From NCBI GenBank assembly GCA_947501805.1, contig CANMXJ010000005.1:1-64000 (forward strand): a DNA stretch of 64,000 nucleotides, in the 5' to 3' direction. A program made the position numbers and the translations under genes. Shown here piece after piece: positions 1 through 64,000 of this stretch. Positions within the stretch are counted from its first letter, which is position 1. Each line of letters opens with the position of its first letter. The notes under the pieces were generated by a model. It ran no database searches. It was not told the origin of the DNA and worked only from the letters and a program-made list of their open reading frames with translations. Source of the DNA: an uncultured Sulfitobacter sp. (GTDB lineage Bacteria; Pseudomonadota; Alphaproteobacteria; Rhodobacterales; Rhodobacteraceae).

Positions 1-150
1 AAAGAGCAGATGAAGGACGGTGTGACCACGTTTATCGAGGTGGTGCTGAACCAGGAGCTCGGCGAACCCTTCCGCCGTGACGCCATGAAAAAACCCGTCT
101 CCGTCGCAGGCATCAACAAAGACGACATGAAACCGCAGGTGAATGTGTAA
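1..150 (+). CDS. xsc: Sulfoacetaldehyde acetyltransferase, C-terminal end (partial)
   Basis: Only the last 49 codons are present; the gene enters from the left edge in frame 1 and stops at TAA 148-150. The tail contains TTFIEVVLNQELGEPFRRDA and ends near KPVSVAGINKDDMKPQ, which I recognise as the C-terminus of Xsc. Xsc is the TPP enzyme that turns sulfoacetaldehyde plus phosphate into acetyl phosphate and sulfite, the last step of taurine and isethionate breakdown. The following gene encodes a TauZ-type exporter, the usual neighbour of xsc in roseobacters and Paracoccus, which supports the call. The catalytic part lies outside the window. Confidence 0.85.
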   Translation, partial: KEQMKDGVTTFIEVVLNQELGEPFRRDAMKKPVSVAGINKDDMKPQVNV

Positions 151-166
151 AAACTGAAACAATAAG

Positions 167-189
167 GGAGACGCGTTTTGCGCGTCTCC
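167..189 (+). terminator. Hairpin after xsc
   Basis: A perfect 9-bp stem (GGAGACGCG with CGCGTCTCC) closes a TTTTG loop 17 bases after the xsc stop. No T-tract follows. It may be a partial terminator or an mRNA-stabilising hairpin that lowers tauZ expression relative to xsc, rather than a full intrinsic terminator. Confidence 0.5.
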
Positions 190-266
190 TTCACGAACTA
201 TTTAGATCACCCGCAAAATTATCGCCGCGCAGCACGTTACCTGCGCGACCTAGGAGTTTTTGACCA

Positions 267-1304
267 ATGGCCACCCCATTGACCTCGCCCAGTGACTTCG
301 TTGGTCGCATCCCCGTGTTCCTCTCCCGAAACGGCCCCGGATTTGCAGTTTCGGTGGTTGTGGCCGCAGCGGCACAATTCCTGTCGGACCATTACAGCGT
401 GCCAGCCATGCTGATGGCGTTACTGCTGGGCATCGCGTTCCACTTTCTTGCCGAGGAAGGCCGCTGCGTGCCGGGTATCGCCCTGACCTCCAAAACCGTA
501 TTGCGCATTGGTGTGGCCCTGCTGGGCGCGCGCATCAGTGTCGAGTTGCTGATCGGACTTGGCCCGAAACTGATCGGACTTGTGGTCGCCGGTGTCATCT
601 GCACCATTCTGTTTGGTCTGCTCGGGGCGAAACTGCTTGGGCGTGGCTGGCGTTTTGCGCTGCTCACAGGTGGCGCGGTCGCCATTTGTGGTGCCTCTGC
701 AGCCATGGCAATTGCCGCTGTCCTGCCCAAGAACGAACATTCCGAGCGCAACCTGATCTTTACCGTGTTGAGCGTTACAATCTTGTCCACCGTCGCTATG
801 ATTGCCTATCCGATCATCACGGCAGCACTTGAACTGGACGACCTTGCAGCAGGTGTTTTCCTTGGCGGAACCATCCACGATGTTGCACAGGTTGTCGGCG
901 CGGGATTCTCGGTCAGCAATGAGACGGGGGAAACCGCAACGCTGGTGAAATTGATCCGTGTCACGATGTTGGCCCCTGTTGTACTGGTGTTTGCGCTGGT
1001 GATCCGCGCCTTTGCCGATGATGATGAGGGGGATGGCAAGAGACCCCCGCTGATGCCGTTTTTTGTGGTGATGTTTCTGGTGCTGGCCGCGATCAATTCC
1101 TTCGGCTTGATCCCGACTTTTGTGCAAGGGTTCCTTGCCGATCTGTCGAAATGGGCGTTGCTGGTTTCTATCGCCGCTGTGGGCATGAAAACATCGCTTA
1201 GAACGATCTTTGACGTGGGTGGACAGGCAATTGTGTTGATCGTGGCACAAACCATTTTCATCGCGGCTTTCATCCTCTATGGCATCACCCACTTTGCCGG
1301 CTAA
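267..1304 (+). CDS. tauZ: TauZ/YeiH-family sulfate or sulfite exporter
   Basis: This 345-residue polytopic inner-membrane protein has about ten hydrophobic segments. It carries the YeiH/UPF0324 family signatures GGAVAICGASAAMAIAA (about residues 135-151) and GGTIHDVAQVVGAGF (about 200-215). Family members next to xsc or suyAB are proposed exporters of the sulfite or sulfate released during sulfonate catabolism. Its place directly downstream of xsc points to export of the sulfite made by Xsc or of sulfate derived from it. ATG 267 has an AGGAG site 10 bases upstream. The symbol follows the usual name in taurine clusters; the transported ion is inferred, not visible in the sequence. Confidence 0.85.
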   Translation: MATPLTSPSDFVGRIPVFLSRNGPGFAVSVVVAAAAQFLSDHYSVPAMLMALLLGIAFHFLAEEGRCVPGIALTSKTVLRIGVALLGARISVELLIGLGPKLIGLVVAGVICTILFGLLGAKLLGRGWRFALLTGGAVAICGASAAMAIAAVLPKNEHSERNLIFTVLSVTILSTVAMIAYPIITAALELDDLAAGVFLGGTIHDVAQVVGAGFSVSNETGETATLVKLIRVTMLAPVVLVFALVIRAFADDDEGDGKRPPLMPFFVVMFLVLAAINSFGLIPTFVQGFLADLSKWALLVSIAAVGMKTSLRTIFDVGGQAIVLIVAQTIFIAAFILYGITHFAG

Positions 1305-1318
1305 TCAAGGAGAAAACC

Positions 1319-1684
1319 ATGACCGGACCCGTTATTGATTTCCAAACCAGCGGTGAAACAACCCACCGACGCCTTGCCGATCTGCCGGATCGTGTGGTCG
1401 CGGGCGATCCACAACATGAAACCCAGATGCGCTTTAACAGCCCCGATGGGTCACTGATGGCGGGAACCTGGACCAGCACTCCGGGCAAATGGCACGCCTT
1501 CGCCGACCGCGACGAGTTTTGTGTCTTTCTGTCAGGCCATGCACAACTGATTTCCGAAGACGGCACCGTCCAGGACTTCCGCGCAGGCGACAGCTTCCTC
1601 ATCCCAAACGGCTTCAAAGGCTATTGGAACGTCCTGGAAACCACCGTCAAACACTTCGTCATCAGAGATTATTCTAACGGATGA
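1319..1684 (+). CDS. Small cupin-domain protein
   Basis: A 121-residue single-domain cupin of the DUF861/Cupin_3 type. The beta-barrel core is recognisable from KWHAFADRDEFCVFLSGHAQL (about residues 57-77) and DFRAGDSFLIPNGFKGYW (about 86-103). There is no signal peptide or membrane segment, so it should be cytoplasmic. It starts 14 bases after the tauZ stop with an AAGGAG site, so it is probably cotranscribed with tauZ. Related small cupins occur beside many catabolic genes without an assigned reaction. I cannot say whether it binds metal or a ligand, and a role in sulfonate metabolism rests only on position. Confidence 0.75.
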   Translation: MTGPVIDFQTSGETTHRRLADLPDRVVAGDPQHETQMRFNSPDGSLMAGTWTSTPGKWHAFADRDEFCVFLSGHAQLISEDGTVQDFRAGDSFLIPNGFKGYWNVLETTVKHFVIRDYSNG

Positions 1685-1800
1685 GGTATCGACGCTCGGC
1701 CAAACGGGCTTCATCATGAAGTGTGGATGACGCCTGTCTGTGATGTCCAAACGCAAGGCAGGTGCGGGGCCAATACAAACCAGTCAAGGGGATGCGCGTT

Positions 1801-3576
1801 TCACCACGCGTCTATGTACCTTGTTCCCGGAACGGACGGTCCAGCGGTTGCCAATGCGCGGGTGATCTCTTCCCGCGTATTGGCAGGGTCAATGACAGCA
1901 TCAAACTCCAAGAGGCTCGCCGCATTCAGGGCTTTGCCACGCTCATATAATTCGGCAACAAGGCGTTGGTATTCGGCTTCGCGCTGCGTTGGGTCGCTGA
2001 TGGCCGCAAGATGATCACGGTGGCCCAGTTTCACAGCACCTGCCAGACCCATCGCTCCAACTTCACCGGTTGGCCAGGCGCAGCAATAATGGGGCCGGTC
2101 AAAATCACCGCCCGCCATTGCCATGGCACCCAGCCCGTAGGCCTTGCGTAAGATGATGGTGACAAGAGGTTGCCCGAAATGCGCGCCCGCAAGGAACAAT
2201 CGGGAGATATGGGCAACCTGACCGGTTTCCTCGATCTTGGGGCCAACCATGAAACCGGGTGTGTCACACAGGGTGACAACCGGCAGTCCCCAATTGTCAC
2301 AAAGCTGCAAGAACCGTGCGCCCTTGTCACCTGCCGCGGCATCAATGGCACCACCTAAATGCAGCGGATTGTTCGCCATAAGGCCAGTGGCGCGGCCGTT
2401 GATACGTGCAAAACCGCAAATCAGGCCCTTTCCAAAGGCCCGACGCACTTCCAGAAAACTGTCAGGATCAACGATCGCGCTCACAGCTTCGCGCATGTCG
2501 TAGGCGCGGGTGCGATCCGTCGGGACAACAGAGCGCAACGCTTCTGCAGCCCCTTCTTTCTGTGTTGGCTGGATGGGTGCCGACAAACCCAAGAGCGTCT
2601 TGGCGGCGGTCACAGCCTCAGCTTCATTCTTTGTTAATAAATCAATAACACCGTTCCGGGTTTGAATCTCCGATGGCCCGATCTCGCGCGGGCCGACGCT
2701 GCCAAGGCCACCCCCTTCGATCATCGCAGGGCCACCCATCCCGATCCAACTGTTCTGTGTCGCGATCCGCACGTTACACACACCAAAAAGTGCGGCATTT
2801 CCGGCGAAACAATAGCCGGAAACGATTCCGATTTTTGGTCCCTTGTGGGCGGCAAAATGACGGAACGAAGACACATTAAGCCACGCGGCCATCACAGTGG
2901 CAACATCATAGTCATTTGGCCGCCCGCCACCGCCCTCTGCAAACACAACAATCGGCAAGTTGTCGCGGCCGGCGATTTCGATCAAGCGATCCATCTTGCG
3001 GTGATGGTTATAGCCCTGTGTCCCTGCGAGAACCATGTAATCAACAGCCATCGCGGCGACTGGACGTCCCCCGACCGTTCCGGTGCCACAGATGATACCG
3101 TCACCCTGTGTGCGGGCCTGAAGCTCTGGCAGGGGGCGTTTTGTGCGCTGCGCGGCAATGGCAAGAGCGCCGTATTCGGTGAACGAACCTGTATCAAAAA
3201 GATCTTCGATGTTTTCACGTGCTGTACGTGCACCGTTCTTGTGCCGCTTTGCGACAGCGTCAGGCCTGCTGCTGTCTGCAAGCAGACTGATGCGGGCCTC
3301 GTATTCGGTAAAATCCGGGCGCTCCTCATTGGGCTGTTGAATAGGTGTTGCGGACACGTCGGCAGGTTCCAGGGACACAAGCGCTTCACCTCCACGCAGC
3401 TCGTCTCCCTGGTAGACATGCACAGCTTTGATCACACCACTTTCGTCTGCGCGGATGTCATGCTGCATTTTCATGAGTTCAGTGACCAACAGGATGCTGC
3501 CTGCTGTCACCTCATCCCCCTCGACGACGCGGATTTCTGAGACGATAGCGGCGCTTTCGGCTTTGATGATTTTCAC
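1801..3576 (-). CDS. Biotinyl domain fused to acyl-CoA carboxyltransferase
   Basis: This 591-residue protein has two parts. Residues 1-70 are a biotinyl/lipoyl domain with the biotin-site motif TELMKMQ, so Lys36 is the expected biotinylated residue. From about residue 80 to the end is a carboxyltransferase of the propionyl/methylcrotonyl-CoA carboxylase beta type, with GFMVGPKIEETG and VAAMAVDYMVLAGTQG-like crotonase-fold segments. A GTG start at 3576 with AAGGGG upstream fits. In most acyl-CoA carboxylases the biotin carrier belongs to the biotin-carboxylase subunit; here it sits at the N-terminus of the transferase. No biotin carboxylase gene is present in the window, so carboxylase versus decarboxylase function is open. 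It is divergent from an acyl-CoA ligase. Confidence 0.8.
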   Translation of the reverse strand: MKIIKAESAAIVSEIRVVEGDEVTAGSILLVTELMKMQHDIRADESGVIKAVHVYQGDELRGGEALVSLEPADVSATPIQQPNEERPDFTEYEARISLLADSSRPDAVAKRHKNGARTARENIEDLFDTGSFTEYGALAIAAQRTKRPLPELQARTQGDGIICGTGTVGGRPVAAMAVDYMVLAGTQGYNHHRKMDRLIEIAGRDNLPIVVFAEGGGGRPNDYDVATVMAAWLNVSSFRHFAAHKGPKIGIVSGYCFAGNAALFGVCNVRIATQNSWIGMGGPAMIEGGGLGSVGPREIGPSEIQTRNGVIDLLTKNEAEAVTAAKTLLGLSAPIQPTQKEGAAEALRSVVPTDRTRAYDMREAVSAIVDPDSFLEVRRAFGKGLICGFARINGRATGLMANNPLHLGGAIDAAAGDKGARFLQLCDNWGLPVVTLCDTPGFMVGPKIEETGQVAHISRLFLAGAHFGQPLVTIILRKAYGLGAMAMAGGDFDRPHYCCAWPTGEVGAMGLAGAVKLGHRDHLAAISDPTQREAEYQRLVAELYERGKALNAASLLEFDAVIDPANTREEITRALATAGPSVPGTRYIDAW

Positions 3577-3732
3577 GGATGACCCCTTGGCTACAACGTA
3601 AATTGATTGTGCGAAGGACGGTGGATCAATTCAACAGCCGAATTCAGAAACATGGCAAGAGCGTTGACAGCACGCTGTTCGCCAACCCAATCTGCATCAA
3701 CCCTGTATCACCCAGAATCCAAAGGTTGGCCC

Positions 3733-5292
3733 ATGCAAATCACATCCATGCTCAGACGGGCCGCTCAGGTCAATCCAAACGGCATTGCAACAATATTCCA
3801 GCAGCGAAAGCAAAGTTGGGGTCAAATGCTGGACCGTGTGGCGCGGTTGGCCGGTGCTTTGCAAGCGTTGGGAATGAAGCCGGGGGACAGGGTGGCGTTG
3901 TTGTCGCTGAATTCGGACCGCTTTGTGGAGTACTATTTTGCTGTCCTCTGGGGGGGCGGTGCGATGATGCCGATGAACATTCGCTGGACCGCGTCCGAAT
4001 GTGCCTATGCGTTGAACGATGCGGGTGCCGAAATTCTGATTGTTGATGACGCCTTCAAAGGATCGGCAGAGGATATCAAACCGCAAGTGGCAGGGCTGAA
4101 AACTGTGGTCTATTGCGGGGATGACGATACCCCTCGCGGTATGGCCAATTATGAAGCAATTCTAACAGGCACAGCCCCTGTGCCGGATGCAGGTCGTGGC
4201 GGTGATGATCTGGCCGGCGTTTTTTATACCGGCGGTACCACCGGTTTTCCCAAGGGAGTCATGCTCTCTCACACGAACTTCTATGTCAGTGCGGTTTCGA
4301 ACGCCCATGAGATCAACATGGAAGAGGGCGTTGTATATCTGCATGCCGCACCGATGTTTCACATCGCTGACCTGCTCTGGTTTGGTGCGGTGACATTGAT
4401 GGCAGGAACCCACGTTGCGATCCCGATGTTCACACCGGATGATACTCTGGATGCGATAGAACGGCATCGCCCAAGTCAGGTCATGCTGGTGCCTGTGATG
4501 TTGCAGATGGTGTTGCAAAGCGAGAAACTTGCCCAGACGGATGTGTCATCGTTACAGAAAATCGCCTATGGTGCGTCACCAATCACGCAGGCTGTGCTGG
4601 CACAAGCAATTGAGAAGTTCCCGAATGTGTCCTTTTTGCAGGCCTTCGGACAGACGGAACTCAGCCCCATCGCGACGGTGCTTCCCGATGATTACCATGT
4701 GTTCGAGGGACCAAAGGCAGGCAAGCTTAGGTCGGCTGGCAGGCCTACGCGTATCTGCGAAGTGCGCATTGTGGATGAACAAAACAAAGAGATTCCACGC
4801 GGTGATGTGGGGCAGATTGCGGTCAAAGGGCCGAATGCCATGTTGGGCTATTGGAACAAACCCGATGTGACCGCAGAGACCATCATTGATGGCTGGGTCA
4901 TGACCGGAGATGCCGGATATATGGACGAGGACGGCTTTATCTTTTTGATGGACCGCGTGAAAGACATGATCGTTTCGGGGGGCGAAAATGTCTATTCTGC
5001 AGAAGTAGAGAACGCGCTGGGTCAACATCCCGCAGTGGCGACAAGTGCGGTGATCGGAATCCCGAGTGAACAATGGGGTGAAAGCGTACATGCACTTGTC
5101 ATTCTGCATGAAGGGGTCACGACAAGTGCCGAAGAACTGCAAACTCATTGTCACACCCTGATCGCAGGGTACAAATGTCCGCGCAGTATCGAATTCCGGA
5201 CTAAGCCGTTTCCGCTCTCGGGTGCAAACAAAGTGTTGAAAACCGAACTACGCAAACCGTTCTGGGAAGGAAAACAACGCCACATATCCTGA
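3733..5292 (+). CDS. AMP-forming acyl-CoA ligase
   Basis: A 519-residue member of the ANL superfamily that adenylates a carboxylic acid and transfers it to CoA. Visible are the P-loop YTGGTTGFPKG (about residue 166; a Gly replaces the usual Ser in YTSGTTG), the MTGDAGYMDEDGF segment (about 390), the hinge region RVKDMIVSGGENVYSAEVE-like (about 410-425) and a C-terminal catalytic-lysine region GANKVLK (about 500). An in-frame extension to 3607 is possible, but homology starts at MQITSMLRRAA, so ATG 3733 is preferred. The gene is divergent from the carboxyltransferase across 156 bases, which suggests the two handle the same acyl-CoA. The substrate is unknown. Confidence 0.8.
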   Translation: MQITSMLRRAAQVNPNGIATIFQQRKQSWGQMLDRVARLAGALQALGMKPGDRVALLSLNSDRFVEYYFAVLWGGGAMMPMNIRWTASECAYALNDAGAEILIVDDAFKGSAEDIKPQVAGLKTVVYCGDDDTPRGMANYEAILTGTAPVPDAGRGGDDLAGVFYTGGTTGFPKGVMLSHTNFYVSAVSNAHEINMEEGVVYLHAAPMFHIADLLWFGAVTLMAGTHVAIPMFTPDDTLDAIERHRPSQVMLVPVMLQMVLQSEKLAQTDVSSLQKIAYGASPITQAVLAQAIEKFPNVSFLQAFGQTELSPIATVLPDDYHVFEGPKAGKLRSAGRPTRICEVRIVDEQNKEIPRGDVGQIAVKGPNAMLGYWNKPDVTAETIIDGWVMTGDAGYMDEDGFIFLMDRVKDMIVSGGENVYSAEVENALGQHPAVATSAVIGIPSEQWGESVHALVILHEGVTTSAEELQTHCHTLIAGYKCPRSIEFRTKPFPLSGANKVLKTELRKPFWEGKQRHIS

Positions 5293-5670
5293 GGTGCCGA
5301 TAAGTTGGTTGCTCTGGAGGCAGATCGGTTGGGCCAGTTCCGGTTTGCCGCTGGTTCAGGCTTCTGCGTACATCGCCATGTGTGCCCCCCCGAAGCGATT
5401 TGCAAGACACGGTAAGTTAGTGCCGTGAACAAAGGTGCAAACGGCACCGCAATGCCGGTTTTTGCTTGATCTTGGTTCTGAGCACAGGGCTTCATTCAAG
5501 CGGTGCAAAGCAATGCCGCAGACTTCTGCCGTGTTGGATCGAATGTCGAATTTTTTTAACTATCTGAATTAGATTGATAATATTGTAGTTGCGATGGACT
5601 GTCGCTGGTCGTTTCTCTATCCATGAGATATTTGTTTACTTGTAGGATGAATCGGTCAATCCTCTTTGGT
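5293..5670. other. Intergenic region between acyl-CoA ligase and FAD dehydrogenase genes
   Basis: I see no convincing gene here. It holds a small terminator-like hairpin (5442-5463), a second 5-bp inverted repeat CACGG/CCGTG at 5408-5427, a T7 run at 5551-5557 and an AT-rich stretch with the short inverted repeat ATCT-N5-AGAT at 5562-5574. The AT-rich part is a plausible promoter and FadR-type operator region for the downstream operon, but no clear -35/-10 pair stands out. Confidence 0.5.
5442..5463 (+). terminator. Terminator-like hairpin after acyl-CoA ligase
   Basis: A 5-bp GC-rich stem CGGCA/TGCCG with a 6-base loop is followed by GTTTTT. It is small but has the stem plus T-run layout of an intrinsic terminator, and lies about 150 bases downstream of the ligase stop. 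Confidence 0.4.
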
Positions 5671-7128
5671 ATGGAATCGGACCGCACCTTTGGCATCGAC
5701 ACTGTAACTGCTTCGAACACGCTTTTGCGCAAGCTGGAGCAGGAGTTTGGGTCAACTGCGGTGCTGAAAGGATCAACTGTATCAGGCAGCTTTATAGAAG
5801 ATTGGTCTCGCGATAGAATCGGCCGTTGTCTGGCTGTCGTGCGCCCCAAGACAGTGCAAGAGGTTTCGCGGGTTGTCTCGCTATGCAATCAGGCTGGCGT
5901 TGGTATCATTCCGCAAGGCGGGCATACTGGTCTGGTCGGTGGAGCGCAGCGATTGCAGGCGGATTGCATTATTCTGTCGCTGTCGCTGTTGTCGACGATC
6001 CGTGAAATCGACCCCGACAACATGACAACCACTGTCGAGGCTGGCGTTGTTTTGCAGCACCTGCAATCGACGCTGTCCGATCAAAATTTGGAATTCCCCG
6101 TGTCAATTGGCGCGCAGGGCACAGCGCAGATTGGTGGTCTGGTTTCCACAAATGCTGGCGGAGTTCAGGTTGTGCGCCACGGAATGACAGGAACGCATGT
6201 ACAGGGCTTGGAAATGGTACTGGCCGATGGCCGTATCCTGTCGTCGATGTCTGGTCTCTACAAGGACAACCGTGGCCCTGACCCCTTGCGGATCGCCATT
6301 GGTGGTGAGGGCGCGTTTGGCATTGTGACTGCGGCCTGTTTGCGCCTGACCCCACGCCCTACCTGCAGCGTCACAGCATATGTTGGATGCGCAGATTTTA
6401 AGGCTGCATTGGCCTTGTTTCGCGACGTTCGCGCCGGTGCCTATGAATGCCTGACAGGGTTCGAAGTGATGTCAGCGGCGTGCCTGCCGCTGGCGCGTCT
6501 TGTTGATCCTGATCTGGTGCCGCCGTTTGAGGCCTCCGTGCATGTGCTGATCCGGTTAAGCACTGCGGCACGCCTGCCGCTGGAAGACATGCTGCAAAGC
6601 CTTTTGGCCGACGCGATGGAAAAAGGGGTGGCGCAGGACGTGGTGCTGGCGCAATCCGAACGTCAGGCGGCGCACTTCTGGGCGCTGCGTGAAGGTCTGG
6701 TCGAGGGCCATTCCAAGCGCGGCTATCATGTGCGCAGCGACGTGTCGGTGCGGCTGGGAGATGTGCCGCAGCTGGTGGTCACACTTGAGACGATGCTGGC
6801 AGAAGAATTTCCGACTTGGATTTCGCAGGCTTACGGCCACATGGGAGATGGCAATATCCATTTCAACGCCCTGCCGCCGCTGGACCTTTCGGAAGAGGCC
6901 GCCCGCGATATCGGTCGCCGGATAGAAGCGCGCATTTTCGAGAATACATTGGCGTTGAATGGCTCCTATTCCGCCGAACACGGCATTGGCCGGACCAAGG
7001 CAGGATGGTTCGCAAAAACAACACCTGCTGATCGCGTGGACCTTTTGGGGCGCATCAAGACGGCATTCGATCCCGGCTGGCATATGAATCCCGGCTGTCT
7101 GCTTGCCGAACCGGAGGGGCAGATATGA
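5671..7128 (+). CDS. FAD-linked 2-hydroxyacid dehydrogenase (GlcD / D-2-hydroxyglutarate dehydrogenase type)
   Basis: This 485-residue flavoprotein has the PCMH FAD-binding domain at the N-terminus (PQGGHTGLVGG about residue 82; GLVSTNAGGVQVVRHG about 155) and the FAD-oxidase C-terminal domain with GHMGDGNIHFN (about 388) and SAEHGIGRTK (about 433). These signatures are typical of D-lactate, glycolate and D-2-hydroxyglutarate dehydrogenases, which pass electrons to the respiratory chain or ETF. The start is uncertain: ATG 5671 fits homology best, but in-frame ATGs at 5647 and 5623 also exist and no start has a strong ribosome site. It leads an operon that overlaps the FadR-type gene. The substrate is not readable. 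Confidence 0.82.
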   Translation: MESDRTFGIDTVTASNTLLRKLEQEFGSTAVLKGSTVSGSFIEDWSRDRIGRCLAVVRPKTVQEVSRVVSLCNQAGVGIIPQGGHTGLVGGAQRLQADCIILSLSLLSTIREIDPDNMTTTVEAGVVLQHLQSTLSDQNLEFPVSIGAQGTAQIGGLVSTNAGGVQVVRHGMTGTHVQGLEMVLADGRILSSMSGLYKDNRGPDPLRIAIGGEGAFGIVTAACLRLTPRPTCSVTAYVGCADFKAALALFRDVRAGAYECLTGFEVMSAACLPLARLVDPDLVPPFEASVHVLIRLSTAARLPLEDMLQSLLADAMEKGVAQDVVLAQSERQAAHFWALREGLVEGHSKRGYHVRSDVSVRLGDVPQLVVTLETMLAEEFPTWISQAYGHMGDGNIHFNALPPLDLSEEAARDIGRRIEARIFENTLALNGSYSAEHGIGRTKAGWFAKTTPADRVDLLGRIKTAFDPGWHMNPGCLLAEPEGQI

Positions 7129-7859
7129 AACGGCCTGCCATCGGTCTGGGCGCATCCGTGCCATTGCCTACACGTGTCGCCGAACATCTGACGCGGGAAA
7201 TCAAGTCGGGCCGTATCGCGCCCGAAAGTCGTTTGCCGCCAGAAACATCGCTGGCCACAGAACTGGGTGTCAGCCGCAATGTCGTGCGCGAGGCGATATC
7301 CCAATTACGCGCCGACGGTCTGGTCTATGTACGCCAAGGTGCTGGGGCCTATGCGCTGGCTCCCGAAGACAGCAAGGTGATCCGGCTTGATCCATTGCTG
7401 TTGGGGGATGCCACCGATCTTGGACAGCTTTTCGAACTGCGTGCCGTTTTGGAGACAGAGGCCGCTGGCCTTGCTGCGACACGCATTCAACCGGAAGGGT
7501 TGGCCATACTTGCGCAAGCTTTGGAGCGGATGCAGGGCAGCGAGCGCACGCGCGACGATTCCGTTGCCGCCGATTTGGAGTTCCACCGCGAGATCAGCCG
7601 CGCCACAGGTAATGCCTATATCCTGACCTTCACCAGTTTCATCGCCAGCCAGATCCGCGACACGATCTATCTTGCCCGACAGGCGCAGCCGATCGACGTT
7701 GTGGTGGACGAGACCATTGCAGAGCATCAGGCAGTCTATGACGCATTGGCCGCAAGTGACGCCACCCGCGCCCGCAAAGCGATGCGCACCCATATATTGC
7801 AGTCCGGTCAAAGGGCCGGTGCCACCCTTCCCGAACGCCAGACAGGAGACTGGACATGA
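7125..7859 (+). CDS. GntR regulator, FadR subfamily
   Basis: A 244-residue transcription factor with an N-terminal winged helix (about residues 14-75; PPETSLATELGVSRNVVREA contains the recognition helix) and a C-terminal all-helical FCD ligand domain (about 95-225) with the conserved FELRAVLETEAAGLAA segment and metal-site histidines such as EFHREIS. It overlaps the dehydrogenase gene by ATGA and the VOC gene by ATGA, so it is translationally coupled within the operon it presumably controls. FCD regulators usually sense small carboxylic acids, consistent with a 2-hydroxyacid dehydrogenase neighbour. Confidence 0.88.
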   Translation: MKRPAIGLGASVPLPTRVAEHLTREIKSGRIAPESRLPPETSLATELGVSRNVVREAISQLRADGLVYVRQGAGAYALAPEDSKVIRLDPLLLGDATDLGQLFELRAVLETEAAGLAATRIQPEGLAILAQALERMQGSERTRDDSVAADLEFHREISRATGNAYILTFTSFIASQIRDTIYLARQAQPIDVVVDETIAEHQAVYDALAASDATRARKAMRTHILQSGQRAGATLPERQTGDWT

Positions 7860-8311
7860 GCCTTGCCGGATTGAAAAAGATTACAGATATCTGTCTGCTG
7901 GTCGAAAACATCGAACGCACTGTGGCGTTTTACACCGACAAGCTGGGGTTGACCCTGCGCCGCCGCGCCGAAGGGTTTGCCGACTTTGAAATGGATGGTG
8001 TGACGCTTGCCGCATGGGAGATCGGACATATCTCGCGCCACACAGGTGTGCCGAACCATCCAGGTCGTGAGGGGCACAAGGCGTGCATCGCCATTGAGTT
8101 GGACTCTCCCGCCACGCTTGACCGGATGTACGTCGAACTCACCGGCAAAGGCATCGCATTTCAGGCACCGCCGGACAATTTCGAATGGAACGCCCGCTGC
8201 GCTTATTTCTATGACCCTGACGGCAATGTCTGGGAACTCTACGCATGGCTCGACGGGGGGCCGGATGACTACCATGACCCCGCAAAACACAATTCAAAAA
8301 CTGGAGGGTAA
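7856..8311 (+). CDS. VOC-superfamily (glyoxalase/dioxygenase fold) protein
   Basis: A 151-residue protein with the paired beta-alpha-beta-beta-beta VOC fold. It starts with KKITDICLLVENIERTVAFY and ends with the metal-ligand segment FYDPDGNVWELY (Glu near residue 128). The family includes glyoxalase I, methylmalonyl-CoA epimerase and extradiol dioxygenases; this one is too divergent to assign. It is coupled by ATGA to the regulator and lies two bases before an importer gene, so it is likely part of the same catabolic operon. Confidence 0.8.
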   Translation: MSLAGLKKITDICLLVENIERTVAFYTDKLGLTLRRRAEGFADFEMDGVTLAAWEIGHISRHTGVPNHPGREGHKACIAIELDSPATLDRMYVELTGKGIAFQAPPDNFEWNARCAYFYDPDGNVWELYAWLDGGPDDYHDPAKHNSKTGG

Positions 8312-8312
8312 T

Positions 8313-9362
8313 ATGACAGATAAAATGGAAATCAGCCGTCGTTCGCTGCTCAAGACCGGAGGCGGGATTGTCGCGGCAAGCGCGCTGGGAGGTGCGGTGC
8401 AGCTGATCCTTCCGACTGAGGCGCATGCATCTGCAAAAGTTGTGGTCAAATATGACTGGCTGATGTCGAATGGCCAGATCGGTGACATTGTTGCGGCGCA
8501 GAAGGGCTTTTACGCCGACGCCGGACTAGAAGTCGAATTTGCACCGGGCGGACCAAACTCTTCCACTGTGCCACCTGTAATTTCTGGCGCTGCGGCGCTG
8601 GGACAATTTTCCGAAACTGCACAATTGTTCAATGCCCGGGCAGGCGGCGTGCCAGTGAAAATTCTGGCCTGCGGATTCCGTACGGGGCCGTATGCATTCA
8701 CTTCCAAGCCGGACAAACCGTTACGCACGATCGACGATCTGCGCAATGTCCGGATTGGCATTCAGCCAACGGCGCGGTTTATCATTGATGCGATTGCGGC
8801 AGCCAATGACATTCCGATTGACGAATTGCAGATCACCTCGGTCGGCTTTGACAAGGGACCACTGGTCAATGGCGACGTGGACGCGATTGGCGGTTGGATC
8901 ACCAACACCCAAGCCCTCAGCGTGGTTGGCGATGACCGGATTGACACGCTGGTCAGCGATCTGGGTCTGCCTGCCTATGCGCTGGTCTATTTTGCCACTG
9001 ATGATGCAATCGAGAATAACGCAGAGCAACTGGCGGCGTTCATTGGTGCCACCGCGAAGGGTTGGGAATTCGTGCATGCCAATCCGCAGGAGGCGGTGCA
9101 GATTATGGTTGATGCCACGGACGGGCTGGACCTTGAATGGGAACAGAAAACCATCGATCTGGTTCTAAGCCTCAGCTTTGACGAAAACACCGCTGTGGGT
9201 GGTTGGGGTGTATTCGATCCGGCCAATCTTGAGCAGCAACTGGCGCTCTATGACAGCATTGGTCAGTATAGCGGCGGGCGGCCTTCGCTTGAAGAAGTGC
9301 ACACCACCAAGATCCTTGAAATGACTGCGGATCAACGTCCGAAACTCGGCGCGCCAAGCTGA
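8313..9362 (+). CDS. ABC importer substrate-binding protein, NMT1/THI5-like, Tat-exported
   Basis: A 349-residue periplasmic binding protein. The N-terminus MTDKMEISRRSLLKTGGG carries a twin-arginine motif (SRRSLLK) followed by a hydrophobic stretch and an AHASA cleavage region, so it is probably exported folded by Tat. The body matches the NMT1/SsuA-like fold (KYDWLMSNGQIGDIVAAQKG; GPLVNGDVDAIGGW). Members bind sulfonates, nitrate, pyrimidines or riboflavin precursors; the ligand here is unknown. ATG 8313 has a GGAGGG site that overlaps the end of the VOC gene. The ATPase gene starts after a single base. Confidence 0.85.
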   Translation: MTDKMEISRRSLLKTGGGIVAASALGGAVQLILPTEAHASAKVVVKYDWLMSNGQIGDIVAAQKGFYADAGLEVEFAPGGPNSSTVPPVISGAAALGQFSETAQLFNARAGGVPVKILACGFRTGPYAFTSKPDKPLRTIDDLRNVRIGIQPTARFIIDAIAAANDIPIDELQITSVGFDKGPLVNGDVDAIGGWITNTQALSVVGDDRIDTLVSDLGLPAYALVYFATDDAIENNAEQLAAFIGATAKGWEFVHANPQEAVQIMVDATDGLDLEWEQKTIDLVLSLSFDENTAVGGWGVFDPANLEQQLALYDSIGQYSGGRPSLEEVHTTKILEMTADQRPKLGAPS

Positions 9363-9363
9363 T

Positions 9364-10140
9364 ATGGCAGGCGCAGCGATAGAGGCACAGGGGCTGAACA
9401 TTGGTTACCGCAACGGCGCAAAAACCGCGACGGTATTGAGCGATGTGAACCTGACAGTCGAGCAGGGCGAGTTCCTGACCATTCTCGGACCGTCCGGCTG
9501 TGGAAAATCGACATTGCTGCGCGTGGTCGCAAATCTGCTGGAACCGCTGGATGGCACAATCAGCGTGCTGGGCGAAAGCCCGGCCGCGATCCGCAAAAAG
9601 CGCGAAACCGGTTTTGTCTTTCAGGAAGCAACCTTGCTGCCGTGGCGCACGGTGCGCGATAATATCCGTTTGCCCGCTAGTGTGGGTGGACGGCTGGCCA
9701 AACCCATCCCCAAGGGGCGTGTGAACAACCTTCTTGGCCTGTTGGGACTGGAAGGGTTGGGGGAACGTTATCCAAGCCAGCTTTCGGGTGGGCAACGCCA
9801 GCGTGTTGCCATTGCACGCGCCTTGATCGACGAGCCGCGCATTTTGCTGATGGATGAACCTTTCGGCGCACTCGATGAGATCACCCGTGATCGTTTGAAC
9901 GACGAGCTTTTGTCGATCTGGCGAGCCACCGGCACGACGATCCTGTTTGTGACCCATTCCATCGAAGAGGCCGTGTATCTGGGCCAGCGCATCATGGTGC
10001 TGGGGGCAAATCCGGGCCGTATTCTGAACCTGCATGACCTCACGCCGATCAAGACAGCCGACAATACCTGCCGACGGGAGGATCCTGCCATCGTGTCCGA
10101 AATCGCCGCCCAACGTGCGTTACTGGCGCAAGCATCATGA
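9364..10140 (+). CDS. ABC importer ATPase, SsuB/TauB type
   Basis: A 258-residue nucleotide-binding subunit with Walker A GPSGCGKST (about residue 42), signature [15 protein letters not shown] (about 141), Walker B ILLMDEP (about 162) and the switch histidine in FVTHSIEEAVYL. It belongs to the nitrate/sulfonate/bicarbonate importer group. It lies between its binding protein and permease genes, overlaps the latter by four bases, and would power uptake at the inner membrane. Confidence 0.92.
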   Translation: MAGAAIEAQGLNIGYRNGAKTATVLSDVNLTVEQGEFLTILGPSGCGKSTLLRVVANLLEPLDGTISVLGESPAAIRKKRETGFVFQEATLLPWRTVRDNIRLPASVGGRLAKPIPKGRVNNLLGLLGLEGLGERYPSQLSGGQRQRVAIARALIDEPRILLMDEPFGALDEITRDRLNDELLSIWRATGTTILFVTHSIEEAVYLGQRIMVLGANPGRILNLHDLTPIKTADNTCRREDPAIVSEIAAQRALLAQAS

Positions 10141-10886
10141 GCCGGCTCACCTCTCTTGCCGCCCCCGTTTTTGGTGCACTGTCGATCCTTTTGGCGTGGC
10201 AGTTTTTGCTGCCGTTGTCCGGTGTACCCGCCTACATTGCGCCAACGCCGACCAAAATCCTGTCAGTTTTCTTTTCACAGACCGAGCTGATCTTGTCGAA
10301 TTTCACGCCAACCGCCATTGAAGCGCTGGCGGGGTTTGTCTTTGGCAACACGGCGGCGGTCCTGTTCGCGATCATCTTTGCCTATTCCAAGTTCATCCGG
10401 CAGGCGTATTTTCCCGTTGTGCTGTTCTTTAACACGATCCCCATTCTGGCATTGTCCCCGATCATTATTCTGATCTTTGGTCTGGGAATGACCACCAAGA
10501 TCATCATTGCGGCGATTATCTGTTTCTTCCCGACATTGGTGAACATGATCCGTGGTCTTGGCTCTGCCACACATAACGAGGAAGAGCTGTTTCACGTACT
10601 CTCCGCGAACAAGTTCGAGACATTCATGCGGCTGCATTTCCCGCGCTCCTTGCCGATGTTGTTCTCGTCCTTGCGCATCGCCACGGCAACCGCCGTGATT
10701 GGGGCTATCGTCGGGGAATGGATCGGAGCGGACAAGGGCTTGGGTGCCTTGATCATCCGCGCCACGTTCAATTACCAGTCGGATCAACTTTATGCGGCAA
10801 TTGTGGCGGCGTCATTCCTGTCGATTACGCTGTTTGCCATTGTTGCTGCTGTTGAGGCCCGCGTGTTGCGCCATCATTCACAGTGA
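10137..10886 (+). CDS. ABC importer permease, SsuC/TauC type
   Basis: A 249-residue inner-membrane protein with about six transmembrane helices and the EAA-type cytoplasmic loop (ATHNEEELFHVLSANKFETF, about residues 143-162) that docks on the ATPase. It belongs to the BPD_transp_1 family for sulfonate/nitrate/pyrimidine importers. It is the last gene of the operon that begins with the FAD dehydrogenase; the next gene is convergent. Confidence 0.9.
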   Translation: MSRLTSLAAPVFGALSILLAWQFLLPLSGVPAYIAPTPTKILSVFFSQTELILSNFTPTAIEALAGFVFGNTAAVLFAIIFAYSKFIRQAYFPVVLFFNTIPILALSPIIILIFGLGMTTKIIIAAIICFFPTLVNMIRGLGSATHNEEELFHVLSANKFETFMRLHFPRSLPMLFSSLRIATATAVIGAIVGEWIGADKGLGALIIRATFNYQSDQLYAAIVAASFLSITLFAIVAAVEARVLRHHSQ

Positions 10887-10906
10887 TCCTTGCCAAAGGC
10901 CAGCCG

Positions 10907-11830
10907 CTATTGCGTGTTCATCACGTTTGCAAGTGTCTTCAGGAATAGTCTGGTACGGCGCGCCTGTTGGGGCAGCCTGCGGGTGCACACATAAAATGGC
11001 ACATGGCAATCGCTTCCGGTGATTGGCAGGCGTCTGACCTTGTTTTCGGGATCAAGAGCGGCGACCGCGTGGACAGGAATGAACCCGAGGTAAACACCCG
11101 ACAAAATCAGTGCAAAGATAACGTCGATATCGTTAGATGCGGTTTCCGCAACCATCCCGAGGGATTGTGCCAGCATGTCCGTATGCGAGTTGTGGGTCCG
11201 CCCGACATACCGCATGCCGCGCAACTTTTCCTCGTCAAAATTGGTCACAGGATCAGCAAAAAGGCTGTGTCCGGGTCCGCAAAACAAAGCGGCTTCTTCT
11301 TTGAAAATCGGCTGGAATTCCAGATGATCTGATTGCTCAATCGCGCCCAGAATACCAAGATGCAAATGACGATCTTCCACCTGACGCATGATTTCCGACG
11401 GGCTTAGAACCTGACAATCAACAATGAGATCCGGTGCCTGTTTGCGCATGCGGGCGATGACTTCATGAAATCTCAGCTCTGGCGCGGACAGCAAATGGTT
11501 CACCAGACCGATCCGCAGCGCACCGGACAGGCCGCTGCGTAAACCCTCCAACCGTGCGTCACAGTCTTTGAGTGCATGTACCATTTGGCAGGCGACATCA
11601 TAGACGATACGACCGTTCTGGGTCAGCGCAAAACCGCTGCGCCCGCGTTGGCATAATTCAAACCCCAGTCTGATTTCCAAATCCTTGACCTGTCGACTGA
11701 TCGTGGACAGATCGATTCCCAGAAACCGCGCGGCTTGCGAAAATCCACCGCTTTCTGTCACGACTTTGAAAACACTCAGACCGTTGATCTCTGCACCCCT
11801 TAAGCGGTGAAGTTGGGAGGCGTTTTCCAT
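10907..11830 (-). CDS. LysR-family regulator
   Basis: A 307-residue LysR-type regulator. The winged helix occupies about residues 12-72 (GLSVFKVVTESGGFSQAARF, then LGIDLSTISRQVKDLE), followed by a PBP2-like effector domain. A longer frame to 11941 exists, but MENASQLHRLRG at 11830 lies at the usual distance from the helix-turn-helix. The gene is divergent from the amino-acid-type importer operon with about 120 bases between them, the standard arrangement for a LysR regulator controlling its neighbour. The effector is unknown. Confidence 0.87.
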   Translation of the reverse strand: MENASQLHRLRGAEINGLSVFKVVTESGGFSQAARFLGIDLSTISRQVKDLEIRLGFELCQRGRSGFALTQNGRIVYDVACQMVHALKDCDARLEGLRSGLSGALRIGLVNHLLSAPELRFHEVIARMRKQAPDLIVDCQVLSPSEIMRQVEDRHLHLGILGAIEQSDHLEFQPIFKEEAALFCGPGHSLFADPVTNFDEEKLRGMRYVGRTHNSHTDMLAQSLGMVAETASNDIDVIFALILSGVYLGFIPVHAVAALDPENKVRRLPITGSDCHVPFYVCTRRLPQQARRTRLFLKTLANVMNTQ

Positions 11831-11951
11831 AGTTGATGAAATATACAAGTAAAGTTTCGTTAACAAGTCTGTAAGAGAGCCGGACCCGTTCCTAAACTCC
11901 CCGATAGAGGACGGCGCAGGCGACAGGCTTGCGCAAAACACTCAGGGAGAA

Positions 11952-12824
11952 ATGAACAAGATGAATGTACTTACTTACTTTCAAAAGGGTGCAGCAACGG
12001 CGCTGGCCTCAGCATTCTGCGCATCGCTTTTTCTGGCCACACCCGTTTTGGCGCAGGATGCTGGCAAGGTCGCCGAGATCAAGGCCGCTGGCACGCTGAC
12101 AGTCGGAACCGAAGCCGCATACGAACCTTTCGAGTTTGTGATTGATGGTGAAATCACCGGATATAGCAAACAGATCCTCGACGTTGTCGTCGCTGACCTT
12201 GGCGTCGAATTGAACCAGCTCAACCTGCCGTGGCAGGGGATATTGCCCGGTGTTCTGGCAAAGAAATTCGATTTTGTCGCAACATCGGTGTCGATCAACC
12301 CCGAGCGTGCCGCAAAATATGCATATACCCGCCCGATTGGCACAGTGCAGACTGTTCTGCTGGTGCGCGAAGACAATCAGGACATCAAGAACGAGAATGA
12401 CCTCGCTGGTAAAGTGGTCGCAACGCAGCTTGCCTCGGCTGAACAGCCCGTCGTTGAGGCCTTCAGTGAAAAGCTGAAGACCGAAGGCGGTGAAGGGTTT
12501 GCCGATCTCAAGCTCTTTCAGGCATTTCCGGAAACCTATGTAGCGGTTGGTTCTGGTCAGGTCGACGCGGCATTGATCGGGTCCAATGGTGCAGCTGCGC
12601 TGATGCGCGAACAGCCGGGCAAGTTCAAGGTTGTTGGTAAGGTGGGCGAGCCGCGTTTGCTGGCGTGGGTCACACATCCTGACAATGCCGATTTGCGCGA
12701 TTATCTGAACGGCGTCATTGGCAAGCTGGCTGACAGTGGGCAGCTGACCGAATGGCAGCAGGAATGGTTCGGTTTCACCATGGAACTGCCGTCTGAAAAC
12801 TACCTCCCCGAAGGCGCTCTTTGA
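11952..12824 (+). CDS. ABC importer substrate-binding protein, polar amino-acid family
   Basis: A 290-residue family-3 solute-binding protein. A Sec signal peptide spans about residues 1-34 and ends at ATPVLAQDA. The mature part starts with KVAEIKAAGTLTVGTEAAYE and contains NPERAAKYAYTRPIG, typical of glutamine/arginine/opine binding proteins. ATG 11952 has GGGAGA just upstream. It leads an operon with two permeases, a ureohydrolase, an ATPase and an amidase, so the ligand is probably a guanidino- or amide-bearing compound rather than a plain amino acid; that is inference. Confidence 0.88.
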   Translation: MNKMNVLTYFQKGAATALASAFCASLFLATPVLAQDAGKVAEIKAAGTLTVGTEAAYEPFEFVIDGEITGYSKQILDVVVADLGVELNQLNLPWQGILPGVLAKKFDFVATSVSINPERAAKYAYTRPIGTVQTVLLVREDNQDIKNENDLAGKVVATQLASAEQPVVEAFSEKLKTEGGEGFADLKLFQAFPETYVAVGSGQVDAALIGSNGAAALMREQPGKFKVVGKVGEPRLLAWVTHPDNADLRDYLNGVIGKLADSGQLTEWQQEWFGFTMELPSENYLPEGAL

Positions 12825-12899
12825 TCGCTTTCCACTCTCGCCAACCATCCGGCTGCGGTCGGGTGGTTGGTGATTTTTGCTCCAAACCATGAGTGCATA

Positions 12900-13550
12900 A
12901 TGTACGAAACGCTCGCCCAATATCCCCTTTTTATCCAAGGGGCGCTTGTGACCATCGGGGTGTCCGTTCCGGGATTCTTGTTGGGACTGGTGGTGGCCTT
13001 GATCCTGCTCGGCATGCAGCGGGCCCCTTTTGCGCCTCTGCGCTGGGTGGCCCATTTGTACATCAGCCTTATTCGTGGCACCCCGATTTTGGTGCAGATC
13101 TTCTTTGTATTCTATGCTTTGCCGGGACTTACTGGCATTAACATTCCAGCCTTCGCTGCGGGGTTTCTGGCCCTGAGCCTGAACAGCGGTGCCTTTGTCA
13201 CCGAAATTCTGCGCGGCGGACTTAGTGCGCTGCCGCAAGGGCAGTGGGAAGCCGCCGATGCACTGGGCATGTCGCGTTTCACCACATGGAAACGGGTGAT
13301 CCTGCCGCAGCTATTTGTGCGTGTGTTGCCGCCTTTGACCAATGAGCTGACCATGCTGGTCAAGGCATCGCCGCTTCTGTCGGTCATCAGCGTGGTTGAA
13401 TTGACCCGTTCCGCGCAGTTGGTCCTGCTGCAAACCTATGCGCCGGTTGAGGCCTATCTGGTCGCGGCAGCGATGTATTTTGTGATGCTGTCACTGATGA
13501 GTTACGCCACGCGGCGCATCGAGAACTGGTCGGAAAGGGCGCGCGCATGA
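12900..13550 (+). CDS. ABC importer permease, His/Glu/Gln/Arg/opine family
   Basis: A 216-residue inner-membrane protein with about five helices and the EAA loop GQWEAADALGMSRFTTWKRV (about residues 110-129). It belongs to the HisMQ group of amino-acid importers. I chose ATG 12900 (MYETLAQYP) because homology begins there; a TTG at 12867 would add 11 residues. It is coupled by ATGA to the second permease gene, so the two should form a heterodimer. Confidence 0.88.
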   Translation: MYETLAQYPLFIQGALVTIGVSVPGFLLGLVVALILLGMQRAPFAPLRWVAHLYISLIRGTPILVQIFFVFYALPGLTGINIPAFAAGFLALSLNSGAFVTEILRGGLSALPQGQWEAADALGMSRFTTWKRVILPQLFVRVLPPLTNELTMLVKASPLLSVISVVELTRSAQLVLLQTYAPVEAYLVAAAMYFVMLSLMSYATRRIENWSERARA

Positions 13551-14263
13551 CGTTTGATATTTCGGTCATAACCGACGGCTTTGGCCTACTGTTGGCGGGG
13601 CTTGGCTATACGCTATTGATCTGCGGCGTTGCCGTGCCGAGCGGTTTCATCATTGGTGCCCTGTGCGCGTTGGGGCGGATGTCCGGCATCTGGTGGCTGC
13701 GCTGGCTGGTCATCGGCTACATCGAGCTGATCCGCAATACGCCGTTTCTCATCCAGGTTTATCTGGTGTTTTTCGTGCTGCCGCTTTTCGGTCTGCGTTT
13801 GGGGGGTGTCACTGTAGGTATCATCACACTGGCCGTTTATTGTGGTGCCTATTTCGCGGAAAACGTACGCGGCGCGATCCTGACAATCCCGAAGGGCCAG
13901 ACTGAAGCGGCCAATGCCTTGGGTATGGGGTACTGGACCATCCAGAAGCGTGTGATCTTTCCACAGATGCTAAGTTACCTGATCCCGACAACAACCAATC
14001 TGACGATTACGCTGATCAAGGAATCCGCGATCCTGTCGGTCATCACTGTGCCGGAACTCACCTATCAGGCGCAGGTGGTTATCGGGCGCACCTTTGCCCC
14101 CGTCGAGATATTTACAGCGATCGGGCTGATGTATTGGGGGCTGAATTCGCTGGTCGCTTATGGCCTGAAAAGATGGGAGCGCCACGCTTCCCGCTATCTG
14201 GTGATCCCCAAGACCTCCAGCAAACGCACCGTTACCCCCCTGAACGATATGGCGGGGCGCTAG
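13547..14263 (+). CDS. ABC importer permease, second subunit of polar amino-acid importer
   Basis: A 238-residue inner-membrane protein paralogous to the preceding permease, with the EAA loop GQTEAANALGMGYWTIQKRV (about residues 111-130). The C-terminal 30 residues are polar and rich in basic residues, longer than in typical HisM proteins. The matching ATPase gene is not adjacent but lies 1 kb downstream, after the ureohydrolase gene. Confidence 0.88.
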   Translation: MTFDISVITDGFGLLLAGLGYTLLICGVAVPSGFIIGALCALGRMSGIWWLRWLVIGYIELIRNTPFLIQVYLVFFVLPLFGLRLGGVTVGIITLAVYCGAYFAENVRGAILTIPKGQTEAANALGMGYWTIQKRVIFPQMLSYLIPTTTNLTITLIKESAILSVITVPELTYQAQVVIGRTFAPVEIFTAIGLMYWGLNSLVAYGLKRWERHASRYLVIPKTSSKRTVTPLNDMAGR

Positions 14264-14311
14264 GCGCTTTGCTGTCCACATAACTCTCCTAAAACCAAAA
14301 GCGGAAATAAC

Positions 14312-15265
14312 ATGACCAACACACTCGTTTGCCCCCCGAAGAAAGAGTTCCAGACGTTTCACGATTTTCCGCTGGTTACTGATCTGGATACGCTCAAGGC
14401 CGATGTGGCCCTGTTGGGAATTCCCTTTGGTGATCCCTATTCAATGGCTGAAGTCAGCAACGATCAATCCACGGCACCGGGGCATATCCGGCGCTATTGT
14501 GAACGTGCCTTGCGCGGGCTGGACCGCTATGACTTTGACATTGGCGGCACAATGCTGGACGGGCGCGATATCAGCGTGGTCGATTGTGGCGACGTCATTG
14601 GCGTGGCGAAAGATGTCGCCGGAAGTCACGACCGCTCCGAACAAGCGGTGCGCAAGATCCTTGAGGCGGGCGCGATGCCGATTGTGATGGGCGGCGATCA
14701 TGCCATTCCAATCCCGATTTTTCGCGCTTTTGAAGGTCGTGGACCGATCACGTTGATTCAGATTGATGCCCATGTTGACTGGCGCGACCGGTTTCACGGG
14801 GTTGATCACGGTCTGTCTAGCGTGATCCGCCGTGCCTCCGAAATGGATCACATACAGGATATCTGGCAAATCGGGTTGCGTGCCGCAGGCAGTGGACGCC
14901 CAGAAGAAGTACAGGCGGCGCTGGATTATGGCTCCAACCTCGTGCCGGACATTGAATTGCAAGAGATCGGGATGCAGGCGGTTCTGGACCGTATTCCTGA
15001 CGGGGGGCAATACTATCTGACGATCGACGCAGATGGCGTTGACCCAAGCATCATGCCCGCAGTGGCAGGCCCGGCACCGGGGGGTGTCAACTATCCGCAA
15101 ATGCGTACTTTGATCAACGGACTTGCGAAAAAAGGGCGCGTTGTTGGCATGGATATCGTCGAGATTACTCCAGCTCGTGACGTGAACGGCATTACTGCGA
15201 TCACTGCGGGCCGCTTCATCGTGATGATGATCGGTGCCGCCGTACGCGCAGGGTATTTTGATTAA
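14312..15265 (+). CDS. Agmatinase/arginase-family ureohydrolase
   Basis: A 317-residue binuclear-manganese hydrolase that would release urea from a guanidino compound. The metal-ligand motifs are present: GGDHAIPIP (about residue 128; the family usually has GGDHS), DAHVDWRD (about 152) and DADGVDPSIMP (about 239). These keep the His and Asp ligands. Insertion between importer permease and ATPase genes strongly suggests it acts on the imported compound. Agmatine, guanidinobutyrate, guanidinopropionate and other guanidines are all possible; the Ser-to-Ala change in the first motif argues against calling it a standard agmatinase. Confidence 0.85.
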   Translation: MTNTLVCPPKKEFQTFHDFPLVTDLDTLKADVALLGIPFGDPYSMAEVSNDQSTAPGHIRRYCERALRGLDRYDFDIGGTMLDGRDISVVDCGDVIGVAKDVAGSHDRSEQAVRKILEAGAMPIVMGGDHAIPIPIFRAFEGRGPITLIQIDAHVDWRDRFHGVDHGLSSVIRRASEMDHIQDIWQIGLRAAGSGRPEEVQAALDYGSNLVPDIELQEIGMQAVLDRIPDGGQYYLTIDADGVDPSIMPAVAGPAPGGVNYPQMRTLINGLAKKGRVVGMDIVEITPARDVNGITAITAGRFIVMMIGAAVRAGYFD

Positions 15266-15305
15266 GGCCGATGATTTTACAGGTGGCAGGTGACAGGGGA
15301 AACAG

Positions 15306-16058
15306 ATGACACAGCCAGTGCCCGAGACGGCCATTCGCATTCAGAACATGCAGAAATGGTACGGAGATTTCCAGGTTCTCAAGAACATTGATTTCGAGGT
15401 GATGACCGGAGAGCGCATTGTTGTCTGTGGCCCTTCGGGCTCGGGGAAATCTACTCTGATCCGGTGCATTAACCGTCTTGAGCAGCATCAGGAAGGCAGT
15501 ATTGTCGTCGACGGCATCGAATTGACGGACAACACCCGCAATATTGCCGCAGTCCGTCAGGACGTTGGCATGGTGTTCCAGCAGTTCAATCTGTTTCCAC
15601 ATCTGACGGTATTGGAAAACTGCATCCTGGCACCTACAACCTCGCGCGGGGTGTCCACGGAAGAAGCGAAAAAAGTTGCAATGAAATATCTGGAACGCGT
15701 GAAAATTCCGGATCAGGCGCATAAGTATCCGGTGCAGCTGTCCGGTGGCCAACAACAGCGGGTGGCCATCGCGCGCGCGCTTTGCATGGAGCCACGGATC
15801 ATGTTGTTTGACGAGCCGACTTCGGCGCTTGACCCCGAGATGATCTCGGAGGTGCTAGATGTGATGGTTGATCTTGCGCAAACGGGCATGACGATGGTCT
15901 GTGTGACTCACGAGATGAGCTTTGCACGTAAAGTAGCGGACAAGATCGTGTTTATGGACGCAGGCGAAATCATCGAAAAGAACACGCCCGAAGAGTTCTT
16001 TAACAATCCCCAGACTGATCGGGCGCAGCTATTCCTCAGCCAATTGCTGAAATCGTGA
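15306..16058 (+). CDS. ABC importer ATPase, GlnQ type
   Basis: A 250-residue nucleotide-binding subunit with Walker [10 protein letters not shown] (about residue 44), signature [15 protein letters not shown] (about 140), Walker [15 protein letters not shown] (about 161) and [16 protein letters not shown]. These are hallmarks of polar amino-acid importer ATPases. It serves the binding protein and two permeases upstream and overlaps the amidase gene by GTGA. Confidence 0.93.
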
Positions 16059-17431
16059 CCCGTCAGCCGGACGATGCAGAGCAACTGCTTGCTCGTTCAG
16101 TACCGGACAGTCTTTGCGCGTTGAGTGCCACTGAATTGGTACCTCTTTTGCACAGCCGCGACATTTCTGCTGTTGAACTATTGTCGGCACATCTGGAAAG
16201 AATTTCAGCGATCAACCCGCACATTAACGCGGTTGTTACACTTGATACCGAAGCGGCAATGGCGCGTGCCCATGCACTTGATGCCGTTGCGCAGCAGGGA
16301 CAGTTCGCGGGGTCGCTGCATGGCATTCCTGTCTTGATCAAGGATATTTTTGCCACCCAAGGTTTGCGAACGACGTCAGGTTCTCGCACGCGCGCGGATC
16401 ATGTCCCGGCGCAGGATGCCATTCACGTTGCACGGTTGCGCAGCGCAGGTGCGATCATCATGGGTAAGACCAATACGTCAGAATTTGCCTTTGGTGCGCA
16501 GACAACGAACCCGTTATTCGGTGTTACCCGCAACCCTTATGATCTGACGCGCACCGTTTCGGGATCCTCGGGCGGGGCGGCTGCCGCTTTGGCGGCTGGA
16601 TTGGCGGTCTTGGCGGACGGGTCTGATCTGGGCGGGTCTATTCGCGCACCGGCGGGATTTACCGGTGTTGTCGGTTTACGCCCCACCGCGCGGGTGGTGC
16701 CGCTGGCTTCAACGGCGCTGCCCTTTGAGTGCCTGAACACGCCCGGGCCAATGGCGCGCACGCTGGATGATGCGCGGTTGATGCTTGAGGTTATGGCGGG
16801 TGCGTCGACGGTTGATCCTTGTGCACTTGACCTTGCTCCGTCTGGGAACCCTTCAATCCGCGGTTTGCGTGTTGCATGGTGCCTGACACCGGGGGGTGCC
16901 CCGATCGACGCAGAAATCGCGGCGTTACTGGAACAGGTGCGCATTCGCCTTTCGGAGCTGGGCGCGCAGGTTGTAGAGGCTGATCCGCAGCTTGGTTTCA
17001 TGCTGAAGGCGCAACAGATCATGCGGGACTGGTCCGCATTGATGGAAATCGGGGACGGATGGCAGCGCAATATTGATACTTTCGGTCCCGAGCTCAGGCG
17101 AACACTACTGCGCGCCGAGACGCTCACTGCGGCGGATCTGGCCAGTGCGGGTAAAGCGCGTGTCAAAGGCTGGGAGCGCATGCACGCGTTCTTTGAGACT
17201 TATGATGTGTGCGTCTGGCCAACCAACAACCAGCCCCCCTATAGTGCTGATGCCGACTCCAGCAAGTTGACGCTGGATGAAACACCGACTTTGGTCACAC
17301 CGCTTTTGGGACTTCCTGCATTGTCTTTTCCTGTGGGACTGACTTCATCAGGGTTTCCGGCCAGCATCCAGATCATTGGACCGCGACACGCTGATCTTGA
17401 TCTGTTTCACATTGCGAAAGCCATCAGCTGA
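16055..17431 (+). CDS. Amidase-signature hydrolase
   Basis: A 458-residue amidase-signature enzyme with the Ser-cisSer-Lys triad recognisable: Lys in [12 protein letters not shown] (about residue 95), cis-Ser in [13 protein letters not shown] (about 170) and the nucleophile in [12 protein letters not shown] (about 190-195). It uses GTG 16055, coupled to the ATPase stop. The family hydrolyses amides, including GatA-like and aryl/alkyl amidases; a Glu-tRNA role is unlikely because gatB and gatC are absent. In this operon it could cleave the amide bond of the imported compound or of the ureohydrolase product. The 3' neighbour is convergent. Confidence 0.85.
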
Positions 17432-17472
17432 AAGTTGATTTCGCTTGCTCATCAGCCTCAAAGCCGGCCCGT

Positions 17473-18114
17473 TCAGGCCCCTTGAAGTTCCGCAATCAAC
17501 TGGTCGGTGGTGATCTGCCGACAATAGCCTTTGATCGTGCAGATCGAATTGTCGTGACGTTCCTGAGTGTAGGTCATGCAGGCATCTGTTACCTGAGTGA
17601 CAAGATACCCCAGATCACAGGCATCGCGGATCGCCCCTTCGGCACATTGGTCGGTCAGGATGCCGCTGATCACCAGTTGTTTGACGCCAAGATTGCGCAA
17701 CAGATAGTCGATGTGGGTCGAGACAAACACCGAAGACGAAGATTTCGGAAGCACGATTTCGTCCTCATCCGGGGCCAGTTCGTCAATGACTTTGCCGTCC
17801 CATGACCCTTTGGGTACGTTGAAACCGGTGATCTTGTAATCAAGGCTGCGGTCGCGACCGTCTTTGGTCAGGCTCTCGATAGTGGTGTACATCACCTCGA
17901 TATCTGCCGCGCGGAATGCGTTTTGCAACCGCTGCATATTCGGCACAACCTTGGTTTTCATCTGCTCAAAGAACCAGCCGTATTTTGCGTCAAATTCTGC
18001 GTCTGACAGCCCGTCAAATTCCGCCCCGTTTCGATGCGCGGCAAAGTTCTGCACATCAATAAACAGCAGCGCCGATTGCGCAGGCACAAGGGGGACGTCA
18101 CGGGTGAGGGTCAT
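17473..18114 (-). CDS. Cysteine hydrolase of the isochorismatase family
   Basis: A 213-residue hydrolase with the Asp-Lys-Cys triad: Asp in ALLFIDVQN (about residue 20), Lys in VLPKSSSSVF (about 123) and Cys in ISGILTDQCAEGAIRDA (about 158). Relatives include N-carbamoylsarcosine amidase, ureidoacrylate amidohydrolase and nicotinamidase. It is the last gene of a minus-strand operon with a Liv-type importer and overlaps the formylglutamate amidohydrolase gene by ATGA, so it probably acts on an amide or ureido intermediate of the imported compound. Confidence 0.83.
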   Translation of the reverse strand: MTLTRDVPLVPAQSALLFIDVQNFAAHRNGAEFDGLSDAEFDAKYGWFFEQMKTKVVPNMQRLQNAFRAADIEVMYTTIESLTKDGRDRSLDYKITGFNVPKGSWDGKVIDELAPDEDEIVLPKSSSSVFVSTHIDYLLRNLGVKQLVISGILTDQCAEGAIRDACDLGYLVTQVTDACMTYTQERHDNSICTIKGYCRQITTDQLIAELQGA

Positions 18115-18869
18115 TTCATGGTCTCCAGAACTTTAGACATAGCACCGGCCAAAAGGTCCGCCCAGCGGTTCACGCCAGCATCTTCCAACAGGCCGTCATT
18201 GCGGATTTCGATCAGCGCATGGGCAAGGCCTCGCGCTTCGGCATGGGCGGGAATAAACCAGTCAGAGGCATCATCCAACTGGTAGGGTTCATTGAATCCC
18301 AGCACAAGGTCGGGCGCTTGGGCGGCGATATGATCCATCATGATCTGCGATGTTTGATCATCCGCGCGGGCAAGGAACCCCGCATGCCATGACCGATGCT
18401 GCCCGTCCGACATTTGTGGCGTATAGGAATGGATCGAAAATGCGGCGCGGCGCGGGTGGGCGGCAAAACCGTCCCGCAAGGCCTGCTCCATCGGGTCAAA
18501 GATGGCACGCACGCGGGCGAGGCGATCCGCTTCGCCAAGCTCGGTGTTTTGTGGAATTACCGTTCCGTCACTGACAGATGGCACCGCGCCCCGGCTATGG
18601 GGGGGGCGGTTACAATCAATCACCAAACGGCTGTAACGCTGGATGATCAAGGGTGCGGACAACCGCGTCGCAAGCGCTCGCGCGAGCGCCTCGGCACCGA
18701 TGTCCCAGCCGATGTGGCGGTCAATTGCGCCGCTTGGCAGTCCCATATTTCCGAATGCTTCGGGAATGGCCTGCCCTGCATGTTCGCACAACAGCAGGAT
18801 GGGCGAAGCGCTTGACGGGTTCACCCATTCCACGGGTGCGGGATCACGGGGTGACAGAAGCTGTGTCAT
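18111..18869 (-). CDS. N-formylglutamate amidohydrolase-family protein
   Basis: A 252-residue protein of the FGase (HutG/DUF3467-like) family. Conserved stretches are ILLLCEHAGQAIPEAF, DRHIGWDIGAEALARAL and YSRLVIDCNRP, followed by AAFSIHSYTPQM. True HutG releases formate from N-formylglutamate, but no other histidine-degradation gene is nearby. Its partners are a branched-chain type importer, a cysteine hydrolase and, across the divergent promoter, a glutamine-synthetase-like ligase. It may hydrolyse a different N-acyl amino acid. Coupled by ATGA overlaps at both ends. Confidence 0.8.
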   Translation of the reverse strand: MTQLLSPRDPAPVEWVNPSSASPILLLCEHAGQAIPEAFGNMGLPSGAIDRHIGWDIGAEALARALATRLSAPLIIQRYSRLVIDCNRPPHSRGAVPSVSDGTVIPQNTELGEADRLARVRAIFDPMEQALRDGFAAHPRRAAFSIHSYTPQMSDGQHRSWHAGFLARADDQTSQIMMDHIAAQAPDLVLGFNEPYQLDDASDWFIPAHAEARGLAHALIEIRNDGLLEDAGVNRWADLLAGAMSKVLETMK

Positions 18870-19759
18870 ACTTTTTGAGCCTGCAAGGTAGCGGAAGGGA
18901 TCAGCCCGTTTGGCCGTGCGATCAGCAGCAGAACAACAATTGTGAGCCCGATAGGTTCGCGGAATTCCTGCATGGACGCGGGCAGAAAGGCGGCCAGATA
19001 GACCTCGATAAAGCCCAGGACAAAGCCGCCAAGGACAGCACCACGAAGGGAGCCAAGCCCGCCCAGAATGGCCGCGATGAAAGCTTTGAGGACGGGGGTG
19101 AACCCCATCAACGGATCAACGGATGACCGCTGAGACACCCAAAGAACCGCCGCCACACCGGCCAGCAGACCGGACAGCGCGAAAGCGCCTGCAATCACCG
19201 TATTGCCGCGAATACCCATCAGGCGGGCGATGGCGAAATCTTCGGCGGCGGCGCGCATGGCGATGCCGTGTTTTTGTTTCTTCATAAATAATTCAAGCGC
19301 AACCAGCATGGCGAGGGTTGCGGCAATTGCGACGATCTTGTTTGTACCGATCACCACATCGCCAATCCGGATGCTGCTGCCGAGAAAGTCCGGAATGATC
19401 ACAGGCTGCGAGCGGGCCGAGATAAGGTTCTGGAACAAGACCTGCAAAACCATTGCAACGGCAAAGCTGGTCACAAGCATTGTCGCGCCGGAGGCATTGC
19501 GCACGGTGCGGAACGCCACCCTTTCCATCACCACTGCGGCAGTCATGGCCGCCATTACTGCAAAGCAAACGGAGAGCGCGAATGGGAAGCCTGCCAGGCC
19601 GCAATACATCAAGACGTAGCCCGCGATGGTCATCAATTCGCCATGGGCAAAGTTGATCAGCCCCATGATGGAGAAAACCACGGCAAGGCCCAGTGCCAAG
19701 AGCGCGTAGGTGCCGCCCAATGCAAAGGCGTTCACGGTTTGCTGCAAGATCAAATCCAT
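18866..19759 (-). CDS. livH: Branched-chain-type ABC importer permease (LivH)
   Basis: A 297-residue inner-membrane protein with about eight helices. LGLAVVFSIMGLINFAHGEL (about residues 22-41) is the LivH hallmark, and GGLGSLRGAVLGGFVLGFIE near the C-terminus is the ATPase-facing segment. It pairs with the permease half of the LivM-LivG fusion. The Liv family imports many amides, amino acids and aromatics, so the name gives the architecture rather than the substrate. Confidence 0.9.
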   Translation of the reverse strand: MDLILQQTVNAFALGGTYALLALGLAVVFSIMGLINFAHGELMTIAGYVLMYCGLAGFPFALSVCFAVMAAMTAAVVMERVAFRTVRNASGATMLVTSFAVAMVLQVLFQNLISARSQPVIIPDFLGSSIRIGDVVIGTNKIVAIAATLAMLVALELFMKKQKHGIAMRAAAEDFAIARLMGIRGNTVIAGAFALSGLLAGVAAVLWVSQRSSVDPLMGFTPVLKAFIAAILGGLGSLRGAVLGGFVLGFIEVYLAAFLPASMQEFREPIGLTIVVLLLIARPNGLIPSATLQAQKV

Positions 19760-19763
19760 TAGA

Positions 19764-20480
19764 TCACTGCGCCCCCATAAAGGTTTCGGTCAGCGCCCCA
19801 CTGGTCCGCATTTCAGCGGCTGTGCCAGCACCGACAATCTTGCCCGACGACATCAGATAGGCACGATCCGCGATGTTCAGCGCACCCGCGACATTCTGTT
19901 CAACCAGAAAGATCGTGACGCCTTGGTCACGCAACTTGGCGATCAGTTCAAACACCTGTTCAACGATCATTGGCGCAAGCCCCAAAGAGGGTTCATCCAG
20001 CAGCAGCAGTTTGGGTTCGCACATCAACGCACGTCCGATGGCCAGCATTTGTTGCTGCCCGCCCGACAGGGTGCCCGCATATTGGGTCCGCCGTTCCTGC
20101 AGGATCGGGAACAAATCAAACACCCGTTCCTTGGCGGCAAGAATGGCGGCTGCATCGGTGCGGGTATAGGCCCCCATTGTCAGATTGTCTTCGACACTGA
20201 GCGTGCCAAAAACGCGGCGCCCTTCGGGGGAGAGTGTCAAACCGCTTTGGGCAGAAACCTCTGCCGGTTGGTTGGTAATGTCGCGCCCTTCAAACATGAT
20301 CTGCCCGCTGGCCACAGGCTCAAGCCCGACAACGGCATTCATGGTAGAGGATTTTCCGGCACCATTAGCGCCCAGCAGGGCGACGATCTCGCCCTGCTGG
20401 ATGTTCAGATCAATGCCGCGCACAGCCTCGACCGCGCCGTAACGCACGTTCAGTCCCTTAAGGTCCAGTATCGAGGTCAT
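19764..20480 (-). CDS. livF: Branched-chain-type ABC importer ATPase (LivF)
   Basis: A 238-residue nucleotide-binding subunit with Walker A GANGAGKSSTMN (about residue 33), signature LSGGQQQMLAIGRAL (about 136) and Walker B LLLLDEPSLGLAP (about 157). The sequence NIQQGEIVALLGANGAGKSS is typical of LivF. It forms the second ATPase of the importer, the first being the C-terminal half of the LivM-LivG fusion. The gene lies four bases upstream of livH. Confidence 0.93.
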   Translation of the reverse strand: MTSILDLKGLNVRYGAVEAVRGIDLNIQQGEIVALLGANGAGKSSTMNAVVGLEPVASGQIMFEGRDITNQPAEVSAQSGLTLSPEGRRVFGTLSVEDNLTMGAYTRTDAAAILAAKERVFDLFPILQERRTQYAGTLSGGQQQMLAIGRALMCEPKLLLLDEPSLGLAPMIVEQVFELIAKLRDQGVTIFLVEQNVAGALNIADRAYLMSSGKIVGAGTAAEMRTSGALTETFMGAQ

Positions 20481-20493
20481 GCGCGGCTGATCC

Positions 20494-21645
20494 TTATTGC
20501 ATGCGTGGGGCTGGGATCAGGTCAGCTTGCGGTGCAGGCTGGCCAACCAACTCACGCGCGCCATCTTTGACACGGATAAGAGAGACCTCGCGCACCGGCA
20601 TACCGTCCGTGCCCTTGTAAGTGATCATGCTGGTGGCACCCTGTACATTCTCAAGGTTGGCAATCGCATCGCGCAAAGCTTGGGGATCGGTGGATCCTGC
20701 GGCCTGCACAGCGGCCTCAAGCACTTTCACCAGATCATAGCCAACTGCGTTGAACACAGTCTCAGATGCAGAACCCGTGGTCTTTTCATAAAGCGCGTTA
20801 AAGGCCTCAAGCGGGCTGCCTGCGGTGGCGTGGCCCGCGGTGGTGAACACGACCCCTTCAGCTGCTTCACCCAGACCGAAGGTTGTCGGGCTGTCGATGC
20901 CGTCGGAACCGATCACCTGACTGGTAACACCGGCCGCACGCAGCGCTTTGATGAAAGACGGGAAGTCAGGCTCATAAGCCGAGGTCATGATCACATCAGG
21001 CTGCGTTTCAAGTGCAGCAATCTGGGTTGCGATGGCTGAAAAATCAGGCTGGCCAATGTTATAGGTTGCCTCGCCCACCATCTCGCCCCCCAGCGATTTC
21101 ATGACATCCGCAAAGTACAGCGGCATGGAGGTGTACTGGCTGTCAGGTGAATAAAGAATGTAACCGGTTTTATGTCCCTGTTCTGCGGCCCAGGATGCGG
21201 AAACCGTTGCCTGCACATTGTCGCCGGGGAAGTTGGCAAAGACATAGTCGCCGCCAATCATCGGCAGGGTGGGCGATGACGCGCAGGTTGAGATCGCGGG
21301 GATCATCGCATCTGCCACAATGCCAGCGGCGGCAAGACCGGGATCAGCGTCACACGGCAGGACAATCGCCTCAACGCCCGCATCGGCCAGTTCTTGCACA
21401 GCAATCGCAGTTTGCGCCGCATCAGAGCGGACATCGCGTTCCACCAGTTCGATCATGATGTTGCCGTTAATGCCACCCGCAGCATTCAATTCGTCCACGG
21501 CGATACGGATGCCTTCGACAACAGGCGCATCATAGGGGGCCAGGCCACCGGTCTGTGCCGTTGCCAGCCCCAGCTTCAGCGTGTCTGCTGACACGGAGGC
21601 TGCCGCCAATACCAAGGCTGTGGTTGTGAGTAGTAGATGTTTCAT
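20494..21645 (-). CDS. Branched-chain-type ABC importer substrate-binding protein
   Basis: A 383-residue periplasmic binding protein of the LivK/Peripla_BP_6 family. A Sec signal peptide covers about residues 1-20 (ending AAASVSADT). The body has the pattern ELNAAGGINGNIMIELVERD and a ligand-site region around ISTCASSPTLP. It lies between the fusion gene and livF. Gene order from the promoter is fusion, binding protein, livF, livH, then two hydrolases. The ligand is unknown. Confidence 0.9.
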   Translation of the reverse strand: MKHLLLTTTALVLAAASVSADTLKLGLATAQTGGLAPYDAPVVEGIRIAVDELNAAGGINGNIMIELVERDVRSDAAQTAIAVQELADAGVEAIVLPCDADPGLAAAGIVADAMIPAISTCASSPTLPMIGGDYVFANFPGDNVQATVSASWAAEQGHKTGYILYSPDSQYTSMPLYFADVMKSLGGEMVGEATYNIGQPDFSAIATQIAALETQPDVIMTSAYEPDFPSFIKALRAAGVTSQVIGSDGIDSPTTFGLGEAAEGVVFTTAGHATAGSPLEAFNALYEKTTGSASETVFNAVGYDLVKVLEAAVQAAGSTDPQALRDAIANLENVQGATSMITYKGTDGMPVREVSLIRVKDGARELVGQPAPQADLIPAPRMQ

Positions 21646-21672
21646 CTGGTTCTTCTCCCTTTGGTTTTCAAT

Positions 21673-23460
21673 TCATGAGTGGTTGGATGTGCCGATATAC
21701 GCTTCGATGACCGCCTTGTTCTGGCGCACCTCGTCGGGCGTGCCTTCGGCAATCAGACGCCCTTCGTTCAAAACAACGATCCGGTCACACAGCGCGTTGA
21801 CCAGCGCCAGATCGTGATCAATCAACAAAATGCCGATGCCCAGATCACGGTTCAATCCGCGCAGGCGTTCCATCAGATCGTCGGTTTCCTCGCGGTTCAT
21901 GCCAGCTGCCGGTTCGTCCAGAAAGATCAGTGAGGGCTGGCAGACAAGCGCACGGGCGATTTCCACCCGCCGCTGATCACCATAGGATAACGTATTGGCC
22001 TGCGCATCGGCGTGATGGGCGACGTCCATAAGGTTCAGCGCCGACATGGTCCGGGCGTCTGCATCTATGCCGCCTTTGGTAGACAGCGCAGCAACATGGA
22101 CATTCTGGAAAACGGACAGGGTTTCAAACAGGCGGATATTCTGGAAAGTCCGCGCCAGACCGACATCCGCGAAACGATGTGGCGGCAGTTTGACAAGGTC
22201 GTGCGCGCCCATCGAAATCCGCCCCTCGGAAGGGCGCAAGATGCCGGAAAGTTGGTTGACCAGTGTCGTTTTGCCAGACCCGTTGGGACCAATCAGCCCG
22301 AGAATTTCACCCGGCTTGATGGTGATTGTGACATCATTGGTTGCCACAACACCGCCGAAACGTTTGGTCAGGTTCTGTGCAATAACTGGTTCGGATTGAG
22401 CCGCAATAAGAGGTACGGTTTTTACTCCTTTGCGGCGCAAAGGAATAAACCGTTCTTCCCATTCCAGCAGACCGGACAGGCCGTCAGGGCGTTTGACCAA
22501 GGCCACAAGGATCAACAGCCCGATGCCGATTTGCGTGGTGCCAAACACCTGCGGTATCGCCATAAATCCCAGATCAATACCGGTTTCCAGGCGGCGCAAG
22601 AGTTCAGTGACCAAAGTCACAACAGTAGCACCCATAATAGCGCCTGTGACGGTGCTCATCCCACCGACGATCAGCATGGCCAGTAGGAAAAACGTGTCGG
22701 TAAAGTAGAACTTTTTCGGGCTGAACGCGCCCAGAAAATGCGCAAGCAACGCGCCGGACAATGCCATCAATGCAGCGCTGATGACAAAAGCGATGAAACG
22801 TTCACGCGGTACGTTGACCCCGACGGCAGTGGCGGCAATCGCGTTTTCACGCCCCCCCCGCAGGCGCAAACCACTCACGCTGTCACGATAAAGACGCGCA
22901 ACCACCAGAGCGACAAGACAGCCAATGGCGGCGGTCCAGATACCGGTCTCTCTGGGCACACCAAAGAACGTCTGGGCACCACGGGTCACATCACGCCAGC
23001 CGATCAGCACGCCGTGCATGATGATCAAGAGTGCCAGTGTGGCAATGGTCGCGGCTGACCCCTCAAGCCGCCAAATGGCCAGACCGATCAGCATGGCGAG
23101 GGCAATCGTCACAAAAATAGCCGCCAGGGTGGCGGGCCAGAACCCAAGCGTCGTATCCGCAAGCCAATCTGGCAAACCGGGCAGGGTGGCCCCTTTGATG
23201 TTTGCCGGAAGCGTCAATAGGGACGATGCATATGCCCCGACCGCCATGAAAGCCAGATGGCCGAAACTCAGGATACCACTGTTGCCGGAATACAGGCCCA
23301 TCGCGCTGATTGCGGTCAGCGAAATCAGGAAAACAACCAAACTGCGGGCGATTGTTGCGCTGGTGAAACCGCTCACAACTGCGACCGCTGCAACTGCGAT
23401 GAACAGCATCGAAAGGGCAGGTAGAATATGTGACCGCGGTGCAGTGATGCGCATGAACAT
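21673..23460 (-). CDS. Fused LivM permease and LivG ATPase
   Basis: A 595-residue two-domain protein. Residues 1 to about 340 form a LivM-type permease with about ten helices (GNSGILSFGHLAFMAVGAYA about residues 58-77). After a short linker, residues from about 350 to 595 form a LivG ATPase with Walker A GPNGSGKTTLVN (about 388), signature LSYGDQRRVEIARAL and Walker B LIFLDEPAAGMN. Usually these are separate subunits. The frame runs through the join without a stop, so the fusion is real in this sequence. It is the first gene of the minus-strand operon, divergent from the RpiR regulator. ATG 23454 is an alternative start. Confidence 0.9.
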   Translation of the reverse strand: MFMRITAPRSHILPALSMLFIAVAAVAVVSGFTSATIARSLVVFLISLTAISAMGLYSGNSGILSFGHLAFMAVGAYASSLLTLPANIKGATLPGLPDWLADTTLGFWPATLAAIFVTIALAMLIGLAIWRLEGSAATIATLALLIIMHGVLIGWRDVTRGAQTFFGVPRETGIWTAAIGCLVALVVARLYRDSVSGLRLRGGRENAIAATAVGVNVPRERFIAFVISAALMALSGALLAHFLGAFSPKKFYFTDTFFLLAMLIVGGMSTVTGAIMGATVVTLVTELLRRLETGIDLGFMAIPQVFGTTQIGIGLLILVALVKRPDGLSGLLEWEERFIPLRRKGVKTVPLIAAQSEPVIAQNLTKRFGGVVATNDVTITIKPGEILGLIGPNGSGKTTLVNQLSGILRPSEGRISMGAHDLVKLPPHRFADVGLARTFQNIRLFETLSVFQNVHVAALSTKGGIDADARTMSALNLMDVAHHADAQANTLSYGDQRRVEIARALVCQPSLIFLDEPAAGMNREETDDLMERLRGLNRDLGIGILLIDHDLALVNALCDRIVVLNEGRLIAEGTPDEVRQNKAVIEAYIGTSNHS

Positions 23461-23489
23461 AGCCTGAAATTGGATGGCTTCAGTAACGG

Positions 23490-23540
23490 GAAATAAAATT
23501 TCAATGTCAATTGAAAATGTTGACCTGAAAATTTAATTCA
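23490..23540. promoter_or_regulatory. Palindromes in the livMG-rpiR divergent promoter region
   Basis: The region between the divergent genes holds three dyads: GAAAT-AAA-ATTTC at 23490-23502 (13-bp span), the palindrome TCAATTGA at 23507-23514, and TGAA-N7-TTCA at 23526-23540. The first resembles the architecture of operators of RpiR/HexR-type regulators, short palindromes around an A-rich centre. It is a likely binding site for the adjacent RpiR protein controlling both directions. Confidence 0.55.
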
Positions 23541-23576
23541 CTACTCTTGCGTAGAAACGGGGAAGCGTCACGCGCC

Positions 23577-24425
23577 ATGTTGATCAAAGAACGAATTGAA
23601 GACGCCGCAGAGAAACTGACAAGCGGGGAGCGCAAGCTCGCTGCCGCGATCTTGTCGGATTATCCCTTTGCAGGACTGGAATCGATACAGGAACTTGCCA
23701 GCCGGTCAGAGGTTTCCGCCCCGTCTATCTCCCGGTTTGTGACAAAAATCGGTCTTGAAGGATATCAGGAGTTTCAGCGGGACCTGATCTGCGAGTTGAA
23801 AGAACGATCGCGCTCTCCTGTGGAAGTCCACGACCGAAACAGAAAGGTTGAGGGCGGATATCTGGCTGACTTTATTGCCAAGGCGTCTGCGCAGATGGCA
23901 ATGTCTGCCGACGCAATAACAGAGGTGCAGTTCAACAAAATCTGCAGCCTTCTGACAGATCAAAAGCGCGACATCTATGTTCTGGGCGGGCGCAGCAGTG
24001 ACACGATTGCCCGACACCTTTCGTTCCACCTGCGCCAGATCCGCCCCAGCGTTTACCATCTGCCCGATAATCCGGAAAGCTGGCCCGAGTACCTGCTGCG
24101 CATGCGCCGGAACGACATCTTGTTTTTGGTGGATTTTCGCCGCTATCAATCCGCGCTGGAAGACCTCGCAAGGGCAGCCCATACCAAACGAGGCGTACGA
24201 TTGATCCTGATGACGGACAAGTGGATATCACCCATTGCAAAACATGCAGCCGAAGTGCTGCCAGTGCCTATCGAATCAGGGACCTTATGGGACACTTACG
24301 CGGCTGCCCTGACCGTTACTGAGGCAATTGTGACGCGCATTGCCGAAGACAACTGGGACCAAACCCGCGCTCGCATCGAAGCATGGGACGCTTTTCGTCC
24401 CTCACCAAAGGACCATGCAACATGA
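23577..24425 (+). CDS. RpiR/MurR-family regulator
   Basis: A 282-residue regulator with an N-terminal HTH_6 domain (about residues 1-77; ELASRSEVSAPSISRFVTKI carries the recognition helix) and a C-terminal SIS domain (about 115-265; DIYVLGGRSSDTIARHLSFH). SIS domains of this family usually sense phosphosugars or related metabolites, though roseobacter members sit beside amino-acid catabolism genes. I chose ATG 23577 because upstream in-frame codons before it lack homology. It is divergent from the Liv operon and coupled by ATGA to the glutamine-synthetase-like gene. Confidence 0.87.
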   Translation: MLIKERIEDAAEKLTSGERKLAAAILSDYPFAGLESIQELASRSEVSAPSISRFVTKIGLEGYQEFQRDLICELKERSRSPVEVHDRNRKVEGGYLADFIAKASAQMAMSADAITEVQFNKICSLLTDQKRDIYVLGGRSSDTIARHLSFHLRQIRPSVYHLPDNPESWPEYLLRMRRNDILFLVDFRRYQSALEDLARAAHTKRGVRLILMTDKWISPIAKHAAEVLPVPIESGTLWDTYAAALTVTEAIVTRIAEDNWDQTRARIEAWDAFRPSPKDHAT

Positions 24426-25732
24426 AACCCATGCCCCTTATCTTTGCCGCCACATGTGATTTTGCCGGAAAGGTGCGCGGCAAGGCGTTTCCAGCCGAGC
24501 AGTTGGACAAGCGGCTGGCGCGCGGGGTGGGGTGGGTGCCGACAAACGTGATGATCAACTGTTTTGATGGCATCGGTGAGAGTCCGTTTGGCTCGCTTGG
24601 CGATCTGCTGTTGGTGCCGGACCCAAGCACGGAGACCAAGATTGGTTTTGACGGGGCGGCACCGGAACACTTTATGCTGGGTGACATCGTGACCTTGGAC
24701 GGTGACCCGTGGGATTTGTGCACACGCGCGCTTCTGAAATCGGCGCTTGCGCGTTTGCACCGTGCAGGCGGTGTGCGCCTGATCTCCGCATTCGAGCATG
24801 AATTCCAGCTGAAGGGTGCGCCAGCGATCAATAACCAGGGCTTTGGACGTGAAGGCTTTGAGTTGCAACGCGACCTGTGCGCAACCTTGATGGCGGCGCT
24901 GCAAAGCTCAGGAATTGCGCCTGATAGTATCATGAAAGAATACGGCCCCAATCAATATGAGGTCGTTGTTGGCCCCGCCGAAGGCGTTACTTCTGCAGAT
25001 CACGCGGTCATCCTGCGAGAGTTGACCCGCTCTGCCGCTCGCGCCAAAGGGGAACACGCCACATTCTCACCCATTCTTGACGCGGCGTCGGTCGGCAATG
25101 GTGTCCACGTCCACATGAGTTTTGTGGATGAGGACGGAAACCCCGTTACCTATGACGCAGACGGGAAATGCGGCATGTCTGCGCTGACCTCGGCATTTTC
25201 AGCCGGCATTCTGAAATATCTGCCGTCAATTGTCGCGCTGACCGCGCCGTCCGTGGTCTCCTATGAGCGACTGACACCGCACCGCTGGTCGGCCGCCTAT
25301 AACAATCTGGGTTATCGCGATCGCGAAGCGTCGCTGCGGGTCTGTCCTGTGACTGCGAAAGATCCGGCTTCAATTGCGCGCCAGTTCAACATCGAGTACC
25401 GCGCCGCAGATGCTGCCGCCTGTCCACATTTGGCCTTGGCAGCAATCGTTCATGCTGGCGTTCAGGGCATCGAGGACGGGTTGGTGGCACCGGATCCGAC
25501 GCAAGAGGATTTGTCACTTCTCTCGCCGGATGTGCTGGCAGAGCGCGGCTATGAACGCCTGCCAACGTCGCTTGAGGCGGCACTGGGCAAATTCATCAAC
25601 AACAAGACAGTGACCAATTGGTTCCCCCAAGATTTTTCGCAGGTTTACTTTGCGCATAAGGCAGCGGAAATCGCGCATGTGGGCGATCTGGAAACACAGG
25701 ACATTTGTGATCTATACGCACAAACCTATTGA
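24422..25732 (+). CDS. Glutamine-synthetase-family ligase
   Basis: A 436-residue GlnA-like protein. It shows the N-terminal beta-grasp domain (CDFAGKVRGKAFP) and the catalytic domain with SAFEHEFQL (metal Glu), GNGVHVHMSF (metal His) and APSVVSYERLTPHRW (active-site loop), then YRDREASLRVCP. It is diverged from housekeeping GlnA and resembles gamma-glutamyl ligases acting on amines. Coupled by ATGA to the RpiR gene and opposite an operon with an N-formylglutamate amidohydrolase-like enzyme, it suggests a gamma-glutamylated route for an imported nitrogen compound. The amine substrate is not known. Confidence 0.83.
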   Translation: MKPMPLIFAATCDFAGKVRGKAFPAEQLDKRLARGVGWVPTNVMINCFDGIGESPFGSLGDLLLVPDPSTETKIGFDGAAPEHFMLGDIVTLDGDPWDLCTRALLKSALARLHRAGGVRLISAFEHEFQLKGAPAINNQGFGREGFELQRDLCATLMAALQSSGIAPDSIMKEYGPNQYEVVVGPAEGVTSADHAVILRELTRSAARAKGEHATFSPILDAASVGNGVHVHMSFVDEDGNPVTYDADGKCGMSALTSAFSAGILKYLPSIVALTAPSVVSYERLTPHRWSAAYNNLGYRDREASLRVCPVTAKDPASIARQFNIEYRAADAAACPHLALAAIVHAGVQGIEDGLVAPDPTQEDLSLLSPDVLAERGYERLPTSLEAALGKFINNKTVTNWFPQDFSQVYFAHKAAEIAHVGDLETQDICDLYAQTY

Positions 25733-25761
25733 TAAACGGCTTCTGTGTATGGATATTCCAT

Positions 25762-25776
25762 GCGACTCTGCAGTAG
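25762..25776 (+). promoter_or_regulatory. Candidate operator of the 26-51 kb regulon, site A
   Basis: GCGACTCTGCAGTAG matches all 15 positions of the consensus GCKACYMTRYAGTAK derived from four intergenic sites in this window. It lies 80 bases before the TPP-enzyme gene. The flanking base pattern is close to the site at 35310. No second copy at the 17-bp offset is visible here. Confidence 0.5.
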
Positions 25777-25855
25777 GTTGGTCTATGGGGGCAACCGGCG
25801 AAAATGACTGTCTTATGGCAGGAATTGCGGCGCAACAACTCAAAGCGAGATTGAT

Positions 25856-27529
25856 ATGACAGGCAATAAGGCGACAATTCGTGCTGCAGAGCTTTTGGTG
25901 CAGCAGTTGCAGTTGCACGGCGTTGATCGCGTCTTTTGCGTGCCGGGCGAAAGTTATCTGGCGGTTCTCGACGCGCTGGTAGATGCGCCCGAAATTCAGG
26001 TTGTGACCTGTCGCCACGAAGGATCTGCCGCCATGATGGGCGATGCCTATGGCAAGCTGACAGGCCGTCCGGGCGTTGTGTTTGTTACGCGCGGGCCGGG
26101 TGCCACGAATGCCTCTGCTGGCATCCATATTGCGCATCAGGATGGCACGCCGCTGATCGTATTTGTCGGCGATGTTGATCGCGGCGTGACTGAACGCGAC
26201 ACTTTTCAGGAAATTGACTATAGGGGTATGTTTGGGCCGATCACCAAGTTTGTCACACAGATCGCGGATGCGGCGCGTATTCCCGAAATGGTCGGACGCG
26301 CCTTTCACACAGCATTGGCCGGTCGGCCTGGTCCGGTGATGGTGACGCTGCATGAGGATATGTTGTTGGATCATGTCGAAGCGCGGCCCTCCCGACGTCT
26401 TGATCCAGTTGCGCCAACGCCGTCCCCGTCAGATCAGGCGGAATTGGCACGGCGGCTTTCTGCTGCGCAACGCCCGGTGCTGATACTGGGCGGCGGCGGG
26501 TGGAGTGCTCAGGCCGCGCTGGATGTCCGGCAATTTGCGGAAAACTGGGATATGCCGGTTGCCACAAGTTTCAGGTGTCAGGACTACATTGACAATACAG
26601 CGGATCAATACATCGGTAATCTTGGGCTCGGGGCCAATCCCGACCTGTTGCAGGCCGTAGAGAACGCTGACTTGGTCCTTCTGCTGGGGGGGCGTCTGGG
26701 GGAGGTATCCAGCAACGGGTACACACTGCTTGATATGCCTGCACCGGCACAGGACTTCATTCACATCCACCCGGATGCGCATGAGATCGGGCGGGTCTAT
26801 CAACCGACATTTGCGATCTGCGCGGGATCAACCCAGGTCGCTGCATGCCTTGCGAACCTGACTGCGCCAGCCGACAGGCCATGGTCGCGGCAAACCGCAA
26901 AGTTGAACGCGAGCCATCTGGCGTGGATTAGTCCGGTGCAGATACCGGGTGCCGTTCAGATGGGTGACGTCATGGCATCGCTTGGCAAGGCGCTGCCCGA
27001 GGATGCCATCCTGACCAATGGTGCGGGGAATTTTGCAATCTGGCCAAACCGGTTCCACCGCTATCGTGGCTATGGGACGATGCTGGCCCCAAGATCAGGG
27101 TCAATGGGATATGGCGTACCGGCCGCGATTGCGGCGAAATTGCAGTTTCCCGACAAGACCGTGATTTGTTTCGCGGGGGACGGTGATTTCTTGATGACCG
27201 GACAGGAACTGGCAACGGCAAAGATGTACGGTGTCGCGGTAATTGTGATCCTTCTGAACAACAGCATGTATGGCACGATCCGCATGCATCAGGAACGTGA
27301 TTTTCCTGAAAGGATCAGTGCAACCGAACTGGTCAATCCGGACTTTGTGATGCTTGCCAAGTCTTACGGGGCTGTCGCGCAGCGGGTGACTTCTACCGAA
27401 GAGTTTATGCCGGCTTTTGAACGGGCCCGCGAGAGTGGTGCGTCGGCGGTCATTGAAGTCGTGATGGACCAAGAGGCTATTTCACCTACGGCGACAGTTA
27501 CGTCACTTAGGCAGGCGGCACGCGCATGA
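25856..27529 (+). CDS. TPP-dependent acetolactate synthase-like enzyme
   Basis: A 557-residue enzyme of the ThDP family with three domains: the pyrimidine-binding domain with the activating Glu in CRHEGSAAMMGDAYG (about residue 51), a central Rossmann-like domain, and the cofactor domain with CFAGDGDFLMTGQE through LLNNSMYGT (GDG-N motif). Relatives include acetolactate synthase, benzoylformate decarboxylase, oxalyl-CoA decarboxylase and Xsc. No small regulatory ilvN-type gene is adjacent, so a housekeeping valine role is unlikely. The following gene is an FMN 2-hydroxyacid oxidase, which would make a 2-oxoacid that a TPP decarboxylase could use. Confidence 0.83.
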   Translation: MTGNKATIRAAELLVQQLQLHGVDRVFCVPGESYLAVLDALVDAPEIQVVTCRHEGSAAMMGDAYGKLTGRPGVVFVTRGPGATNASAGIHIAHQDGTPLIVFVGDVDRGVTERDTFQEIDYRGMFGPITKFVTQIADAARIPEMVGRAFHTALAGRPGPVMVTLHEDMLLDHVEARPSRRLDPVAPTPSPSDQAELARRLSAAQRPVLILGGGGWSAQAALDVRQFAENWDMPVATSFRCQDYIDNTADQYIGNLGLGANPDLLQAVENADLVLLLGGRLGEVSSNGYTLLDMPAPAQDFIHIHPDAHEIGRVYQPTFAICAGSTQVAACLANLTAPADRPWSRQTAKLNASHLAWISPVQIPGAVQMGDVMASLGKALPEDAILTNGAGNFAIWPNRFHRYRGYGTMLAPRSGSMGYGVPAAIAAKLQFPDKTVICFAGDGDFLMTGQELATAKMYGVAVIVILLNNSMYGTIRMHQERDFPERISATELVNPDFVMLAKSYGAVAQRVTSTEEFMPAFERARESGASAVIEVVMDQEAISPTATVTSLRQAARA

Positions 27530-27581
27530 CGTTCGGCAAATGGCGCAGGACGCAAGTGGTTCCAGAAAACTTGAGACAGCC

Positions 27582-28814
27582 ATGACCAACGATGCCCCAC
27601 CCGAACTGCCCGCCGCGAAAAAGATCACCCTGCCACCTGTGAGCGCACTTATGGCAAGGCGCATCAAGCGGGCCAGAAACATCGCAGACCTCAGGGAAGC
27701 CGCGCTGCGCCGTCTGCCGCGAGCGATTGGCGGCTTCGTTGATGGTGGCTCTGAGGACGAGGTGACGATGACACGCAATCGCGTGGCTTGGGCCGAACCA
27801 AGGTTCGCCCCCCGCATCCTGACGGATGTGACCGAAGTGGATCAATCTACAACCATTTTGGGGCAAAAGTGGGCGCATCCCTTTATGATCGGGCCCACGG
27901 GAGGCATCGGGTTTGTCTGGCCCAGAGGCGATGTTGCCCTTGCCAAAGCGGCGTCGGCATCCGGTGTTCCCTTTACCCTTTCGACAAGCGCAAACACGTC
28001 GATTGAAGACCTTCGCGCCTCCGTAGACGGGTCTCTGTGGTTCCAGTGCTATATCTTCAAACAACGCGATTTCAGCGATCGCCTCATCGCCCGCGCGCTG
28101 GCTGCAGGTTATGAAGCCCTTGTTATCACCGTTGACTTCCCTGTCGGCGGCAACCGTGAGCGGGACTACAAAAACGACTTTACCCTGCCGTTTCGCTATA
28201 CTCCCAAAATCGTCTGGGATTTTGCAACCCACCCCGGCTGGTCGATTTCTATTCTACGTAATGGCACGCCCGGCCTTGCCAACCTACATGGGTTTACAGC
28301 GTCAAATGACGTCTCTGAAGTCGCGTCCACGGTGGGCCGGAATTACGATGCGGGGTTTGACTGGGATGCCCTAGCGCGGATCAGGGACAGGTGGCCACGC
28401 AAACTTGTGGTCAAGGGTGTTGTGCGCGCTGATGATACCAAACGTCTGATTGATATGGGGGTGGATGCAATTGTTGTCTCCAACCATGGCGGTCGACAAC
28501 TGGATTCAGGAATTGCCACCTGCGACGCGCTACCCGTTGTTGTCGCCGCTGCAGCCGGGCGCGTGCCAGTCCTTGTGGATGGTGGCATCCGGCGCGGCAC
28601 TGATGTGGTCAAGGCGCTGGCTATGGGGGCAAAGGGCGTTTTGCTGGGACGTACAACGCTTTACGGTCTTGCGGCCGGAGGGTTTGAGGGCGTTGAACGT
28701 GCGCTAGATGTGATGAAGTCGGAAACAAAACGGACGATGCAGTTTTGTGGTGTCACCAAGATCGCTGACATCAAACCCGACTGCCTTGCGTCAGGTTCCG
28801 TGCACGGAAATTGA
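27582..28814 (+). CDS. FMN-dependent alpha-hydroxy-acid dehydrogenase/oxidase
   Basis: A 410-residue member of the LldD/glycolate oxidase/mandelate dehydrogenase family (TIM barrel with FMN). The active-site motif SNHGGRQLD with catalytic His and Arg is present near residue 304, preceded by KLVVKGVV (FMN Lys) and followed by VLVDGGIRRGTDVVKALAMG. It oxidises an (S)-2-hydroxyacid to the 2-oxoacid. The N-terminus VDGGSEDEVTMTRN is standard for the family. I chose ATG 27582; a longer frame overlaps the end of the upstream gene region without homology. It probably shares an operon with the TPP enzyme (52-base gap). Confidence 0.85.
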   Translation: MTNDAPPELPAAKKITLPPVSALMARRIKRARNIADLREAALRRLPRAIGGFVDGGSEDEVTMTRNRVAWAEPRFAPRILTDVTEVDQSTTILGQKWAHPFMIGPTGGIGFVWPRGDVALAKAASASGVPFTLSTSANTSIEDLRASVDGSLWFQCYIFKQRDFSDRLIARALAAGYEALVITVDFPVGGNRERDYKNDFTLPFRYTPKIVWDFATHPGWSISILRNGTPGLANLHGFTASNDVSEVASTVGRNYDAGFDWDALARIRDRWPRKLVVKGVVRADDTKRLIDMGVDAIVVSNHGGRQLDSGIATCDALPVVVAAAAGRVPVLVDGGIRRGTDVVKALAMGAKGVLLGRTTLYGLAAGGFEGVERALDVMKSETKRTMQFCGVTKIADIKPDCLASGSVHGN

Positions 28815-28944
28815 ATCATCACTGTCAAGCTGCTGCTCTTGTGCATTTGTCTCGGCGTGTTTCCTGCGGAGCAGTTGGTCAGTGCTTTCGATGGCGCACA
28901 CAATTTCTAGGAATTTGTGATCGGTCGAACCGGCGAAAGAAATC

Positions 28945-28991
28945 TTGACCGTAAAGCTACCAGATAGTAGGTATACTGTAGAGTAGCTTTA
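28945..28991 (+). promoter_or_regulatory. Promoter and double operator before the enolase-superfamily operon, site B
   Basis: A TTGACC -35-like hexamer (28945-28950) precedes two 15-bp elements: GCTACCAGATAGTAG at 28956-28970 and, on the opposite strand, GCTACTCTACAGTAT at 28973-28987. Their starts are 17 bp apart. The whole is bracketed by a perfect 9-bp inverted repeat TAAAGCTAC/GTAGCTTTA (28952-28960 and 28983-28991). The layout suggests two regulator dimers covering the promoter. Confidence 0.6.
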
Positions 28992-29055
28992 ATGCTGGAT
29001 GGGTTGCATGATCTTGCGGCGCGACCCGTTCCAAAAATGGAGAGGATCGGAACCC

Positions 29056-30279
29056 ATGCCGGACAAAGCGATTATCACCGACGTAAAGACGTTTTCATGC
29101 AGCAACTCCTGGCGGAATTACTATTTCCTGAAGATCACCACCAAAGACGGGATCACCGGCTGGAGTGAATTTGACCAGAACTTCGGCTCACCGGGGGTCG
29201 AGGCCGTTATCAATATGATTGGTCACCGGCTTATCGGTCAAAGCGCGATGAACCACGAACACATCCGAGAGGATTTACGCAACGTGACGCGCCCCGGTTC
29301 GGGCGGCGTTGTGGGACAGGCATTGGGGGCGATCGAAAATGCGTTGTTGGATGTGAAAGCCAAGACGCTTGAAGTGCCTGCCTACACGCTTTTGGGGGGT
29401 AAGATCCGCGACGAAATCCGTGTTTACTGGTCACATTGCGTTTCTTACCGAACACGGACCGAACACTTCTCCCCGCCGATCACCGATATTGAAGGGGTCA
29501 AACAGATTGCCGCTGAAGTGGGCGAGCGCGGCTTTACCGGCCTGAAGACAAACATCTTTGAATATGACGAGAACGACAAAATCACCAACTGGGCACCCGG
29601 CTTTGGCGCGCAGTTTGATCCGGCCCGCAACGTAGAGCGCAAGACACGTCAGAACCTGCGCCGTCATCTGGAAACCATGCGCGAAGCGGCCGGGCCTAAC
29701 ATCGACATCCTGCTGGACCTGAACTTTAACGCACGTACCGAAGGCTATATCGAAATCCTCCGCGAGATTGCGGACCTTGATCTGTTCTGGGTCGAGCTGG
29801 ATATTCTGGACTCTGATGCCATGGCGATGATCCGTGACAAGAGCCCGCATCCGATTGCGGGTCTCGAAACACTGATCGGACTGCACCAGTTCCTGCCGTT
29901 CTTCAAAGCCGGTGCTGTGGATGTTGCGATTGTGGATACGCCTTGGAACGGTGTGTGGCAGTCGATGAAAATTGCGGCTGCTGCCGATGCCTATGAGGTC
30001 AACGTGGCCTGCCACAACTTCTATGGTCATTTGTGCACTATGATGAATGCGCATTTCTGCGCTGCTGTTCCGAACTTGCGGATCATGGAGACGGATATCG
30101 ACCGCGTCTCGTGGGACAAGGATATCTTTACCCATGAGCCTGAGTTTAAGAACGGTCATTTGATCATTCCGGATCGTCCCGGCTGGGGCACAGAGCCGAT
30201 CGAAGAGGCGTTGTTGGATCACCCGCCGGTGGAGATGAACATGTATAACCGCGTTCCAGTGAACCGCGTCATTACCTGA
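29056..30279 (+). CDS. Mandelate racemase/muconate lactonizing-family (enolase superfamily) enzyme
   Basis: A 407-residue enolase-superfamily protein with capping domain (about 1-130) and TIM barrel. Likely residues: Lys in TGLKTNIF (about 163), metal ligands Asp in LLDLNFNA (about 220), Glu in FWVELD (about 245) and Glu in AGLETL (about 270), and His in ACHNFYGH (about 318). This fits the MR subgroup, which abstracts a proton alpha to a carboxylate; most members are sugar-acid dehydratases. ATG 29056 has GAGGA upstream. It is the first gene of an operon with a GMC oxidoreductase and a sugar-type ABC importer. The substrate is unknown. Confidence 0.85.
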   Translation: MPDKAIITDVKTFSCSNSWRNYYFLKITTKDGITGWSEFDQNFGSPGVEAVINMIGHRLIGQSAMNHEHIREDLRNVTRPGSGGVVGQALGAIENALLDVKAKTLEVPAYTLLGGKIRDEIRVYWSHCVSYRTRTEHFSPPITDIEGVKQIAAEVGERGFTGLKTNIFEYDENDKITNWAPGFGAQFDPARNVERKTRQNLRRHLETMREAAGPNIDILLDLNFNARTEGYIEILREIADLDLFWVELDILDSDAMAMIRDKSPHPIAGLETLIGLHQFLPFFKAGAVDVAIVDTPWNGVWQSMKIAAAADAYEVNVACHNFYGHLCTMMNAHFCAAVPNLRIMETDIDRVSWDKDIFTHEPEFKNGHLIIPDRPGWGTEPIEEALLDHPPVEMNMYNRVPVNRVIT

Positions 30280-30311
30280 TTTCCACCCAGAGCAGTCCGG
30301 AGGGTTATTTT

Positions 30312-31919
30312 ATGGCAGAAATGAACGAACCTGTGGACGTATTGATCATCGGCGGCGGCGCATCCGGTGCCGCCGTCGCCTGGAGCCTTGCCGAGACGAA
30401 GATGCATATCGTCTGTCTTGAGCAGGGCGACTGGATCAAGAACGAGGGTTTTCCAAGCACCGGACGCGATTGGGAAGCGCGCCAGTTTGGCGATTTCGCG
30501 ATCAGCCCGAACCGGCGCAAGCTGGAGGCGGATTATCCGATCAACGAAGATAACTCCCCGATCAAAGTCGCGAACTTTAACGGGGTCGGGGGCGGTACAA
30601 TCCTTTATGCGGGTCACTTCCCGCGCTTTCACCCCTCTGATTTCAAAGTGAAAACACTGGATGATGTCGCTGATGACTGGCCTATTGATTATGCCACGCT
30701 AGAGCCGTTTTTCGAGTTGAACGACAAGATGACAGGGGTTGCCGCCCTTGCTGGTGATCCCGCCTATCCATCCAAGCCCGCCGTCATGCCGCCCCTGCCG
30801 ATGGGGCGTTCCTGCGAGGTGATCGGCGAGGCGATGAACAAGCTGGGCTGGCACTGGTGGCCGTCTGACGCCGCGATCAACACGCAGGAATACGAGGGGC
30901 GTGCACCCTGTATCAATCTGGGTCATTGCGGGTCCGGTTGTGCGCAGGGGGCCAAGGCCACCACCGATGGCACCTACTGGCCTGAAGCGATCCGCGCGCG
31001 GGTCGAACTGCGCCACCGCTGCCGCGTGCGCCGGATCGAGACGAACGAAGACGACATGGCAACCGGTGCCTATTACGTCGATCCTGACGGGGTCGAGCGG
31101 TTTCAACCCGCCGAGATCGTGATTGTCGCCTGCAACGGCGTCGGCACGCCGCGCCTGTTGTTGAACTCTGCCTCCGAACGCTTCCCTGATGGTCTGTGCA
31201 ATTCCAGCCGGATGGTGGGCAAGAATCTGATGTTCCACCCTTATTCCCAAGTTCGTGGCCATGTGGATGAAAAACTGGAAGGCTACAAGGGCCCCCGCAT
31301 CGGCACGTGGAGCATGGAATTTTACGAGACCGACCCGAAGCGCGGTTTCAAACGTGGCTATTGTTATCAGTTCTCGCGGGGCTATGGCCCGGTTGCGACC
31401 GCCGTAAACGGCATGGCTGACGGGATCATCCCCTGGGGGGCCGGGCACCATGAAGCCTTTGGCCGGATGTTCGATCATTCCTTGGGGATGCTGGCGATTT
31501 GCGAGGACCTGCCCGAAGAGATCAACCGCGTCACCATTGACCCGCATCTAACCGACAGCGACGGCATTCCCGCGCCTAGGATCACCTACCGTTTGAGCGA
31601 AAACTCCAAACGCATGCTGGATCATTCCGTGGCACGCGGCAAAGAGATTTTGCAAGCGGCAGGGGCGCGTGACATCACGCACAAGACGATCTTTCCGGGT
31701 GCAGGCTGGCACCTGATGGGCACCGCACGCATGGGGACGGACCCCAAGACCTCTGTCGTCAACGAATGGGGGCGCAGCCATGATGTGCGCAATCTGTTCA
31801 TCGTGGACGGCAGTGTCTTCGTGACTTCGGGCGGTGTGAACCCGACCTCAACGATACAAGCGATTGCGCTTTACGTCGCCGACCAGATCAAGAACCGCAT
31901 CTATGAATTGTTTGATTGA
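30312..31919 (+). CDS. GMC-family FAD oxidoreductase
   Basis: A 535-residue flavoprotein with the dinucleotide-binding motif IIGGGASGAA (about residues 12-21) and the C-terminal GMC active site: GAGWHLMGTARMG (His about 467) and GGVNPTSTIQAIAL (Asn about 510). It is closest in layout to the gluconate 2-dehydrogenase/sorbitol dehydrogenase flavoprotein branch rather than choline dehydrogenase. A cluster of cysteines near NLGHCGSGCAQGAK is also typical of that branch. The next gene encodes a subunit-3-like protein, so the two probably form a membrane- or cytochrome-linked dehydrogenase of an alcohol or sugar. No Tat signal is visible on either protein. Confidence 0.87.
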   Translation: MAEMNEPVDVLIIGGGASGAAVAWSLAETKMHIVCLEQGDWIKNEGFPSTGRDWEARQFGDFAISPNRRKLEADYPINEDNSPIKVANFNGVGGGTILYAGHFPRFHPSDFKVKTLDDVADDWPIDYATLEPFFELNDKMTGVAALAGDPAYPSKPAVMPPLPMGRSCEVIGEAMNKLGWHWWPSDAAINTQEYEGRAPCINLGHCGSGCAQGAKATTDGTYWPEAIRARVELRHRCRVRRIETNEDDMATGAYYVDPDGVERFQPAEIVIVACNGVGTPRLLLNSASERFPDGLCNSSRMVGKNLMFHPYSQVRGHVDEKLEGYKGPRIGTWSMEFYETDPKRGFKRGYCYQFSRGYGPVATAVNGMADGIIPWGAGHHEAFGRMFDHSLGMLAICEDLPEEINRVTIDPHLTDSDGIPAPRITYRLSENSKRMLDHSVARGKEILQAAGARDITHKTIFPGAGWHLMGTARMGTDPKTSVVNEWGRSHDVRNLFIVDGSVFVTSGGVNPTSTIQAIALYVADQIKNRIYELFD

Positions 31920-31922
31920 ACC

Positions 31923-32381
31923 ATGAGTGACCTGACACCCAACACATCCGAGTATTTCAGCGCTGTTAAGCGCGAGGTCATGCGCCTTGTTGCCGGGGCC
32001 ATCATCCCGGCGGACCCCGCGCGGGATATGCCGGGCGCAGATGATCCGGCGATCCTTGATGACATCCTCGCCTCCGCGGGCCGTGATGCGGATGATCTTG
32101 CCCGCGCATTGGACATTCTGGGCGCAGAGGGTGCACAGATTACCGATGCTTCCCTAGCACGGTTCCGCGACGATCACCCGGCACTGGCGGGCGTTCTCTC
32201 TCTGGTCATTGCGCAGTGTTATTACCGCGATGATCGCGTTTTGGTGGCCATCGGCATGGAACCACGTGCGCCGTTCCCCAAGGGCTATGAGGTGGCACAG
32301 GGCGACTGGTCGCTGCTTGATCCGGTGCGCGCGCGCGGCCCGATCTACCGCGATGTCCCGCAAGAAGGAACAGACACATGA
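31923..32381 (+). CDS. Small partner resembling gluconate 2-dehydrogenase subunit 3
   Basis: A 152-residue mostly helical protein. The segment LVAGAIIPADPARDMPGADD matches the start of the mature gluconate 2-dehydrogenase gamma subunit family, in which the small subunit binds the FAD-containing GMC subunit. Unlike classical gamma subunits it has no twin-arginine signal peptide, so the complex may stay in the cytoplasm. It begins three bases after the GMC stop and overlaps the following permease gene by ATGA. Family assignment is by pattern and is less certain than that of the neighbours. Confidence 0.65.
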   Translation: MSDLTPNTSEYFSAVKREVMRLVAGAIIPADPARDMPGADDPAILDDILASAGRDADDLARALDILGAEGAQITDASLARFRDDHPALAGVLSLVIAQCYYRDDRVLVAIGMEPRAPFPKGYEVAQGDWSLLDPVRARGPIYRDVPQEGTDT

Positions 32382-33292
32382 GCAAGGATACATCCAAAGC
32401 CCCCCGTCGCGGGCGCACGCAATGGGGTGATCTCGCCGTCAGGTGGAGCTTTATGCTGCCCACCATCGTGCTGCTGATCCTCGTTCTGGCCTATCCCATT
32501 TGGTACACGATCGAGATCAGCTTTTCCTCGTTCGACATGATGACATTCGGTGCCGGCGAATGGGTCGGATGGGAAAACTACGCCTGGGTGGTGGATGACT
32601 ACCGCTTTTGGGAATCCCTTTGGGTGACGCTGGTCTATTTGATCTGGGCGCTGCCCATTCAGATCATCCTCGGCTTCGGAATTGCCTATATGATCAACGC
32701 GCCATGGCGTGGGCGCGGACTGCTGCGGGCGCTGTTCATCATTCCGATGGTGGTGGCCCCCGTTGTTGCCGGTGGCATTTGGCGTATGCTGCTGGATCCG
32801 ATCTGGGGTGTGATCAACTGGGTTTTCGGTTTGGTGGGGCTGGGGCCATTCGACTGGTTCGGGGATCCCAATCTGGCGATGGCGACGATTGTCATCATCG
32901 ACACATGGCGCTGGACCCCCTTCATTGTGCTGATCGCGACGGCCGCCTTGCTGGCCCTGCCGCGTGACGTGTTCGAGGCAGCCAAGATTGATGGTGCTGG
33001 CCGCTGGGCGACGCTTTGGTCCGTGGCGCTGCCGCTGCTGGCCCCGGTGATTGCGGCGACTTTCGTGATCCGCTGGCTGGGCGCGGTCAAGATGTTCGAC
33101 ATCGTTCTGGCCTCGACCCTTGGCGGGCCGGGCAAATCCACCAGCGTGATCAATCTGTTCATCTATGAGGAAGCCTTCCGCTCGCTCAACTTCGCAGAAT
33201 CTGCGGCGATGGCGATGATCGTTCTTGTCCTCACGATGCTTTTGACAGGTGTGTTCCTGATCGGCAGCCGCAAACTGGAGACAATGCATTGA
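32378..33292 (+). CDS. Sugar-type ABC importer permease (MalF/UgpA family)
   Basis: A 304-residue inner-membrane protein with about six helices and the EAA loop DVFEAAKIDGAGRWATLWSV (about residues 197-216). The family imports sugars, sugar alcohols and glycerophosphodiesters. It overlaps both the upstream small subunit gene (ATGA) and the downstream permease gene (TTGA), so expression of oxidoreductase and importer is tightly linked. Confidence 0.92.
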   Translation: MSKDTSKAPRRGRTQWGDLAVRWSFMLPTIVLLILVLAYPIWYTIEISFSSFDMMTFGAGEWVGWENYAWVVDDYRFWESLWVTLVYLIWALPIQIILGFGIAYMINAPWRGRGLLRALFIIPMVVAPVVAGGIWRMLLDPIWGVINWVFGLVGLGPFDWFGDPNLAMATIVIIDTWRWTPFIVLIATAALLALPRDVFEAAKIDGAGRWATLWSVALPLLAPVIAATFVIRWLGAVKMFDIVLASTLGGPGKSTSVINLFIYEEAFRSLNFAESAAMAMIVLVLTMLLTGVFLIGSRKLETMH

Positions 33293-34155
33293 CCAGTTCC
33301 AATACCAACGCGCCCAAAATCCGCCGTCGACGCCGCTCGTTCAGTCACGGTGCGCGGATCGCAGGGGCGATCTTCGTTAGCCTTCTGTTCCTGTTTCCGG
33401 TTTTCTGGATGATCCTGACCTCGTTCAAAACGCAGGTCGATATCTTCACCACGCCGCCCAAGCTGTTCTTTGAGGCGACAACAGCTACTTATGTCGAATA
33501 TTTTAGCCGCGCTGATATTCCCCAGCGGTTGCTGAACACTGTCATCGTGGCCACCGGGGCAGGTATCCTGTCTATCGTTGTCGGCACCCTGTCTGGCTAT
33601 GCGCTTGCACGCATCCGACTGCGCGGCGCGGCGACCTTTGGCGTGCTGATCCTGATGTCGCGGGGCGTGCCGCCCATCGCGCTTGCCGTGCCGATGTTTC
33701 TAGTGGCCCGCAACATGGGGCTGACGGACAAGCACATCACCTTGATCCTGGCCTATTGCACCTTCCTCATTCCCTACGTGATGTGGCTGATGCGCAGTTT
33801 CTTTGTCTCGCTTCCCAAAGAGCTTGAGGAATCCGCGATGATCGACGGTTGTTCCCGCTTTGGCGCGTTTTTCAAGATCATCGTGCCGATTTCCATGCCC
33901 GGTATCCTGTCCACCCTGATCTTCAGCATCATTCTGGCATGGGAAGAATTGCTGTTCGCACTTGTCCTGACCAGCCGTGATGCGGTGACCATTCCGGTGG
34001 CGATTGCGGGCATCGCGGGGGATACGGAAACCGGGGCCAACTGGGCTGCGCTGACGGCGGTGGGCACGGTGACGGTGATACCGGTCGTGATCTTTGCGCT
34101 GCTGGTTCAGAAATGGCTGATCCAGGGCCTTGCCGACGGGGCGACCAAAGGATGA
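33289..34155 (+). CDS. Sugar-type ABC importer permease (MalG/UgpE family)
   Basis: A 288-residue inner-membrane protein with about six helices and the EAA loop KELEESAMIDGCSRFGAFFK (about residues 179-198). A TTG start overlaps the stop of the first permease; the next in-frame start would cut into the conserved region. The N-terminus is strongly basic (KIRRRRRSFSHGAR), consistent with a cytoplasmic start before helix 1. It forms a heterodimer with the preceding protein. Confidence 0.9.
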   Translation: MTSSNTNAPKIRRRRRSFSHGARIAGAIFVSLLFLFPVFWMILTSFKTQVDIFTTPPKLFFEATTATYVEYFSRADIPQRLLNTVIVATGAGILSIVVGTLSGYALARIRLRGAATFGVLILMSRGVPPIALAVPMFLVARNMGLTDKHITLILAYCTFLIPYVMWLMRSFFVSLPKELEESAMIDGCSRFGAFFKIIVPISMPGILSTLIFSIILAWEELLFALVLTSRDAVTIPVAIAGIAGDTETGANWAALTAVGTVTVIPVVIFALLVQKWLIQGLADGATKG

Positions 34156-34216
34156 TCGCCCGCCCTTTTTTCCAAGACTTGCCAGCAGGCGCAGCGTTCA
34201 ACAGGAGTTTTCCGTC

Positions 34217-35287
34217 ATGAGCACACTCGACATCAAAGACGTGCATAAAGCTTACGGGTCGGTGCAGGTTATCCATGGTATTACACTCAATATCAAAGAT
34301 GGCGAATTTGTTGCCCTTGTTGGTCCGTCCGGCTGTGGCAAGTCGACATTGCTGCGGATGATCGCCGGGCTTGAAGAGGTCACACAGGGCGAGATTGACA
34401 TCGGTGAGCGTGAGGTGACGGACCTGCCGCCCAAGGCGCGCGACATTGCGATGGTTTTCCAGAACTACGCGCTTTATCCGCATATGACCGTGCGCGACAA
34501 TATGGGCTTTGCGCTCAAGCAGCGCCGGACGCCAAAGTCGGAAATCCGTCAACGCGTCGACGAGGCGGCAAAGATCCTTGGTCTTGAGGATTTGCTGACC
34601 CGCAAACCACGCGCGTTGTCCGGTGGCCAACGCCAACGGGTCGCCATGGGGCGTGCCATTGTACGCAACCCCAATGTGTTCCTTTTTGACGAACCCTTGT
34701 CGAACCTCGATGCCAAGCTGCGCGTCCAGATGCGGTCAGAGATCAAGGAACTGCATCAGAGGCTTGGTACCACCACCGTTTACGTGACCCACGACCAGAT
34801 CGAGGCAATGACCCTCGCGGATCGTGTCGTGGTGATGAACGGCGGCGTGATTGAACAGGAAGGTCCGCCGCTGGAGCTTTACGACCATCCCAAATCTGTT
34901 TTTGTGGCGGCCTTCATCGGTTCCCCGCCGATGAACTTTTTTGAAGGTACAGTCGAGCAAGGCAATGTATTGCGTCTTGAAGACGGGACGCAGTTACAAC
35001 TGCCTGTCTCTGATCCCAAGGGCCGGACCGAAATCACCGTTGGGGTGCGTCCGGAACACTTTGAATTGGCTGATACCGGGTGGCCCGCGACCGTGTCTGT
35101 GGTCGAGGCGACCGGTTCGGAGACCCAGATCACCGCTCGGTTGGCCGGAAAAATGATCCGCGTTCTGGTGCGTGGACGCACGGATGTACAGGCGGGTCAG
35201 GACATCCATCTAACTGTGAAGCCCGAGCTGATCCACATGTTTGATCCGGCACCTATCCCTGATGTGGCGCTAGAAGAGGATCACTAG
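34217..35287 (+). CDS. Sugar-type ABC importer ATPase (MalK/UgpC family)
   Basis: A 356-residue ATPase. The nucleotide-binding domain has Walker A GPSGCGKST (about residue 37), signature LSGGQRQRVAMGRAI (about 134) and Walker B VFLFDEPLSNLDAKLR (about 155). The C-terminal regulatory OB-fold region (about 240-350, with GVRPEHFEL) marks the MalK/UgpC type. ATG 34217 has CAGGAG upstream; an in-frame extension to 34130 overlaps the previous gene and has no homology. The binding-protein gene follows after its own promoter region. Confidence 0.93.
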   Translation: MSTLDIKDVHKAYGSVQVIHGITLNIKDGEFVALVGPSGCGKSTLLRMIAGLEEVTQGEIDIGEREVTDLPPKARDIAMVFQNYALYPHMTVRDNMGFALKQRRTPKSEIRQRVDEAAKILGLEDLLTRKPRALSGGQRQRVAMGRAIVRNPNVFLFDEPLSNLDAKLRVQMRSEIKELHQRLGTTTVYVTHDQIEAMTLADRVVVMNGGVIEQEGPPLELYDHPKSVFVAAFIGSPPMNFFEGTVEQGNVLRLEDGTQLQLPVSDPKGRTEITVGVRPEHFELADTGWPATVSVVEATGSETQITARLAGKMIRVLVRGRTDVQAGQDIHLTVKPELIHMFDPAPIPDVALEEDH

Positions 35288-35300
35288 CTTGACTGAATCC

Positions 35301-35341
35301 TTGACAGATGCGACTCTGTAGTATGTTCTACTTTATAGTAG
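35301..35341 (+). promoter_or_regulatory. Promoter and double operator before the sugar-type binding protein gene, site C
   Basis: A consensus TTGACA (35301-35306) precedes GCGACTCTGTAGTAT at 35310-35324, a full match to the 15-bp consensus, and TCTACTTTATAGTAG at 35327-35341 (13 of 15). Starts are again 17 bp apart. The elements would cover the -10 region, so repression in the absence of substrate is the simplest reading. Confidence 0.6.
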
Positions 35342-35414
35342 TAAATACTGAATAGACTTTCTACCTGCCGGGGGAGGCCCGGAGAACCAAGCACAACTGA
35401 GGAGGAGACCGGGA

Positions 35415-36761
35415 ATGGAAATCACCAAAACGATAGCTGCCCCAAAAGCGTGGCTCGCCGGAACGGCGATGGCGATGGCGCTGGCAATGGCGATGACGGG
35501 GCCAGTTTCGGCGCAAGACGGATTGGGAACCGCCGAAGAGCCGATCGAACTGCGCTTTCTGGCAAACGAGTCTTTTGCCGCTACGTGGCAAAAAACGCTC
35601 GTGCCGGAATTCAACAAGATTTATCCGCACATCAATGTCACGATTGATGGTGTTCCTTATCCGGAGCATCTGGCCAAGCTGATGCTGGATGCCACCAGCA
35701 CGACACCTGATTACGATCTGCTGCTTGTTGATGATCCATGGGCGCCACAGATGGCGACAATTGGTGCGCTGGTTGATCTGAAAAGCCCCGAGATTGCGGC
35801 GATGACGTCGCAAGACTACGATTGGGACGACTTGCATCCGGCACCTCTGGCTGCAGCCCAATGGGAAGGAAAGCAATACGGCGTCCCTGTACGTGCCAAT
35901 ATGTTGCTGATGTTTTACAACAAGTCACTCTATGAAAGCGCGGGCGTGCCTTTGCCGACGCCAGAGCTGACTTGGGATACCTTTTTTGAGCAGGCTCCGA
36001 AACTGGTGCAAGACCTTGACGGTGACGGCACCACGGACGCTTGGCCGCTGCACACGTTCTTTACCCGTGATCAGTTAACGCCGACAATCTGGCAGACCAT
36101 TATGAACTCCAATGGTGGCAGGTTGCTGGATGATGAAGGCAAACCTGCATTTAACGACGAAATCGGTGCCGCCGCGCTGGATACTCAGCGCAAGCTGCTT
36201 GATTACGCGCCTCCCGGTGCCCTTGGCCACGGTTTTTCTGAATCGCTTCAGACGTTCCGTCAGGGTGCCGCCGCCTCCATGTTCATGTGGGGCAGTGTGT
36301 ATAAAACCACCGCAGGTGGCAGTGACGCGACCACACTTGGTAAAGACGAGGTCGGCATTCAGGTCATGCCAGCGGGCAGCTTTAGCGCTGGCGCACATCG
36401 TGGTGTCTGGAGCCTCGGCATCAGCACGAAGACCGATCATCTTGATGCGTCATGGGCCTTTGTGCAGTGGATGTCATCCAAGGAAGGTGAAGCGTTCAAC
36501 GCCAGCCAGACCGGGTCATTCCCATCGCGTCTGAACACGCTGAACAACCCTTCAGAGCCATGGGCTGAACCGGTTTATGAAGCGATCAAGAATGCCTATG
36601 ACGTAACCATCAAAGGCGAGATGTGGCGCATGCGTCACCCCAAGTCTGACGCGGCACAGCAAATCCTTGCGGATGAGGTCGCCCGCGCGCTCGCCGGACA
36701 GGCCACCTCGCAGGAGGCGTTGGACACAGCGGCAAAACGAATGGTTCGTGCTCTGCGCTAA
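35415..36761 (+). CDS. Sugar-type ABC importer substrate-binding protein
   Basis: A 448-residue extracellular solute-binding protein of family 1. A Sec signal peptide covers about residues 1-36 (ending GPVSAQDG); the mature protein starts with EEPIELRFLANESF and has the family patterns YGVPVRANMLLMFYNKSLYE and FRQGAAASMFMWGS. Members bind sugars, sugar alcohols or glycerophosphodiesters. ATG 35415 is preceded by GGAGGAG. It has its own promoter and operator but completes the importer encoded upstream. It is followed by two acyl-CoA dehydrogenase genes. Confidence 0.88.
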   Translation: MEITKTIAAPKAWLAGTAMAMALAMAMTGPVSAQDGLGTAEEPIELRFLANESFAATWQKTLVPEFNKIYPHINVTIDGVPYPEHLAKLMLDATSTTPDYDLLLVDDPWAPQMATIGALVDLKSPEIAAMTSQDYDWDDLHPAPLAAAQWEGKQYGVPVRANMLLMFYNKSLYESAGVPLPTPELTWDTFFEQAPKLVQDLDGDGTTDAWPLHTFFTRDQLTPTIWQTIMNSNGGRLLDDEGKPAFNDEIGAAALDTQRKLLDYAPPGALGHGFSESLQTFRQGAAASMFMWGSVYKTTAGGSDATTLGKDEVGIQVMPAGSFSAGAHRGVWSLGISTKTDHLDASWAFVQWMSSKEGEAFNASQTGSFPSRLNTLNNPSEPWAEPVYEAIKNAYDVTIKGEMWRMRHPKSDAAQQILADEVARALAGQATSQEALDTAAKRMVRALR

Positions 36762-36767
36762 CCTCTG

Positions 36768-36807
36768 ACAGCAGGCGGTCCCGACCTCCCCGTGGATTGC
36801 CTGCTGT
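36768..36807 (+). terminator. Inverted repeat after the binding protein gene
   Basis: ACAGCAGGC and GCCTGCTGT form a perfect 9-bp stem around a 22-base loop that itself contains GGTC/GACC. It starts seven bases after the stop codon. There is no T-tract. It could stabilise the 3' end of the abundant binding-protein mRNA or partly separate it from the acyl-CoA dehydrogenase genes. Confidence 0.4.
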
Positions 36808-36986
36808 TGAAATGTTTCGCGGTCTGCCGAGAGCATGCATTGTAACGAATGAACGACACAGATGTGCCGTCAACGTCAAGAAAACGACAGCTGAGAATTG
36901 CGACCGGACTGGACCTGTTGTGGGCAACGCTTTCGGATACAGACCTGCAGTTTCCTTCAACTGAGCGACGGACAAAAGGAACCCCG

Positions 36987-38195
36987 ATGAATCTCGATTA
37001 TGATGCTGAGGAGCTAAACTTTCGTGCAAAGGCGCGAGCGTTCATCGAAGAGAGCTTGCCATCAGACATACAGGTCAAAGTCCTGAGCCATAAGCGGTTG
37101 AACAGGGATGACTACAAACGGTGGCACCAGATCCTGCACAAACAAGGCTGGGTGGCACCGGCCTGGCCCGCTGAATATGGCGGTGCCGGATGGAGCCCGG
37201 TCCAGCGCCACATCTGGGAAGAGGAAACCACCCGCGCGGGTGCGCCGAATGTGATCGGCTTTGGCGTCAATATGATCGGGCCGGTTCTGATCGCCTTTGG
37301 CAATGATGCGCAGAAAGACTACTATTTGCCCCGTATCCTGAGTTGCGAGGACTGGTGGTGTCAGGGCTATTCTGAACCGGGTTCAGGTTCTGATCTTGCA
37401 TCGCTCAAGACCTCCGCCAAGCGGGTTCAGGATGCTGATGGCGAGCATTATGTCGTGAATGGTCAGAAGACATGGACCACACTGGCACAACACGCCGATA
37501 TGATTTTCTGCCTTGTCCGGACCGACAATTCGGGGCGCAAACAGCAGGGTATTTCCTTTCTTCTGATCGACATGAAAACGCCGGGCATCACCGTGCGCCC
37601 GATCATCACGCTGGACGAAGATCACGAGGTCAACGAAGTCTTTTTCGACAATGTCAAAGTACCGGTTGAGAACCTTGTCGGTCAGGAAAACATGGGTTGG
37701 ACCTATGCGAAATACCTGCTCAGCCACGAGCGCAACAACGTCGCCGAGGTGGGCCGCTCCAAACGCGAGCTGCGCTATCTCAAGGAACTCGCCATGCGCT
37801 ATACCAGCAACGGCAAGCCGATGCTGGAAGACCCGTTGTTTGCGCGAAAGGTCGCGATCCTTGAGGCGGAACTGATGGCGCTGGAAATCACCAATCTGCG
37901 GGTGGTGTCGGCCGATGATGGCAAATCGGAACCAGGGCCGGAAGTCTCCATGCTCAAGATAGTGGGCACCGAAGTCCAGCAACGTTTAACTGAACTGATG
38001 TTCGAGGTTGTCGGGCCTTATGGGCTGCCGTTTGATGCGGAATTCCTCGAAGGGGTACGCCCAGATGCTGTAACAAGTCAGGACGATGCCGCGCCGCTGA
38101 CGGCGGCTTATCTCAACTTCCGCAAGGCGTCGATCTACGGCGGCTCCAACGAAATTCAAAAGAACATCATCAACAAAATGATACTGGGGCTTTGA
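36987..38195 (+). CDS. Acyl-CoA dehydrogenase, first of an adjacent pair
   Basis: A 402-residue flavoprotein with the usual N-terminal helical, central beta and C-terminal helical domains: QGYSEPGSGSDLASL (about residues 126-140) and the C-terminal IYGGSNEIQKNIINKMILGL. In classical MCAD-type enzymes a Glu follows the Tyr in that last motif; here it is Gly, so the catalytic base must lie elsewhere or in the partner. The gene pair resembles FadE pairs for steroid side chains and other bulky acyl-CoAs. ATG 36987 (MNLDYDAEE) is at the family start; a longer frame from 36849 has no homology. Confidence 0.87.
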   Translation: MNLDYDAEELNFRAKARAFIEESLPSDIQVKVLSHKRLNRDDYKRWHQILHKQGWVAPAWPAEYGGAGWSPVQRHIWEEETTRAGAPNVIGFGVNMIGPVLIAFGNDAQKDYYLPRILSCEDWWCQGYSEPGSGSDLASLKTSAKRVQDADGEHYVVNGQKTWTTLAQHADMIFCLVRTDNSGRKQQGISFLLIDMKTPGITVRPIITLDEDHEVNEVFFDNVKVPVENLVGQENMGWTYAKYLLSHERNNVAEVGRSKRELRYLKELAMRYTSNGKPMLEDPLFARKVAILEAELMALEITNLRVVSADDGKSEPGPEVSMLKIVGTEVQQRLTELMFEVVGPYGLPFDAEFLEGVRPDAVTSQDDAAPLTAAYLNFRKASIYGGSNEIQKNIINKMILGL

Positions 38196-38201
38196 TCTAG
38201 C

Positions 38202-39344
38202 ATGGATTTCAATCTTTCGCAGGAACAGACACAGTTTTCGGACACGCTTCGACGCTGGATCGAAAAGGAATATGACTTTGAGCGCCGCCGCGAGATCATC
38301 ACCTCTGCCGACGGGGGGAGCGCGCAGGCTTGGCAAGGTCTAGCCGAGCTGGGCCTGATGGCGCTACCGGTGCCGGAGGCACAGGACGGATTTGGCGGCA
38401 GCGGCACAGACATGTTCGCGATCATGCAGGAGATGGGCAAGGGATTGGTCATTGAGCCCTATCTCGCCACGGTTTGCGCTGTCCAATACCTGAAACAGGA
38501 CGCAGGTAAACACACCGACCTGTTGCAACAGGTAGCAGCAGGTAACGTCCGCCTTGCCTGCGCCACGGGCGAGGCGCAATCGCGGTTCAACCGTTTCGAT
38601 GTGCAAATGACGGCCAGTGCGGAGGGGGACGATCACATCCTCAACGGGCGCAAGACGGTTGTAATCCATGGCGCGCAGGCCGGTCACCTGATCGTATCGG
38701 CGCGCAGTGATAGCGCGCGAAACGACAAAAATGGTCTGTCGCTGTTCGTCGTGTCTGCCGATGCGCCGGGTGTCACACGCACGGAATATCGGACCATAGA
38801 CGGGATGCTAGCTGCAGATATCGACTTCGCTGATGTGCGCATTTCAGATGCTGCGTTGATTGGTGAGGCGGGCAATGCCGCGCCAATCATGGACGCCGCA
38901 TCTGATTATGCCTGCATGCTGATCTGTGCCGAGGCAGTCGGGATCATGCAGGCGGTTTTCCAGACCACGCTTGAGTACCTCAGAACCCGCCGCCAGTTCG
39001 ACCAACCCATCGGTGCGTTTCAGGCGCTGCAGCACCGCATGGCGCAGATGTTCATAGAAGTCGAACAGGCGCGTTCCATGGCGATGCTTGCCGCCGCGCG
39101 TATCGATTCCGATGACGAAGCGGAGCGTCAGCGCGTGATTGCAGGCGCGATGATCCGTGTGGGTCAGGCGGCAAAACGTGTTGGCAAAGAGGCGATTCAA
39201 CTTCACGGCGGCATCGGCATGACCAATGAAATGCAGGTCGCACATTACTTCAAACGTCTGACGATGTTTGGTGCGGTGCAGGGCGATGTTGATCATCACA
39301 TCAGCCGATTTATTTCCCACCCCTCTTTTTGCGAAGTCGCGTAG
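38202..39344 (+). CDS. Acyl-CoA dehydrogenase, second of an adjacent pair
   Basis: A 380-residue acyl-CoA dehydrogenase-like protein starting six bases after its partner. It has the N-terminal DFNLSQEQTQFSDTLRRWIE, the middle-domain NGRKTVVIHGAQAG, and a C-terminal LHGGIGMTNEMQVAHYFKRL, which is the form seen in the second subunit of paired FadE proteins. The central FAD-contact segment is weaker than in the first protein. A heteromeric enzyme acting on a branched or cyclic acyl-CoA is likely by analogy with paired actinobacterial enzymes, but not shown by sequence alone. Confidence 0.85.
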   Translation: MDFNLSQEQTQFSDTLRRWIEKEYDFERRREIITSADGGSAQAWQGLAELGLMALPVPEAQDGFGGSGTDMFAIMQEMGKGLVIEPYLATVCAVQYLKQDAGKHTDLLQQVAAGNVRLACATGEAQSRFNRFDVQMTASAEGDDHILNGRKTVVIHGAQAGHLIVSARSDSARNDKNGLSLFVVSADAPGVTRTEYRTIDGMLAADIDFADVRISDAALIGEAGNAAPIMDAASDYACMLICAEAVGIMQAVFQTTLEYLRTRRQFDQPIGAFQALQHRMAQMFIEVEQARSMAMLAAARIDSDDEAERQRVIAGAMIRVGQAAKRVGKEAIQLHGGIGMTNEMQVAHYFKRLTMFGAVQGDVDHHISRFISHPSFCEVA

Positions 39345-39436
39345 ATGGCGTGAAGGTATTTTTTGCTATGTGCACGATTTTCGCTTAAGGAGCGCCATCG
39401 GATCAAAACAGCAACCGGTACGGAGGCATTGCGGCA

Positions 39437-40078
39437 ATGGCCAAGACAACAACAAAAGACGCAGCCACAAGACGCGCTGCCCGAAAGGCGGAAAACCACG
39501 GGGCAAAGCGCGCGCGGATTTTGGAGGTTGCCGGAGAGATGTTCTACCGGCAGGGCTATGGCAACACGAGCATTGATGAGATTGCGGCCGAACTGGGCGT
39601 CGGCAAGCCGTTTATTTATTACTATTTCCGCGACAAGCTGACCATTCTTGAAACCCTTTGTGTTGAATCGTCCAATGTGACCCACAAGGCCTTTGAGGCC
39701 ACGCGCGATGCCGACCTCTCGCCGCCAGAGCGGCTGTCTCGTGGATTGAACGAACTGATCTTGCGGTATTTGCAGACCTTTGCCGGTGGCGCACTTTACT
39801 ATAAAGAGCCCGGACTTTTGCAGGGTGAAGCAAAGGAAACCGTGCGCAAGAACGCGCTGGTGCTGCATGCGGACCTTTTGCAGGTGCTTGAGGACGGGCG
39901 CGCGTCCGGTGATTTCCAATTCGTGGATACCAGGCTGACGGCTTTGATGATCGGTGGGTCAATCGGGTTCATGTTCACCTGGTATCGCCCCGATAGCAAA
40001 ATGAAGCCGAAAGAACTGGCGCAACATATGGTCGCCCATTTGATGAAGATCGTTTCCGTTCCGGAAGCGGCAGCCTGA
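39437..40078 (+). CDS. TetR/AcrR-family regulator
   Basis: A 213-residue regulator. The N-terminus is basic (KDAATRRAARKAENHGAKRA), followed by a TetR helix-turn-helix at about residues 28-72 (MFYRQGYGNTSIDEIAAELG, then VGKPFIYYYFRDK), and a helical ligand domain. It is the only transcription factor gene between 25.8 and 51.3 kb and lies where plus- and minus-strand catabolic operons converge. I infer that it binds the 15-bp palindromes at 25762, 28956, 35310 and 48056, probably with an acyl-CoA as inducer, as for other TetR proteins in beta-oxidation clusters. No copy of the element is visible before its own gene. A CGGAGG ribosome site precedes ATG 39437. Confidence 0.88.
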   Translation: MAKTTTKDAATRRAARKAENHGAKRARILEVAGEMFYRQGYGNTSIDEIAAELGVGKPFIYYYFRDKLTILETLCVESSNVTHKAFEATRDADLSPPERLSRGLNELILRYLQTFAGGALYYKEPGLLQGEAKETVRKNALVLHADLLQVLEDGRASGDFQFVDTRLTALMIGGSIGFMFTWYRPDSKMKPKELAQHMVAHLMKIVSVPEAAA

Positions 40079-40101
40079 CACCGTTCCAGTAATGTGGCGG
40101 G

Positions 40102-40986
40102 CTACGCGGTGATTTCGGCGTAGCCGTTTGATAGAATGGACTGGCCCTGACTGTCTACAACCTCGAAATGCACCTGCTGCGGTCCGCCCTCCGCCTGCTG
40201 TGTGCGGTGCCGCATGAACAGCGATGTGCCAACCAGCGCCTTGCCCGTCATCCGCGCACCCAGCCGTGTCAACCGCGCCGGATCACCATCTGCGAACTCA
40301 CGCACAATCTGCAAGCCCGCCGCACCCCAGCTGCAGGAACCGTGCAGGATCGTATCCTCCAAACCGGCATCCTGCGCCGCCGTGCGTTCCGTATGGATCG
40401 GATTCCAGATATCCGCAGCTTCGGTATAAAGATGCGGCAGCGCACGCGTGACCTCCAACATCGTCGTTTCATCGGTGGTGAAATCATCGCCCAGGGCAAC
40501 GGGGGCAGGGGGTTCGGCAATGCTGCGATCTGGGCCTTCGACCTTGTCGCCCAGAAAGATGCCGCAGAACCAGCTTTCCGCCAAAGCCGTATCGGTTTTT
40601 GTCTCGGAGGTGGTCAACCGCACGGCGATATAGGCCCCGATGCGGGTCTGGCGCAGCACACAAATCTTGCCACGTGTGGTGACATGCACATCGGGGCGCA
40701 GCGGTTTGAAGACGGTTGAATCCTGTTGAACGTGGATGCAGCGCCACATCTGCGCATTGTCCGCGCCCAGCACGTTTCGATAAGGCGCGCCGTTCATCAC
40801 CTGCCATTCTGGCGAGATCACATAAGTGGGCAAGCCGATGATCCCGCCTGTCCGGAGGTCATTGAGATATACATCCTCGGTCGCGCCAAGGGACGCGGTA
40901 TAGCTCATCAGCCGCCGCGCGGTCATATGGGTTTGCGCTGGTGTGATATCGGTGCCGACAATGTCGGAGTTCAACAGATTGTCCAT
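40102..40986 (-). CDS. MaoC-like hotdog hydratase
   Basis: A 294-residue protein with two tandem hotdog folds, as in MaoC-like (R)-specific enoyl-CoA hydratases. The second half has ADIWNPIHTERTAAQDAG followed by ILHGSCSWGAAGLQIV, matching the hydratase motif in which an Asp/Asn-His pair and HGxxSW segment bind the thioester. The first half is degenerate. It would hydrate an enoyl-CoA made by the nearby dehydrogenases. It is the last gene of the minus-strand operon, convergent with tetR. An 8-bp inverted repeat GGCTACGC/GCGTAGCC (40100-40125) spans its stop codon. Confidence 0.75.
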   Translation of the reverse strand: MDNLLNSDIVGTDITPAQTHMTARRLMSYTASLGATEDVYLNDLRTGGIIGLPTYVISPEWQVMNGAPYRNVLGADNAQMWRCIHVQQDSTVFKPLRPDVHVTTRGKICVLRQTRIGAYIAVRLTTSETKTDTALAESWFCGIFLGDKVEGPDRSIAEPPAPVALGDDFTTDETTMLEVTRALPHLYTEAADIWNPIHTERTAAQDAGLEDTILHGSCSWGAAGLQIVREFADGDPARLTRLGARMTGKALVGTSLFMRHRTQQAEGGPQQVHFEVVDSQGQSILSNGYAEITA

Positions 40987-41001
40987 GTGCTTGCCCTCTA
41001 A

Positions 41002-41772
41002 TCAGCGGCCTTTGAAAAATGCATCCAAGGCGTCGCCATGGGCGTCCGTTGCCTGACACACGGCATATTGCTCCAGATCCATGAAGCTGACCGCGTGGTT
41101 CAGCGCATTTGCGGCCTGACCGATGGCGTGTTTGGTCATCCGCAAGGGTGCGCCCGGAATTTCAAGCAGACGATGGGCCAGCTTTTCCGCCTCTGTGCGT
41201 GCTGCGCCTGCGGTGGATACCTCATCCACCATGCCCCAGCTTTCGGCTTTGGTCGCGCCGATATTCTCGGCCAGCATCACCAGTTTGCGGGTCCGTGCAG
41301 GGCCGACCAATGACACCAGACGTGGCAGGCTTTGCCAGCTCATGCTCATGCCGTTCAGCAGTTCCGGCGCGCCGAGCACCGTATCGCTTGCGGCAACGCG
41401 GAAATCGCAGACCACGCTAAAGGCCAGCCCCCCGCCAAGGCAATAGCCCTCGATGGCACATACCGTCACTGCGTCCAGCGCCTCCCATGCGGCGCAGGCG
41501 CGTGCGCCGATGGCGTGGATGGCGAGGCGCTGTTCGGTGGTCAGATCGCGGTATCCTTTTACCTCGTCCTGTTTCAGGTTCATGCCCGCTGAGAAATGGC
41601 TGTCAGAGCCGCAAACGACGACGGCACGGATCGCCGGATCGCTTTGGATTTGGTTTGCCACTCCCCAGAGTTCGTGCAGCATTGCATAGGACATCAGATT
41701 GTATTTCCCAGCACCTTTCAGACGCACAATGGCCAGATCGGTTTGGGGGCGGGTTAGTTCGATGTGCTCCAT
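41002..41772 (-). CDS. Enoyl-CoA hydratase/isomerase (crotonase family)
   Basis: A 256-residue crotonase-fold protein. The oxyanion-hole segments are present: HFSAGMNLKQ (about residues 59-68) and IEGYCLGGGLAFSVVCDFRV (about 101-120). Of the usual two catalytic glutamates, the position in the second helix pair reads GAPELLNGMSMSW, with Glu present. The preferred start is ATG 41772 with AAGGA upstream; a longer frame from 41802 overlaps nothing but lacks homology. It sits between ligase and MaoC genes in the minus-strand beta-oxidation operon. Confidence 0.87.
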   Translation of the reverse strand: MEHIELTRPQTDLAIVRLKGAGKYNLMSYAMLHELWGVANQIQSDPAIRAVVVCGSDSHFSAGMNLKQDEVKGYRDLTTEQRLAIHAIGARACAAWEALDAVTVCAIEGYCLGGGLAFSVVCDFRVAASDTVLGAPELLNGMSMSWQSLPRLVSLVGPARTRKLVMLAENIGATKAESWGMVDEVSTAGAARTEAEKLAHRLLEIPGAPLRMTKHAIGQAANALNHAVSFMDLEQYAVCQATDAHGDALDAFFKGR

Positions 41773-41804
41773 CGTCGGTTTCCTTGTATCAGGGGCAGGC
41801 AAGA

Positions 41805-43457
41805 TCAGGTGGCGGTGCTTTCCACTTTGGCAAACCTGTCGCGCAACTTGTTCTTGAGCACCTTACCCGTTGGGCCAAGGTCGATTGTATCTACAAAATG
41901 GATGTCGTCGGGCATCCACCATTTCGCAATTCGATCTTCCAAAAAGGCCAGTAGATCATCTTTGCTGATTTCAGCTTCGGCGCGGGCGATGACCACCAGA
42001 ACCGGCCGCTCGCCCCATTTTGGATGCGGGATGCCAATACAGGCCGCCTGATGCACATCCTCGTGCAGCTGCGCAATATTTTCGACCTCGATCGAACTGA
42101 TCCATTCGTCACCCGATTTGATGATATCCTTACTGCGATCCATGATCTTGATATAGCCTTGGGAATTGATCGTAACCACATCCCCCGTAGGTAACCAACC
42201 GTCTTCCAAGGCGCTGCCCACTGGATGCTTGAAGTATGAATCAATCACCCATGGGCCTTTCACAAACAGGTTGCCAGTGGTTTTGCCATCCCATGGCAAT
42301 TCAACGCCCTGATCATCCAGCAGCAACATATCAACGCCAAAGACCGGATGTCCCTGGGTTTCGCGCAGTGTTTGTATGTCGGCCTCGGGGAGATCGGCAT
42401 GGCGGCCCTGCAGGGTACAGATCGTGCCCATAGGCGACATTTCGGTCATTCCCCAAGCGTGGATCACGTCGACGCCATGGGTGTGACGGAAAGTGTTCAT
42501 CATCGCGGTCGGACAGGCGGAACCGCCGATGTTCATGCGTTTGAACGTGGTAAAGCTCAGCTCACGCGCCTTGATATAGTCCAGCAACCCGTTCCAGACC
42601 GTCGGCACACCAGCAGAGAAGGTGACGCCTTCACCGTCAATCAATTCATACAATGATTTGCCATCCATCATCGGACCCGGCAACACCAGTTTCGCGCCCG
42701 CAAGCGCAGAGGCATAGGGCAATCCCCATGCGTTTGAGTGATACATCGGCACCACCGGCATGATCACGTCACGCGATGAAATGTTGAACGCGTCCGGCAT
42801 GACCTCTGCATAGGAGTGGATCATCGTGGAGCGGTGGGAATAGAGCACGCCCTTGGGGTTGCCCGTGGTGCCGGAGGTATAGCACAGCGCCGATGCAGCG
42901 GTTTCGTCAAATTCAGGCCAGCCGTAGGTGTCGGAAGCTGCCGCGATGAAGTCCTCGTAGCAGATCAGGTTTGAAATGCTGGTTCGTTCTGGCATCTCTG
43001 AGGCTGCGCACATGGCGACAAAGGTTGCAGCGCCGGGGCACTGGGCGGCAATCGCTTCGGCCTGTTCCAGAAAGGACAGATCGAACAGCACGCATTTCGC
43101 CTCGGCATGATCCGCGATGTAGGTGATCTGGTCAGCATGCAGGCGCGGGTTGATGGTGTTCAGAACCAGCCCAGAGCCGGGAATAGCAAAATATGCCTCA
43201 AAGTGGCGGTAGTTGTTCCAACCCAGCGTCGCGACCCTGTCCCCGATGCTCAGGCCCAGCTGTGCCAACGCATTTGCAAGCCGTTGCGCGCGGGCGTGAC
43301 AATCGCCGTAGGTATAGCGATGAACAGTTCCGTCACTCATCCGCGAGACGATTTCAACATCACTGAAATAGCGGGCAGCATTCTTGATAAGACTGGAGAT
43401 CAAAAGGGGGCGGTTCATTGTCCGCCCCGAAATTGGGCTTTGTACATAGTCAGACAT
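41805..43457 (-). CDS. AMP-forming acyl-CoA ligase
   Basis: A 550-residue ANL-superfamily ligase of the medium/long-chain type. It has P-loop CYTSGTTGNPKGVLYSH (about residue 190), AWGMTEMSPMG (about 340), the WLPTGDVVTINSQGYIKIMD segment and a C-terminal GPTGKVLKNKLRDRF with the catalytic Lys. The DEWISSIEVEN hinge motif is typical of DitJ/AlkK-like medium-chain ligases. A longer frame from 43490 has no homology, so ATG 43457 is used. It would activate the acid produced by the oxidoreductase and aldehyde dehydrogenase steps. Confidence 0.88.
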   Translation of the reverse strand: MSDYVQSPISGRTMNRPLLISSLIKNAARYFSDVEIVSRMSDGTVHRYTYGDCHARAQRLANALAQLGLSIGDRVATLGWNNYRHFEAYFAIPGSGLVLNTINPRLHADQITYIADHAEAKCVLFDLSFLEQAEAIAAQCPGAATFVAMCAASEMPERTSISNLICYEDFIAAASDTYGWPEFDETAASALCYTSGTTGNPKGVLYSHRSTMIHSYAEVMPDAFNISSRDVIMPVVPMYHSNAWGLPYASALAGAKLVLPGPMMDGKSLYELIDGEGVTFSAGVPTVWNGLLDYIKARELSFTTFKRMNIGGSACPTAMMNTFRHTHGVDVIHAWGMTEMSPMGTICTLQGRHADLPEADIQTLRETQGHPVFGVDMLLLDDQGVELPWDGKTTGNLFVKGPWVIDSYFKHPVGSALEDGWLPTGDVVTINSQGYIKIMDRSKDIIKSGDEWISSIEVENIAQLHEDVHQAACIGIPHPKWGERPVLVVIARAEAEISKDDLLAFLEDRIAKWWMPDDIHFVDTIDLGPTGKVLKNKLRDRFAKVESTAT

Positions 43458-43480
43458 TATCAGGCTTCCCTCACGGCTGG

Positions 43481-43514
43481 TTTGCGGCAAGGCAGGGTCG
43501 TGCCATGCCGCAAA
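43481..43514. repeat. Long inverted repeat between aldehyde dehydrogenase and ligase genes
   Basis: TTTGCGGCA-A-GGCA, a 6-base loop, then TGCC-A-TGCCGCAAA: 13 base pairs with one A-A mismatch. It lies between two minus-strand genes of the same operon, leaving 21 bases after the upstream stop codon. There is no T-run on either side, so it looks like an mRNA processing or stabilising hairpin rather than a terminator. Confidence 0.6.
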
Positions 43515-43535
43515 GATCGTTTTACGTGTCCGGTA

Positions 43536-44975
43536 TCAGTCGTTGCACCAACCGGAAACGGCTTTGACCTCGCAGAAATCCTCGATGCCCCATATGCCGC
43601 CTTCGCGCCCGTTGCCTGATTGTTTCATACCGCCAAAGGGTGATCCGGCCCCTCGGGACTCACCGTTCATTTCCACCATGCCAGAGCGCAGTTGCGTCGC
43701 CAGGCGATTGCGGCGTGCACCGTCCTGTGTCTGGACATAGTTGGTCAGGCCATAGACCGTGTCGTTTGCAATTTCGACGGCCTGCTCTTCGTTGTCGAAT
43801 TTCATGATCGACAGGACAGGGCCAAAGATTTCCTCGCGTGCGATGGTCATGTCCGGCGTTACATCTGCAAAAACGGTTGGTTTGACATAGAAACCGCGGT
43901 TCAGACCTTCGGGACGCCCGGTGCCGCCAGCAACCAGTTTTGCGCCCTCATCAATGCCTTTCTGGATCAGGTCCTGAATTTTGCCCCATTGGCTTTCGTT
44001 CACAACCGGACCGATGTGGCGACCTTCTTCGCTGGCCGGACCGACCGTGATGCCAGAGGCGATTTCACCCGCACTCTCGACAGCTGCGTCATAAGCGCTT
44101 GCCTCGACAATCATACGGCTCGGGGCGTTACAGCTTTGGCCCGAGTTGTTCATCATCGACAATACACCGCGTTTAACGGCCTTTTCGTCCGCATCGGCAA
44201 AGATCAGGTTCGCACCCTTCCCGCCCAACTCCAAGTGGACCTTCTTGAGCGTATCCGCCGCGTTCTTGGAGATCGCGATGCCTGCACGGGTGGAGCCGGT
44301 AAAGCTGACCATATCGACATCCACGTGTCCGGTCAGCGCTGTGCCAACGCCCATGCCGTCACCATTTACCAGATTGAATACACCGGCGGGGAAACCCGCC
44401 TCGTCCATCATTTCGGCAAACAGGACCGCACTCAGGGGGCTTTCCTCGGACGGTTTCAGTACCATTGTGCAGCCCGCAACCACCGCTGCACCAACCTTGA
44501 GTGTGACCTGGTTCATCGGCCAGTTCCACGGCGTGATCATTGCCACCACACCTACCGCTTCGTGGATGATGCGATCATTTGGTGCGTGATCCCCCAACGG
44601 TTTGATAAACTCGAAACCTTTTGCTGCATTAATGAAGGTCTTGATATGGCTATAGCCTGCTCCCCACTGCGCGGAACGCGCAAGGGTGATGGGGGCGCCC
44701 ATTTCGGTGCTGATCGCCTGCGCCATTTCTTCAGCGCGTGCTTTGTAGATTTCCGCCAGTTTTTCCAGCAGCGCGATACGCTCTGACGGCGGTGTGGCCA
44801 TCCAGCCGGGCAATGCCTTTTTTGCAGCAGCCACTGCTGTGTCTACGTCGCCCTGTGCGCCCAGTGAAATCACGGCACATGGCTCTTCGGTAGAGGGGTT
44901 GATGACGTGATAGTCGTTGGTCTGCATCGGTGCGACCCACGTGCCATCAATGTAGAAATCACGTTTCTCGATCAT
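43536..44975 (-). CDS. NAD(P)-dependent aldehyde dehydrogenase
   Basis: A 479-residue ALDH-superfamily enzyme. Landmarks are ITPWNWPMNQVTLKVGAAVV (about residues 142-161), the Glu motif LELGGKGANLIF (about 249) and the catalytic Cys in NNSGQSCNAPSRM (about 283), then EEIFGPVLSIMKF near 380. The Cys context is that of broad-specificity aldehyde dehydrogenases. In this operon it most likely oxidises the aldehyde made from the imported alcohol by the GMC or iron alcohol dehydrogenase, giving the acid for the next-door ligase. Confidence 0.9.
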   Translation of the reverse strand: MIEKRDFYIDGTWVAPMQTNDYHVINPSTEEPCAVISLGAQGDVDTAVAAAKKALPGWMATPPSERIALLEKLAEIYKARAEEMAQAISTEMGAPITLARSAQWGAGYSHIKTFINAAKGFEFIKPLGDHAPNDRIIHEAVGVVAMITPWNWPMNQVTLKVGAAVVAGCTMVLKPSEESPLSAVLFAEMMDEAGFPAGVFNLVNGDGMGVGTALTGHVDVDMVSFTGSTRAGIAISKNAADTLKKVHLELGGKGANLIFADADEKAVKRGVLSMMNNSGQSCNAPSRMIVEASAYDAAVESAGEIASGITVGPASEEGRHIGPVVNESQWGKIQDLIQKGIDEGAKLVAGGTGRPEGLNRGFYVKPTVFADVTPDMTIAREEIFGPVLSIMKFDNEEQAVEIANDTVYGLTNYVQTQDGARRNRLATQLRSGMVEMNGESRGAGSPFGGMKQSGNGREGGIWGIEDFCEVKAVSGWCND

Positions 44976-45048
44976 GTTCGTATCTCCGTATTTCTGATTG
45001 GATTGTTGTCCGGAATTTCAGCTTAGCAGGTTGCCGCCAGTCCCACAC

Positions 45049-45864
45049 TCACTTGCCCGAAAAGTTTGGTGCCCGCTTTTCCTGAAAATGTGCAACACCT
45101 TCGGTGAAGTCCTCGCTTTGGATGCTTAGAAACATTTCTTCGTTGGCCATTGTGATGGCTTCGCCCAGCGATTGATACGGCGCTTCCCAGACCTGCCGTT
45201 TCATGATCCGCACGGAGCGGGGCGAGACTTCTTTCGACAGCTTGGTCGCCAGCGCGCGCGCCTCTTCCATCAAGGCATCCGGTTCAACCACGCGGTGAAC
45301 CAGCCCCATCGACAGGGCTTCATCCGCTTTCACCTTGCGCGAGGTCAGCAGCATGTCCATCGCATGGGCATGACCAACGACACGGGGCAGGATCCAGCTG
45401 ATCCCGTGTTCCGCGATCAACCCGCGCATGACAAAGGCGGTGACAAAGGCCGCCTTGTCCGATGCAATGCGGAAATCACTGTAAAGCGCGAAGATCAGGC
45501 CAAGACCCGCCGCCGCACCGTTGATGGCCGAGATCACGGGCTTGGACACACCCGGAAAATAAGAATAACGCGCCTGATAATCGGCGCGGCGGTTCATGTC
45601 ATAGGGGCGCATCCATTCGCGTGCGCTGATGTCATCGGGCGGCAGCACCTCAAGTTCGTCCATGTCCATGCCTGCACAGAAGGCACGGCCATTTCCGGTC
45701 AGGATGATCGCGCGCACGTTGTCATCCAGATCGGCGGCACGCATGGCGTCATACAACTCGCCCTCCAACACCTTGGTCAGTGCGTTCATCCGGTCAGGCC
45801 GGTTAAATGTGATGATCGCGGTATGCCCGTCAACGTCGTAGGTGATCTCTTTGTAACTCATCAT
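45049..45864 (-). CDS. Enoyl-CoA hydratase/isomerase (crotonase family)
   Basis: A 271-residue crotonase-fold protein with NGRAFCAGMDMDELEVL (about residues 58-74) and INGAAAGLGLIFALYSDFRI (about 113-132). The second-Glu region reads MRGLIAEHGISWILPRVVG, which is the typical LVPEGG-like helix start with Glu retained. It is distinct from the other crotonase at 41002. It lies 21 bases downstream of the fadB-like gene. The start could be either of two adjacent ATGs (MMSYKEITYD). Confidence 0.87.
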   Translation of the reverse strand: MMSYKEITYDVDGHTAIITFNRPDRMNALTKVLEGELYDAMRAADLDDNVRAIILTGNGRAFCAGMDMDELEVLPPDDISAREWMRPYDMNRRADYQARYSYFPGVSKPVISAINGAAAGLGLIFALYSDFRIASDKAAFVTAFVMRGLIAEHGISWILPRVVGHAHAMDMLLTSRKVKADEALSMGLVHRVVEPDALMEEARALATKLSKEVSPRSVRIMKRQVWEAPYQSLGEAITMANEEMFLSIQSEDFTEGVAHFQEKRAPNFSGK

Positions 45865-45885
45865 ATCTCTCCAGAAATTAGTGTA

Positions 45886-48018
45886 TCAAACCGCTTCAGG
45901 AAGGCGTTCGTCCGCTCGGCCCTCTGCGTCAGCAAGCCGCTGCAAAAGCGGGGCAGGGGTGAAAAAATCGAAGCGGTCTTGCGTTTGTTGTCCCAACCCG
46001 ATCAGGCGATCACGCAACTTGGTCAGACCGATGGTTTGTGCCAGGTGCATCGGTCCGCCCGTCAGTGCAGGCCAGCCGTATCCAGCGGTCCAGACCACGT
46101 CGATATCAGCTTCACGGTAAGCGATGCCTTCTTCCATGATCTTGAAGCCTTCGTTGATCAGGGGATAAAGCAGGCGGTCACAAATTTCCGCATCCGTAAT
46201 GTCATTGCGCCGCCGGATGCCAAACTCCGCTGCCAGATCGGCAGCGATCTGGTTCACCTCCGGATCGTCGACAGGTGTGCGCCCGTCATAGCGATAGTAC
46301 CCCTTGCCCGCTTTCTGCCCGTTGCGTCCCAATGCGCCCAGCTTGCGGACCAGCGCGCGATAGGACGGGGTATCAGGCAATGCGCCTTCGGCCTCGCGGC
46401 CATCCAGCACAAAGGCGTTCACATCGACGCCCGCCATGTCCATCATCCGGCAAGGCCCCATCGCCATGCCGAACCCTTCCAGTGCTGCGTCCAGCTGTGC
46501 GGGCGTGGCCCCTTCCATCAGCAGATAGTCCATCTCGCGCAGATAGCTTTCCAGCATCCGGTTGCCGATGAAGCCGTAGCAAACACCGGAGACAACTGCG
46601 ACCTTGTTGATCCGGCGGGCAAGCTGCATCGCCGTGGCCAGGACGTCAGGCGCGGTTTTTGCGCCGCGCACGACTTCTAGAAGGCGCATGATATGGGCCG
46701 GACTGAAAAAGTGCATGCCCAGCACATCATCCGGTCGTCCGGTCGCCTCGGCTATGATGTCTACATCCAGCGTTGAGGTGTTGGTCGCGATGATCGCACC
46801 GGGTTTACAGACTTCACCCAGCTTGGCACAAACATCCTGCTTGATCTTCATATTCTCGAAAACCGCTTCGATCACCAGATCGCGGTCGGCCATATCCGCG
46901 TAATCGGTAGAGCCTTTGAGCAGCCCCATGCGTCTGTCCATCTGCGCCAGTGTCATGCGGCCCTTTTCGACGTTACCGGCAAAGGTGCGGCGGATGTTCT
47001 CGATCCCCCGGTCCAGCGCATCCTGCGCGATTTCGAGGACCGTAACCGGCATGTCCGCATTCAGGAAGTTCATTGCAATGCCACCGCCCATAGTGCCTGC
47101 GCCAATGATGCCGACACATTCAATCGGGCGCAGGGGCAATTCTTTGTCCAAATTTGGGATTTTAACAGCGGCTTTTTCGGCAAAGAACAGGTGGCGTAGC
47201 GCCTTGGATTGTGTGCCGTTCATCAGCTCCAGAAACTCTTTGCGTTCAAAGATCAACCTATCTTCGAAACTGGCGTCAGATGCGGCAAATTCGATACAGC
47301 GTGCAATTGCCTTGGGTGCATGCGCATTTGGTGTCCGCCTCAACACTTTGGCCAGCGTAGCGGAAATGGTATCTTTTGCATTGGCTGCGTCTTTTACCGG
47401 CAGGGCGCGCGCGGTGCGCAGCCCGTCAGCACGGTCCTTGGCGTCCAATGCAAAAGTGATCGCTTCCTTCAGCAAATCATCTTGGGCCACCGCGTCGATC
47501 AATCCGCATTCAAGCGCCTCGCTTGCGCCAATCATCCGCCCGCTCAGGATCAGGTCCGACGCAACCGGAACACCCACCAGACGCGGCGTGCGCTGTGTGC
47601 CGCCACCGCCAGGCAAGACGCCCAACGTTACTTCTGGAAACCCCATTTGCGCATCGTGCGCAGCAATACGGTGATGACAGCCCAAGGCCAGTTCCATACC
47701 CCCGCCAAGCGCATATCCGTGGATTGCAGCAACAACGGGTTTGCCCAGCGTTTCGATCAAGGCGCAGACAATGTTGAGGTCCGGTTCGGTGATTTCGCCA
47801 GCCGCGAATTCCTTGATATCAGCACCGCCGCAGAACATTTTCCCCGCGCCGGTTATGACGACGGCATCAACGGCCGCATCGGCTTTTGCTTGATGCAATG
47901 CCTCTTGGATGCCAGCGCGCAAGGGTTGCGACAACCCGTTAACTGGCGGGGCATTCAGCGTAACAATCGCAACGCGATCACGTATCGCATACTTCGCAAG
48001 CGTACCTGTAGCAGCCAT
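45886..48018 (-). CDS. fadJ: Bifunctional enoyl-CoA hydratase / 3-hydroxyacyl-CoA dehydrogenase
   Basis: A 710-residue multifunctional beta-oxidation enzyme. Residues 1 to about 190 form a crotonase domain (IHGYALGGGMELALGCHHRI), about 295-480 the NAD-binding domain (GIIGAGTMGGGIAMNF at about 302) and about 485-700 the C-terminal helical domains (GFIGNRMLESYLREMDYLLM, then a second half). The shorter crotonase domain and total length fit the peroxisomal-type/FadJ-like form common in alphaproteobacteria. No thiolase gene is found nearby. It is the first gene of the minus-strand operon, under the divergent promoter with the site at 48056. The symbol is approximate. Confidence 0.88.
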   Translation of the reverse strand: MAATGTLAKYAIRDRVAIVTLNAPPVNGLSQPLRAGIQEALHQAKADAAVDAVVITGAGKMFCGGADIKEFAAGEITEPDLNIVCALIETLGKPVVAAIHGYALGGGMELALGCHHRIAAHDAQMGFPEVTLGVLPGGGGTQRTPRLVGVPVASDLILSGRMIGASEALECGLIDAVAQDDLLKEAITFALDAKDRADGLRTARALPVKDAANAKDTISATLAKVLRRTPNAHAPKAIARCIEFAASDASFEDRLIFERKEFLELMNGTQSKALRHLFFAEKAAVKIPNLDKELPLRPIECVGIIGAGTMGGGIAMNFLNADMPVTVLEIAQDALDRGIENIRRTFAGNVEKGRMTLAQMDRRMGLLKGSTDYADMADRDLVIEAVFENMKIKQDVCAKLGEVCKPGAIIATNTSTLDVDIIAEATGRPDDVLGMHFFSPAHIMRLLEVVRGAKTAPDVLATAMQLARRINKVAVVSGVCYGFIGNRMLESYLREMDYLLMEGATPAQLDAALEGFGMAMGPCRMMDMAGVDVNAFVLDGREAEGALPDTPSYRALVRKLGALGRNGQKAGKGYYRYDGRTPVDDPEVNQIAADLAAEFGIRRRNDITDAEICDRLLYPLINEGFKIMEEGIAYREADIDVVWTAGYGWPALTGGPMHLAQTIGLTKLRDRLIGLGQQTQDRFDFFTPAPLLQRLADAEGRADERLPEAV

Positions 48019-48038
48019 GTTCCATCCCCGCTAAAAAT

Positions 48039-48070
48039 AAAACTTTCCAGTAGATGCTACCATGTAGTAG
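48039..48070. promoter_or_regulatory. Candidate operator in the divergent fadJ-like / acyl-CoA synthetase promoter, site D
   Basis: GCTACCATGTAGTAG at 48056-48070 is a full match to the 15-bp consensus. A weaker copy, AAAACTTTCCAGTAG (10 of 15), starts exactly 17 bp before it at 48039. The pair lies 21-52 bases before the minus-strand gene and about 170 bases before the plus-strand ligase start, so it could control both directions. Confidence 0.55.
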
Positions 48071-48235
48071 TAAAATTATGCAACGCATATTGCTTTGGCT
48101 TCTGTACGAAAATTGAAGTCTGAAATATCGGATACTAAAGTGTCGGACCCCACTATACTGGGATTGAATATGATCAGGTGTCGCGCGCATGTGGGCAAAC
48201 AGGTGATGGACGCGACACATCAGGAGGACATAACG

Positions 48236-49996
48236 ATGGCAAATCGGAACGATGATGGTGTCAACAATGCGGACAACACTGTGGTGGATGGACAACTCCG
48301 GCAGCATGCCGATCTGGCACCAAAAGAAGGCATGTCATATGTCCGCGGCCCCTCTGTTCCGGCGCTGGTCCACACCACCATTCCGGGTCTGTTGCAAGAT
48401 GCCGTAGTGCATCATGGGGACCGAGAGGCGCTCGTCTTTCCGGATTACAGGCTAACGTATGCCGAAATGGGACAGGCCGTTGATGCGCTGGCAGCGGGAT
48501 TTCTGGCCCTCGGACTGGAAAAAGGCGACCGTTTGGGTATCTGGTCGCCCAATCGGCTTGAGTGGGTTCTGACGCAGTTCGCGACAGCACGGATCGGGGT
48601 GGTTCTGGTTAATATCAACCCAGCCTACCGACTGTCGGAACTGGAATATGCGCTTAATCTGGTGGGTTGCAAAGCATTGGTGTTGGCGCGCAGTTTCAAG
48701 AGCTCTGATTATCTGCAGTTGATCCGCACTCTGGCACCGGAGCTTGATACCTCCAAGCCCGGCGCATTGCGTGCTGAGAAACTGCCTGATCTGCGCCATG
48801 TCATTCTGATGGGGGAAACGACGGACACCAAAGGGGTGTGGTCCTTTGACGATATTTCATCCCTTGCTGGTCCCGATATGCACGCGCGTATCGCTGAGAT
48901 AGATGCCACCTTGCATCCGGATGACGCGATCAACATTCAGTTCACCTCCGGCACGACGGGACAGCCCAAAGGGGCAACGCTTTCACATGCCAACATCATC
49001 AACAATTCGCGCTTTGTCATGGACCGGATCAAGATCACCGAACACGACAAACTGGCGCTGCCCGTGCCGCTCTATCATTGTTTTGGCATGGCGATGGGGG
49101 TGATGGGTGCCGTGAACAAAGGGGCGGCGATGGTGTTTACCGGCGAAGCCTTTGATGCGGCAAAGACGCTGGATGTCGTCGCCGCCGAGCGGTGCACGTC
49201 CCTTTATGGGGTGCCGACGATGTTTGTGCAAATGTTGCAGGACCTTGAGGTCAAGCCCCGTGATCTATCTTCTTTGCGCACGGGCATCATGGCCGGTTCT
49301 CCCTGTCCGGTCAAAGTGATGAAGCAGGTCAACGACCGGATGAACATGGGCGAGGTCACGATCTGCTACGGGATGACCGAAACCTCGCCAGTGTCGATCC
49401 AGAGCTTTGTGGATGATAGCGTTGCGCAACGCTGTGAAACAGTGGGCCGCGTGCATCCCCATCTTGAGGTCAAGATTGTTGACGAGGCTGGCCAGATTGT
49501 GCCTGTTGGCACGCAGGGCGAGCTGTGCACAAAAGGCTATTCGGTGATGAAAGGGTACTGGAATGATCCGCACCGCACCCAAGACGCGATCCGTGATGGT
49601 TGGATGCATACCGGCGATCTGGCCGTATTTGACGAGGCAGGGTTTTGTACGATCACCGGTCGCGTGAAAGACATGATCATTCGGGGTGGCGAAAACATCT
49701 ATCCCCGCGAGATCGAAGAGTTCTTGTTCGCCCATCCGCAGGTCAGTGAGGTTCAGGTATTTGGTATTCCGGATGAGCGGCTGGGAGAAGTGGTCTGTGC
49801 TTGGGTGGTGCCTGCCCCGAACACCAAGATCAGCGCAGAAGACCTGCGCGCGTTCTGTCAGGAGCAAATTGCACATTTCAAAATTCCTGCGCATTTCAGG
49901 ATTGTGGAGGAGTTGCCCATGACGATTACCGGCAAGCCGCAAAAGTTTGTTATGCGCGACATGATGGTTGCGGAACTTGCGCAACAAAAATCATAG
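48236..49996 (+). CDS. AMP-forming fatty-acyl-CoA synthetase
   Basis: A 586-residue ANL-superfamily ligase with P-loop FTSGTTGQPKGATLSH (about residue 236), YGMTETSPVSIQSF (about 378), MHTGDLAVFDEAGF and the hinge KDMIIRGGENIYPREIEEF (about 480), and a C-terminal TGKPQKFVMRDMM carrying the catalytic Lys. It is longer at the N-terminus (about 40 extra polar residues) than typical relatives. ATG 48236 is favoured by a strong AGGAGG site nine bases upstream. It is a second ligase for the same regulon, divergent from the beta-oxidation operon. Confidence 0.88.
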   Translation: MANRNDDGVNNADNTVVDGQLRQHADLAPKEGMSYVRGPSVPALVHTTIPGLLQDAVVHHGDREALVFPDYRLTYAEMGQAVDALAAGFLALGLEKGDRLGIWSPNRLEWVLTQFATARIGVVLVNINPAYRLSELEYALNLVGCKALVLARSFKSSDYLQLIRTLAPELDTSKPGALRAEKLPDLRHVILMGETTDTKGVWSFDDISSLAGPDMHARIAEIDATLHPDDAINIQFTSGTTGQPKGATLSHANIINNSRFVMDRIKITEHDKLALPVPLYHCFGMAMGVMGAVNKGAAMVFTGEAFDAAKTLDVVAAERCTSLYGVPTMFVQMLQDLEVKPRDLSSLRTGIMAGSPCPVKVMKQVNDRMNMGEVTICYGMTETSPVSIQSFVDDSVAQRCETVGRVHPHLEVKIVDEAGQIVPVGTQGELCTKGYSVMKGYWNDPHRTQDAIRDGWMHTGDLAVFDEAGFCTITGRVKDMIIRGGENIYPREIEEFLFAHPQVSEVQVFGIPDERLGEVVCAWVVPAPNTKISAEDLRAFCQEQIAHFKIPAHFRIVEELPMTITGKPQKFVMRDMMVAELAQQKS

Positions 49997-50069
49997 CGCA
50001 ACATCTTAGAAACTCGGGTGTTTCCAAAACGGGTGAACACCCATCCATCCATTAGATCGGACTGAGACC

Positions 50070-51224
50070 ATGACACCCTTTACCTTCAACACCACGCCCT
50101 CGGTCCGTTTTGTGCCAGACGGTCTGAATGACCTTGCCGCAACAGTTGACGGGATGTTGGGCCAACGGATCGTCCTTGTAACCGACAGTGGCCTTGTTGA
50201 GACCGGAATACCGGATCGTGCAATGCAGGCGCTAAGATTGACTGGTGCAGAAGTGCATTTGTTCGATGGGGTCAAAGCTGACCCGCATGAAGAAATCATT
50301 CTGACCGCGACGCAGCTGATGCGTGACGTGGGAGCCACGGGGGTGATCGGCTTGGGCGGCGGGTCTTCTCTTGATGTGGCAAAGCTGGCAGCGGCCCTTG
50401 CGCAAAGCGGTGCCTCCCTGGCAGATAGTTATGGCATTGGCAATCTGGCATCGGGACGCTTGCCATTGGTGCTGATCCCCACCACGGCAGGCACGGGATC
50501 AGAGGTGACCCCGATCTCGATCATAACTACGGGCGAAAGTACAAAGATGGGTGTCGTCAGTCCGGTGATGCTGCCCGATATTGCGCTGCTTGATCCAGTC
50601 TTAACCATCGGCTTGCCAGCACATGTCACGGCGGCAACCGGCATAGATGCGATGGTCCACGCAATAGAGGCTTATTGCTCTGCCAGCCCCAACAACAATC
50701 CGGTCTCGCGTGCTTTGGCCTGCGAAGCGCTGCGTTTGATGGGGGCGGCATTGGAAACGGCTGTTGGCGAGCCGTCCAATATTGCGGCCCGCTCTGACAT
50801 GTTGTTGGGATCGCTGCTGGCAGGGCAGGCGTTTGCCAATTCCCCCGTCGCAGCGGTGCACGCGCTGGCCTATCCCATCGGGGGCCGCTTTAAGGTGCCG
50901 CACGGCTTATCCAATGCGCTGGTCTTGCCACATGTCCTCCGGTTCAATGCTGAAACCGCGCCGGAAGGTTACGCCACGATTGCACCATTGCTGTTCCCGC
51001 AACTGAAGGGATCGGCATCGCAAATCGCGTTTGATTTCTGCGATGAGTTGCACGCGTTGGCCCTGCGCTGTGGCTTACCGGTCCGGCTGCGGGATGTCGG
51101 GATCGGATCTGATGACCTTGGACCAATGGCCGATGATGCAATGATGCAGACCCGGCTGTTGGTGAACAACCCGAGGCCCCTAAGCCACAGCGATGCGCTG
51201 GCCATTTATCAGGCCTCCTGGTGA
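50070..51224 (+). CDS. Iron-containing alcohol dehydrogenase
   Basis: A 384-residue group III alcohol dehydrogenase. The NAD-binding GLGGGSSLDVAKLAAAL (about residues 95-111), GTGSEVTPISII (about 144) and the metal-binding region AATGIDAMVHAIEAYCS plus HALAYPIGGRFKVPHG (His ligands about 197-270) are present. It oxidises primary or secondary alcohols with NAD. It is probably cotranscribed with the upstream ligase (73-base gap with a 7-bp hairpin GGGTGTT/AACACCC at 50016-50042). It may supply the aldehyde for the aldehyde dehydrogenase at 43536. Confidence 0.88.
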   Translation: MTPFTFNTTPSVRFVPDGLNDLAATVDGMLGQRIVLVTDSGLVETGIPDRAMQALRLTGAEVHLFDGVKADPHEEIILTATQLMRDVGATGVIGLGGGSSLDVAKLAAALAQSGASLADSYGIGNLASGRLPLVLIPTTAGTGSEVTPISIITTGESTKMGVVSPVMLPDIALLDPVLTIGLPAHVTAATGIDAMVHAIEAYCSASPNNNPVSRALACEALRLMGAALETAVGEPSNIAARSDMLLGSLLAGQAFANSPVAAVHALAYPIGGRFKVPHGLSNALVLPHVLRFNAETAPEGYATIAPLLFPQLKGSASQIAFDFCDELHALALRCGLPVRLRDVGIGSDDLGPMADDAMMQTRLLVNNPRPLSHSDALAIYQASW

Positions 51225-51230
51225 GGTTGC

Positions 51231-51277
51231 GGGCGTTTTGATCGCCCAGCGCGCGCCCGCCTGACCTTATCGTCAGG
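51231..51277. terminator. Paired hairpins between convergent genes
   Basis: Two hairpins lie in the 66-base gap between the convergent alcohol and aldehyde dehydrogenase genes: GGGCG-N7-CGCCC at 51231-51247 and CCTGAC-N6-GTCAGG at 51260-51277. The first loop contains TTTT. Placement fits a bidirectional terminator, although neither stem is followed by a long T-run. Confidence 0.45.
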
Positions 51278-51290
51278 TCATCCTGAGTGA

Positions 51291-52745
51291 CTAGGTCCGA
51301 CGTCGAACGCGCATCTTGAGGTGCTTGGTTTCGAGATAGGTTTCTAGCCCCTCCGGCCCAAGCTCGCGCCCCATGCCGCTCATCTTCCAGCCGCCAAAGG
51401 GAGCCTGAAGATCGCTGGTGTCGTTTACGTTCACACCAACAGCGCCAAAGTCCAACTGTTCCGCCAGCCCCCAGATGCGCTCCAGATCCTGACCGTAGAT
51501 GTAGGCGGCCAAGCCAAAATCGAGGCTGTTGGCAATGCGCAGCATCTCGTCTTCGGTATTATAGGCAGCAATGGCCGCGATGGGTCCAAAGCTCTCTTCG
51601 GTCATCGGCAAACTGTTTAAGGGTGCGTTGTCGATCACGGTTGGGCGAAAGAAATGCCCCTGCGCAAATTCTGACCCCGTTGGCCGATGACCGCCAGCAA
51701 TCAATTGCCCACCTTTGCAGACGGCGTCCTTCACATGCTCTTCGGTTCGCGTAATGACCGATGGATTAAGCACCGGACCATAGCCGATTGCGGGGTCCGT
51801 CCCGTCACCAGTTATCGTTGCATCGGCAAGATCGGCCATTAATCCCGCAAACTCACGGTGCACACGGCGGTCCACCAGAATGCGGTTCACGGTAATGCAG
51901 ATTTGTCCCATGTTGGAATAGGAACGGCGGTGTGCGGCCTTCGCAGCTTCTTCCAAATCTGCATCTGCTGTCACGATAAACGGCGCATGGCCGCCCAATT
52001 CCAGACAGGTGCGTTTCAGGTTTCCGGCCGCGGCGCGCAGGATGGCTTGACCTGCGGGTACAGATGCCGTGGCAGAGATTACCCGCACCTTGGGATGTTC
52101 GGCTAAGGCCGCGCCGGCAACAGGCCCCAACCCGGGAATGTCCGCGATACAGCCAGCGGGTAAACCCGCCTCATGCAAGCAATCGACCACCATCGCAATA
52201 GCAAGCGGCGTTTCATGCGGCGATTTCATAACAATCGGACACCCGACTGCCAATGCGGGGCCGATCTTCCAGCAATACAAATCTACGGGGTAGTTCCACG
52301 GCACAATCGCAGCTGCCACACCCACGGGATAAGAGCTGACCAGATTGCGGATGTCGGGCGAGGACGCGGGGCGGATTGATCCCCAGATACGTTTGCCCTC
52401 TTCGGCATAGTACCGCAGCACCTCGGCCCCGAAGCTGATTTCCTTGACGTTGTCAGAGACCGGTTTGCCCTGTTCACGTGTCAACAAAAGCGCCATTTCA
52501 GGCGTTCGTGCGTCAATCAACGCGGCTGCACGAAACAGAATGTCGGCACGTTCATTTGCGCTCATCCGGGCGAAGGCGGGAAAGGCTTGTTCGGCTACGT
52601 CAACGGCTTGATCGACGATAACTCTGTCCGCCAGCAAGGTCGATCCGACCCGCTCACCAGTGGCTGGGTTGAGAATGATATGCTGGTCACAGCCACTTGG
52701 TTTGACCCAAGCACCATTGATGAAAAATCCGCGATTGTTGTCCAT
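51291..52745 (-). CDS. NAD-dependent aldehyde dehydrogenase (succinate-semialdehyde type)
   Basis: A 484-residue ALDH-superfamily enzyme resembling succinate-semialdehyde/glycolaldehyde dehydrogenases. It shows VPWNYPVDLYCWKIGPALAV, the Glu motif CLELGGHAPFIVTADADLEE (about 253) and catalytic Cys in NMGQICITVNR (about 281). ATG 52745 is preferred because AGGTGA, which includes the stop of the upstream SIS gene, lies eight bases upstream; a GTG at 52754 is the alternative. It is the last gene of the nucleoside-importer operon and could oxidise an aldehyde derived from the ribose or from another cleaved moiety. Confidence 0.87.
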   Translation of the reverse strand: MDNNRGFFINGAWVKPSGCDQHIILNPATGERVGSTLLADRVIVDQAVDVAEQAFPAFARMSANERADILFRAAALIDARTPEMALLLTREQGKPVSDNVKEISFGAEVLRYYAEEGKRIWGSIRPASSPDIRNLVSSYPVGVAAAIVPWNYPVDLYCWKIGPALAVGCPIVMKSPHETPLAIAMVVDCLHEAGLPAGCIADIPGLGPVAGAALAEHPKVRVISATASVPAGQAILRAAAGNLKRTCLELGGHAPFIVTADADLEEAAKAAHRRSYSNMGQICITVNRILVDRRVHREFAGLMADLADATITGDGTDPAIGYGPVLNPSVITRTEEHVKDAVCKGGQLIAGGHRPTGSEFAQGHFFRPTVIDNAPLNSLPMTEESFGPIAAIAAYNTEDEMLRIANSLDFGLAAYIYGQDLERIWGLAEQLDFGAVGVNVNDTSDLQAPFGGWKMSGMGRELGPEGLETYLETKHLKMRVRRRT

Positions 52746-52750
52746 GGGGA

Positions 52751-53518
52751 TCACCTAAGTTTCAGACGACGCGCAAGTTCAGCGTAGTTCTTGTTGTTCT
52801 GTACCGTTGCGGCCTCTTTGTCTGTGGTATTGGGGCTTTGCATCAGGAATGGATCACCTCCGGCGGCGACAATATGCGCAGCAGTAGCAGAGTTGATGGC
52901 ATGCCCGATGGCGATCGCAATCGAGGTAGAGGTCGCGCCGGTCTTGCCTGACATGTTGTCGATTTCAATCTCGGCGTCACCAACGGGCACACCTGTATCA
53001 ATGACAACATCCGCGATTTCAAACAGGCGTTTGCCGCTGCTATGGCGCGAGGGCGTGACAGAAGAGTGAGGCAATGACGTGACCCCGATCAACTTCATGC
53101 CCTTGGCCTTGGCCCCGACAGCAATGTCCAGCGTGACGGCATTCAAGCCGGAATGGGAGAAAATCAACATCACGTCACCGGCAAGCGTGTCATGTGAAGC
53201 AAGGATGGCGTCACCGTAACCTTCTTGGGAATGAATGAAACGGTACTGGCGCGCACCGCCGTCACCGATTACGCGGTGGAAAGAGATCATCGAGCTTTCG
53301 ACGATGGGGCGAAAGCCCGTGACCGTCCCCGTGCGCGGATACATCTCCATGGCCGCAAACGATCCGTGGCCTGTGCCAAAGGTGAACACCAGCTTGTCGT
53401 CCAGTATCGCCTTTGCGCAAATCTCGGCGGCGGCGTTTATGGCATCGACTTGGGTGTCCTGTACCTTTTGAAGCCGATTGATCAGGCTGGAGAAATAGAG
53501 GTTCGGAATGTCGCTCAT
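52751..53518 (-). CDS. SIS-domain sugar-phosphate protein
   Basis: A 255-residue protein with one SIS domain. KLVFTFGTGHGSFAAMEMYP (about residues 43-62) holds the phosphosugar-binding Gly/Ser loop, and LIFSHSGLNAVTLDIAVGAK (about 127-146) is the second SIS motif. It resembles UPF0309/phosphosugar isomerase-like proteins with no regulator domain. It is coupled by ATGA to the phosphorylase gene. Ribose 1-phosphate or a derived sugar phosphate is a reasonable ligand given a nucleoside phosphorylase and PfkB kinase in the operon. ATG 53518 is used; a longer frame to 53650 lies inside the phosphorylase gene. Confidence 0.82.
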   Translation of the reverse strand: MSDIPNLYFSSLINRLQKVQDTQVDAINAAAEICAKAILDDKLVFTFGTGHGSFAAMEMYPRTGTVTGFRPIVESSMISFHRVIGDGGARQYRFIHSQEGYGDAILASHDTLAGDVMLIFSHSGLNAVTLDIAVGAKAKGMKLIGVTSLPHSSVTPSRHSSGKRLFEIADVVIDTGVPVGDAEIEIDNMSGKTGATSTSIAIAIGHAINSATAAHIVAAGGDPFLMQSPNTTDKEAATVQNNKNYAELARRLKLR

Positions 53519-54261
53519 GTCTGGTTTTCCTTCATTGTGATGGCATCCAATGCGATGCGGAACATGATTTTTTCGCCCGTCGCCAAAGGTTCTGCGGCCA
53601 GTTTTTGCTGAGAAATACCGTCCACTGTCCCTAGGCAAAGCGTGGCACATGCAACGCCCAAGGCTTCGCCAGCTGTGAGCAGAGCAGAGGTTTCCATATC
53701 GGTGGCCAGCACATCGCGCTCATGCAGCATCTTGCGCGTTTGCGCGACTTTGGCCTCGCCTGCGGGATCAATACCGAACATGTCACGGTAAAACGCATCA
53801 AAGGTTGCAAAGAGCCCCGCAGTTGAGTCCGCGCCGTTCTGCGCGGCGGCTTTTTGTAGGTCACCAACCAGTTTGGCATCCGCAGTTGGCGGCCCTTCAT
53901 GGGTCGCATAGGACGGCGATGTGCCCTCGAATACCAAGGCCGAATTGCTGATTACAAAGTCACCTGGACGGGCAGGCGGGAAGTGCATCGCCGTCCCGAT
54001 CCGCACGAAACGGGTCAGCCCCAGATAGGCCAGTTCATGCATCACAATTGTCGCAATGGGTGCACCCATCCCAAAGGCAGCAACACTGACACGGGTATCG
54101 TTGTATGTGCCTGTCACGGTTTTCAGGCCACGGCTTACGGGCAAGTAAACCGGATCGTCCAGCAAGGCACCAATGCGTTCAACGCGGTCGGGGTCGCCCA
54201 CCAGAATGGCGCACGACCCAACATCCTCTGCCTTGTGTCCAAGATACCAAGCCGTCTTCAT
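53515..54261 (-). CDS. Nucleoside phosphorylase (PNP/UDP family)
   Basis: A 248-residue protein of the NP-I phosphorylase family (uridine phosphorylase / hexameric purine nucleoside phosphorylase). It has AILVGDPDRVERIGALLDDP (phosphate site, about residues 19-38), FGMGAPIATIVMHELAYLG (about 63-81), FVRIGTAMHF and DMETSALLTAGEALGVACAT, which contains the ribose-binding Met-Glu pair. It cleaves a nucleoside with phosphate to base and ribose 1-phosphate. It is coupled to genes on both sides. Purine or pyrimidine preference cannot be read safely. Confidence 0.88.
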   Translation of the reverse strand: MKTAWYLGHKAEDVGSCAILVGDPDRVERIGALLDDPVYLPVSRGLKTVTGTYNDTRVSVAAFGMGAPIATIVMHELAYLGLTRFVRIGTAMHFPPARPGDFVISNSALVFEGTSPSYATHEGPPTADAKLVGDLQKAAAQNGADSTAGLFATFDAFYRDMFGIDPAGEAKVAQTRKMLHERDVLATDMETSALLTAGEALGVACATLCLGTVDGISQQKLAAEPLATGEKIMFRIALDAITMKENQT

Positions 54262-55094
54262 GCTGTCCGTCCTTTTTGTCTGTTCTTGAGCAGCAGGAAC
54301 GCTGTGTCGATGCCAACTTGTGCCGCTTCTTTTGGTGTTGTCGCCCCCGACATTTCAGCGGCGATATACCCACCTGCAAAGCTGTCACCGGCACCTGTGG
54401 CATCATGCACCTCAAGCGCCACGACGGGCAGGTTTGTTATGCTCTCTCCGTCTTCGATCCGGACGCCTTTTGCGCCCCTGGTTTGCACGACGACCGCTTT
54501 TGTCAGCCCGATCATCGCGCGTTCGGCCGTACTGCAAAAAATCACATCGGCGTCTTGGGCAAGCTGTGTGCAAATGTCTGGTGTGAAACAGGCAGGGTCG
54601 TTTTTGACAGCCCAGTAGAGCCGCGCTGTGGGGGCACGCAACGCAATAATGTCGGCGATTAAGTGTGGGGGGCCGACAGAGATGCACAGATGACTTGCTG
54701 ATGTAATTGCATTTTTCTGGGCGGATGTCAGCGATTCCTGCCCCGCAAGACCGGGGTCGTAAATACAGGCGCAACTTCCGTCCGGTTGGTAAAGCAGCAC
54801 AGCGGTAGGGGAGACGGCACCTGCTACTCTTGCAACGGCTTCAGTGTTAATGTCGTGATCGGTCAACCTATCCAAAAGCTGCGCGGCCAAGGGATCATCG
54901 CCAACCCACATGACAGGGTTGACGATTTGGTCAAATTGAGCCGCAGCCATAGAGATGTATGTCGGGCATCCGCCCGCACGTGGCCACGCATCCGGAACTT
55001 TTCTGGCATGCGCGGTCTGATCCGGTGCACCCGGCGTTGCAAGATCAAGTACATAATCAAGGCTGGCATAGCCCGTGACGCAAAGATTACTCAT
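54258..55094 (-). CDS. PfkB-family carbohydrate or nucleoside kinase
   Basis: A 278-residue ribokinase-superfamily enzyme. It has the N-terminal AGGCPTYISMAAAQF (about residues 36-50; sugar-binding Gly-Gly) and the C-terminal signature DATGAGDSFAGGYIAAEM with the catalytic Asp (about 235). It is shorter than typical ribokinase (about 300). In this operon it could phosphorylate a nucleoside, ribose or ribose 1-phosphate. It overlaps neighbours by four bases at both ends. Confidence 0.87.
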   Translation of the reverse strand: MSNLCVTGYASLDYVLDLATPGAPDQTAHARKVPDAWPRAGGCPTYISMAAAQFDQIVNPVMWVGDDPLAAQLLDRLTDHDINTEAVARVAGAVSPTAVLLYQPDGSCACIYDPGLAGQESLTSAQKNAITSASHLCISVGPPHLIADIIALRAPTARLYWAVKNDPACFTPDICTQLAQDADVIFCSTAERAMIGLTKAVVVQTRGAKGVRIEDGESITNLPVVALEVHDATGAGDSFAGGYIAAEMSGATTPKEAAQVGIDTAFLLLKNRQKGRTA

Positions 55095-55645
55095 GTCAGC
55101 GCCTTCAGGGCATCGTCCAGACTGACGACACGGCCCAGATAGCGGTCGATGTCTTCCAGCGCGGCGGCACCAAGGTGGTCTCGATTGGTATTGACCGCAT
55201 CGCGCACCACCTGAACCTCAAAGCCGTGGGCAAAGGCATCTTGTGACGTGGCACGCACGCAGACGTTGGTTTTTACGCCGCAGATGATAACTCGCTCCAC
55301 ATCTTGTTCGCGCAGGAACAGCGCCAGATCAGTTGCAAAGAACGCACTGAATCGGCGTTTCACGATCTCTATTTCGCGTGAATTTCCTTGCGGTCCGAAC
55401 CCGTCGAAATAGGTCGCGTTAAACCCGCCCGCGATGGAATGTTGGGGCAGGCGTTTTTGTTCAAAGTCCTTGAAACCTGCACGGTGAATGTCGCCGACAT
55501 GAACTACGATTGTCCCGCCTTCGCGTGCCGCTGCAAGGAGGGCGCGACAGGGGGCGATGACATCGGGTGCGGCGGGATAATAGTTTTCGCCGTCTGGGTG
55601 CAAAAATGCGTTTTGCATGTCGATGACGAGCAGGGCGTTTGTCAT
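55091..55645 (-). CDS. Cysteine hydrolase of the isochorismatase family
   Basis: A 184-residue hydrolase with Asp in ALLVIDMQNAF (about residue 9), Lys in EIEIVKRRFSAFF (about 85) and Cys in ICGVKTNVCVRATSQDAF (about 118), the full catalytic triad. The form is close to nicotinamidase/ureidoacrylate hydrolases. In a nucleoside operon it may deamidate a released base such as nicotinamide, or hydrolyse a ureido compound. That would fit a nicotinamide riboside-like or pyrimidine substrate; this is inference. ATG 55645 is coupled to the permease stop. Confidence 0.84.
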   Translation of the reverse strand: MTNALLVIDMQNAFLHPDGENYYPAAPDVIAPCRALLAAAREGGTIVVHVGDIHRAGFKDFEQKRLPQHSIAGGFNATYFDGFGPQGNSREIEIVKRRFSAFFATDLALFLREQDVERVIICGVKTNVCVRATSQDAFAHGFEVQVVRDAVNTNRDHLGAAALEDIDRYLGRVVSLDDALKALT

Positions 55646-56535
55646 AACCGGGCCTTTCGCTGAGCACGAATGCTGGTGAAGATAAGGGCAAGAAGCACCA
55701 TCAGATAAGGTGTCATGCCGATCAGTTTTGGCGGAAATCCTGCAGTTTGCAGGCGGATTTGAGTGGTGTCGAGAAACCCGAACAACAAACATGCCATTGC
55801 GGTTTGAATGGGTCGGTCACGTCCGAAATAGAACGCTGCCAATGCGATGAAACCGCGCCCCGCTGTCAGCCCCTCATTGAACAACCCAAGCGATGCCAGC
55901 GCAAGATGCGCGCCCGCGAGTCCTGCAAAGAAGCCCGCAAATGCGGTGGAGGCATCTTGTATCGCAAGGCTGCGTAATCCAACGGCACGGGTCACATGCG
56001 GCGCATTTCCGGTTGCCCTAATCCACAGGCCGATGCGGGTGTTGGTCAGCAAGAATGGCAGGCAAAATACAGTGACCCATGCAAATATTGTCAACGGGTC
56101 TAAGCTGGCAAGGGCTGGGCCAATGACGGGGATTTTATCAAAAGCGTCCGGCAATACATCAGGTAACAAGACCACATCTGGTTGACGCAATGTGCCGGAG
56201 GTTTTGTAGACCCAACTGAGGATAAACCCAAGCAAGCCTGCAACAAGGATGTTCAGCCCCAATCCGGCAACGATCATATTGGCACGCGCGCGGGTGATGG
56301 TGAGGGAGAACAGCCAGCCGATCACTGCACTGCTGAGCGCGGCGGCAAGGCAGGCGATGAACCAGCTTTGGGTCGCGGACGACACGATGACCGCGACAAA
56401 AGCGCCCGACAGCATCTTGGCCTCCAGCCCGATGTTGACGATCCCCGCTTGTCGATTGACCAACCCTCCCATAGCCGCCAGCAAAATAGGGGTGGTCAGG
56501 ATCAGGGTCGAGACAAGGATTTGCTCAATTTGCAT
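55642..56535 (-). CDS. Nucleoside-type ABC importer permease (second subunit)
   Basis: A 297-residue inner-membrane permease of the BPD_transp_2 family with about eight helices. The segment MGGLVNRQAGIVNIGLEAKM (about residues 22-41) is the hallmark of the YufQ/NupQ-type subunit. It overlaps the first permease gene by 11 bases. Together with that permease, the double-domain ATPase and the BMP lipoprotein-like binding protein, it makes a BmpA-type nucleoside importer. Confidence 0.9.
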   Translation of the reverse strand: MQIEQILVSTLILTTPILLAAMGGLVNRQAGIVNIGLEAKMLSGAFVAVIVSSATQSWFIACLAAALSSAVIGWLFSLTITRARANMIVAGLGLNILVAGLLGFILSWVYKTSGTLRQPDVVLLPDVLPDAFDKIPVIGPALASLDPLTIFAWVTVFCLPFLLTNTRIGLWIRATGNAPHVTRAVGLRSLAIQDASTAFAGFFAGLAGAHLALASLGLFNEGLTAGRGFIALAAFYFGRDRPIQTAMACLLFGFLDTTQIRLQTAGFPPKLIGMTPYLMVLLALIFTSIRAQRKARL

Positions 56536-57568
56536 TGGCGGTCCCCTTCTTGCGGCGCAGGCTTATCCGGCCCAATTCCACCACCGCGAATATCATCACC
56601 GTGCCTTGGATAATGTTCACCAGATCAAGCGGGATGTTGGAAAAGAGCTGGATCGTTGTGCCAGCAGAAGCCAACGCCCCAAAAAGGATCGCGCCCAAGA
56701 CAATGCCAATCGGATGGTTCCGCCCCAACAAGGCAACGGCCATGCCAGTAAAGCCATAGCCGGGCGAAAACCCGTCACTAAAGCGGTGCATCTGGCCCAT
56801 GCCATGTGCAGCGCCGCCAATGCCTGCGATAACGCCTGACAGGATCATCACACCCACAATTGTGCGCGGCACAGAAATCCCGACTGCACGGGAAAAGCGT
56901 TGGTTCAGGCCGATCAACGCCCCCTCAAATCCTGCGGGTGTGTAGCGACACCAATAGCCATAGGCAGCCACACAGACTAACCCGATCAGGAAGCCGGCGT
57001 GCAGTGTTGAGGGTGGCATTAACCGCGGCAGATAGGCGACCTCGTGAATGAGCGGGGTTACGTTATTGCCCGAGAGCGGTGATAACAGCGGACCGTTGAC
57101 CAGATAGCCGGTGATGGCCACGGCGATAAAGTTGAGCATCAGGGTCGAGACAACTTCATCCACCTCGAACTTGGCCAGCAAGATACCCGGTACATAGAGC
57201 CAGATTGCACCGATGAGGGCGGCGGCGAGGAAACAAACCGGAAAGAGCGCAAAACCCCATGTGGCGGGCAGGGTGAAGCCAAGGAAAATAGCGGCCAGCC
57301 CGCCAACAAGGAACGCCCCTTCAACGCCCACATTGAACACACCCGATCGAAAGCAGATTGCGGTTGCAACTGCGGTAAAAAGCAGCGGCGTGGCGGCTGA
57401 CAGGGTGGCTGCAATCCGGCGCGGATTGCCGAAGGATTCTGTTGCAATGAGGCCAAACACATCCAGCGGGTTTTTCCCGATTGCCAGCAACACGGCACCG
57501 CTGACAATTAAGGAAACAACGAGCGGCAGCAGAATGCCGATGCTGCGGGAGGCGACGTTACTGCTCAT
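56525..57568 (-). CDS. Nucleoside-type ABC importer permease (first subunit)
   Basis: A 347-residue inner-membrane permease of the YufP/NupP type with about nine helices. It includes ATAICFRSGVFNVGVEGAFL (about residues 67-86) and FEVDEVVSTLMLNFIAVAIT (about 135-154), both conserved in this branch. It is coupled by ATGA to the ATPase gene. The pair of unequal permeases is standard for nucleoside importers of this group. Confidence 0.9.
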   Translation of the reverse strand: MSSNVASRSIGILLPLVVSLIVSGAVLLAIGKNPLDVFGLIATESFGNPRRIAATLSAATPLLFTAVATAICFRSGVFNVGVEGAFLVGGLAAIFLGFTLPATWGFALFPVCFLAAALIGAIWLYVPGILLAKFEVDEVVSTLMLNFIAVAITGYLVNGPLLSPLSGNNVTPLIHEVAYLPRLMPPSTLHAGFLIGLVCVAAYGYWCRYTPAGFEGALIGLNQRFSRAVGISVPRTIVGVMILSGVIAGIGGAAHGMGQMHRFSDGFSPGYGFTGMAVALLGRNHPIGIVLGAILFGALASAGTTIQLFSNIPLDLVNIIQGTVMIFAVVELGRISLRRKKGTANAN

Positions 57569-59115
57569 GCTGCATCACCTTGCACCATCATCTGGCCGAT
57601 CTGCGCCATGGCACCAGCAGGCGAAGTGACCTCGCCCACCAGACGCCCTTCGAAGATCACAACAACGCGGTCGGACAGGCTGAGCAATTCGTCCAGTTCT
57701 TCGGAGGCCAGAAGCACAGCACCGCCTTGATCGCGAAAATCACGCAGCAGCCCATGGATGGCGGCAATGCCGTTCAAATCCACACCACGGGTTGGTTGTG
57801 ACGCAATCATCAGCTTAGGGTCGCCAGCACTTTCGCGCGCGAAAACGAGCTTCTGCTGATTGCCCCCTGACAGGCTATCGGCAGGATCTGTGACCTTGCC
57901 AAAGACAACCTTGAGCGCGGCCAGCCGCTTGCTTGCTTCTTGGCGCAGGTTTTTGCGGCTCAGGATGCCACTGCGTGCGATAGGTGGGGCGCGGTGGCTG
58001 CCCGCAACCACATTGGTTTCAATGCTTGCAGCGGTTGTTAACCCCTCGTGACGGCGGTCTGCGCTGACATAGGCAAGGCCGCGATTGCGCCGCGCCAAGG
58101 TGGTTTCAGCGGTGATGTCAGCCCCTTGCAAGAGAATGCTGCCGGCGCTGATCTCGCGCAGGCCTGCAATACATTCGACAAGCTCGCCTTGGCCGTTGCC
58201 GGAGACGCCTGCGATGCCCAAAATTTCGCCTTCGCGGACCTTCAGGCTGATGCTCTCCAGCGATTGTGATTTCTCCAGGCTGCGGGCGGTCAGCCCGTTC
58301 AGCTCCAAAACGGTCTCGCCATTAACAGTGGGGGAAGCCGCCGGTTGTGTTTCCACCTGCGGTGCGTCCCGCACAATATGGCTGGCGATCTCGGGGCCAG
58401 TTGTATCGACAATCGCACTTTGAAAAACCGTCTTGCCTTGCCGAATAACAGTGACCTGATCGGCAAGCGCGATAACTTCGCCTATCTTGTGACTGATGAA
58501 CAGGATCGTTGTGCCGTTTGCCCGCAGATTGCGCAGCAGATCGAACAGTTCTTCCACTTGTGGCGGTGCCAGAACTGCCGTGGGTTCATCCAAAATCAGC
58601 ACGTTACAACCGCGCCGCAACAGCCGGATAATTTCGACAAACTGGAGAATGTGCACCGGCACGCTTGAAGTGCGCCGGTGCCAGTCAATCTGGGCCCCGA
58701 TGCTGTCAGCCAACTCTCGCCCTTCGCGCAAGGCTTTGGCCCAGTCAATCCGCGACAGCGGCCCCCAGTGACGCGTCACGGGTTCCTCGCCCAGCACCAG
58801 ATTTTCCAACAGTGTCAGGTCCGGGGCCAACATGAATTCCTGATGCACCATTCCGATGCTTTGGGCCAACGCTTCGGCGGGACCACTCAGCGTCACCTGC
58901 TTGTCGGCGATCACCACGTGCCCGCTGTCGGGGCGTTCAACCCCTTGCAACATCCGCATCAGGGTCGATTTGCCTGCCCCGTTTTCACCAACGATGGCAT
59001 GGATTTCGCCCCGCATGACCGAAAGCGAAATACCCCGATTGGCCTTGGTCGACCCATAAGACTTGTGAAGATCTACAGCACCCAGTGCCACGGACCGCGC
59101 GTCAGGCTGCATCAT
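57565..59115 (-). CDS. Nucleoside-type ABC importer ATPase with two ATP-binding domains
   Basis: A 516-residue tandem ATPase (RbsA/NupO type). The first domain has Walker A GENGAGKSTLMRML (about residue 43) and EIIRLLRRGCNVLILDEPTA; the second has the diverged Walker A GVSGNGQGELVE and signature LSGGNQQKLVFARE (about 420). Such a degenerate second site is usual for the family. ATG 59115 has AAGGGGG upstream; ATG 59112 directly follows and is equally possible. An in-frame extension to 59145 is not conserved. Confidence 0.92.
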   Translation of the reverse strand: MMQPDARSVALGAVDLHKSYGSTKANRGISLSVMRGEIHAIVGENGAGKSTLMRMLQGVERPDSGHVVIADKQVTLSGPAEALAQSIGMVHQEFMLAPDLTLLENLVLGEEPVTRHWGPLSRIDWAKALREGRELADSIGAQIDWHRRTSSVPVHILQFVEIIRLLRRGCNVLILDEPTAVLAPPQVEELFDLLRNLRANGTTILFISHKIGEVIALADQVTVIRQGKTVFQSAIVDTTGPEIASHIVRDAPQVETQPAASPTVNGETVLELNGLTARSLEKSQSLESISLKVREGEILGIAGVSGNGQGELVECIAGLREISAGSILLQGADITAETTLARRNRGLAYVSADRRHEGLTTAASIETNVVAGSHRAPPIARSGILSRKNLRQEASKRLAALKVVFGKVTDPADSLSGGNQQKLVFARESAGDPKLMIASQPTRGVDLNGIAAIHGLLRDFRDQGGAVLLASEELDELLSLSDRVVVIFEGRLVGEVTSPAGAMAQIGQMMVQGDAA

Positions 59116-59173
59116 CGCCCCCTTGCCTGTGAAGTGCAGATGCACGGGTTAGTCCCGCGCATCTGACTGGCGG

Positions 59174-60211
59174 TTACTGAAAGAAATCGGGATAACCTTG
59201 GGAAGAGACATCCCAGACGTCGACATCGCCTGCAATGATTTGGTCCCTGTATGTGTTGACCCGCTCGACGTATGCGGCCGGGATCTTGTCCTTGGTGTGG
59301 GTCATGTCCGACAAGGCCACACCGTTCTGTGCCAGACCAAACTGGATGACTTCACCGCCGGGGAAATTGTCAGCGGCGTAATCGGTCACGATCTCGTCCA
59401 CCGCGACATCCACGCGTTTGACCATCGAGGTCAGCACGTTGCCCGGTGCCATACCATCCTGATCGGAATCCACGCCAATGGCATAGTGGCCGCGTGCCTT
59501 GGCAGCCTCGATAATACCAATGCCCGTACCACCTGCAACTTGATATATGATGTCTGCACCCTCATCGAACATCGCATTGGCCATTTGCAAACCCTTGGCC
59601 GGATCGCCAAAGCTGTCGGCATAAGCAACCTTCACGTCGATGTCGGGGTTTACTGCTTTTGCGCCCTGAATATAACCGACAATGAATTTGTCGATCCCCG
59701 GTGCCTTGAATCCACCGATCACGCCGATGGTTGCGTCCGCGTTGATGCCTTGGATCGAGGTATCCGTTGTGACCTGAGCCGCCAGTGCGCCCGCAAGAAA
59801 TGATCCTTCATGCTCTCCGAAAACCACCGAGGCGATGTTGTCGCCTGAGCGCGTCTGGTTCATGATTACCCAATTGGTATCGGGGTAATCCTTGGCCAGC
59901 ATCTCCATCGGCTCACCGTGAATCCATTCCAGCGAGATCACGAGGCCAAAGCCACCATCAGCCGCACGGCGCATGATTTCTTCGCCCTGCGCGGCGACGT
60001 CAGCGGATTCAATGGGCCGGCCTTCAATACCGGTTTTTTCCAAACCGCTGAGAAATCCGGCATTTGCCGTGTCATTCCACGACCCGTCACCAAGGCCACC
60101 TTGCGCAATGATCATTGCCGCCGGTCGCTCGTCCGCCATTGCAACGCTGCCCGCCATAAGGGCGGCACAGGCCGTTGTCACTTGAAGCACTCTTCTGGTC
60201 ATCTTGGTCAT
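59174..60211 (-). CDS. BMP-family nucleoside-binding protein
   Basis: A 345-residue periplasmic binding protein of the BMP/PnrA-like family. A Sec signal peptide covers about residues 1-27 (ending GSVAMADER); the mature part begins with PAAMIIAQGGLGDGSWNDTA, where the Gly-Asp-Ser-Trp-Asn segment is the family hallmark. Later motifs are GGFKAPGIDKFIVGYIQGAK and GVDSDQDGMAPG (ligand pocket). PnrA relatives bind purine nucleosides. There is no lipobox Cys, so it is soluble. ATG 60211 has AGGAG upstream. Confidence 0.9.
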   Translation of the reverse strand: MTKMTRRVLQVTTACAALMAGSVAMADERPAAMIIAQGGLGDGSWNDTANAGFLSGLEKTGIEGRPIESADVAAQGEEIMRRAADGGFGLVISLEWIHGEPMEMLAKDYPDTNWVIMNQTRSGDNIASVVFGEHEGSFLAGALAAQVTTDTSIQGINADATIGVIGGFKAPGIDKFIVGYIQGAKAVNPDIDVKVAYADSFGDPAKGLQMANAMFDEGADIIYQVAGGTGIGIIEAAKARGHYAIGVDSDQDGMAPGNVLTSMVKRVDVAVDEIVTDYAADNFPGGEVIQFGLAQNGVALSDMTHTKDKIPAAYVERVNTYRDQIIAGDVDVWDVSSQGYPDFFQ

Positions 60212-60249
60212 TGGGTACTCTCCTTGTTGATTGCCCGTGTCGGGCCTTT

Positions 60250-61026
60250 TCACGAGTCCGGATTGCGCGCCTTAAAAGGCACGGCGTGCAGATTGCTTTG
60301 CAGCAGATTTATTTCGTAGGAATAATGGCCGCTTTGATAGACGGCTTCAGTTGCTTCGATGAGCCTGTCATCGCCGTCATAGCTGTGGCGGGTGACAACC
60401 ATGACAGCGGTGGGATCCGGCAGCGACAGAGTTACAATTTCCTGCGCAGATGCCAGCCGGGTTGATACCTGTTCGGTGGCCCGGACAATCATGAAACCGG
60501 CGGCTTCAAACGCGCAGTAGAGCGAGAAGTCCGAACTTTCCGTATCCCGCATTTGTGCTGCGTGCTGCTCTGAAAAGGACTCGACAACTACATCCGGAAT
60601 GATTGATGCGTGTAGCGACGTCGTGACACCGTCCACCATGCGCAAACGGGTGAGTGCGGTTGCAGGTTCAAAGAGGCCAACCGAATTGCGCTGCTCCGAA
60701 GTGGCCTGCGTTAACGAGATCAATCTTTGGCCTGCACGCTTTCCCTGTGCGGCAACCGTGTCGGAAAAACTCATCAGCCGCCCGGGTTCCCGCTTGAGAG
60801 AAACCCGCGCGACAAATGTTCCTGCCCCTTGCTTGCGCACCGCCAGCCCATCGGCCACCAGAATTTCAAACGCTTTGACCACTGTCCCTCGGCTGACGCC
60901 ATGTTGCCTGCACAGCTTGGTTTCCGAGGGCAGGCGTTCGCCAAACGCATAGCGGCCGGATGCGATGCCCTCGCGGAGTTGATCTGCGAGTTGCTGATAA
61001 CGGGGGGCGAATCTGGCTGTGTTCAT
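60250..61026 (-). CDS. GntR regulator, HutC subfamily
   Basis: A 258-residue regulator with a GntR winged helix (about residues 8-75; LPSETKLCRQHGVSRGTVVK) and a UTRA ligand domain (about 95-245). HutC-type regulators respond to small molecules related to the pathway they control. It is the first gene of the operon encoding the nucleoside importer and enzymes, 38 bases before the binding protein gene, so it probably autoregulates the whole operon through the palindrome at 61047. Confidence 0.9.
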   Translation of the reverse strand: MNTARFAPRYQQLADQLREGIASGRYAFGERLPSETKLCRQHGVSRGTVVKAFEILVADGLAVRKQGAGTFVARVSLKREPGRLMSFSDTVAAQGKRAGQRLISLTQATSEQRNSVGLFEPATALTRLRMVDGVTTSLHASIIPDVVVESFSEQHAAQMRDTESSDFSLYCAFEAAGFMIVRATEQVSTRLASAQEIVTLSLPDPTAVMVVTRHSYDGDDRLIEATEAVYQSGHYSYEINLLQSNLHAVPFKARNPDS

Positions 61027-61046
61027 GTTCCGATGCTACAAAGACC

Positions 61047-61062
61047 AGTTGACTAGTCAACT
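61047..61062. promoter_or_regulatory. Perfect palindrome before the GntR gene
   Basis: AGTTGACTAGTCAACT is a 16-bp perfect palindrome 20 bases upstream of the GntR start. It has the GT-N-TA-N-AC spacing seen in operators of the GntR/HutC subfamily. The rest of the upstream stretch (61063-61200) shows no further strong dyad. Autoregulation by the adjacent protein is the simplest reading. Confidence 0.65.
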
Positions 61063-61200
61063 AGAACATTTGTTCGTTTCGCTAGTGCGGTGGAAATTTC
61101 GAATATGCCGATCCGCTTCGGGACTGCATCATACCTCTGATGTAAATGCGCATTATCCGTAAATGACGACAGGCAACCCCAATGCGATTTGCGGCGAGAC

Positions 61201-61950
61201 CTAGATGATCGCCGCACCCAGGCAGAGCAGAAAAAAGAACGGCACCGTTGCACGAGCGACCTTGGGCAAACTGTCACCGGTCAGGCTTTGCAACACGTAC
61301 AAGTCAAAGCCGACGGGCGGGGTGATCTGGGCCAGTTCGATCATAATTACTCAAAAAATGCCGAACCAGATTGGGTCGATGCCAGCCGCCATTACAATTG
61401 GCATGGTGATCGGAAGGCTCATCACTGTGATTGAAGTCCCATTCAGAAACAAACCGAGGAAAATATAGAAAGCCGCGAGTAACAAGATCAGTTGGAATTC
61501 GGACGGGGCGATTTGAACGATGATTTCCGCGATGGATTGCGGAAGTCTCACGTGACTCATGGAAGAGGCCAGAACCGCCGCCCAAGAAACGAGGCTGGTG
61601 ATCATTGCGGATATCTTCACGGCACTTTTCAGCGAGTGATAAAAAAACCAACCGGTTGAGTTGCTGTAGCAGGACCGTGATCACCAGTGTTGCTGCAAGG
61701 CCAATCGTGGCGGCCTCGAAAGGGGTGGCGACGCCTGAATAAATCGCACCCAGAATGAGGGCCATCAAAAATAATGATCGGGAGTAACTTCCTGAACGCA
61801 ACGAACAGATCCAGTATTGAATTTGTTGTTTTGCGAGCGGGTGCAATTGTAGGGTCTGACACGGCGCGAATTATGATGTAGCCGCTATAAAGGCTTGCGA
61901 TCAGAAGACCGGGCAGGATGCCAGCGGCAAAAAGCCGTATGATGGAAACT
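61201..61950 (-). pseudogene. dctM: Decayed TRAP transporter large permease (dctM), C-terminal half
   Basis: The minus strand encodes about 250 residues of a DctM protein spread over three frames. The first part has VSIIRLFAAGILPGLLIAS, the middle LMALILGAIYSGVATPFEAA, and the third LASSMSHVRLPQSIAEI and TPPVGFDLYVLQSLTG. Reading requires two one-base corrections, at a T5 run near 61775 and a T7 run at 61641-61647 (minus-strand sense), and there is an in-frame TGA near 61347 between GIF and VIMIELAQ. The N-terminal half (about 200 residues) is missing. Homology stops at about 61949, where the LysR remnant begins. No dctP or dctQ gene is present. Confidence 0.8.
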
Positions 61951-62774
61951 TCTGCAGTCAGCTGCTTGATCTCTGATCTGGAGACATTGCTCATGTTCAG
62001 CCTTTTCAATAGCAAACAGCGAACTTTGACGCCGACCCCTTCGGGTCTCGCCTTTTACGGAGCTATCGAAGAGAGTTTCCTCGGGATTCAACGGCTGGAG
62101 AATACGGCAAAGCACATTCGGGGCGAGGGCGGACAGGTTTTACGGATCGCAGTCACCCATTCCCTTGCGGCCACTTTTTTGCCCCCTGTATTGAGGACAT
62201 TCCGGGCAAGGTTCCCTGATGTGGAGGTGGTCGTTCATTCTTACAGACTGTCGCAGATCATTCTACGCTTGCAGAACGGGTCCGTTGATATTGCAATTGG
62301 ATCGCAAATTCCCAAGGTGCCCGGCAATAACCGCGGACTGATCGGCCATGTGCGACTGCTTTGCGTTGTGCCCGTGGCCCATCCTCTTGCTGCTAAGCGT
62401 CTTGTCCATCCTGAAGATTTGGCGGGTGAAACCATCTTGCGTATTTCGCCGGACAGATCTGCGGATTGGAGCGAGGTTTTTCAAGTGCTGGAACGTAGAA
62501 GCATCCCGTTTAAAGATACGCTCGAGATTGATACGTCGCTGACGGCGTATTCCTTTATTGCGCAAGGTCTTGCAGTGGGAATAGTTGAACCTTTCAGTCT
62601 GCGCATATGGTCCCGCGATGACATTTCTGCGCTGCCTTTTGAACCCGAGTTGCGCTCCGCTTACTATCTCTCGACGCAGATCAGGCGCAGGCAAAACGCG
62701 GAGCAAGAAAGGTTCATAAACATTCCGCGCGATATCGCGCGGGATATGCCTGCTCTCGAAAAAAATCATTATAA
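61948..62774 (+). pseudogene. Truncated LysR-family regulator
   Basis: Homology begins abruptly with TSAVSCLISDLE, the recognition helix of a LysR winged helix, so about the first 28 residues are gone. The effector domain follows (VLRIAVTHSLAATFLPPVLR; IAIGSQIPKVPGN; LAVGIVEPFSLRI). In the present frame there is no stop where LysR proteins end; the frame runs on to 63186 inside the next gene. One extra A in the A7 run at 62759-62765 would give a natural stop at 62772. It is head to head with the dctM remnant, and so was probably its regulator. It cannot bind DNA normally as it stands. Confidence 0.75.
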
Positions 62775-62838
62775 ATCAGAGTGTAATTCGGGAAGCATCA
62801 GGTTTCGGCTGTGTTCTGCAGCCAAGCTAACGCTGTAT

Positions 62839-63807
62839 TCAATAGCCCCGGGCTGGATCGACGATATTGAACAACTCCTCACCCCTGTTCCAACGCTCGA
62901 GATTAGTCAGAAACAGATCAAACGATGCCTCGGCCCACCCATCATAGACAGAAGAGCAATGCGGAGAGATGATGGTATTCTCCATCTGCCAAAACGGACT
63001 GTCAGCGGGAAGCGGTTCTGTTTCAAAAACATCCAACGCAGCACAGGTGATGATCCCCTCATCCATCGCCCACAACAGGGCCTGTTGATCTATAACGCCG
63101 CCGCGCGATACATCTGCCAAGATCACACCGGACTTCATTGCGCTAAACGCATTTTTATCAAGCAGTCCGCGTGTGGTGGCTGTTAACGGAGTTGATACCG
63201 CGATGAAATCCGCGCGAGGGAATATGTCTTGAAGCGCGTTTGAACCGTGGACTTCATCGACGTTTTCCATCGGCTTGGGGTGCGTGCGAGTCCCGATGAC
63301 CGTTATGCCAAATGCTTTGGCGCGCTGGGCGATTGCCCGTCCGGTGTGGCCCAGACCAAGGATCACAAGGGTGCTGCCCTTGAGCGGCCGAACCATACGT
63401 TTTTGCCATATCTTTTGCGCTTTGTCTGATTGAAACCCCGGTATGTCGAGCGTGAAGTGCAGGAAGGTCCCCATGACGTATTCGGCCATCATATCCGCCG
63501 CAACCCCCGCCGCATTCGTAACAATGGTGCGTTCGGGATCCCACCTGCCAAAATGATCTGTTCCTGCCCCGCCATTGGTAATCCATCGCGGGCCTGTGGG
63601 GGCAAACAGCGCCTCGCGCGGATAGCCGGGCGTACCGGCAAAGCGGACTGTATAAACCACGTCAGGGCGAAAGGCCTCCAGTTGCGCGGGCAACGCTTCA
63701 TAAGTTGTACATTCTGCGATTTCCGAGTCTGGGAAAGCGGCGCGTAGCTGGCTGGCAAAGGTGGCTGTCCTGTCGTTGTGGATCAGGATGCGTTGTGCCT
63801 CAGGCAT
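62839..63807 (-). CDS. D-2-hydroxyacid dehydrogenase (NAD-dependent)
   Basis: A 322-residue dehydrogenase of the 2HADH superfamily, glyoxylate/hydroxypyruvate reductase-like. The NAD motif VILGLGHTGRAIA lies about residue 143. The catalytic residues are Arg in ADVSRGGVID, Glu in FETEPLP and His in ISPHCSS. It is soluble and interconverts a 2-oxoacid and a D-2-hydroxyacid. ATG 63807 overlaps the upstream PrpD-like gene by eight bases; an in-frame extension to 63951 lies inside that gene and has no homology. Near a relic TRAP permease, it may be what remains of an organic-acid utilisation cluster. Confidence 0.88.
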   Translation of the reverse strand: MPEAQRILIHNDRTATFASQLRAAFPDSEIAECTTYEALPAQLEAFRPDVVYTVRFAGTPGYPREALFAPTGPRWITNGGAGTDHFGRWDPERTIVTNAAGVAADMMAEYVMGTFLHFTLDIPGFQSDKAQKIWQKRMVRPLKGSTLVILGLGHTGRAIAQRAKAFGITVIGTRTHPKPMENVDEVHGSNALQDIFPRADFIAVSTPLTATTRGLLDKNAFSAMKSGVILADVSRGGVIDQQALLWAMDEGIITCAALDVFETEPLPADSPFWQMENTIISPHCSSVYDGWAEASFDLFLTNLERWNRGEELFNIVDPARGY

Positions 63808-64000
63808 GATCGGTCTCGGGATTTGCATGCAGAAGGCGCAGCAGGTCGGAAAACCGCGTTTTAGGCTCCAACAAAGCGCGGTGCATTTGCCAGATCGCGT
63901 TGCGGCGCGTGGCAGGTAACGGTGCCGCCATAACGCGAAACTTTGCCTCAACTTCGGTCAGTGCCATTGGTGACTCGGGGCCGCCGCGCGCATGTATGTC
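63800..64000 (-). CDS. Probable MmgE/PrpD-family protein, C-terminal end (partial)
   Basis: The minus strand is open from the window edge to a TGA at 63800-63802 (66 residues). The peptide includes RGGPESPMALTEVEAKFRVM, resembling the C-terminal segment of MmgE/PrpD (2-methylcitrate dehydratase-like) proteins, which usually reads like GDPENPMS followed by AEVEAKF. The stop overlaps the start of the D-2-hydroxyacid dehydrogenase gene, so the two are translationally coupled. Family assignment rests on this short pattern alone. Confidence 0.5.
   Translation of the reverse strand, partial: DIHARGGPESPMALTEVEAKFRVMAAPLPATRRNAIWQMHRALLEPKTRFSDLLRLLHANPETDHA

Follow-up and report, generated by a model that had tools for sequence, protein, structure and literature searches.

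A doubled palindrome conserved with a TetR-family gene is the putative operator of a catabolic regulon in Sulfitobacter

Four neighbouring operons of an uncultured Sulfitobacter sp., predicted to degrade an organic compound and forming a catabolic island that is rare among Rhodobacterales, carry a common palindromic element in their promoter regions, which raises the question of whether they are controlled together, and by which regulator. The window, that is, the whole stretch of DNA analysed, comprises 64 kb. Operon 1 (25856..28814, + strand) encodes a TPP-dependent enzyme (25856) and an FMN-dependent 2-hydroxyacid dehydrogenase (27540). Operon 2 (29056..35287, + strand) encodes an enolase-superfamily enzyme (MR_MLE), a GMC oxidoreductase, a small protein without Pfam match, two ABC permeases and an ABC ATPase, in a gene order that is identical in two Sulfitobacter relatives. 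Operon 3 (35415..40078, + strand) contains the genes for a sugar-type solute-binding protein and two acyl-CoA dehydrogenases (the start of the first was set at 36987), followed by tetR, and its genes are probably expressed as a single transcript. Operon 4 (40102..48018, - strand) codes for a FadJ-like protein, an enoyl-CoA hydratase, an aldehyde dehydrogenase, a CoA ligase (41808-43490), another enoyl-CoA hydratase and a MaoC hydratase; it is largely kept in four relatives, Roseovarius being without close MaoC and aldehyde dehydrogenase matches. Protein domains yielded no substrate assignment: the ligase score, barely above the cut-off for 3-(methylthio)propionyl-CoA ligases (827.8 vs 822), was not accepted as proof.

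An earlier note on this DNA had described the element as a 15-bp near-palindrome in seven copies. All seven copies were found in place and the palindromic character stands, but the conserved unit is 14 bp long, CTACY-N4-RGTAG, with nearly uninformative central four bases and weakly informative flanks in a matrix derived from other genomes. A single putative operator (25763..25776; matrix rank 4, score 15.9) precedes the TPP-enzyme/FMN-dehydrogenase operon, and no orthologous promoter was found in the relatives' loci searched. The MR_MLE-GMC-ABC operon is preceded by a putative doublet, composed of an exact copy of the palindrome, CTACYNNNNRGTAG (28957..28970; rank 1), conserved in two Sulfitobacter, and of a second conserved copy (28973..28986; rank 5) centred 16 bp from the first, giving a 16-bp doublet pattern. 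Before the solute-binding-protein gene, the two putative operators (35311..35324, rank 6; and, 17 bp on, 35328..35341, an exact match of rank 3) are likewise conserved. The FadJ-like operon, which is divergent from an AMP-ligase gene, is preceded by a strong putative operator (48057..48070; exact match, rank 2), whose CTAC and GTAG half-sites are intact in all five aligned loci, and its weak partner (48040..48053; rank 7), rated merely weak in the earlier note, which put it at 48039, is conserved in Sulfitobacter F26169L (locus L032). The AMP-ligase and Fe-alcohol dehydrogenase genes (48095..51224, + strand), divergent from operon 4, both adjoin this site in Sulfitobacter F26169L (loci L032/L071), and are possible members of the regulon. 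In the window, the acyl-CoA dehydrogenase and tetR genes lack a separate operator, so that autoregulation there would need read-through from 35415.

The occurrence of the element is real and beyond chance. When 4,352 palindrome words were counted without any consensus being supplied, CTAC-N6-GTAG was the top word both in the window (4 seen vs 0.07 expected, p = 1.2e-6) and in six loci from relatives (14 seen vs 0.25 expected, p = 2.6e-20). With a scoring matrix built from 30 sites of other genomes, the seven copies take ranks 1-7 in the 64 kb (scores 21.4 to 12.6), where 0.08 matches scoring at least 12 are expected; this test is not wholly independent, because the relatives' sites came from a window-derived pattern, while the word count is independent. 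A genome-wide scan, as the earlier note had proposed, found the exact element nearly confined to the cluster, which holds three of the four exact copies of its own genome and 4/4 and 4/5 of those in two Sulfitobacter genomes. The genome totals (4, 4 and 5 exact copies) are not high compared with a backward control pattern (16, 5 and 21 matches in the three genomes), so only the clustering is telling. The one exact copy elsewhere in the genome (C10:18897) is not in an evident promoter. Loose matching is meaningless, since the 15-mer of the earlier note, with up to 3 mismatches, occurs at shuffle level (21 in the window vs 17.0 +/- 3.8 in shuffles, 21 being reached by 17 of 100 shuffles), and a search for a degenerate doublet at 17 bp, allowing 3 mismatches, was discarded as too loose (15/18 in the own genome vs 40/37 for the control). 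Eleven further one-mismatch places whose loci were inspected (L004-L006, L009-L016) score 8.1-13.8, which is in the chance range of the matrix (0.38 matches scoring at least 11 are expected in 64 kb, or about 27 in a genome), and no unlinked regulon member is therefore claimed. Among these places, C18:73687 lies near an acyl-CoA dehydrogenase gene and C8:142821 between two acyl-CoA genes.

The starts of paired copies had been described as exactly 17 bp apart. This spacing, taken centre to centre, applies to 35311/35328 and 48040/48057; the pair 28957/28973 is 16 bp apart, its reverse copy having been measured from its other end. Nearly all close pairs in the genomes compared are offset by 16 or 17 bp, the Roseovarius pair by 27 bp, about one helical turn more, and a Curvibacter pair, at 21 bp, falls outside the 16/17/27 phasing. 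As the earlier note had observed, -35-like hexamers of the type TTGAC stand 4-6 bases before two of the sites: TTGACC (28945..28950, + strand) lies 6 bp and TTGACA (35301..35306, + strand) 4 bp before its doublet, and each is invariant in the three promoters aligned, including those of both Sulfitobacter relatives.

A comparison with orthologous clusters, also suggested earlier, finds the element kept: four relatives that have the TetR orthologue carry it in the promoters of the orthologous operons. These are Sulfitobacter F26169L, an uncultured Sulfitobacter, a Roseovarius pelagicus plasmid and a Paracoccus jeotgali plasmid. Two acyl-CoA dehydrogenases, TetR, the ligase, the hydratases and the FadJ-like protein make up the conserved core, and the transporters differ. 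This comparison, which covers five clusters, shows, at the level of sequence, a motif that is conserved, doubled and found along with the TetR gene. A search for further TetR orthologues at E 1e-45 among 394 family genomes (up to 7 candidates scored per genome) returned only the cluster's own TetR, and in the genus of G394 (61 genomes) the two known loci were the only ones obtained.

The proposed binder is encoded by tetR (39437..40078, + strand), a TetR-family repressor gene with TetR_N (PF00440, 8.2e-14) and TetR_C_24 (PF17932, 4.4e-18) domains, both above cut-off. The predicted model is all-helical (mean pLDDT 86.7), and the protein thus combines the TetR_N helix-turn-helix with the all-helical C-terminal domain that characterise the TetR/AcrR family; the palindromic element expected in target promoters of this family would be the conserved 14-bp palindrome before the four operons. 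The fold is close to those of PfmR, KstR2, AibR and FadR (query-normalised TM 0.58-0.79), with AibR bound to isovaleryl-CoA, KstR2 and FadR bound to stearoyl-CoA among the Foldseek neighbours.

Distant TetR homologues (31-37%) from Betaproteobacteria carry the motif upstream of their own gene. In 7 of the 9 distant TetR loci (these seven being one Curvibacter and six closely related Pseudacidovorax), the TetR match is preceded, at a distance of 41-150 bp, by the best matrix match of the locus; the motif lies before the adjacent operon in Bradyrhizobium, and in the spirochaete locus none was found near TetR. Genome G137, which has a homologous binding-protein/enolase/ABC operon and a best TetR match of 29-30%, lacks the motif in the promoter of this operon; its 30% TetR homologue (L096) has ATACT-AACT-GGTAT (score 16.9) 77 bp before the match. 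Six of seven TetR-like loci in G137 and G325 are without a matrix match above 7.1, so the operator code cannot extend beyond a subfamily. G325 was rejected as a TetR-less control, its enolase gene following an ABC ATPase gene and a GntR-like gene in a 4.8-kb contig with no certain operon promoter; a match scoring 10.3 sits in the GntR-like coding stretch (a frame called GntR-like by eye).

We consider it very probable that the element serves as operator for the TetR protein at 39437, with paired dimers repressing the four catabolic operons until released by a CoA thioester of the pathway. The TetR regulon suggested in the earlier note is supported: the motif is conserved together with the TetR orthologue, recurs at distant TetR homologues, and is absent from the G137 promoter, where there is no close TetR. 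We infer binding and repression by TetR, two dimers per doublet and a CoA-thioester ligand as follows. Each CTACY-N4-RGTAG palindrome would be read by one dimer, and at most promoters two dimers would sit side by side. With a spacing of 16-17 bp, the two would cover promoter DNA that starts right after the -35 box and extends past the -10, and would block transcription of the four operons. The operons would serve the uptake of a carboxylic compound, its activation to a CoA thioester and its beta-oxidation-like degradation, an intermediate of this route, itself a CoA thioester, releasing the repressor.

It is improbable that TetR acts as an activator or co-regulator, or that one dimer spans both halves of a doublet through the inner GTAG-N3-CTAC, although the sites overlap the -35 region rather than simply following it. 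The relatives also show an excess of GTAG-N3-CTAC (5 seen vs 0.25 expected), a consequence of the 17-bp doubling. Palindromes also occur singly (25763; Roseovarius 17345; Pseudacidovorax loci), which makes CTAC-N6-GTAG the unit, and the palindrome is kept while the spacing varies between 16, 17 and 27 bp, both of which argue against this reading.

The description of tetR as the only regulator gene in the block holds among the block ORFs scanned with Pfam, but an RpiR-family gene (23577-24425; Pfam) lies 1.3 kb upstream of the cluster, and its product, heading the first module, might bind the sites. Recognition of TA-rich palindromes is a property of RpiR proteins as well, three of the four marked operons lie downstream on the same strand as rpiR, whose distance from the first site is also 1.3 kb, and a possible eighth copy (23541..23554), just upstream of rpiR, scores 11.1, at a level where 0.38 matches are expected per 64 kb, and may be a chance match. 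RpiR was nonetheless rejected as the binder, and is very unlikely to be so, as relatives have no close homologue beside their clusters: eight cluster loci of four relatives hold no match at E 1e-20, and G394 and G395 hold only a 34% homologue, which is on another contig in G395 and in G394 shares the contig of the cluster, some 17 kb away from the first site, such a 34% paralogue being present on another contig of the own genome (G000) too. The motif, moreover, stands in the promoters of the distant TetR genes themselves. Chance or repeat-family resemblance among intergenic sequences is scarcely credible, despite loose (3-mismatch) matches at chance level and genome-wide totals below the backward control, given the word counts (p = 1.2e-6 for the window, 2.6e-20 for relatives, with 4,352 words tested), the promoter positions, the conservation and the clustering of exact copies.

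Beyond the local TetR regulon, we see about an even chance that these proteins represent an undescribed TetR subfamily of Alpha- and Betaproteobacteria. Such a subfamily would hold to a single operator code, MTACY-N4-RGTAK, in most cases doubled (with a helical phase of 16-17 or 27 bp in Rhodobacterales), and would exchange transporters and enzymes around a CoA-ligase core. Operators would be recruited before newly acquired modules (TPP/FMN operon, ABC, TRAP, 2OG-oxygenase) as plasmids and other replicons carry the island about. For this rare Rhodobacterales catabolic island, a predicted regulator, operator and target list are now supplied; the regulon suggests which genes act together, and release of the repressor by candidate CoA thioesters would offer a direct route to the substrate. 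The five clusters illustrate in compact form how a regulon can exchange transporters and retain its operator.

Searches of a literature collection for the motif, in the CTAC...GTAG spellings used, found no paper, nor did searches by regulator and pathway, judged on titles or abstract starts, find one on the present regulon; the parts available of PMC9736018, PMC5343134 and PMC545781 concern other motifs or regulators. The TetR-family acyl-CoA-type repressors AibR, KstR2, PfmR and Bacillus FadR are among the closest folds, with 20-24% identity. Their operators differ from the present one. The mycobacterial and rhodococcal TetR-family repressor DarR reads ATACT-N4-AGTAT through Lys44 (PMC10636190, in the part available), and is similar in sequence (E 1.7e-10) and in its TetR fold (Foldseek rank 6). 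Both operators have the TACT-N4-AGTA core, with an outer base that is A in DarR and mostly C here, and both proteins have the recognition-helix Lys: Lys57 aligns with Lys44 of DarR and is invariant in 10/10 aligned TetR sequences. DarR, however, requires Gly45 next to this Lys (PMC10636190), where all ten aligned homologues have a proline, and the present TetR is therefore not filed as DarR. Two dimers occupy one DarR operator, as is predicted for the doublets here; in DarR they share a single 20-bp site with overlap (PMC10636190), whereas the present doublets consist of distinct 14-bp palindromes spaced by 16-17 bp, and DarR responds to cyclic adenine nucleotides and controls a different regulon. 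MbdR of Azoarcus sp. CIB represses 3-methylbenzoate degradation with 3-methylbenzoyl-CoA as ligand and, from the part of the source available, resembles the predicted system: it too acts locally, on a catabolic cluster that depends on CoA, through several operators that overlap -10/-35, with others predicted before its own gene (PMC4424350). Its half-sites are of the same TAC/GTA type, ATACN10GTAT (PMC4424350), set 10 bp apart as against 6 here; the similarity (E 9.7e-9) is in the HTH region, the only part that aligned, and the two pathways differ.

The stretch carries a 14-bp palindromic operator unit, CTACY-N4-RGTAG, upstream of four operons, and on sequence grounds the arrangement is a real, conserved and local predicted TetR regulon with tandem operators. 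Literature searches by motif spelling and by regulator and pathway words point to no earlier description of it. A single copy at 25763 precedes operon 1, which has genes for a TPP enzyme and for an FMN-dependent 2-hydroxyacid dehydrogenase. A doublet at 28957/28973 precedes operon 2, in which an enolase-superfamily member, whose nearest relative of solved structure is 2oo6, is encoded together with a GMC oxidoreductase and a sugar-type ABC transporter. Operon 3, behind the doublet 35311/35328, encodes a solute-binding protein, two acyl-CoA dehydrogenases and the TetR-family protein itself (39437..40078, + strand), and operon 4, behind the doublet 48040/48057, a FadJ-like protein, two enoyl-CoA hydratases, an aldehyde dehydrogenase, a CoA ligase and a MaoC hydratase. 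The earlier note had described these sites as seven copies of a 15-bp near-palindrome, all of which were recovered in place, with pairs at a fixed 17-bp offset; this spacing holds for 35311/35328 and 48040/48057, but is 16 bp at 28957/28973.

With loose matching, the 15-mer occurs 21 times in the window versus 17.0 +/- 3.8 times in shuffled sequences, which is chance level, and other tests of the claim were therefore needed. A consensus-free count of all 256 four-base words paired with their own reverse complement at gaps of 0-16 bases (4,352 tests) ranked CTAC-N6-GTAG first in the window (4 observed vs 0.07 expected, p = 1.2e-6) and again first in six loci of relatives, window excluded (14 vs 0.25, p = 2.6e-20). 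This word was absent from the top six listed words of the control loci L092, L071 and L073 and of two betaproteobacterial loci, where TACC-N4-GGTA was the third word (3 vs 0.04). A symmetric matrix built from 30 sites of other genomes placed the seven copies at ranks 1 to 7 (scores 21.4 to 12.6), with 0.08 matches scoring at least 12 expected in the window; this test is only partly independent because its sites were found with a window-derived pattern, while the word count is independent. Genome-wide, exact copies of CTACYNNNNRGTAG lie mostly in the cluster: three of four in the window's own genome (4.56 Mb), all four in Sulfitobacter F26169L and four of five in an uncultured Sulfitobacter relative. 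A backward control pattern gave 16, 5 and 21 matches in these genomes, so that it is the clustering of the exact copies, and not their number, that is unusual.

In the surroundings of 25 strong sites of the window and its relatives, second sites scoring at least 8 were found at offsets of 16 (8 cases), 17 (10), 27 (2) and 14 (1); the remaining offsets between 14 and 35 gave none. The two cases at 27 are the Roseovarius pair, about one helical turn beyond 16-17; a Curvibacter pair outside this survey set is 21 apart. The TTGAC -35-like boxes reported previously were confirmed as TTGACC, 6 bp before the 28957 doublet, and TTGACA, 4 bp before the 35311 doublet. Both doublets extend across the expected -10 region, in which no good -10 match was found. 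Across three aligned promoters each, neither the -35-like boxes nor most of the half-site bases vary. The FadJ doublet (48040/48057) lies 22-52 bp upstream of the FadJ-like start, and CTAC and GTAG of its strong copy are kept in five of five loci, in a region with only 21 invariant columns.

TetR orthologues (69-82%) are present in four other records: two Sulfitobacter and plasmids of Roseovarius pelagicus and Paracoccus jeotgali. The acyl-CoA dehydrogenase pair and the genes for TetR, the CoA ligase, enoyl-CoA hydratases and the FadJ-like protein are common to all four, but the transporters differ. Sulfitobacter has sugar ABC and TRAP systems (TRAP domains checked in F26169L only), Roseovarius a different ABC system together with a 2OG-oxygenase, and Paracoccus a branched-chain amino-acid ABC system. 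The element is retained across these orthologous clusters, upstream of the acyl-CoA dehydrogenase operon and of the FadJ operon in four of four, and likewise upstream of transporter or upper-pathway genes. As a negative control, genome G137 possesses the binding-protein/enolase/GMC/ABC operon (enolase 72%) with no close TetR (best 29-30%), and no matrix match above 4 was found upstream of its binding-protein or enolase genes. G325, with an enolase at 72%, was dropped as a control, its contig being without a certain operon promoter. TetR was found at E 1e-45 in one of 394 family genomes, the window's own, and at E 1e-50 in two of 61 genomes from the same genus as one Sulfitobacter relative (G394), with two more copies on plasmids; the distribution of the whole cluster is very patchy. 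A thiolase gene lies between the enoyl-CoA hydratase and FadJ-like genes in F26169L and loci L074 and L075, and is absent from the window (junction 45864-45886) and from locus L033.

In both Sulfitobacter relatives, extra genes, including a TRAP transporter in F26169L, separate the binding protein from an operator doublet and the acyl-CoA dehydrogenases, and in Roseovarius and Paracoccus the operator is likewise upstream of the latter. The corresponding junction of the window (36762-36986) comprises 225 bp between genes, with no extra genes and no operator copy. The window's tetR is located downstream of this gap, and its expression may rely on the 35301 promoter or on an unmarked promoter. 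None of the relatives' loci that were searched holds a close homologue of operon 1 (the TPP-enzyme match in L073 is 44%), and its single site looks like a local recruitment. An RpiR-family gene (23577-24425), directly outside the block, had been overlooked when tetR was called the only regulator. Directly upstream of it lies a weaker palindrome (23541-23554) in which both CTAC and GTAG are intact; it may be a chance match, or the RpiR/glutamine-synthetase-like pair may also belong to the regulon. No RpiR match was found at E 1e-20 in the eight loci searched from the relatives' clusters; both Sulfitobacter genomes have only a 34% homologue, which in G394 lies at a distance of about 17 kb from the first site and in G395 on another contig.

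Nine further TetR loci, with 31-37% identity across the matched part, were also scanned. In seven of them, Curvibacter and six closely related and mutually non-independent Pseudacidovorax, the best matrix match of the locus lies 41-150 bp upstream of the TetR match start (CTACCCAAAGGTAG and ATACCGTCAGGTAG in Curvibacter, CTACCGATGGGTAG in Pseudacidovorax). The best Bradyrhizobium match, ATACCCGCGGGTAT (score 9.6), lies 93 bp ahead of the neighbouring binding-protein ORF, and the spirochaete locus has no matrix match near TetR. Among seven more remote TetR-like loci (25-30%) of G137 and G325, a 30% homologue on contig C43 of G137 is preceded at 77 bp by ATACTAACTGGTAT (L096:1424-1437, score 16.9), with a weaker copy at 2231 (score 9.6), and may be another member of the operator subfamily; in the other six, no match exceeds 7.1. 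The operators at distant loci thus indicate that the code tracks the TetR subfamily, independent of the window's gene content. Palindromes of the same class precede or adjoin CoA-ligase genes in Paracoccus (L078:3244-3257), Curvibacter (L034:9939-9973) and Bradyrhizobium (L040:10638-10651), where these genes are linked to a fused biotin carboxylase/carboxyltransferase of 1,091-1,114 residues.

TetR would bind the palindromes, two dimers would occupy a doublet and repress transcription, and a CoA thioester would relieve this repression. The regulon is useful because its repressor gives a handle on the catabolic substrate of the cluster. The proposed ligand is based on the fold neighbours of TetR (PfmR, KstR2, AibR with isovaleryl-CoA and FadR with stearoyl-CoA), on the presence of a CoA ligase among the core genes, and on MbdR, which regulates a similar kind of cluster via 3-methylbenzoyl-CoA (PMC4424350). 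DarR is as close in fold as these neighbours, yet binds cyclic nucleotides, and its essential Gly45 corresponds to a proline in the window's TetR, which is therefore not classed as DarR. The DarR operator is ATACT-N4-AGTAT, and Lys44 of DarR, the neighbour of Gly45, touches the G opposite C in T-x-C (PMC10636190); Lys57 of the window's TetR aligns with this residue and is conserved in 10 of 10 sequences, and by analogy DarR offers a recognition model for the window's TetR.
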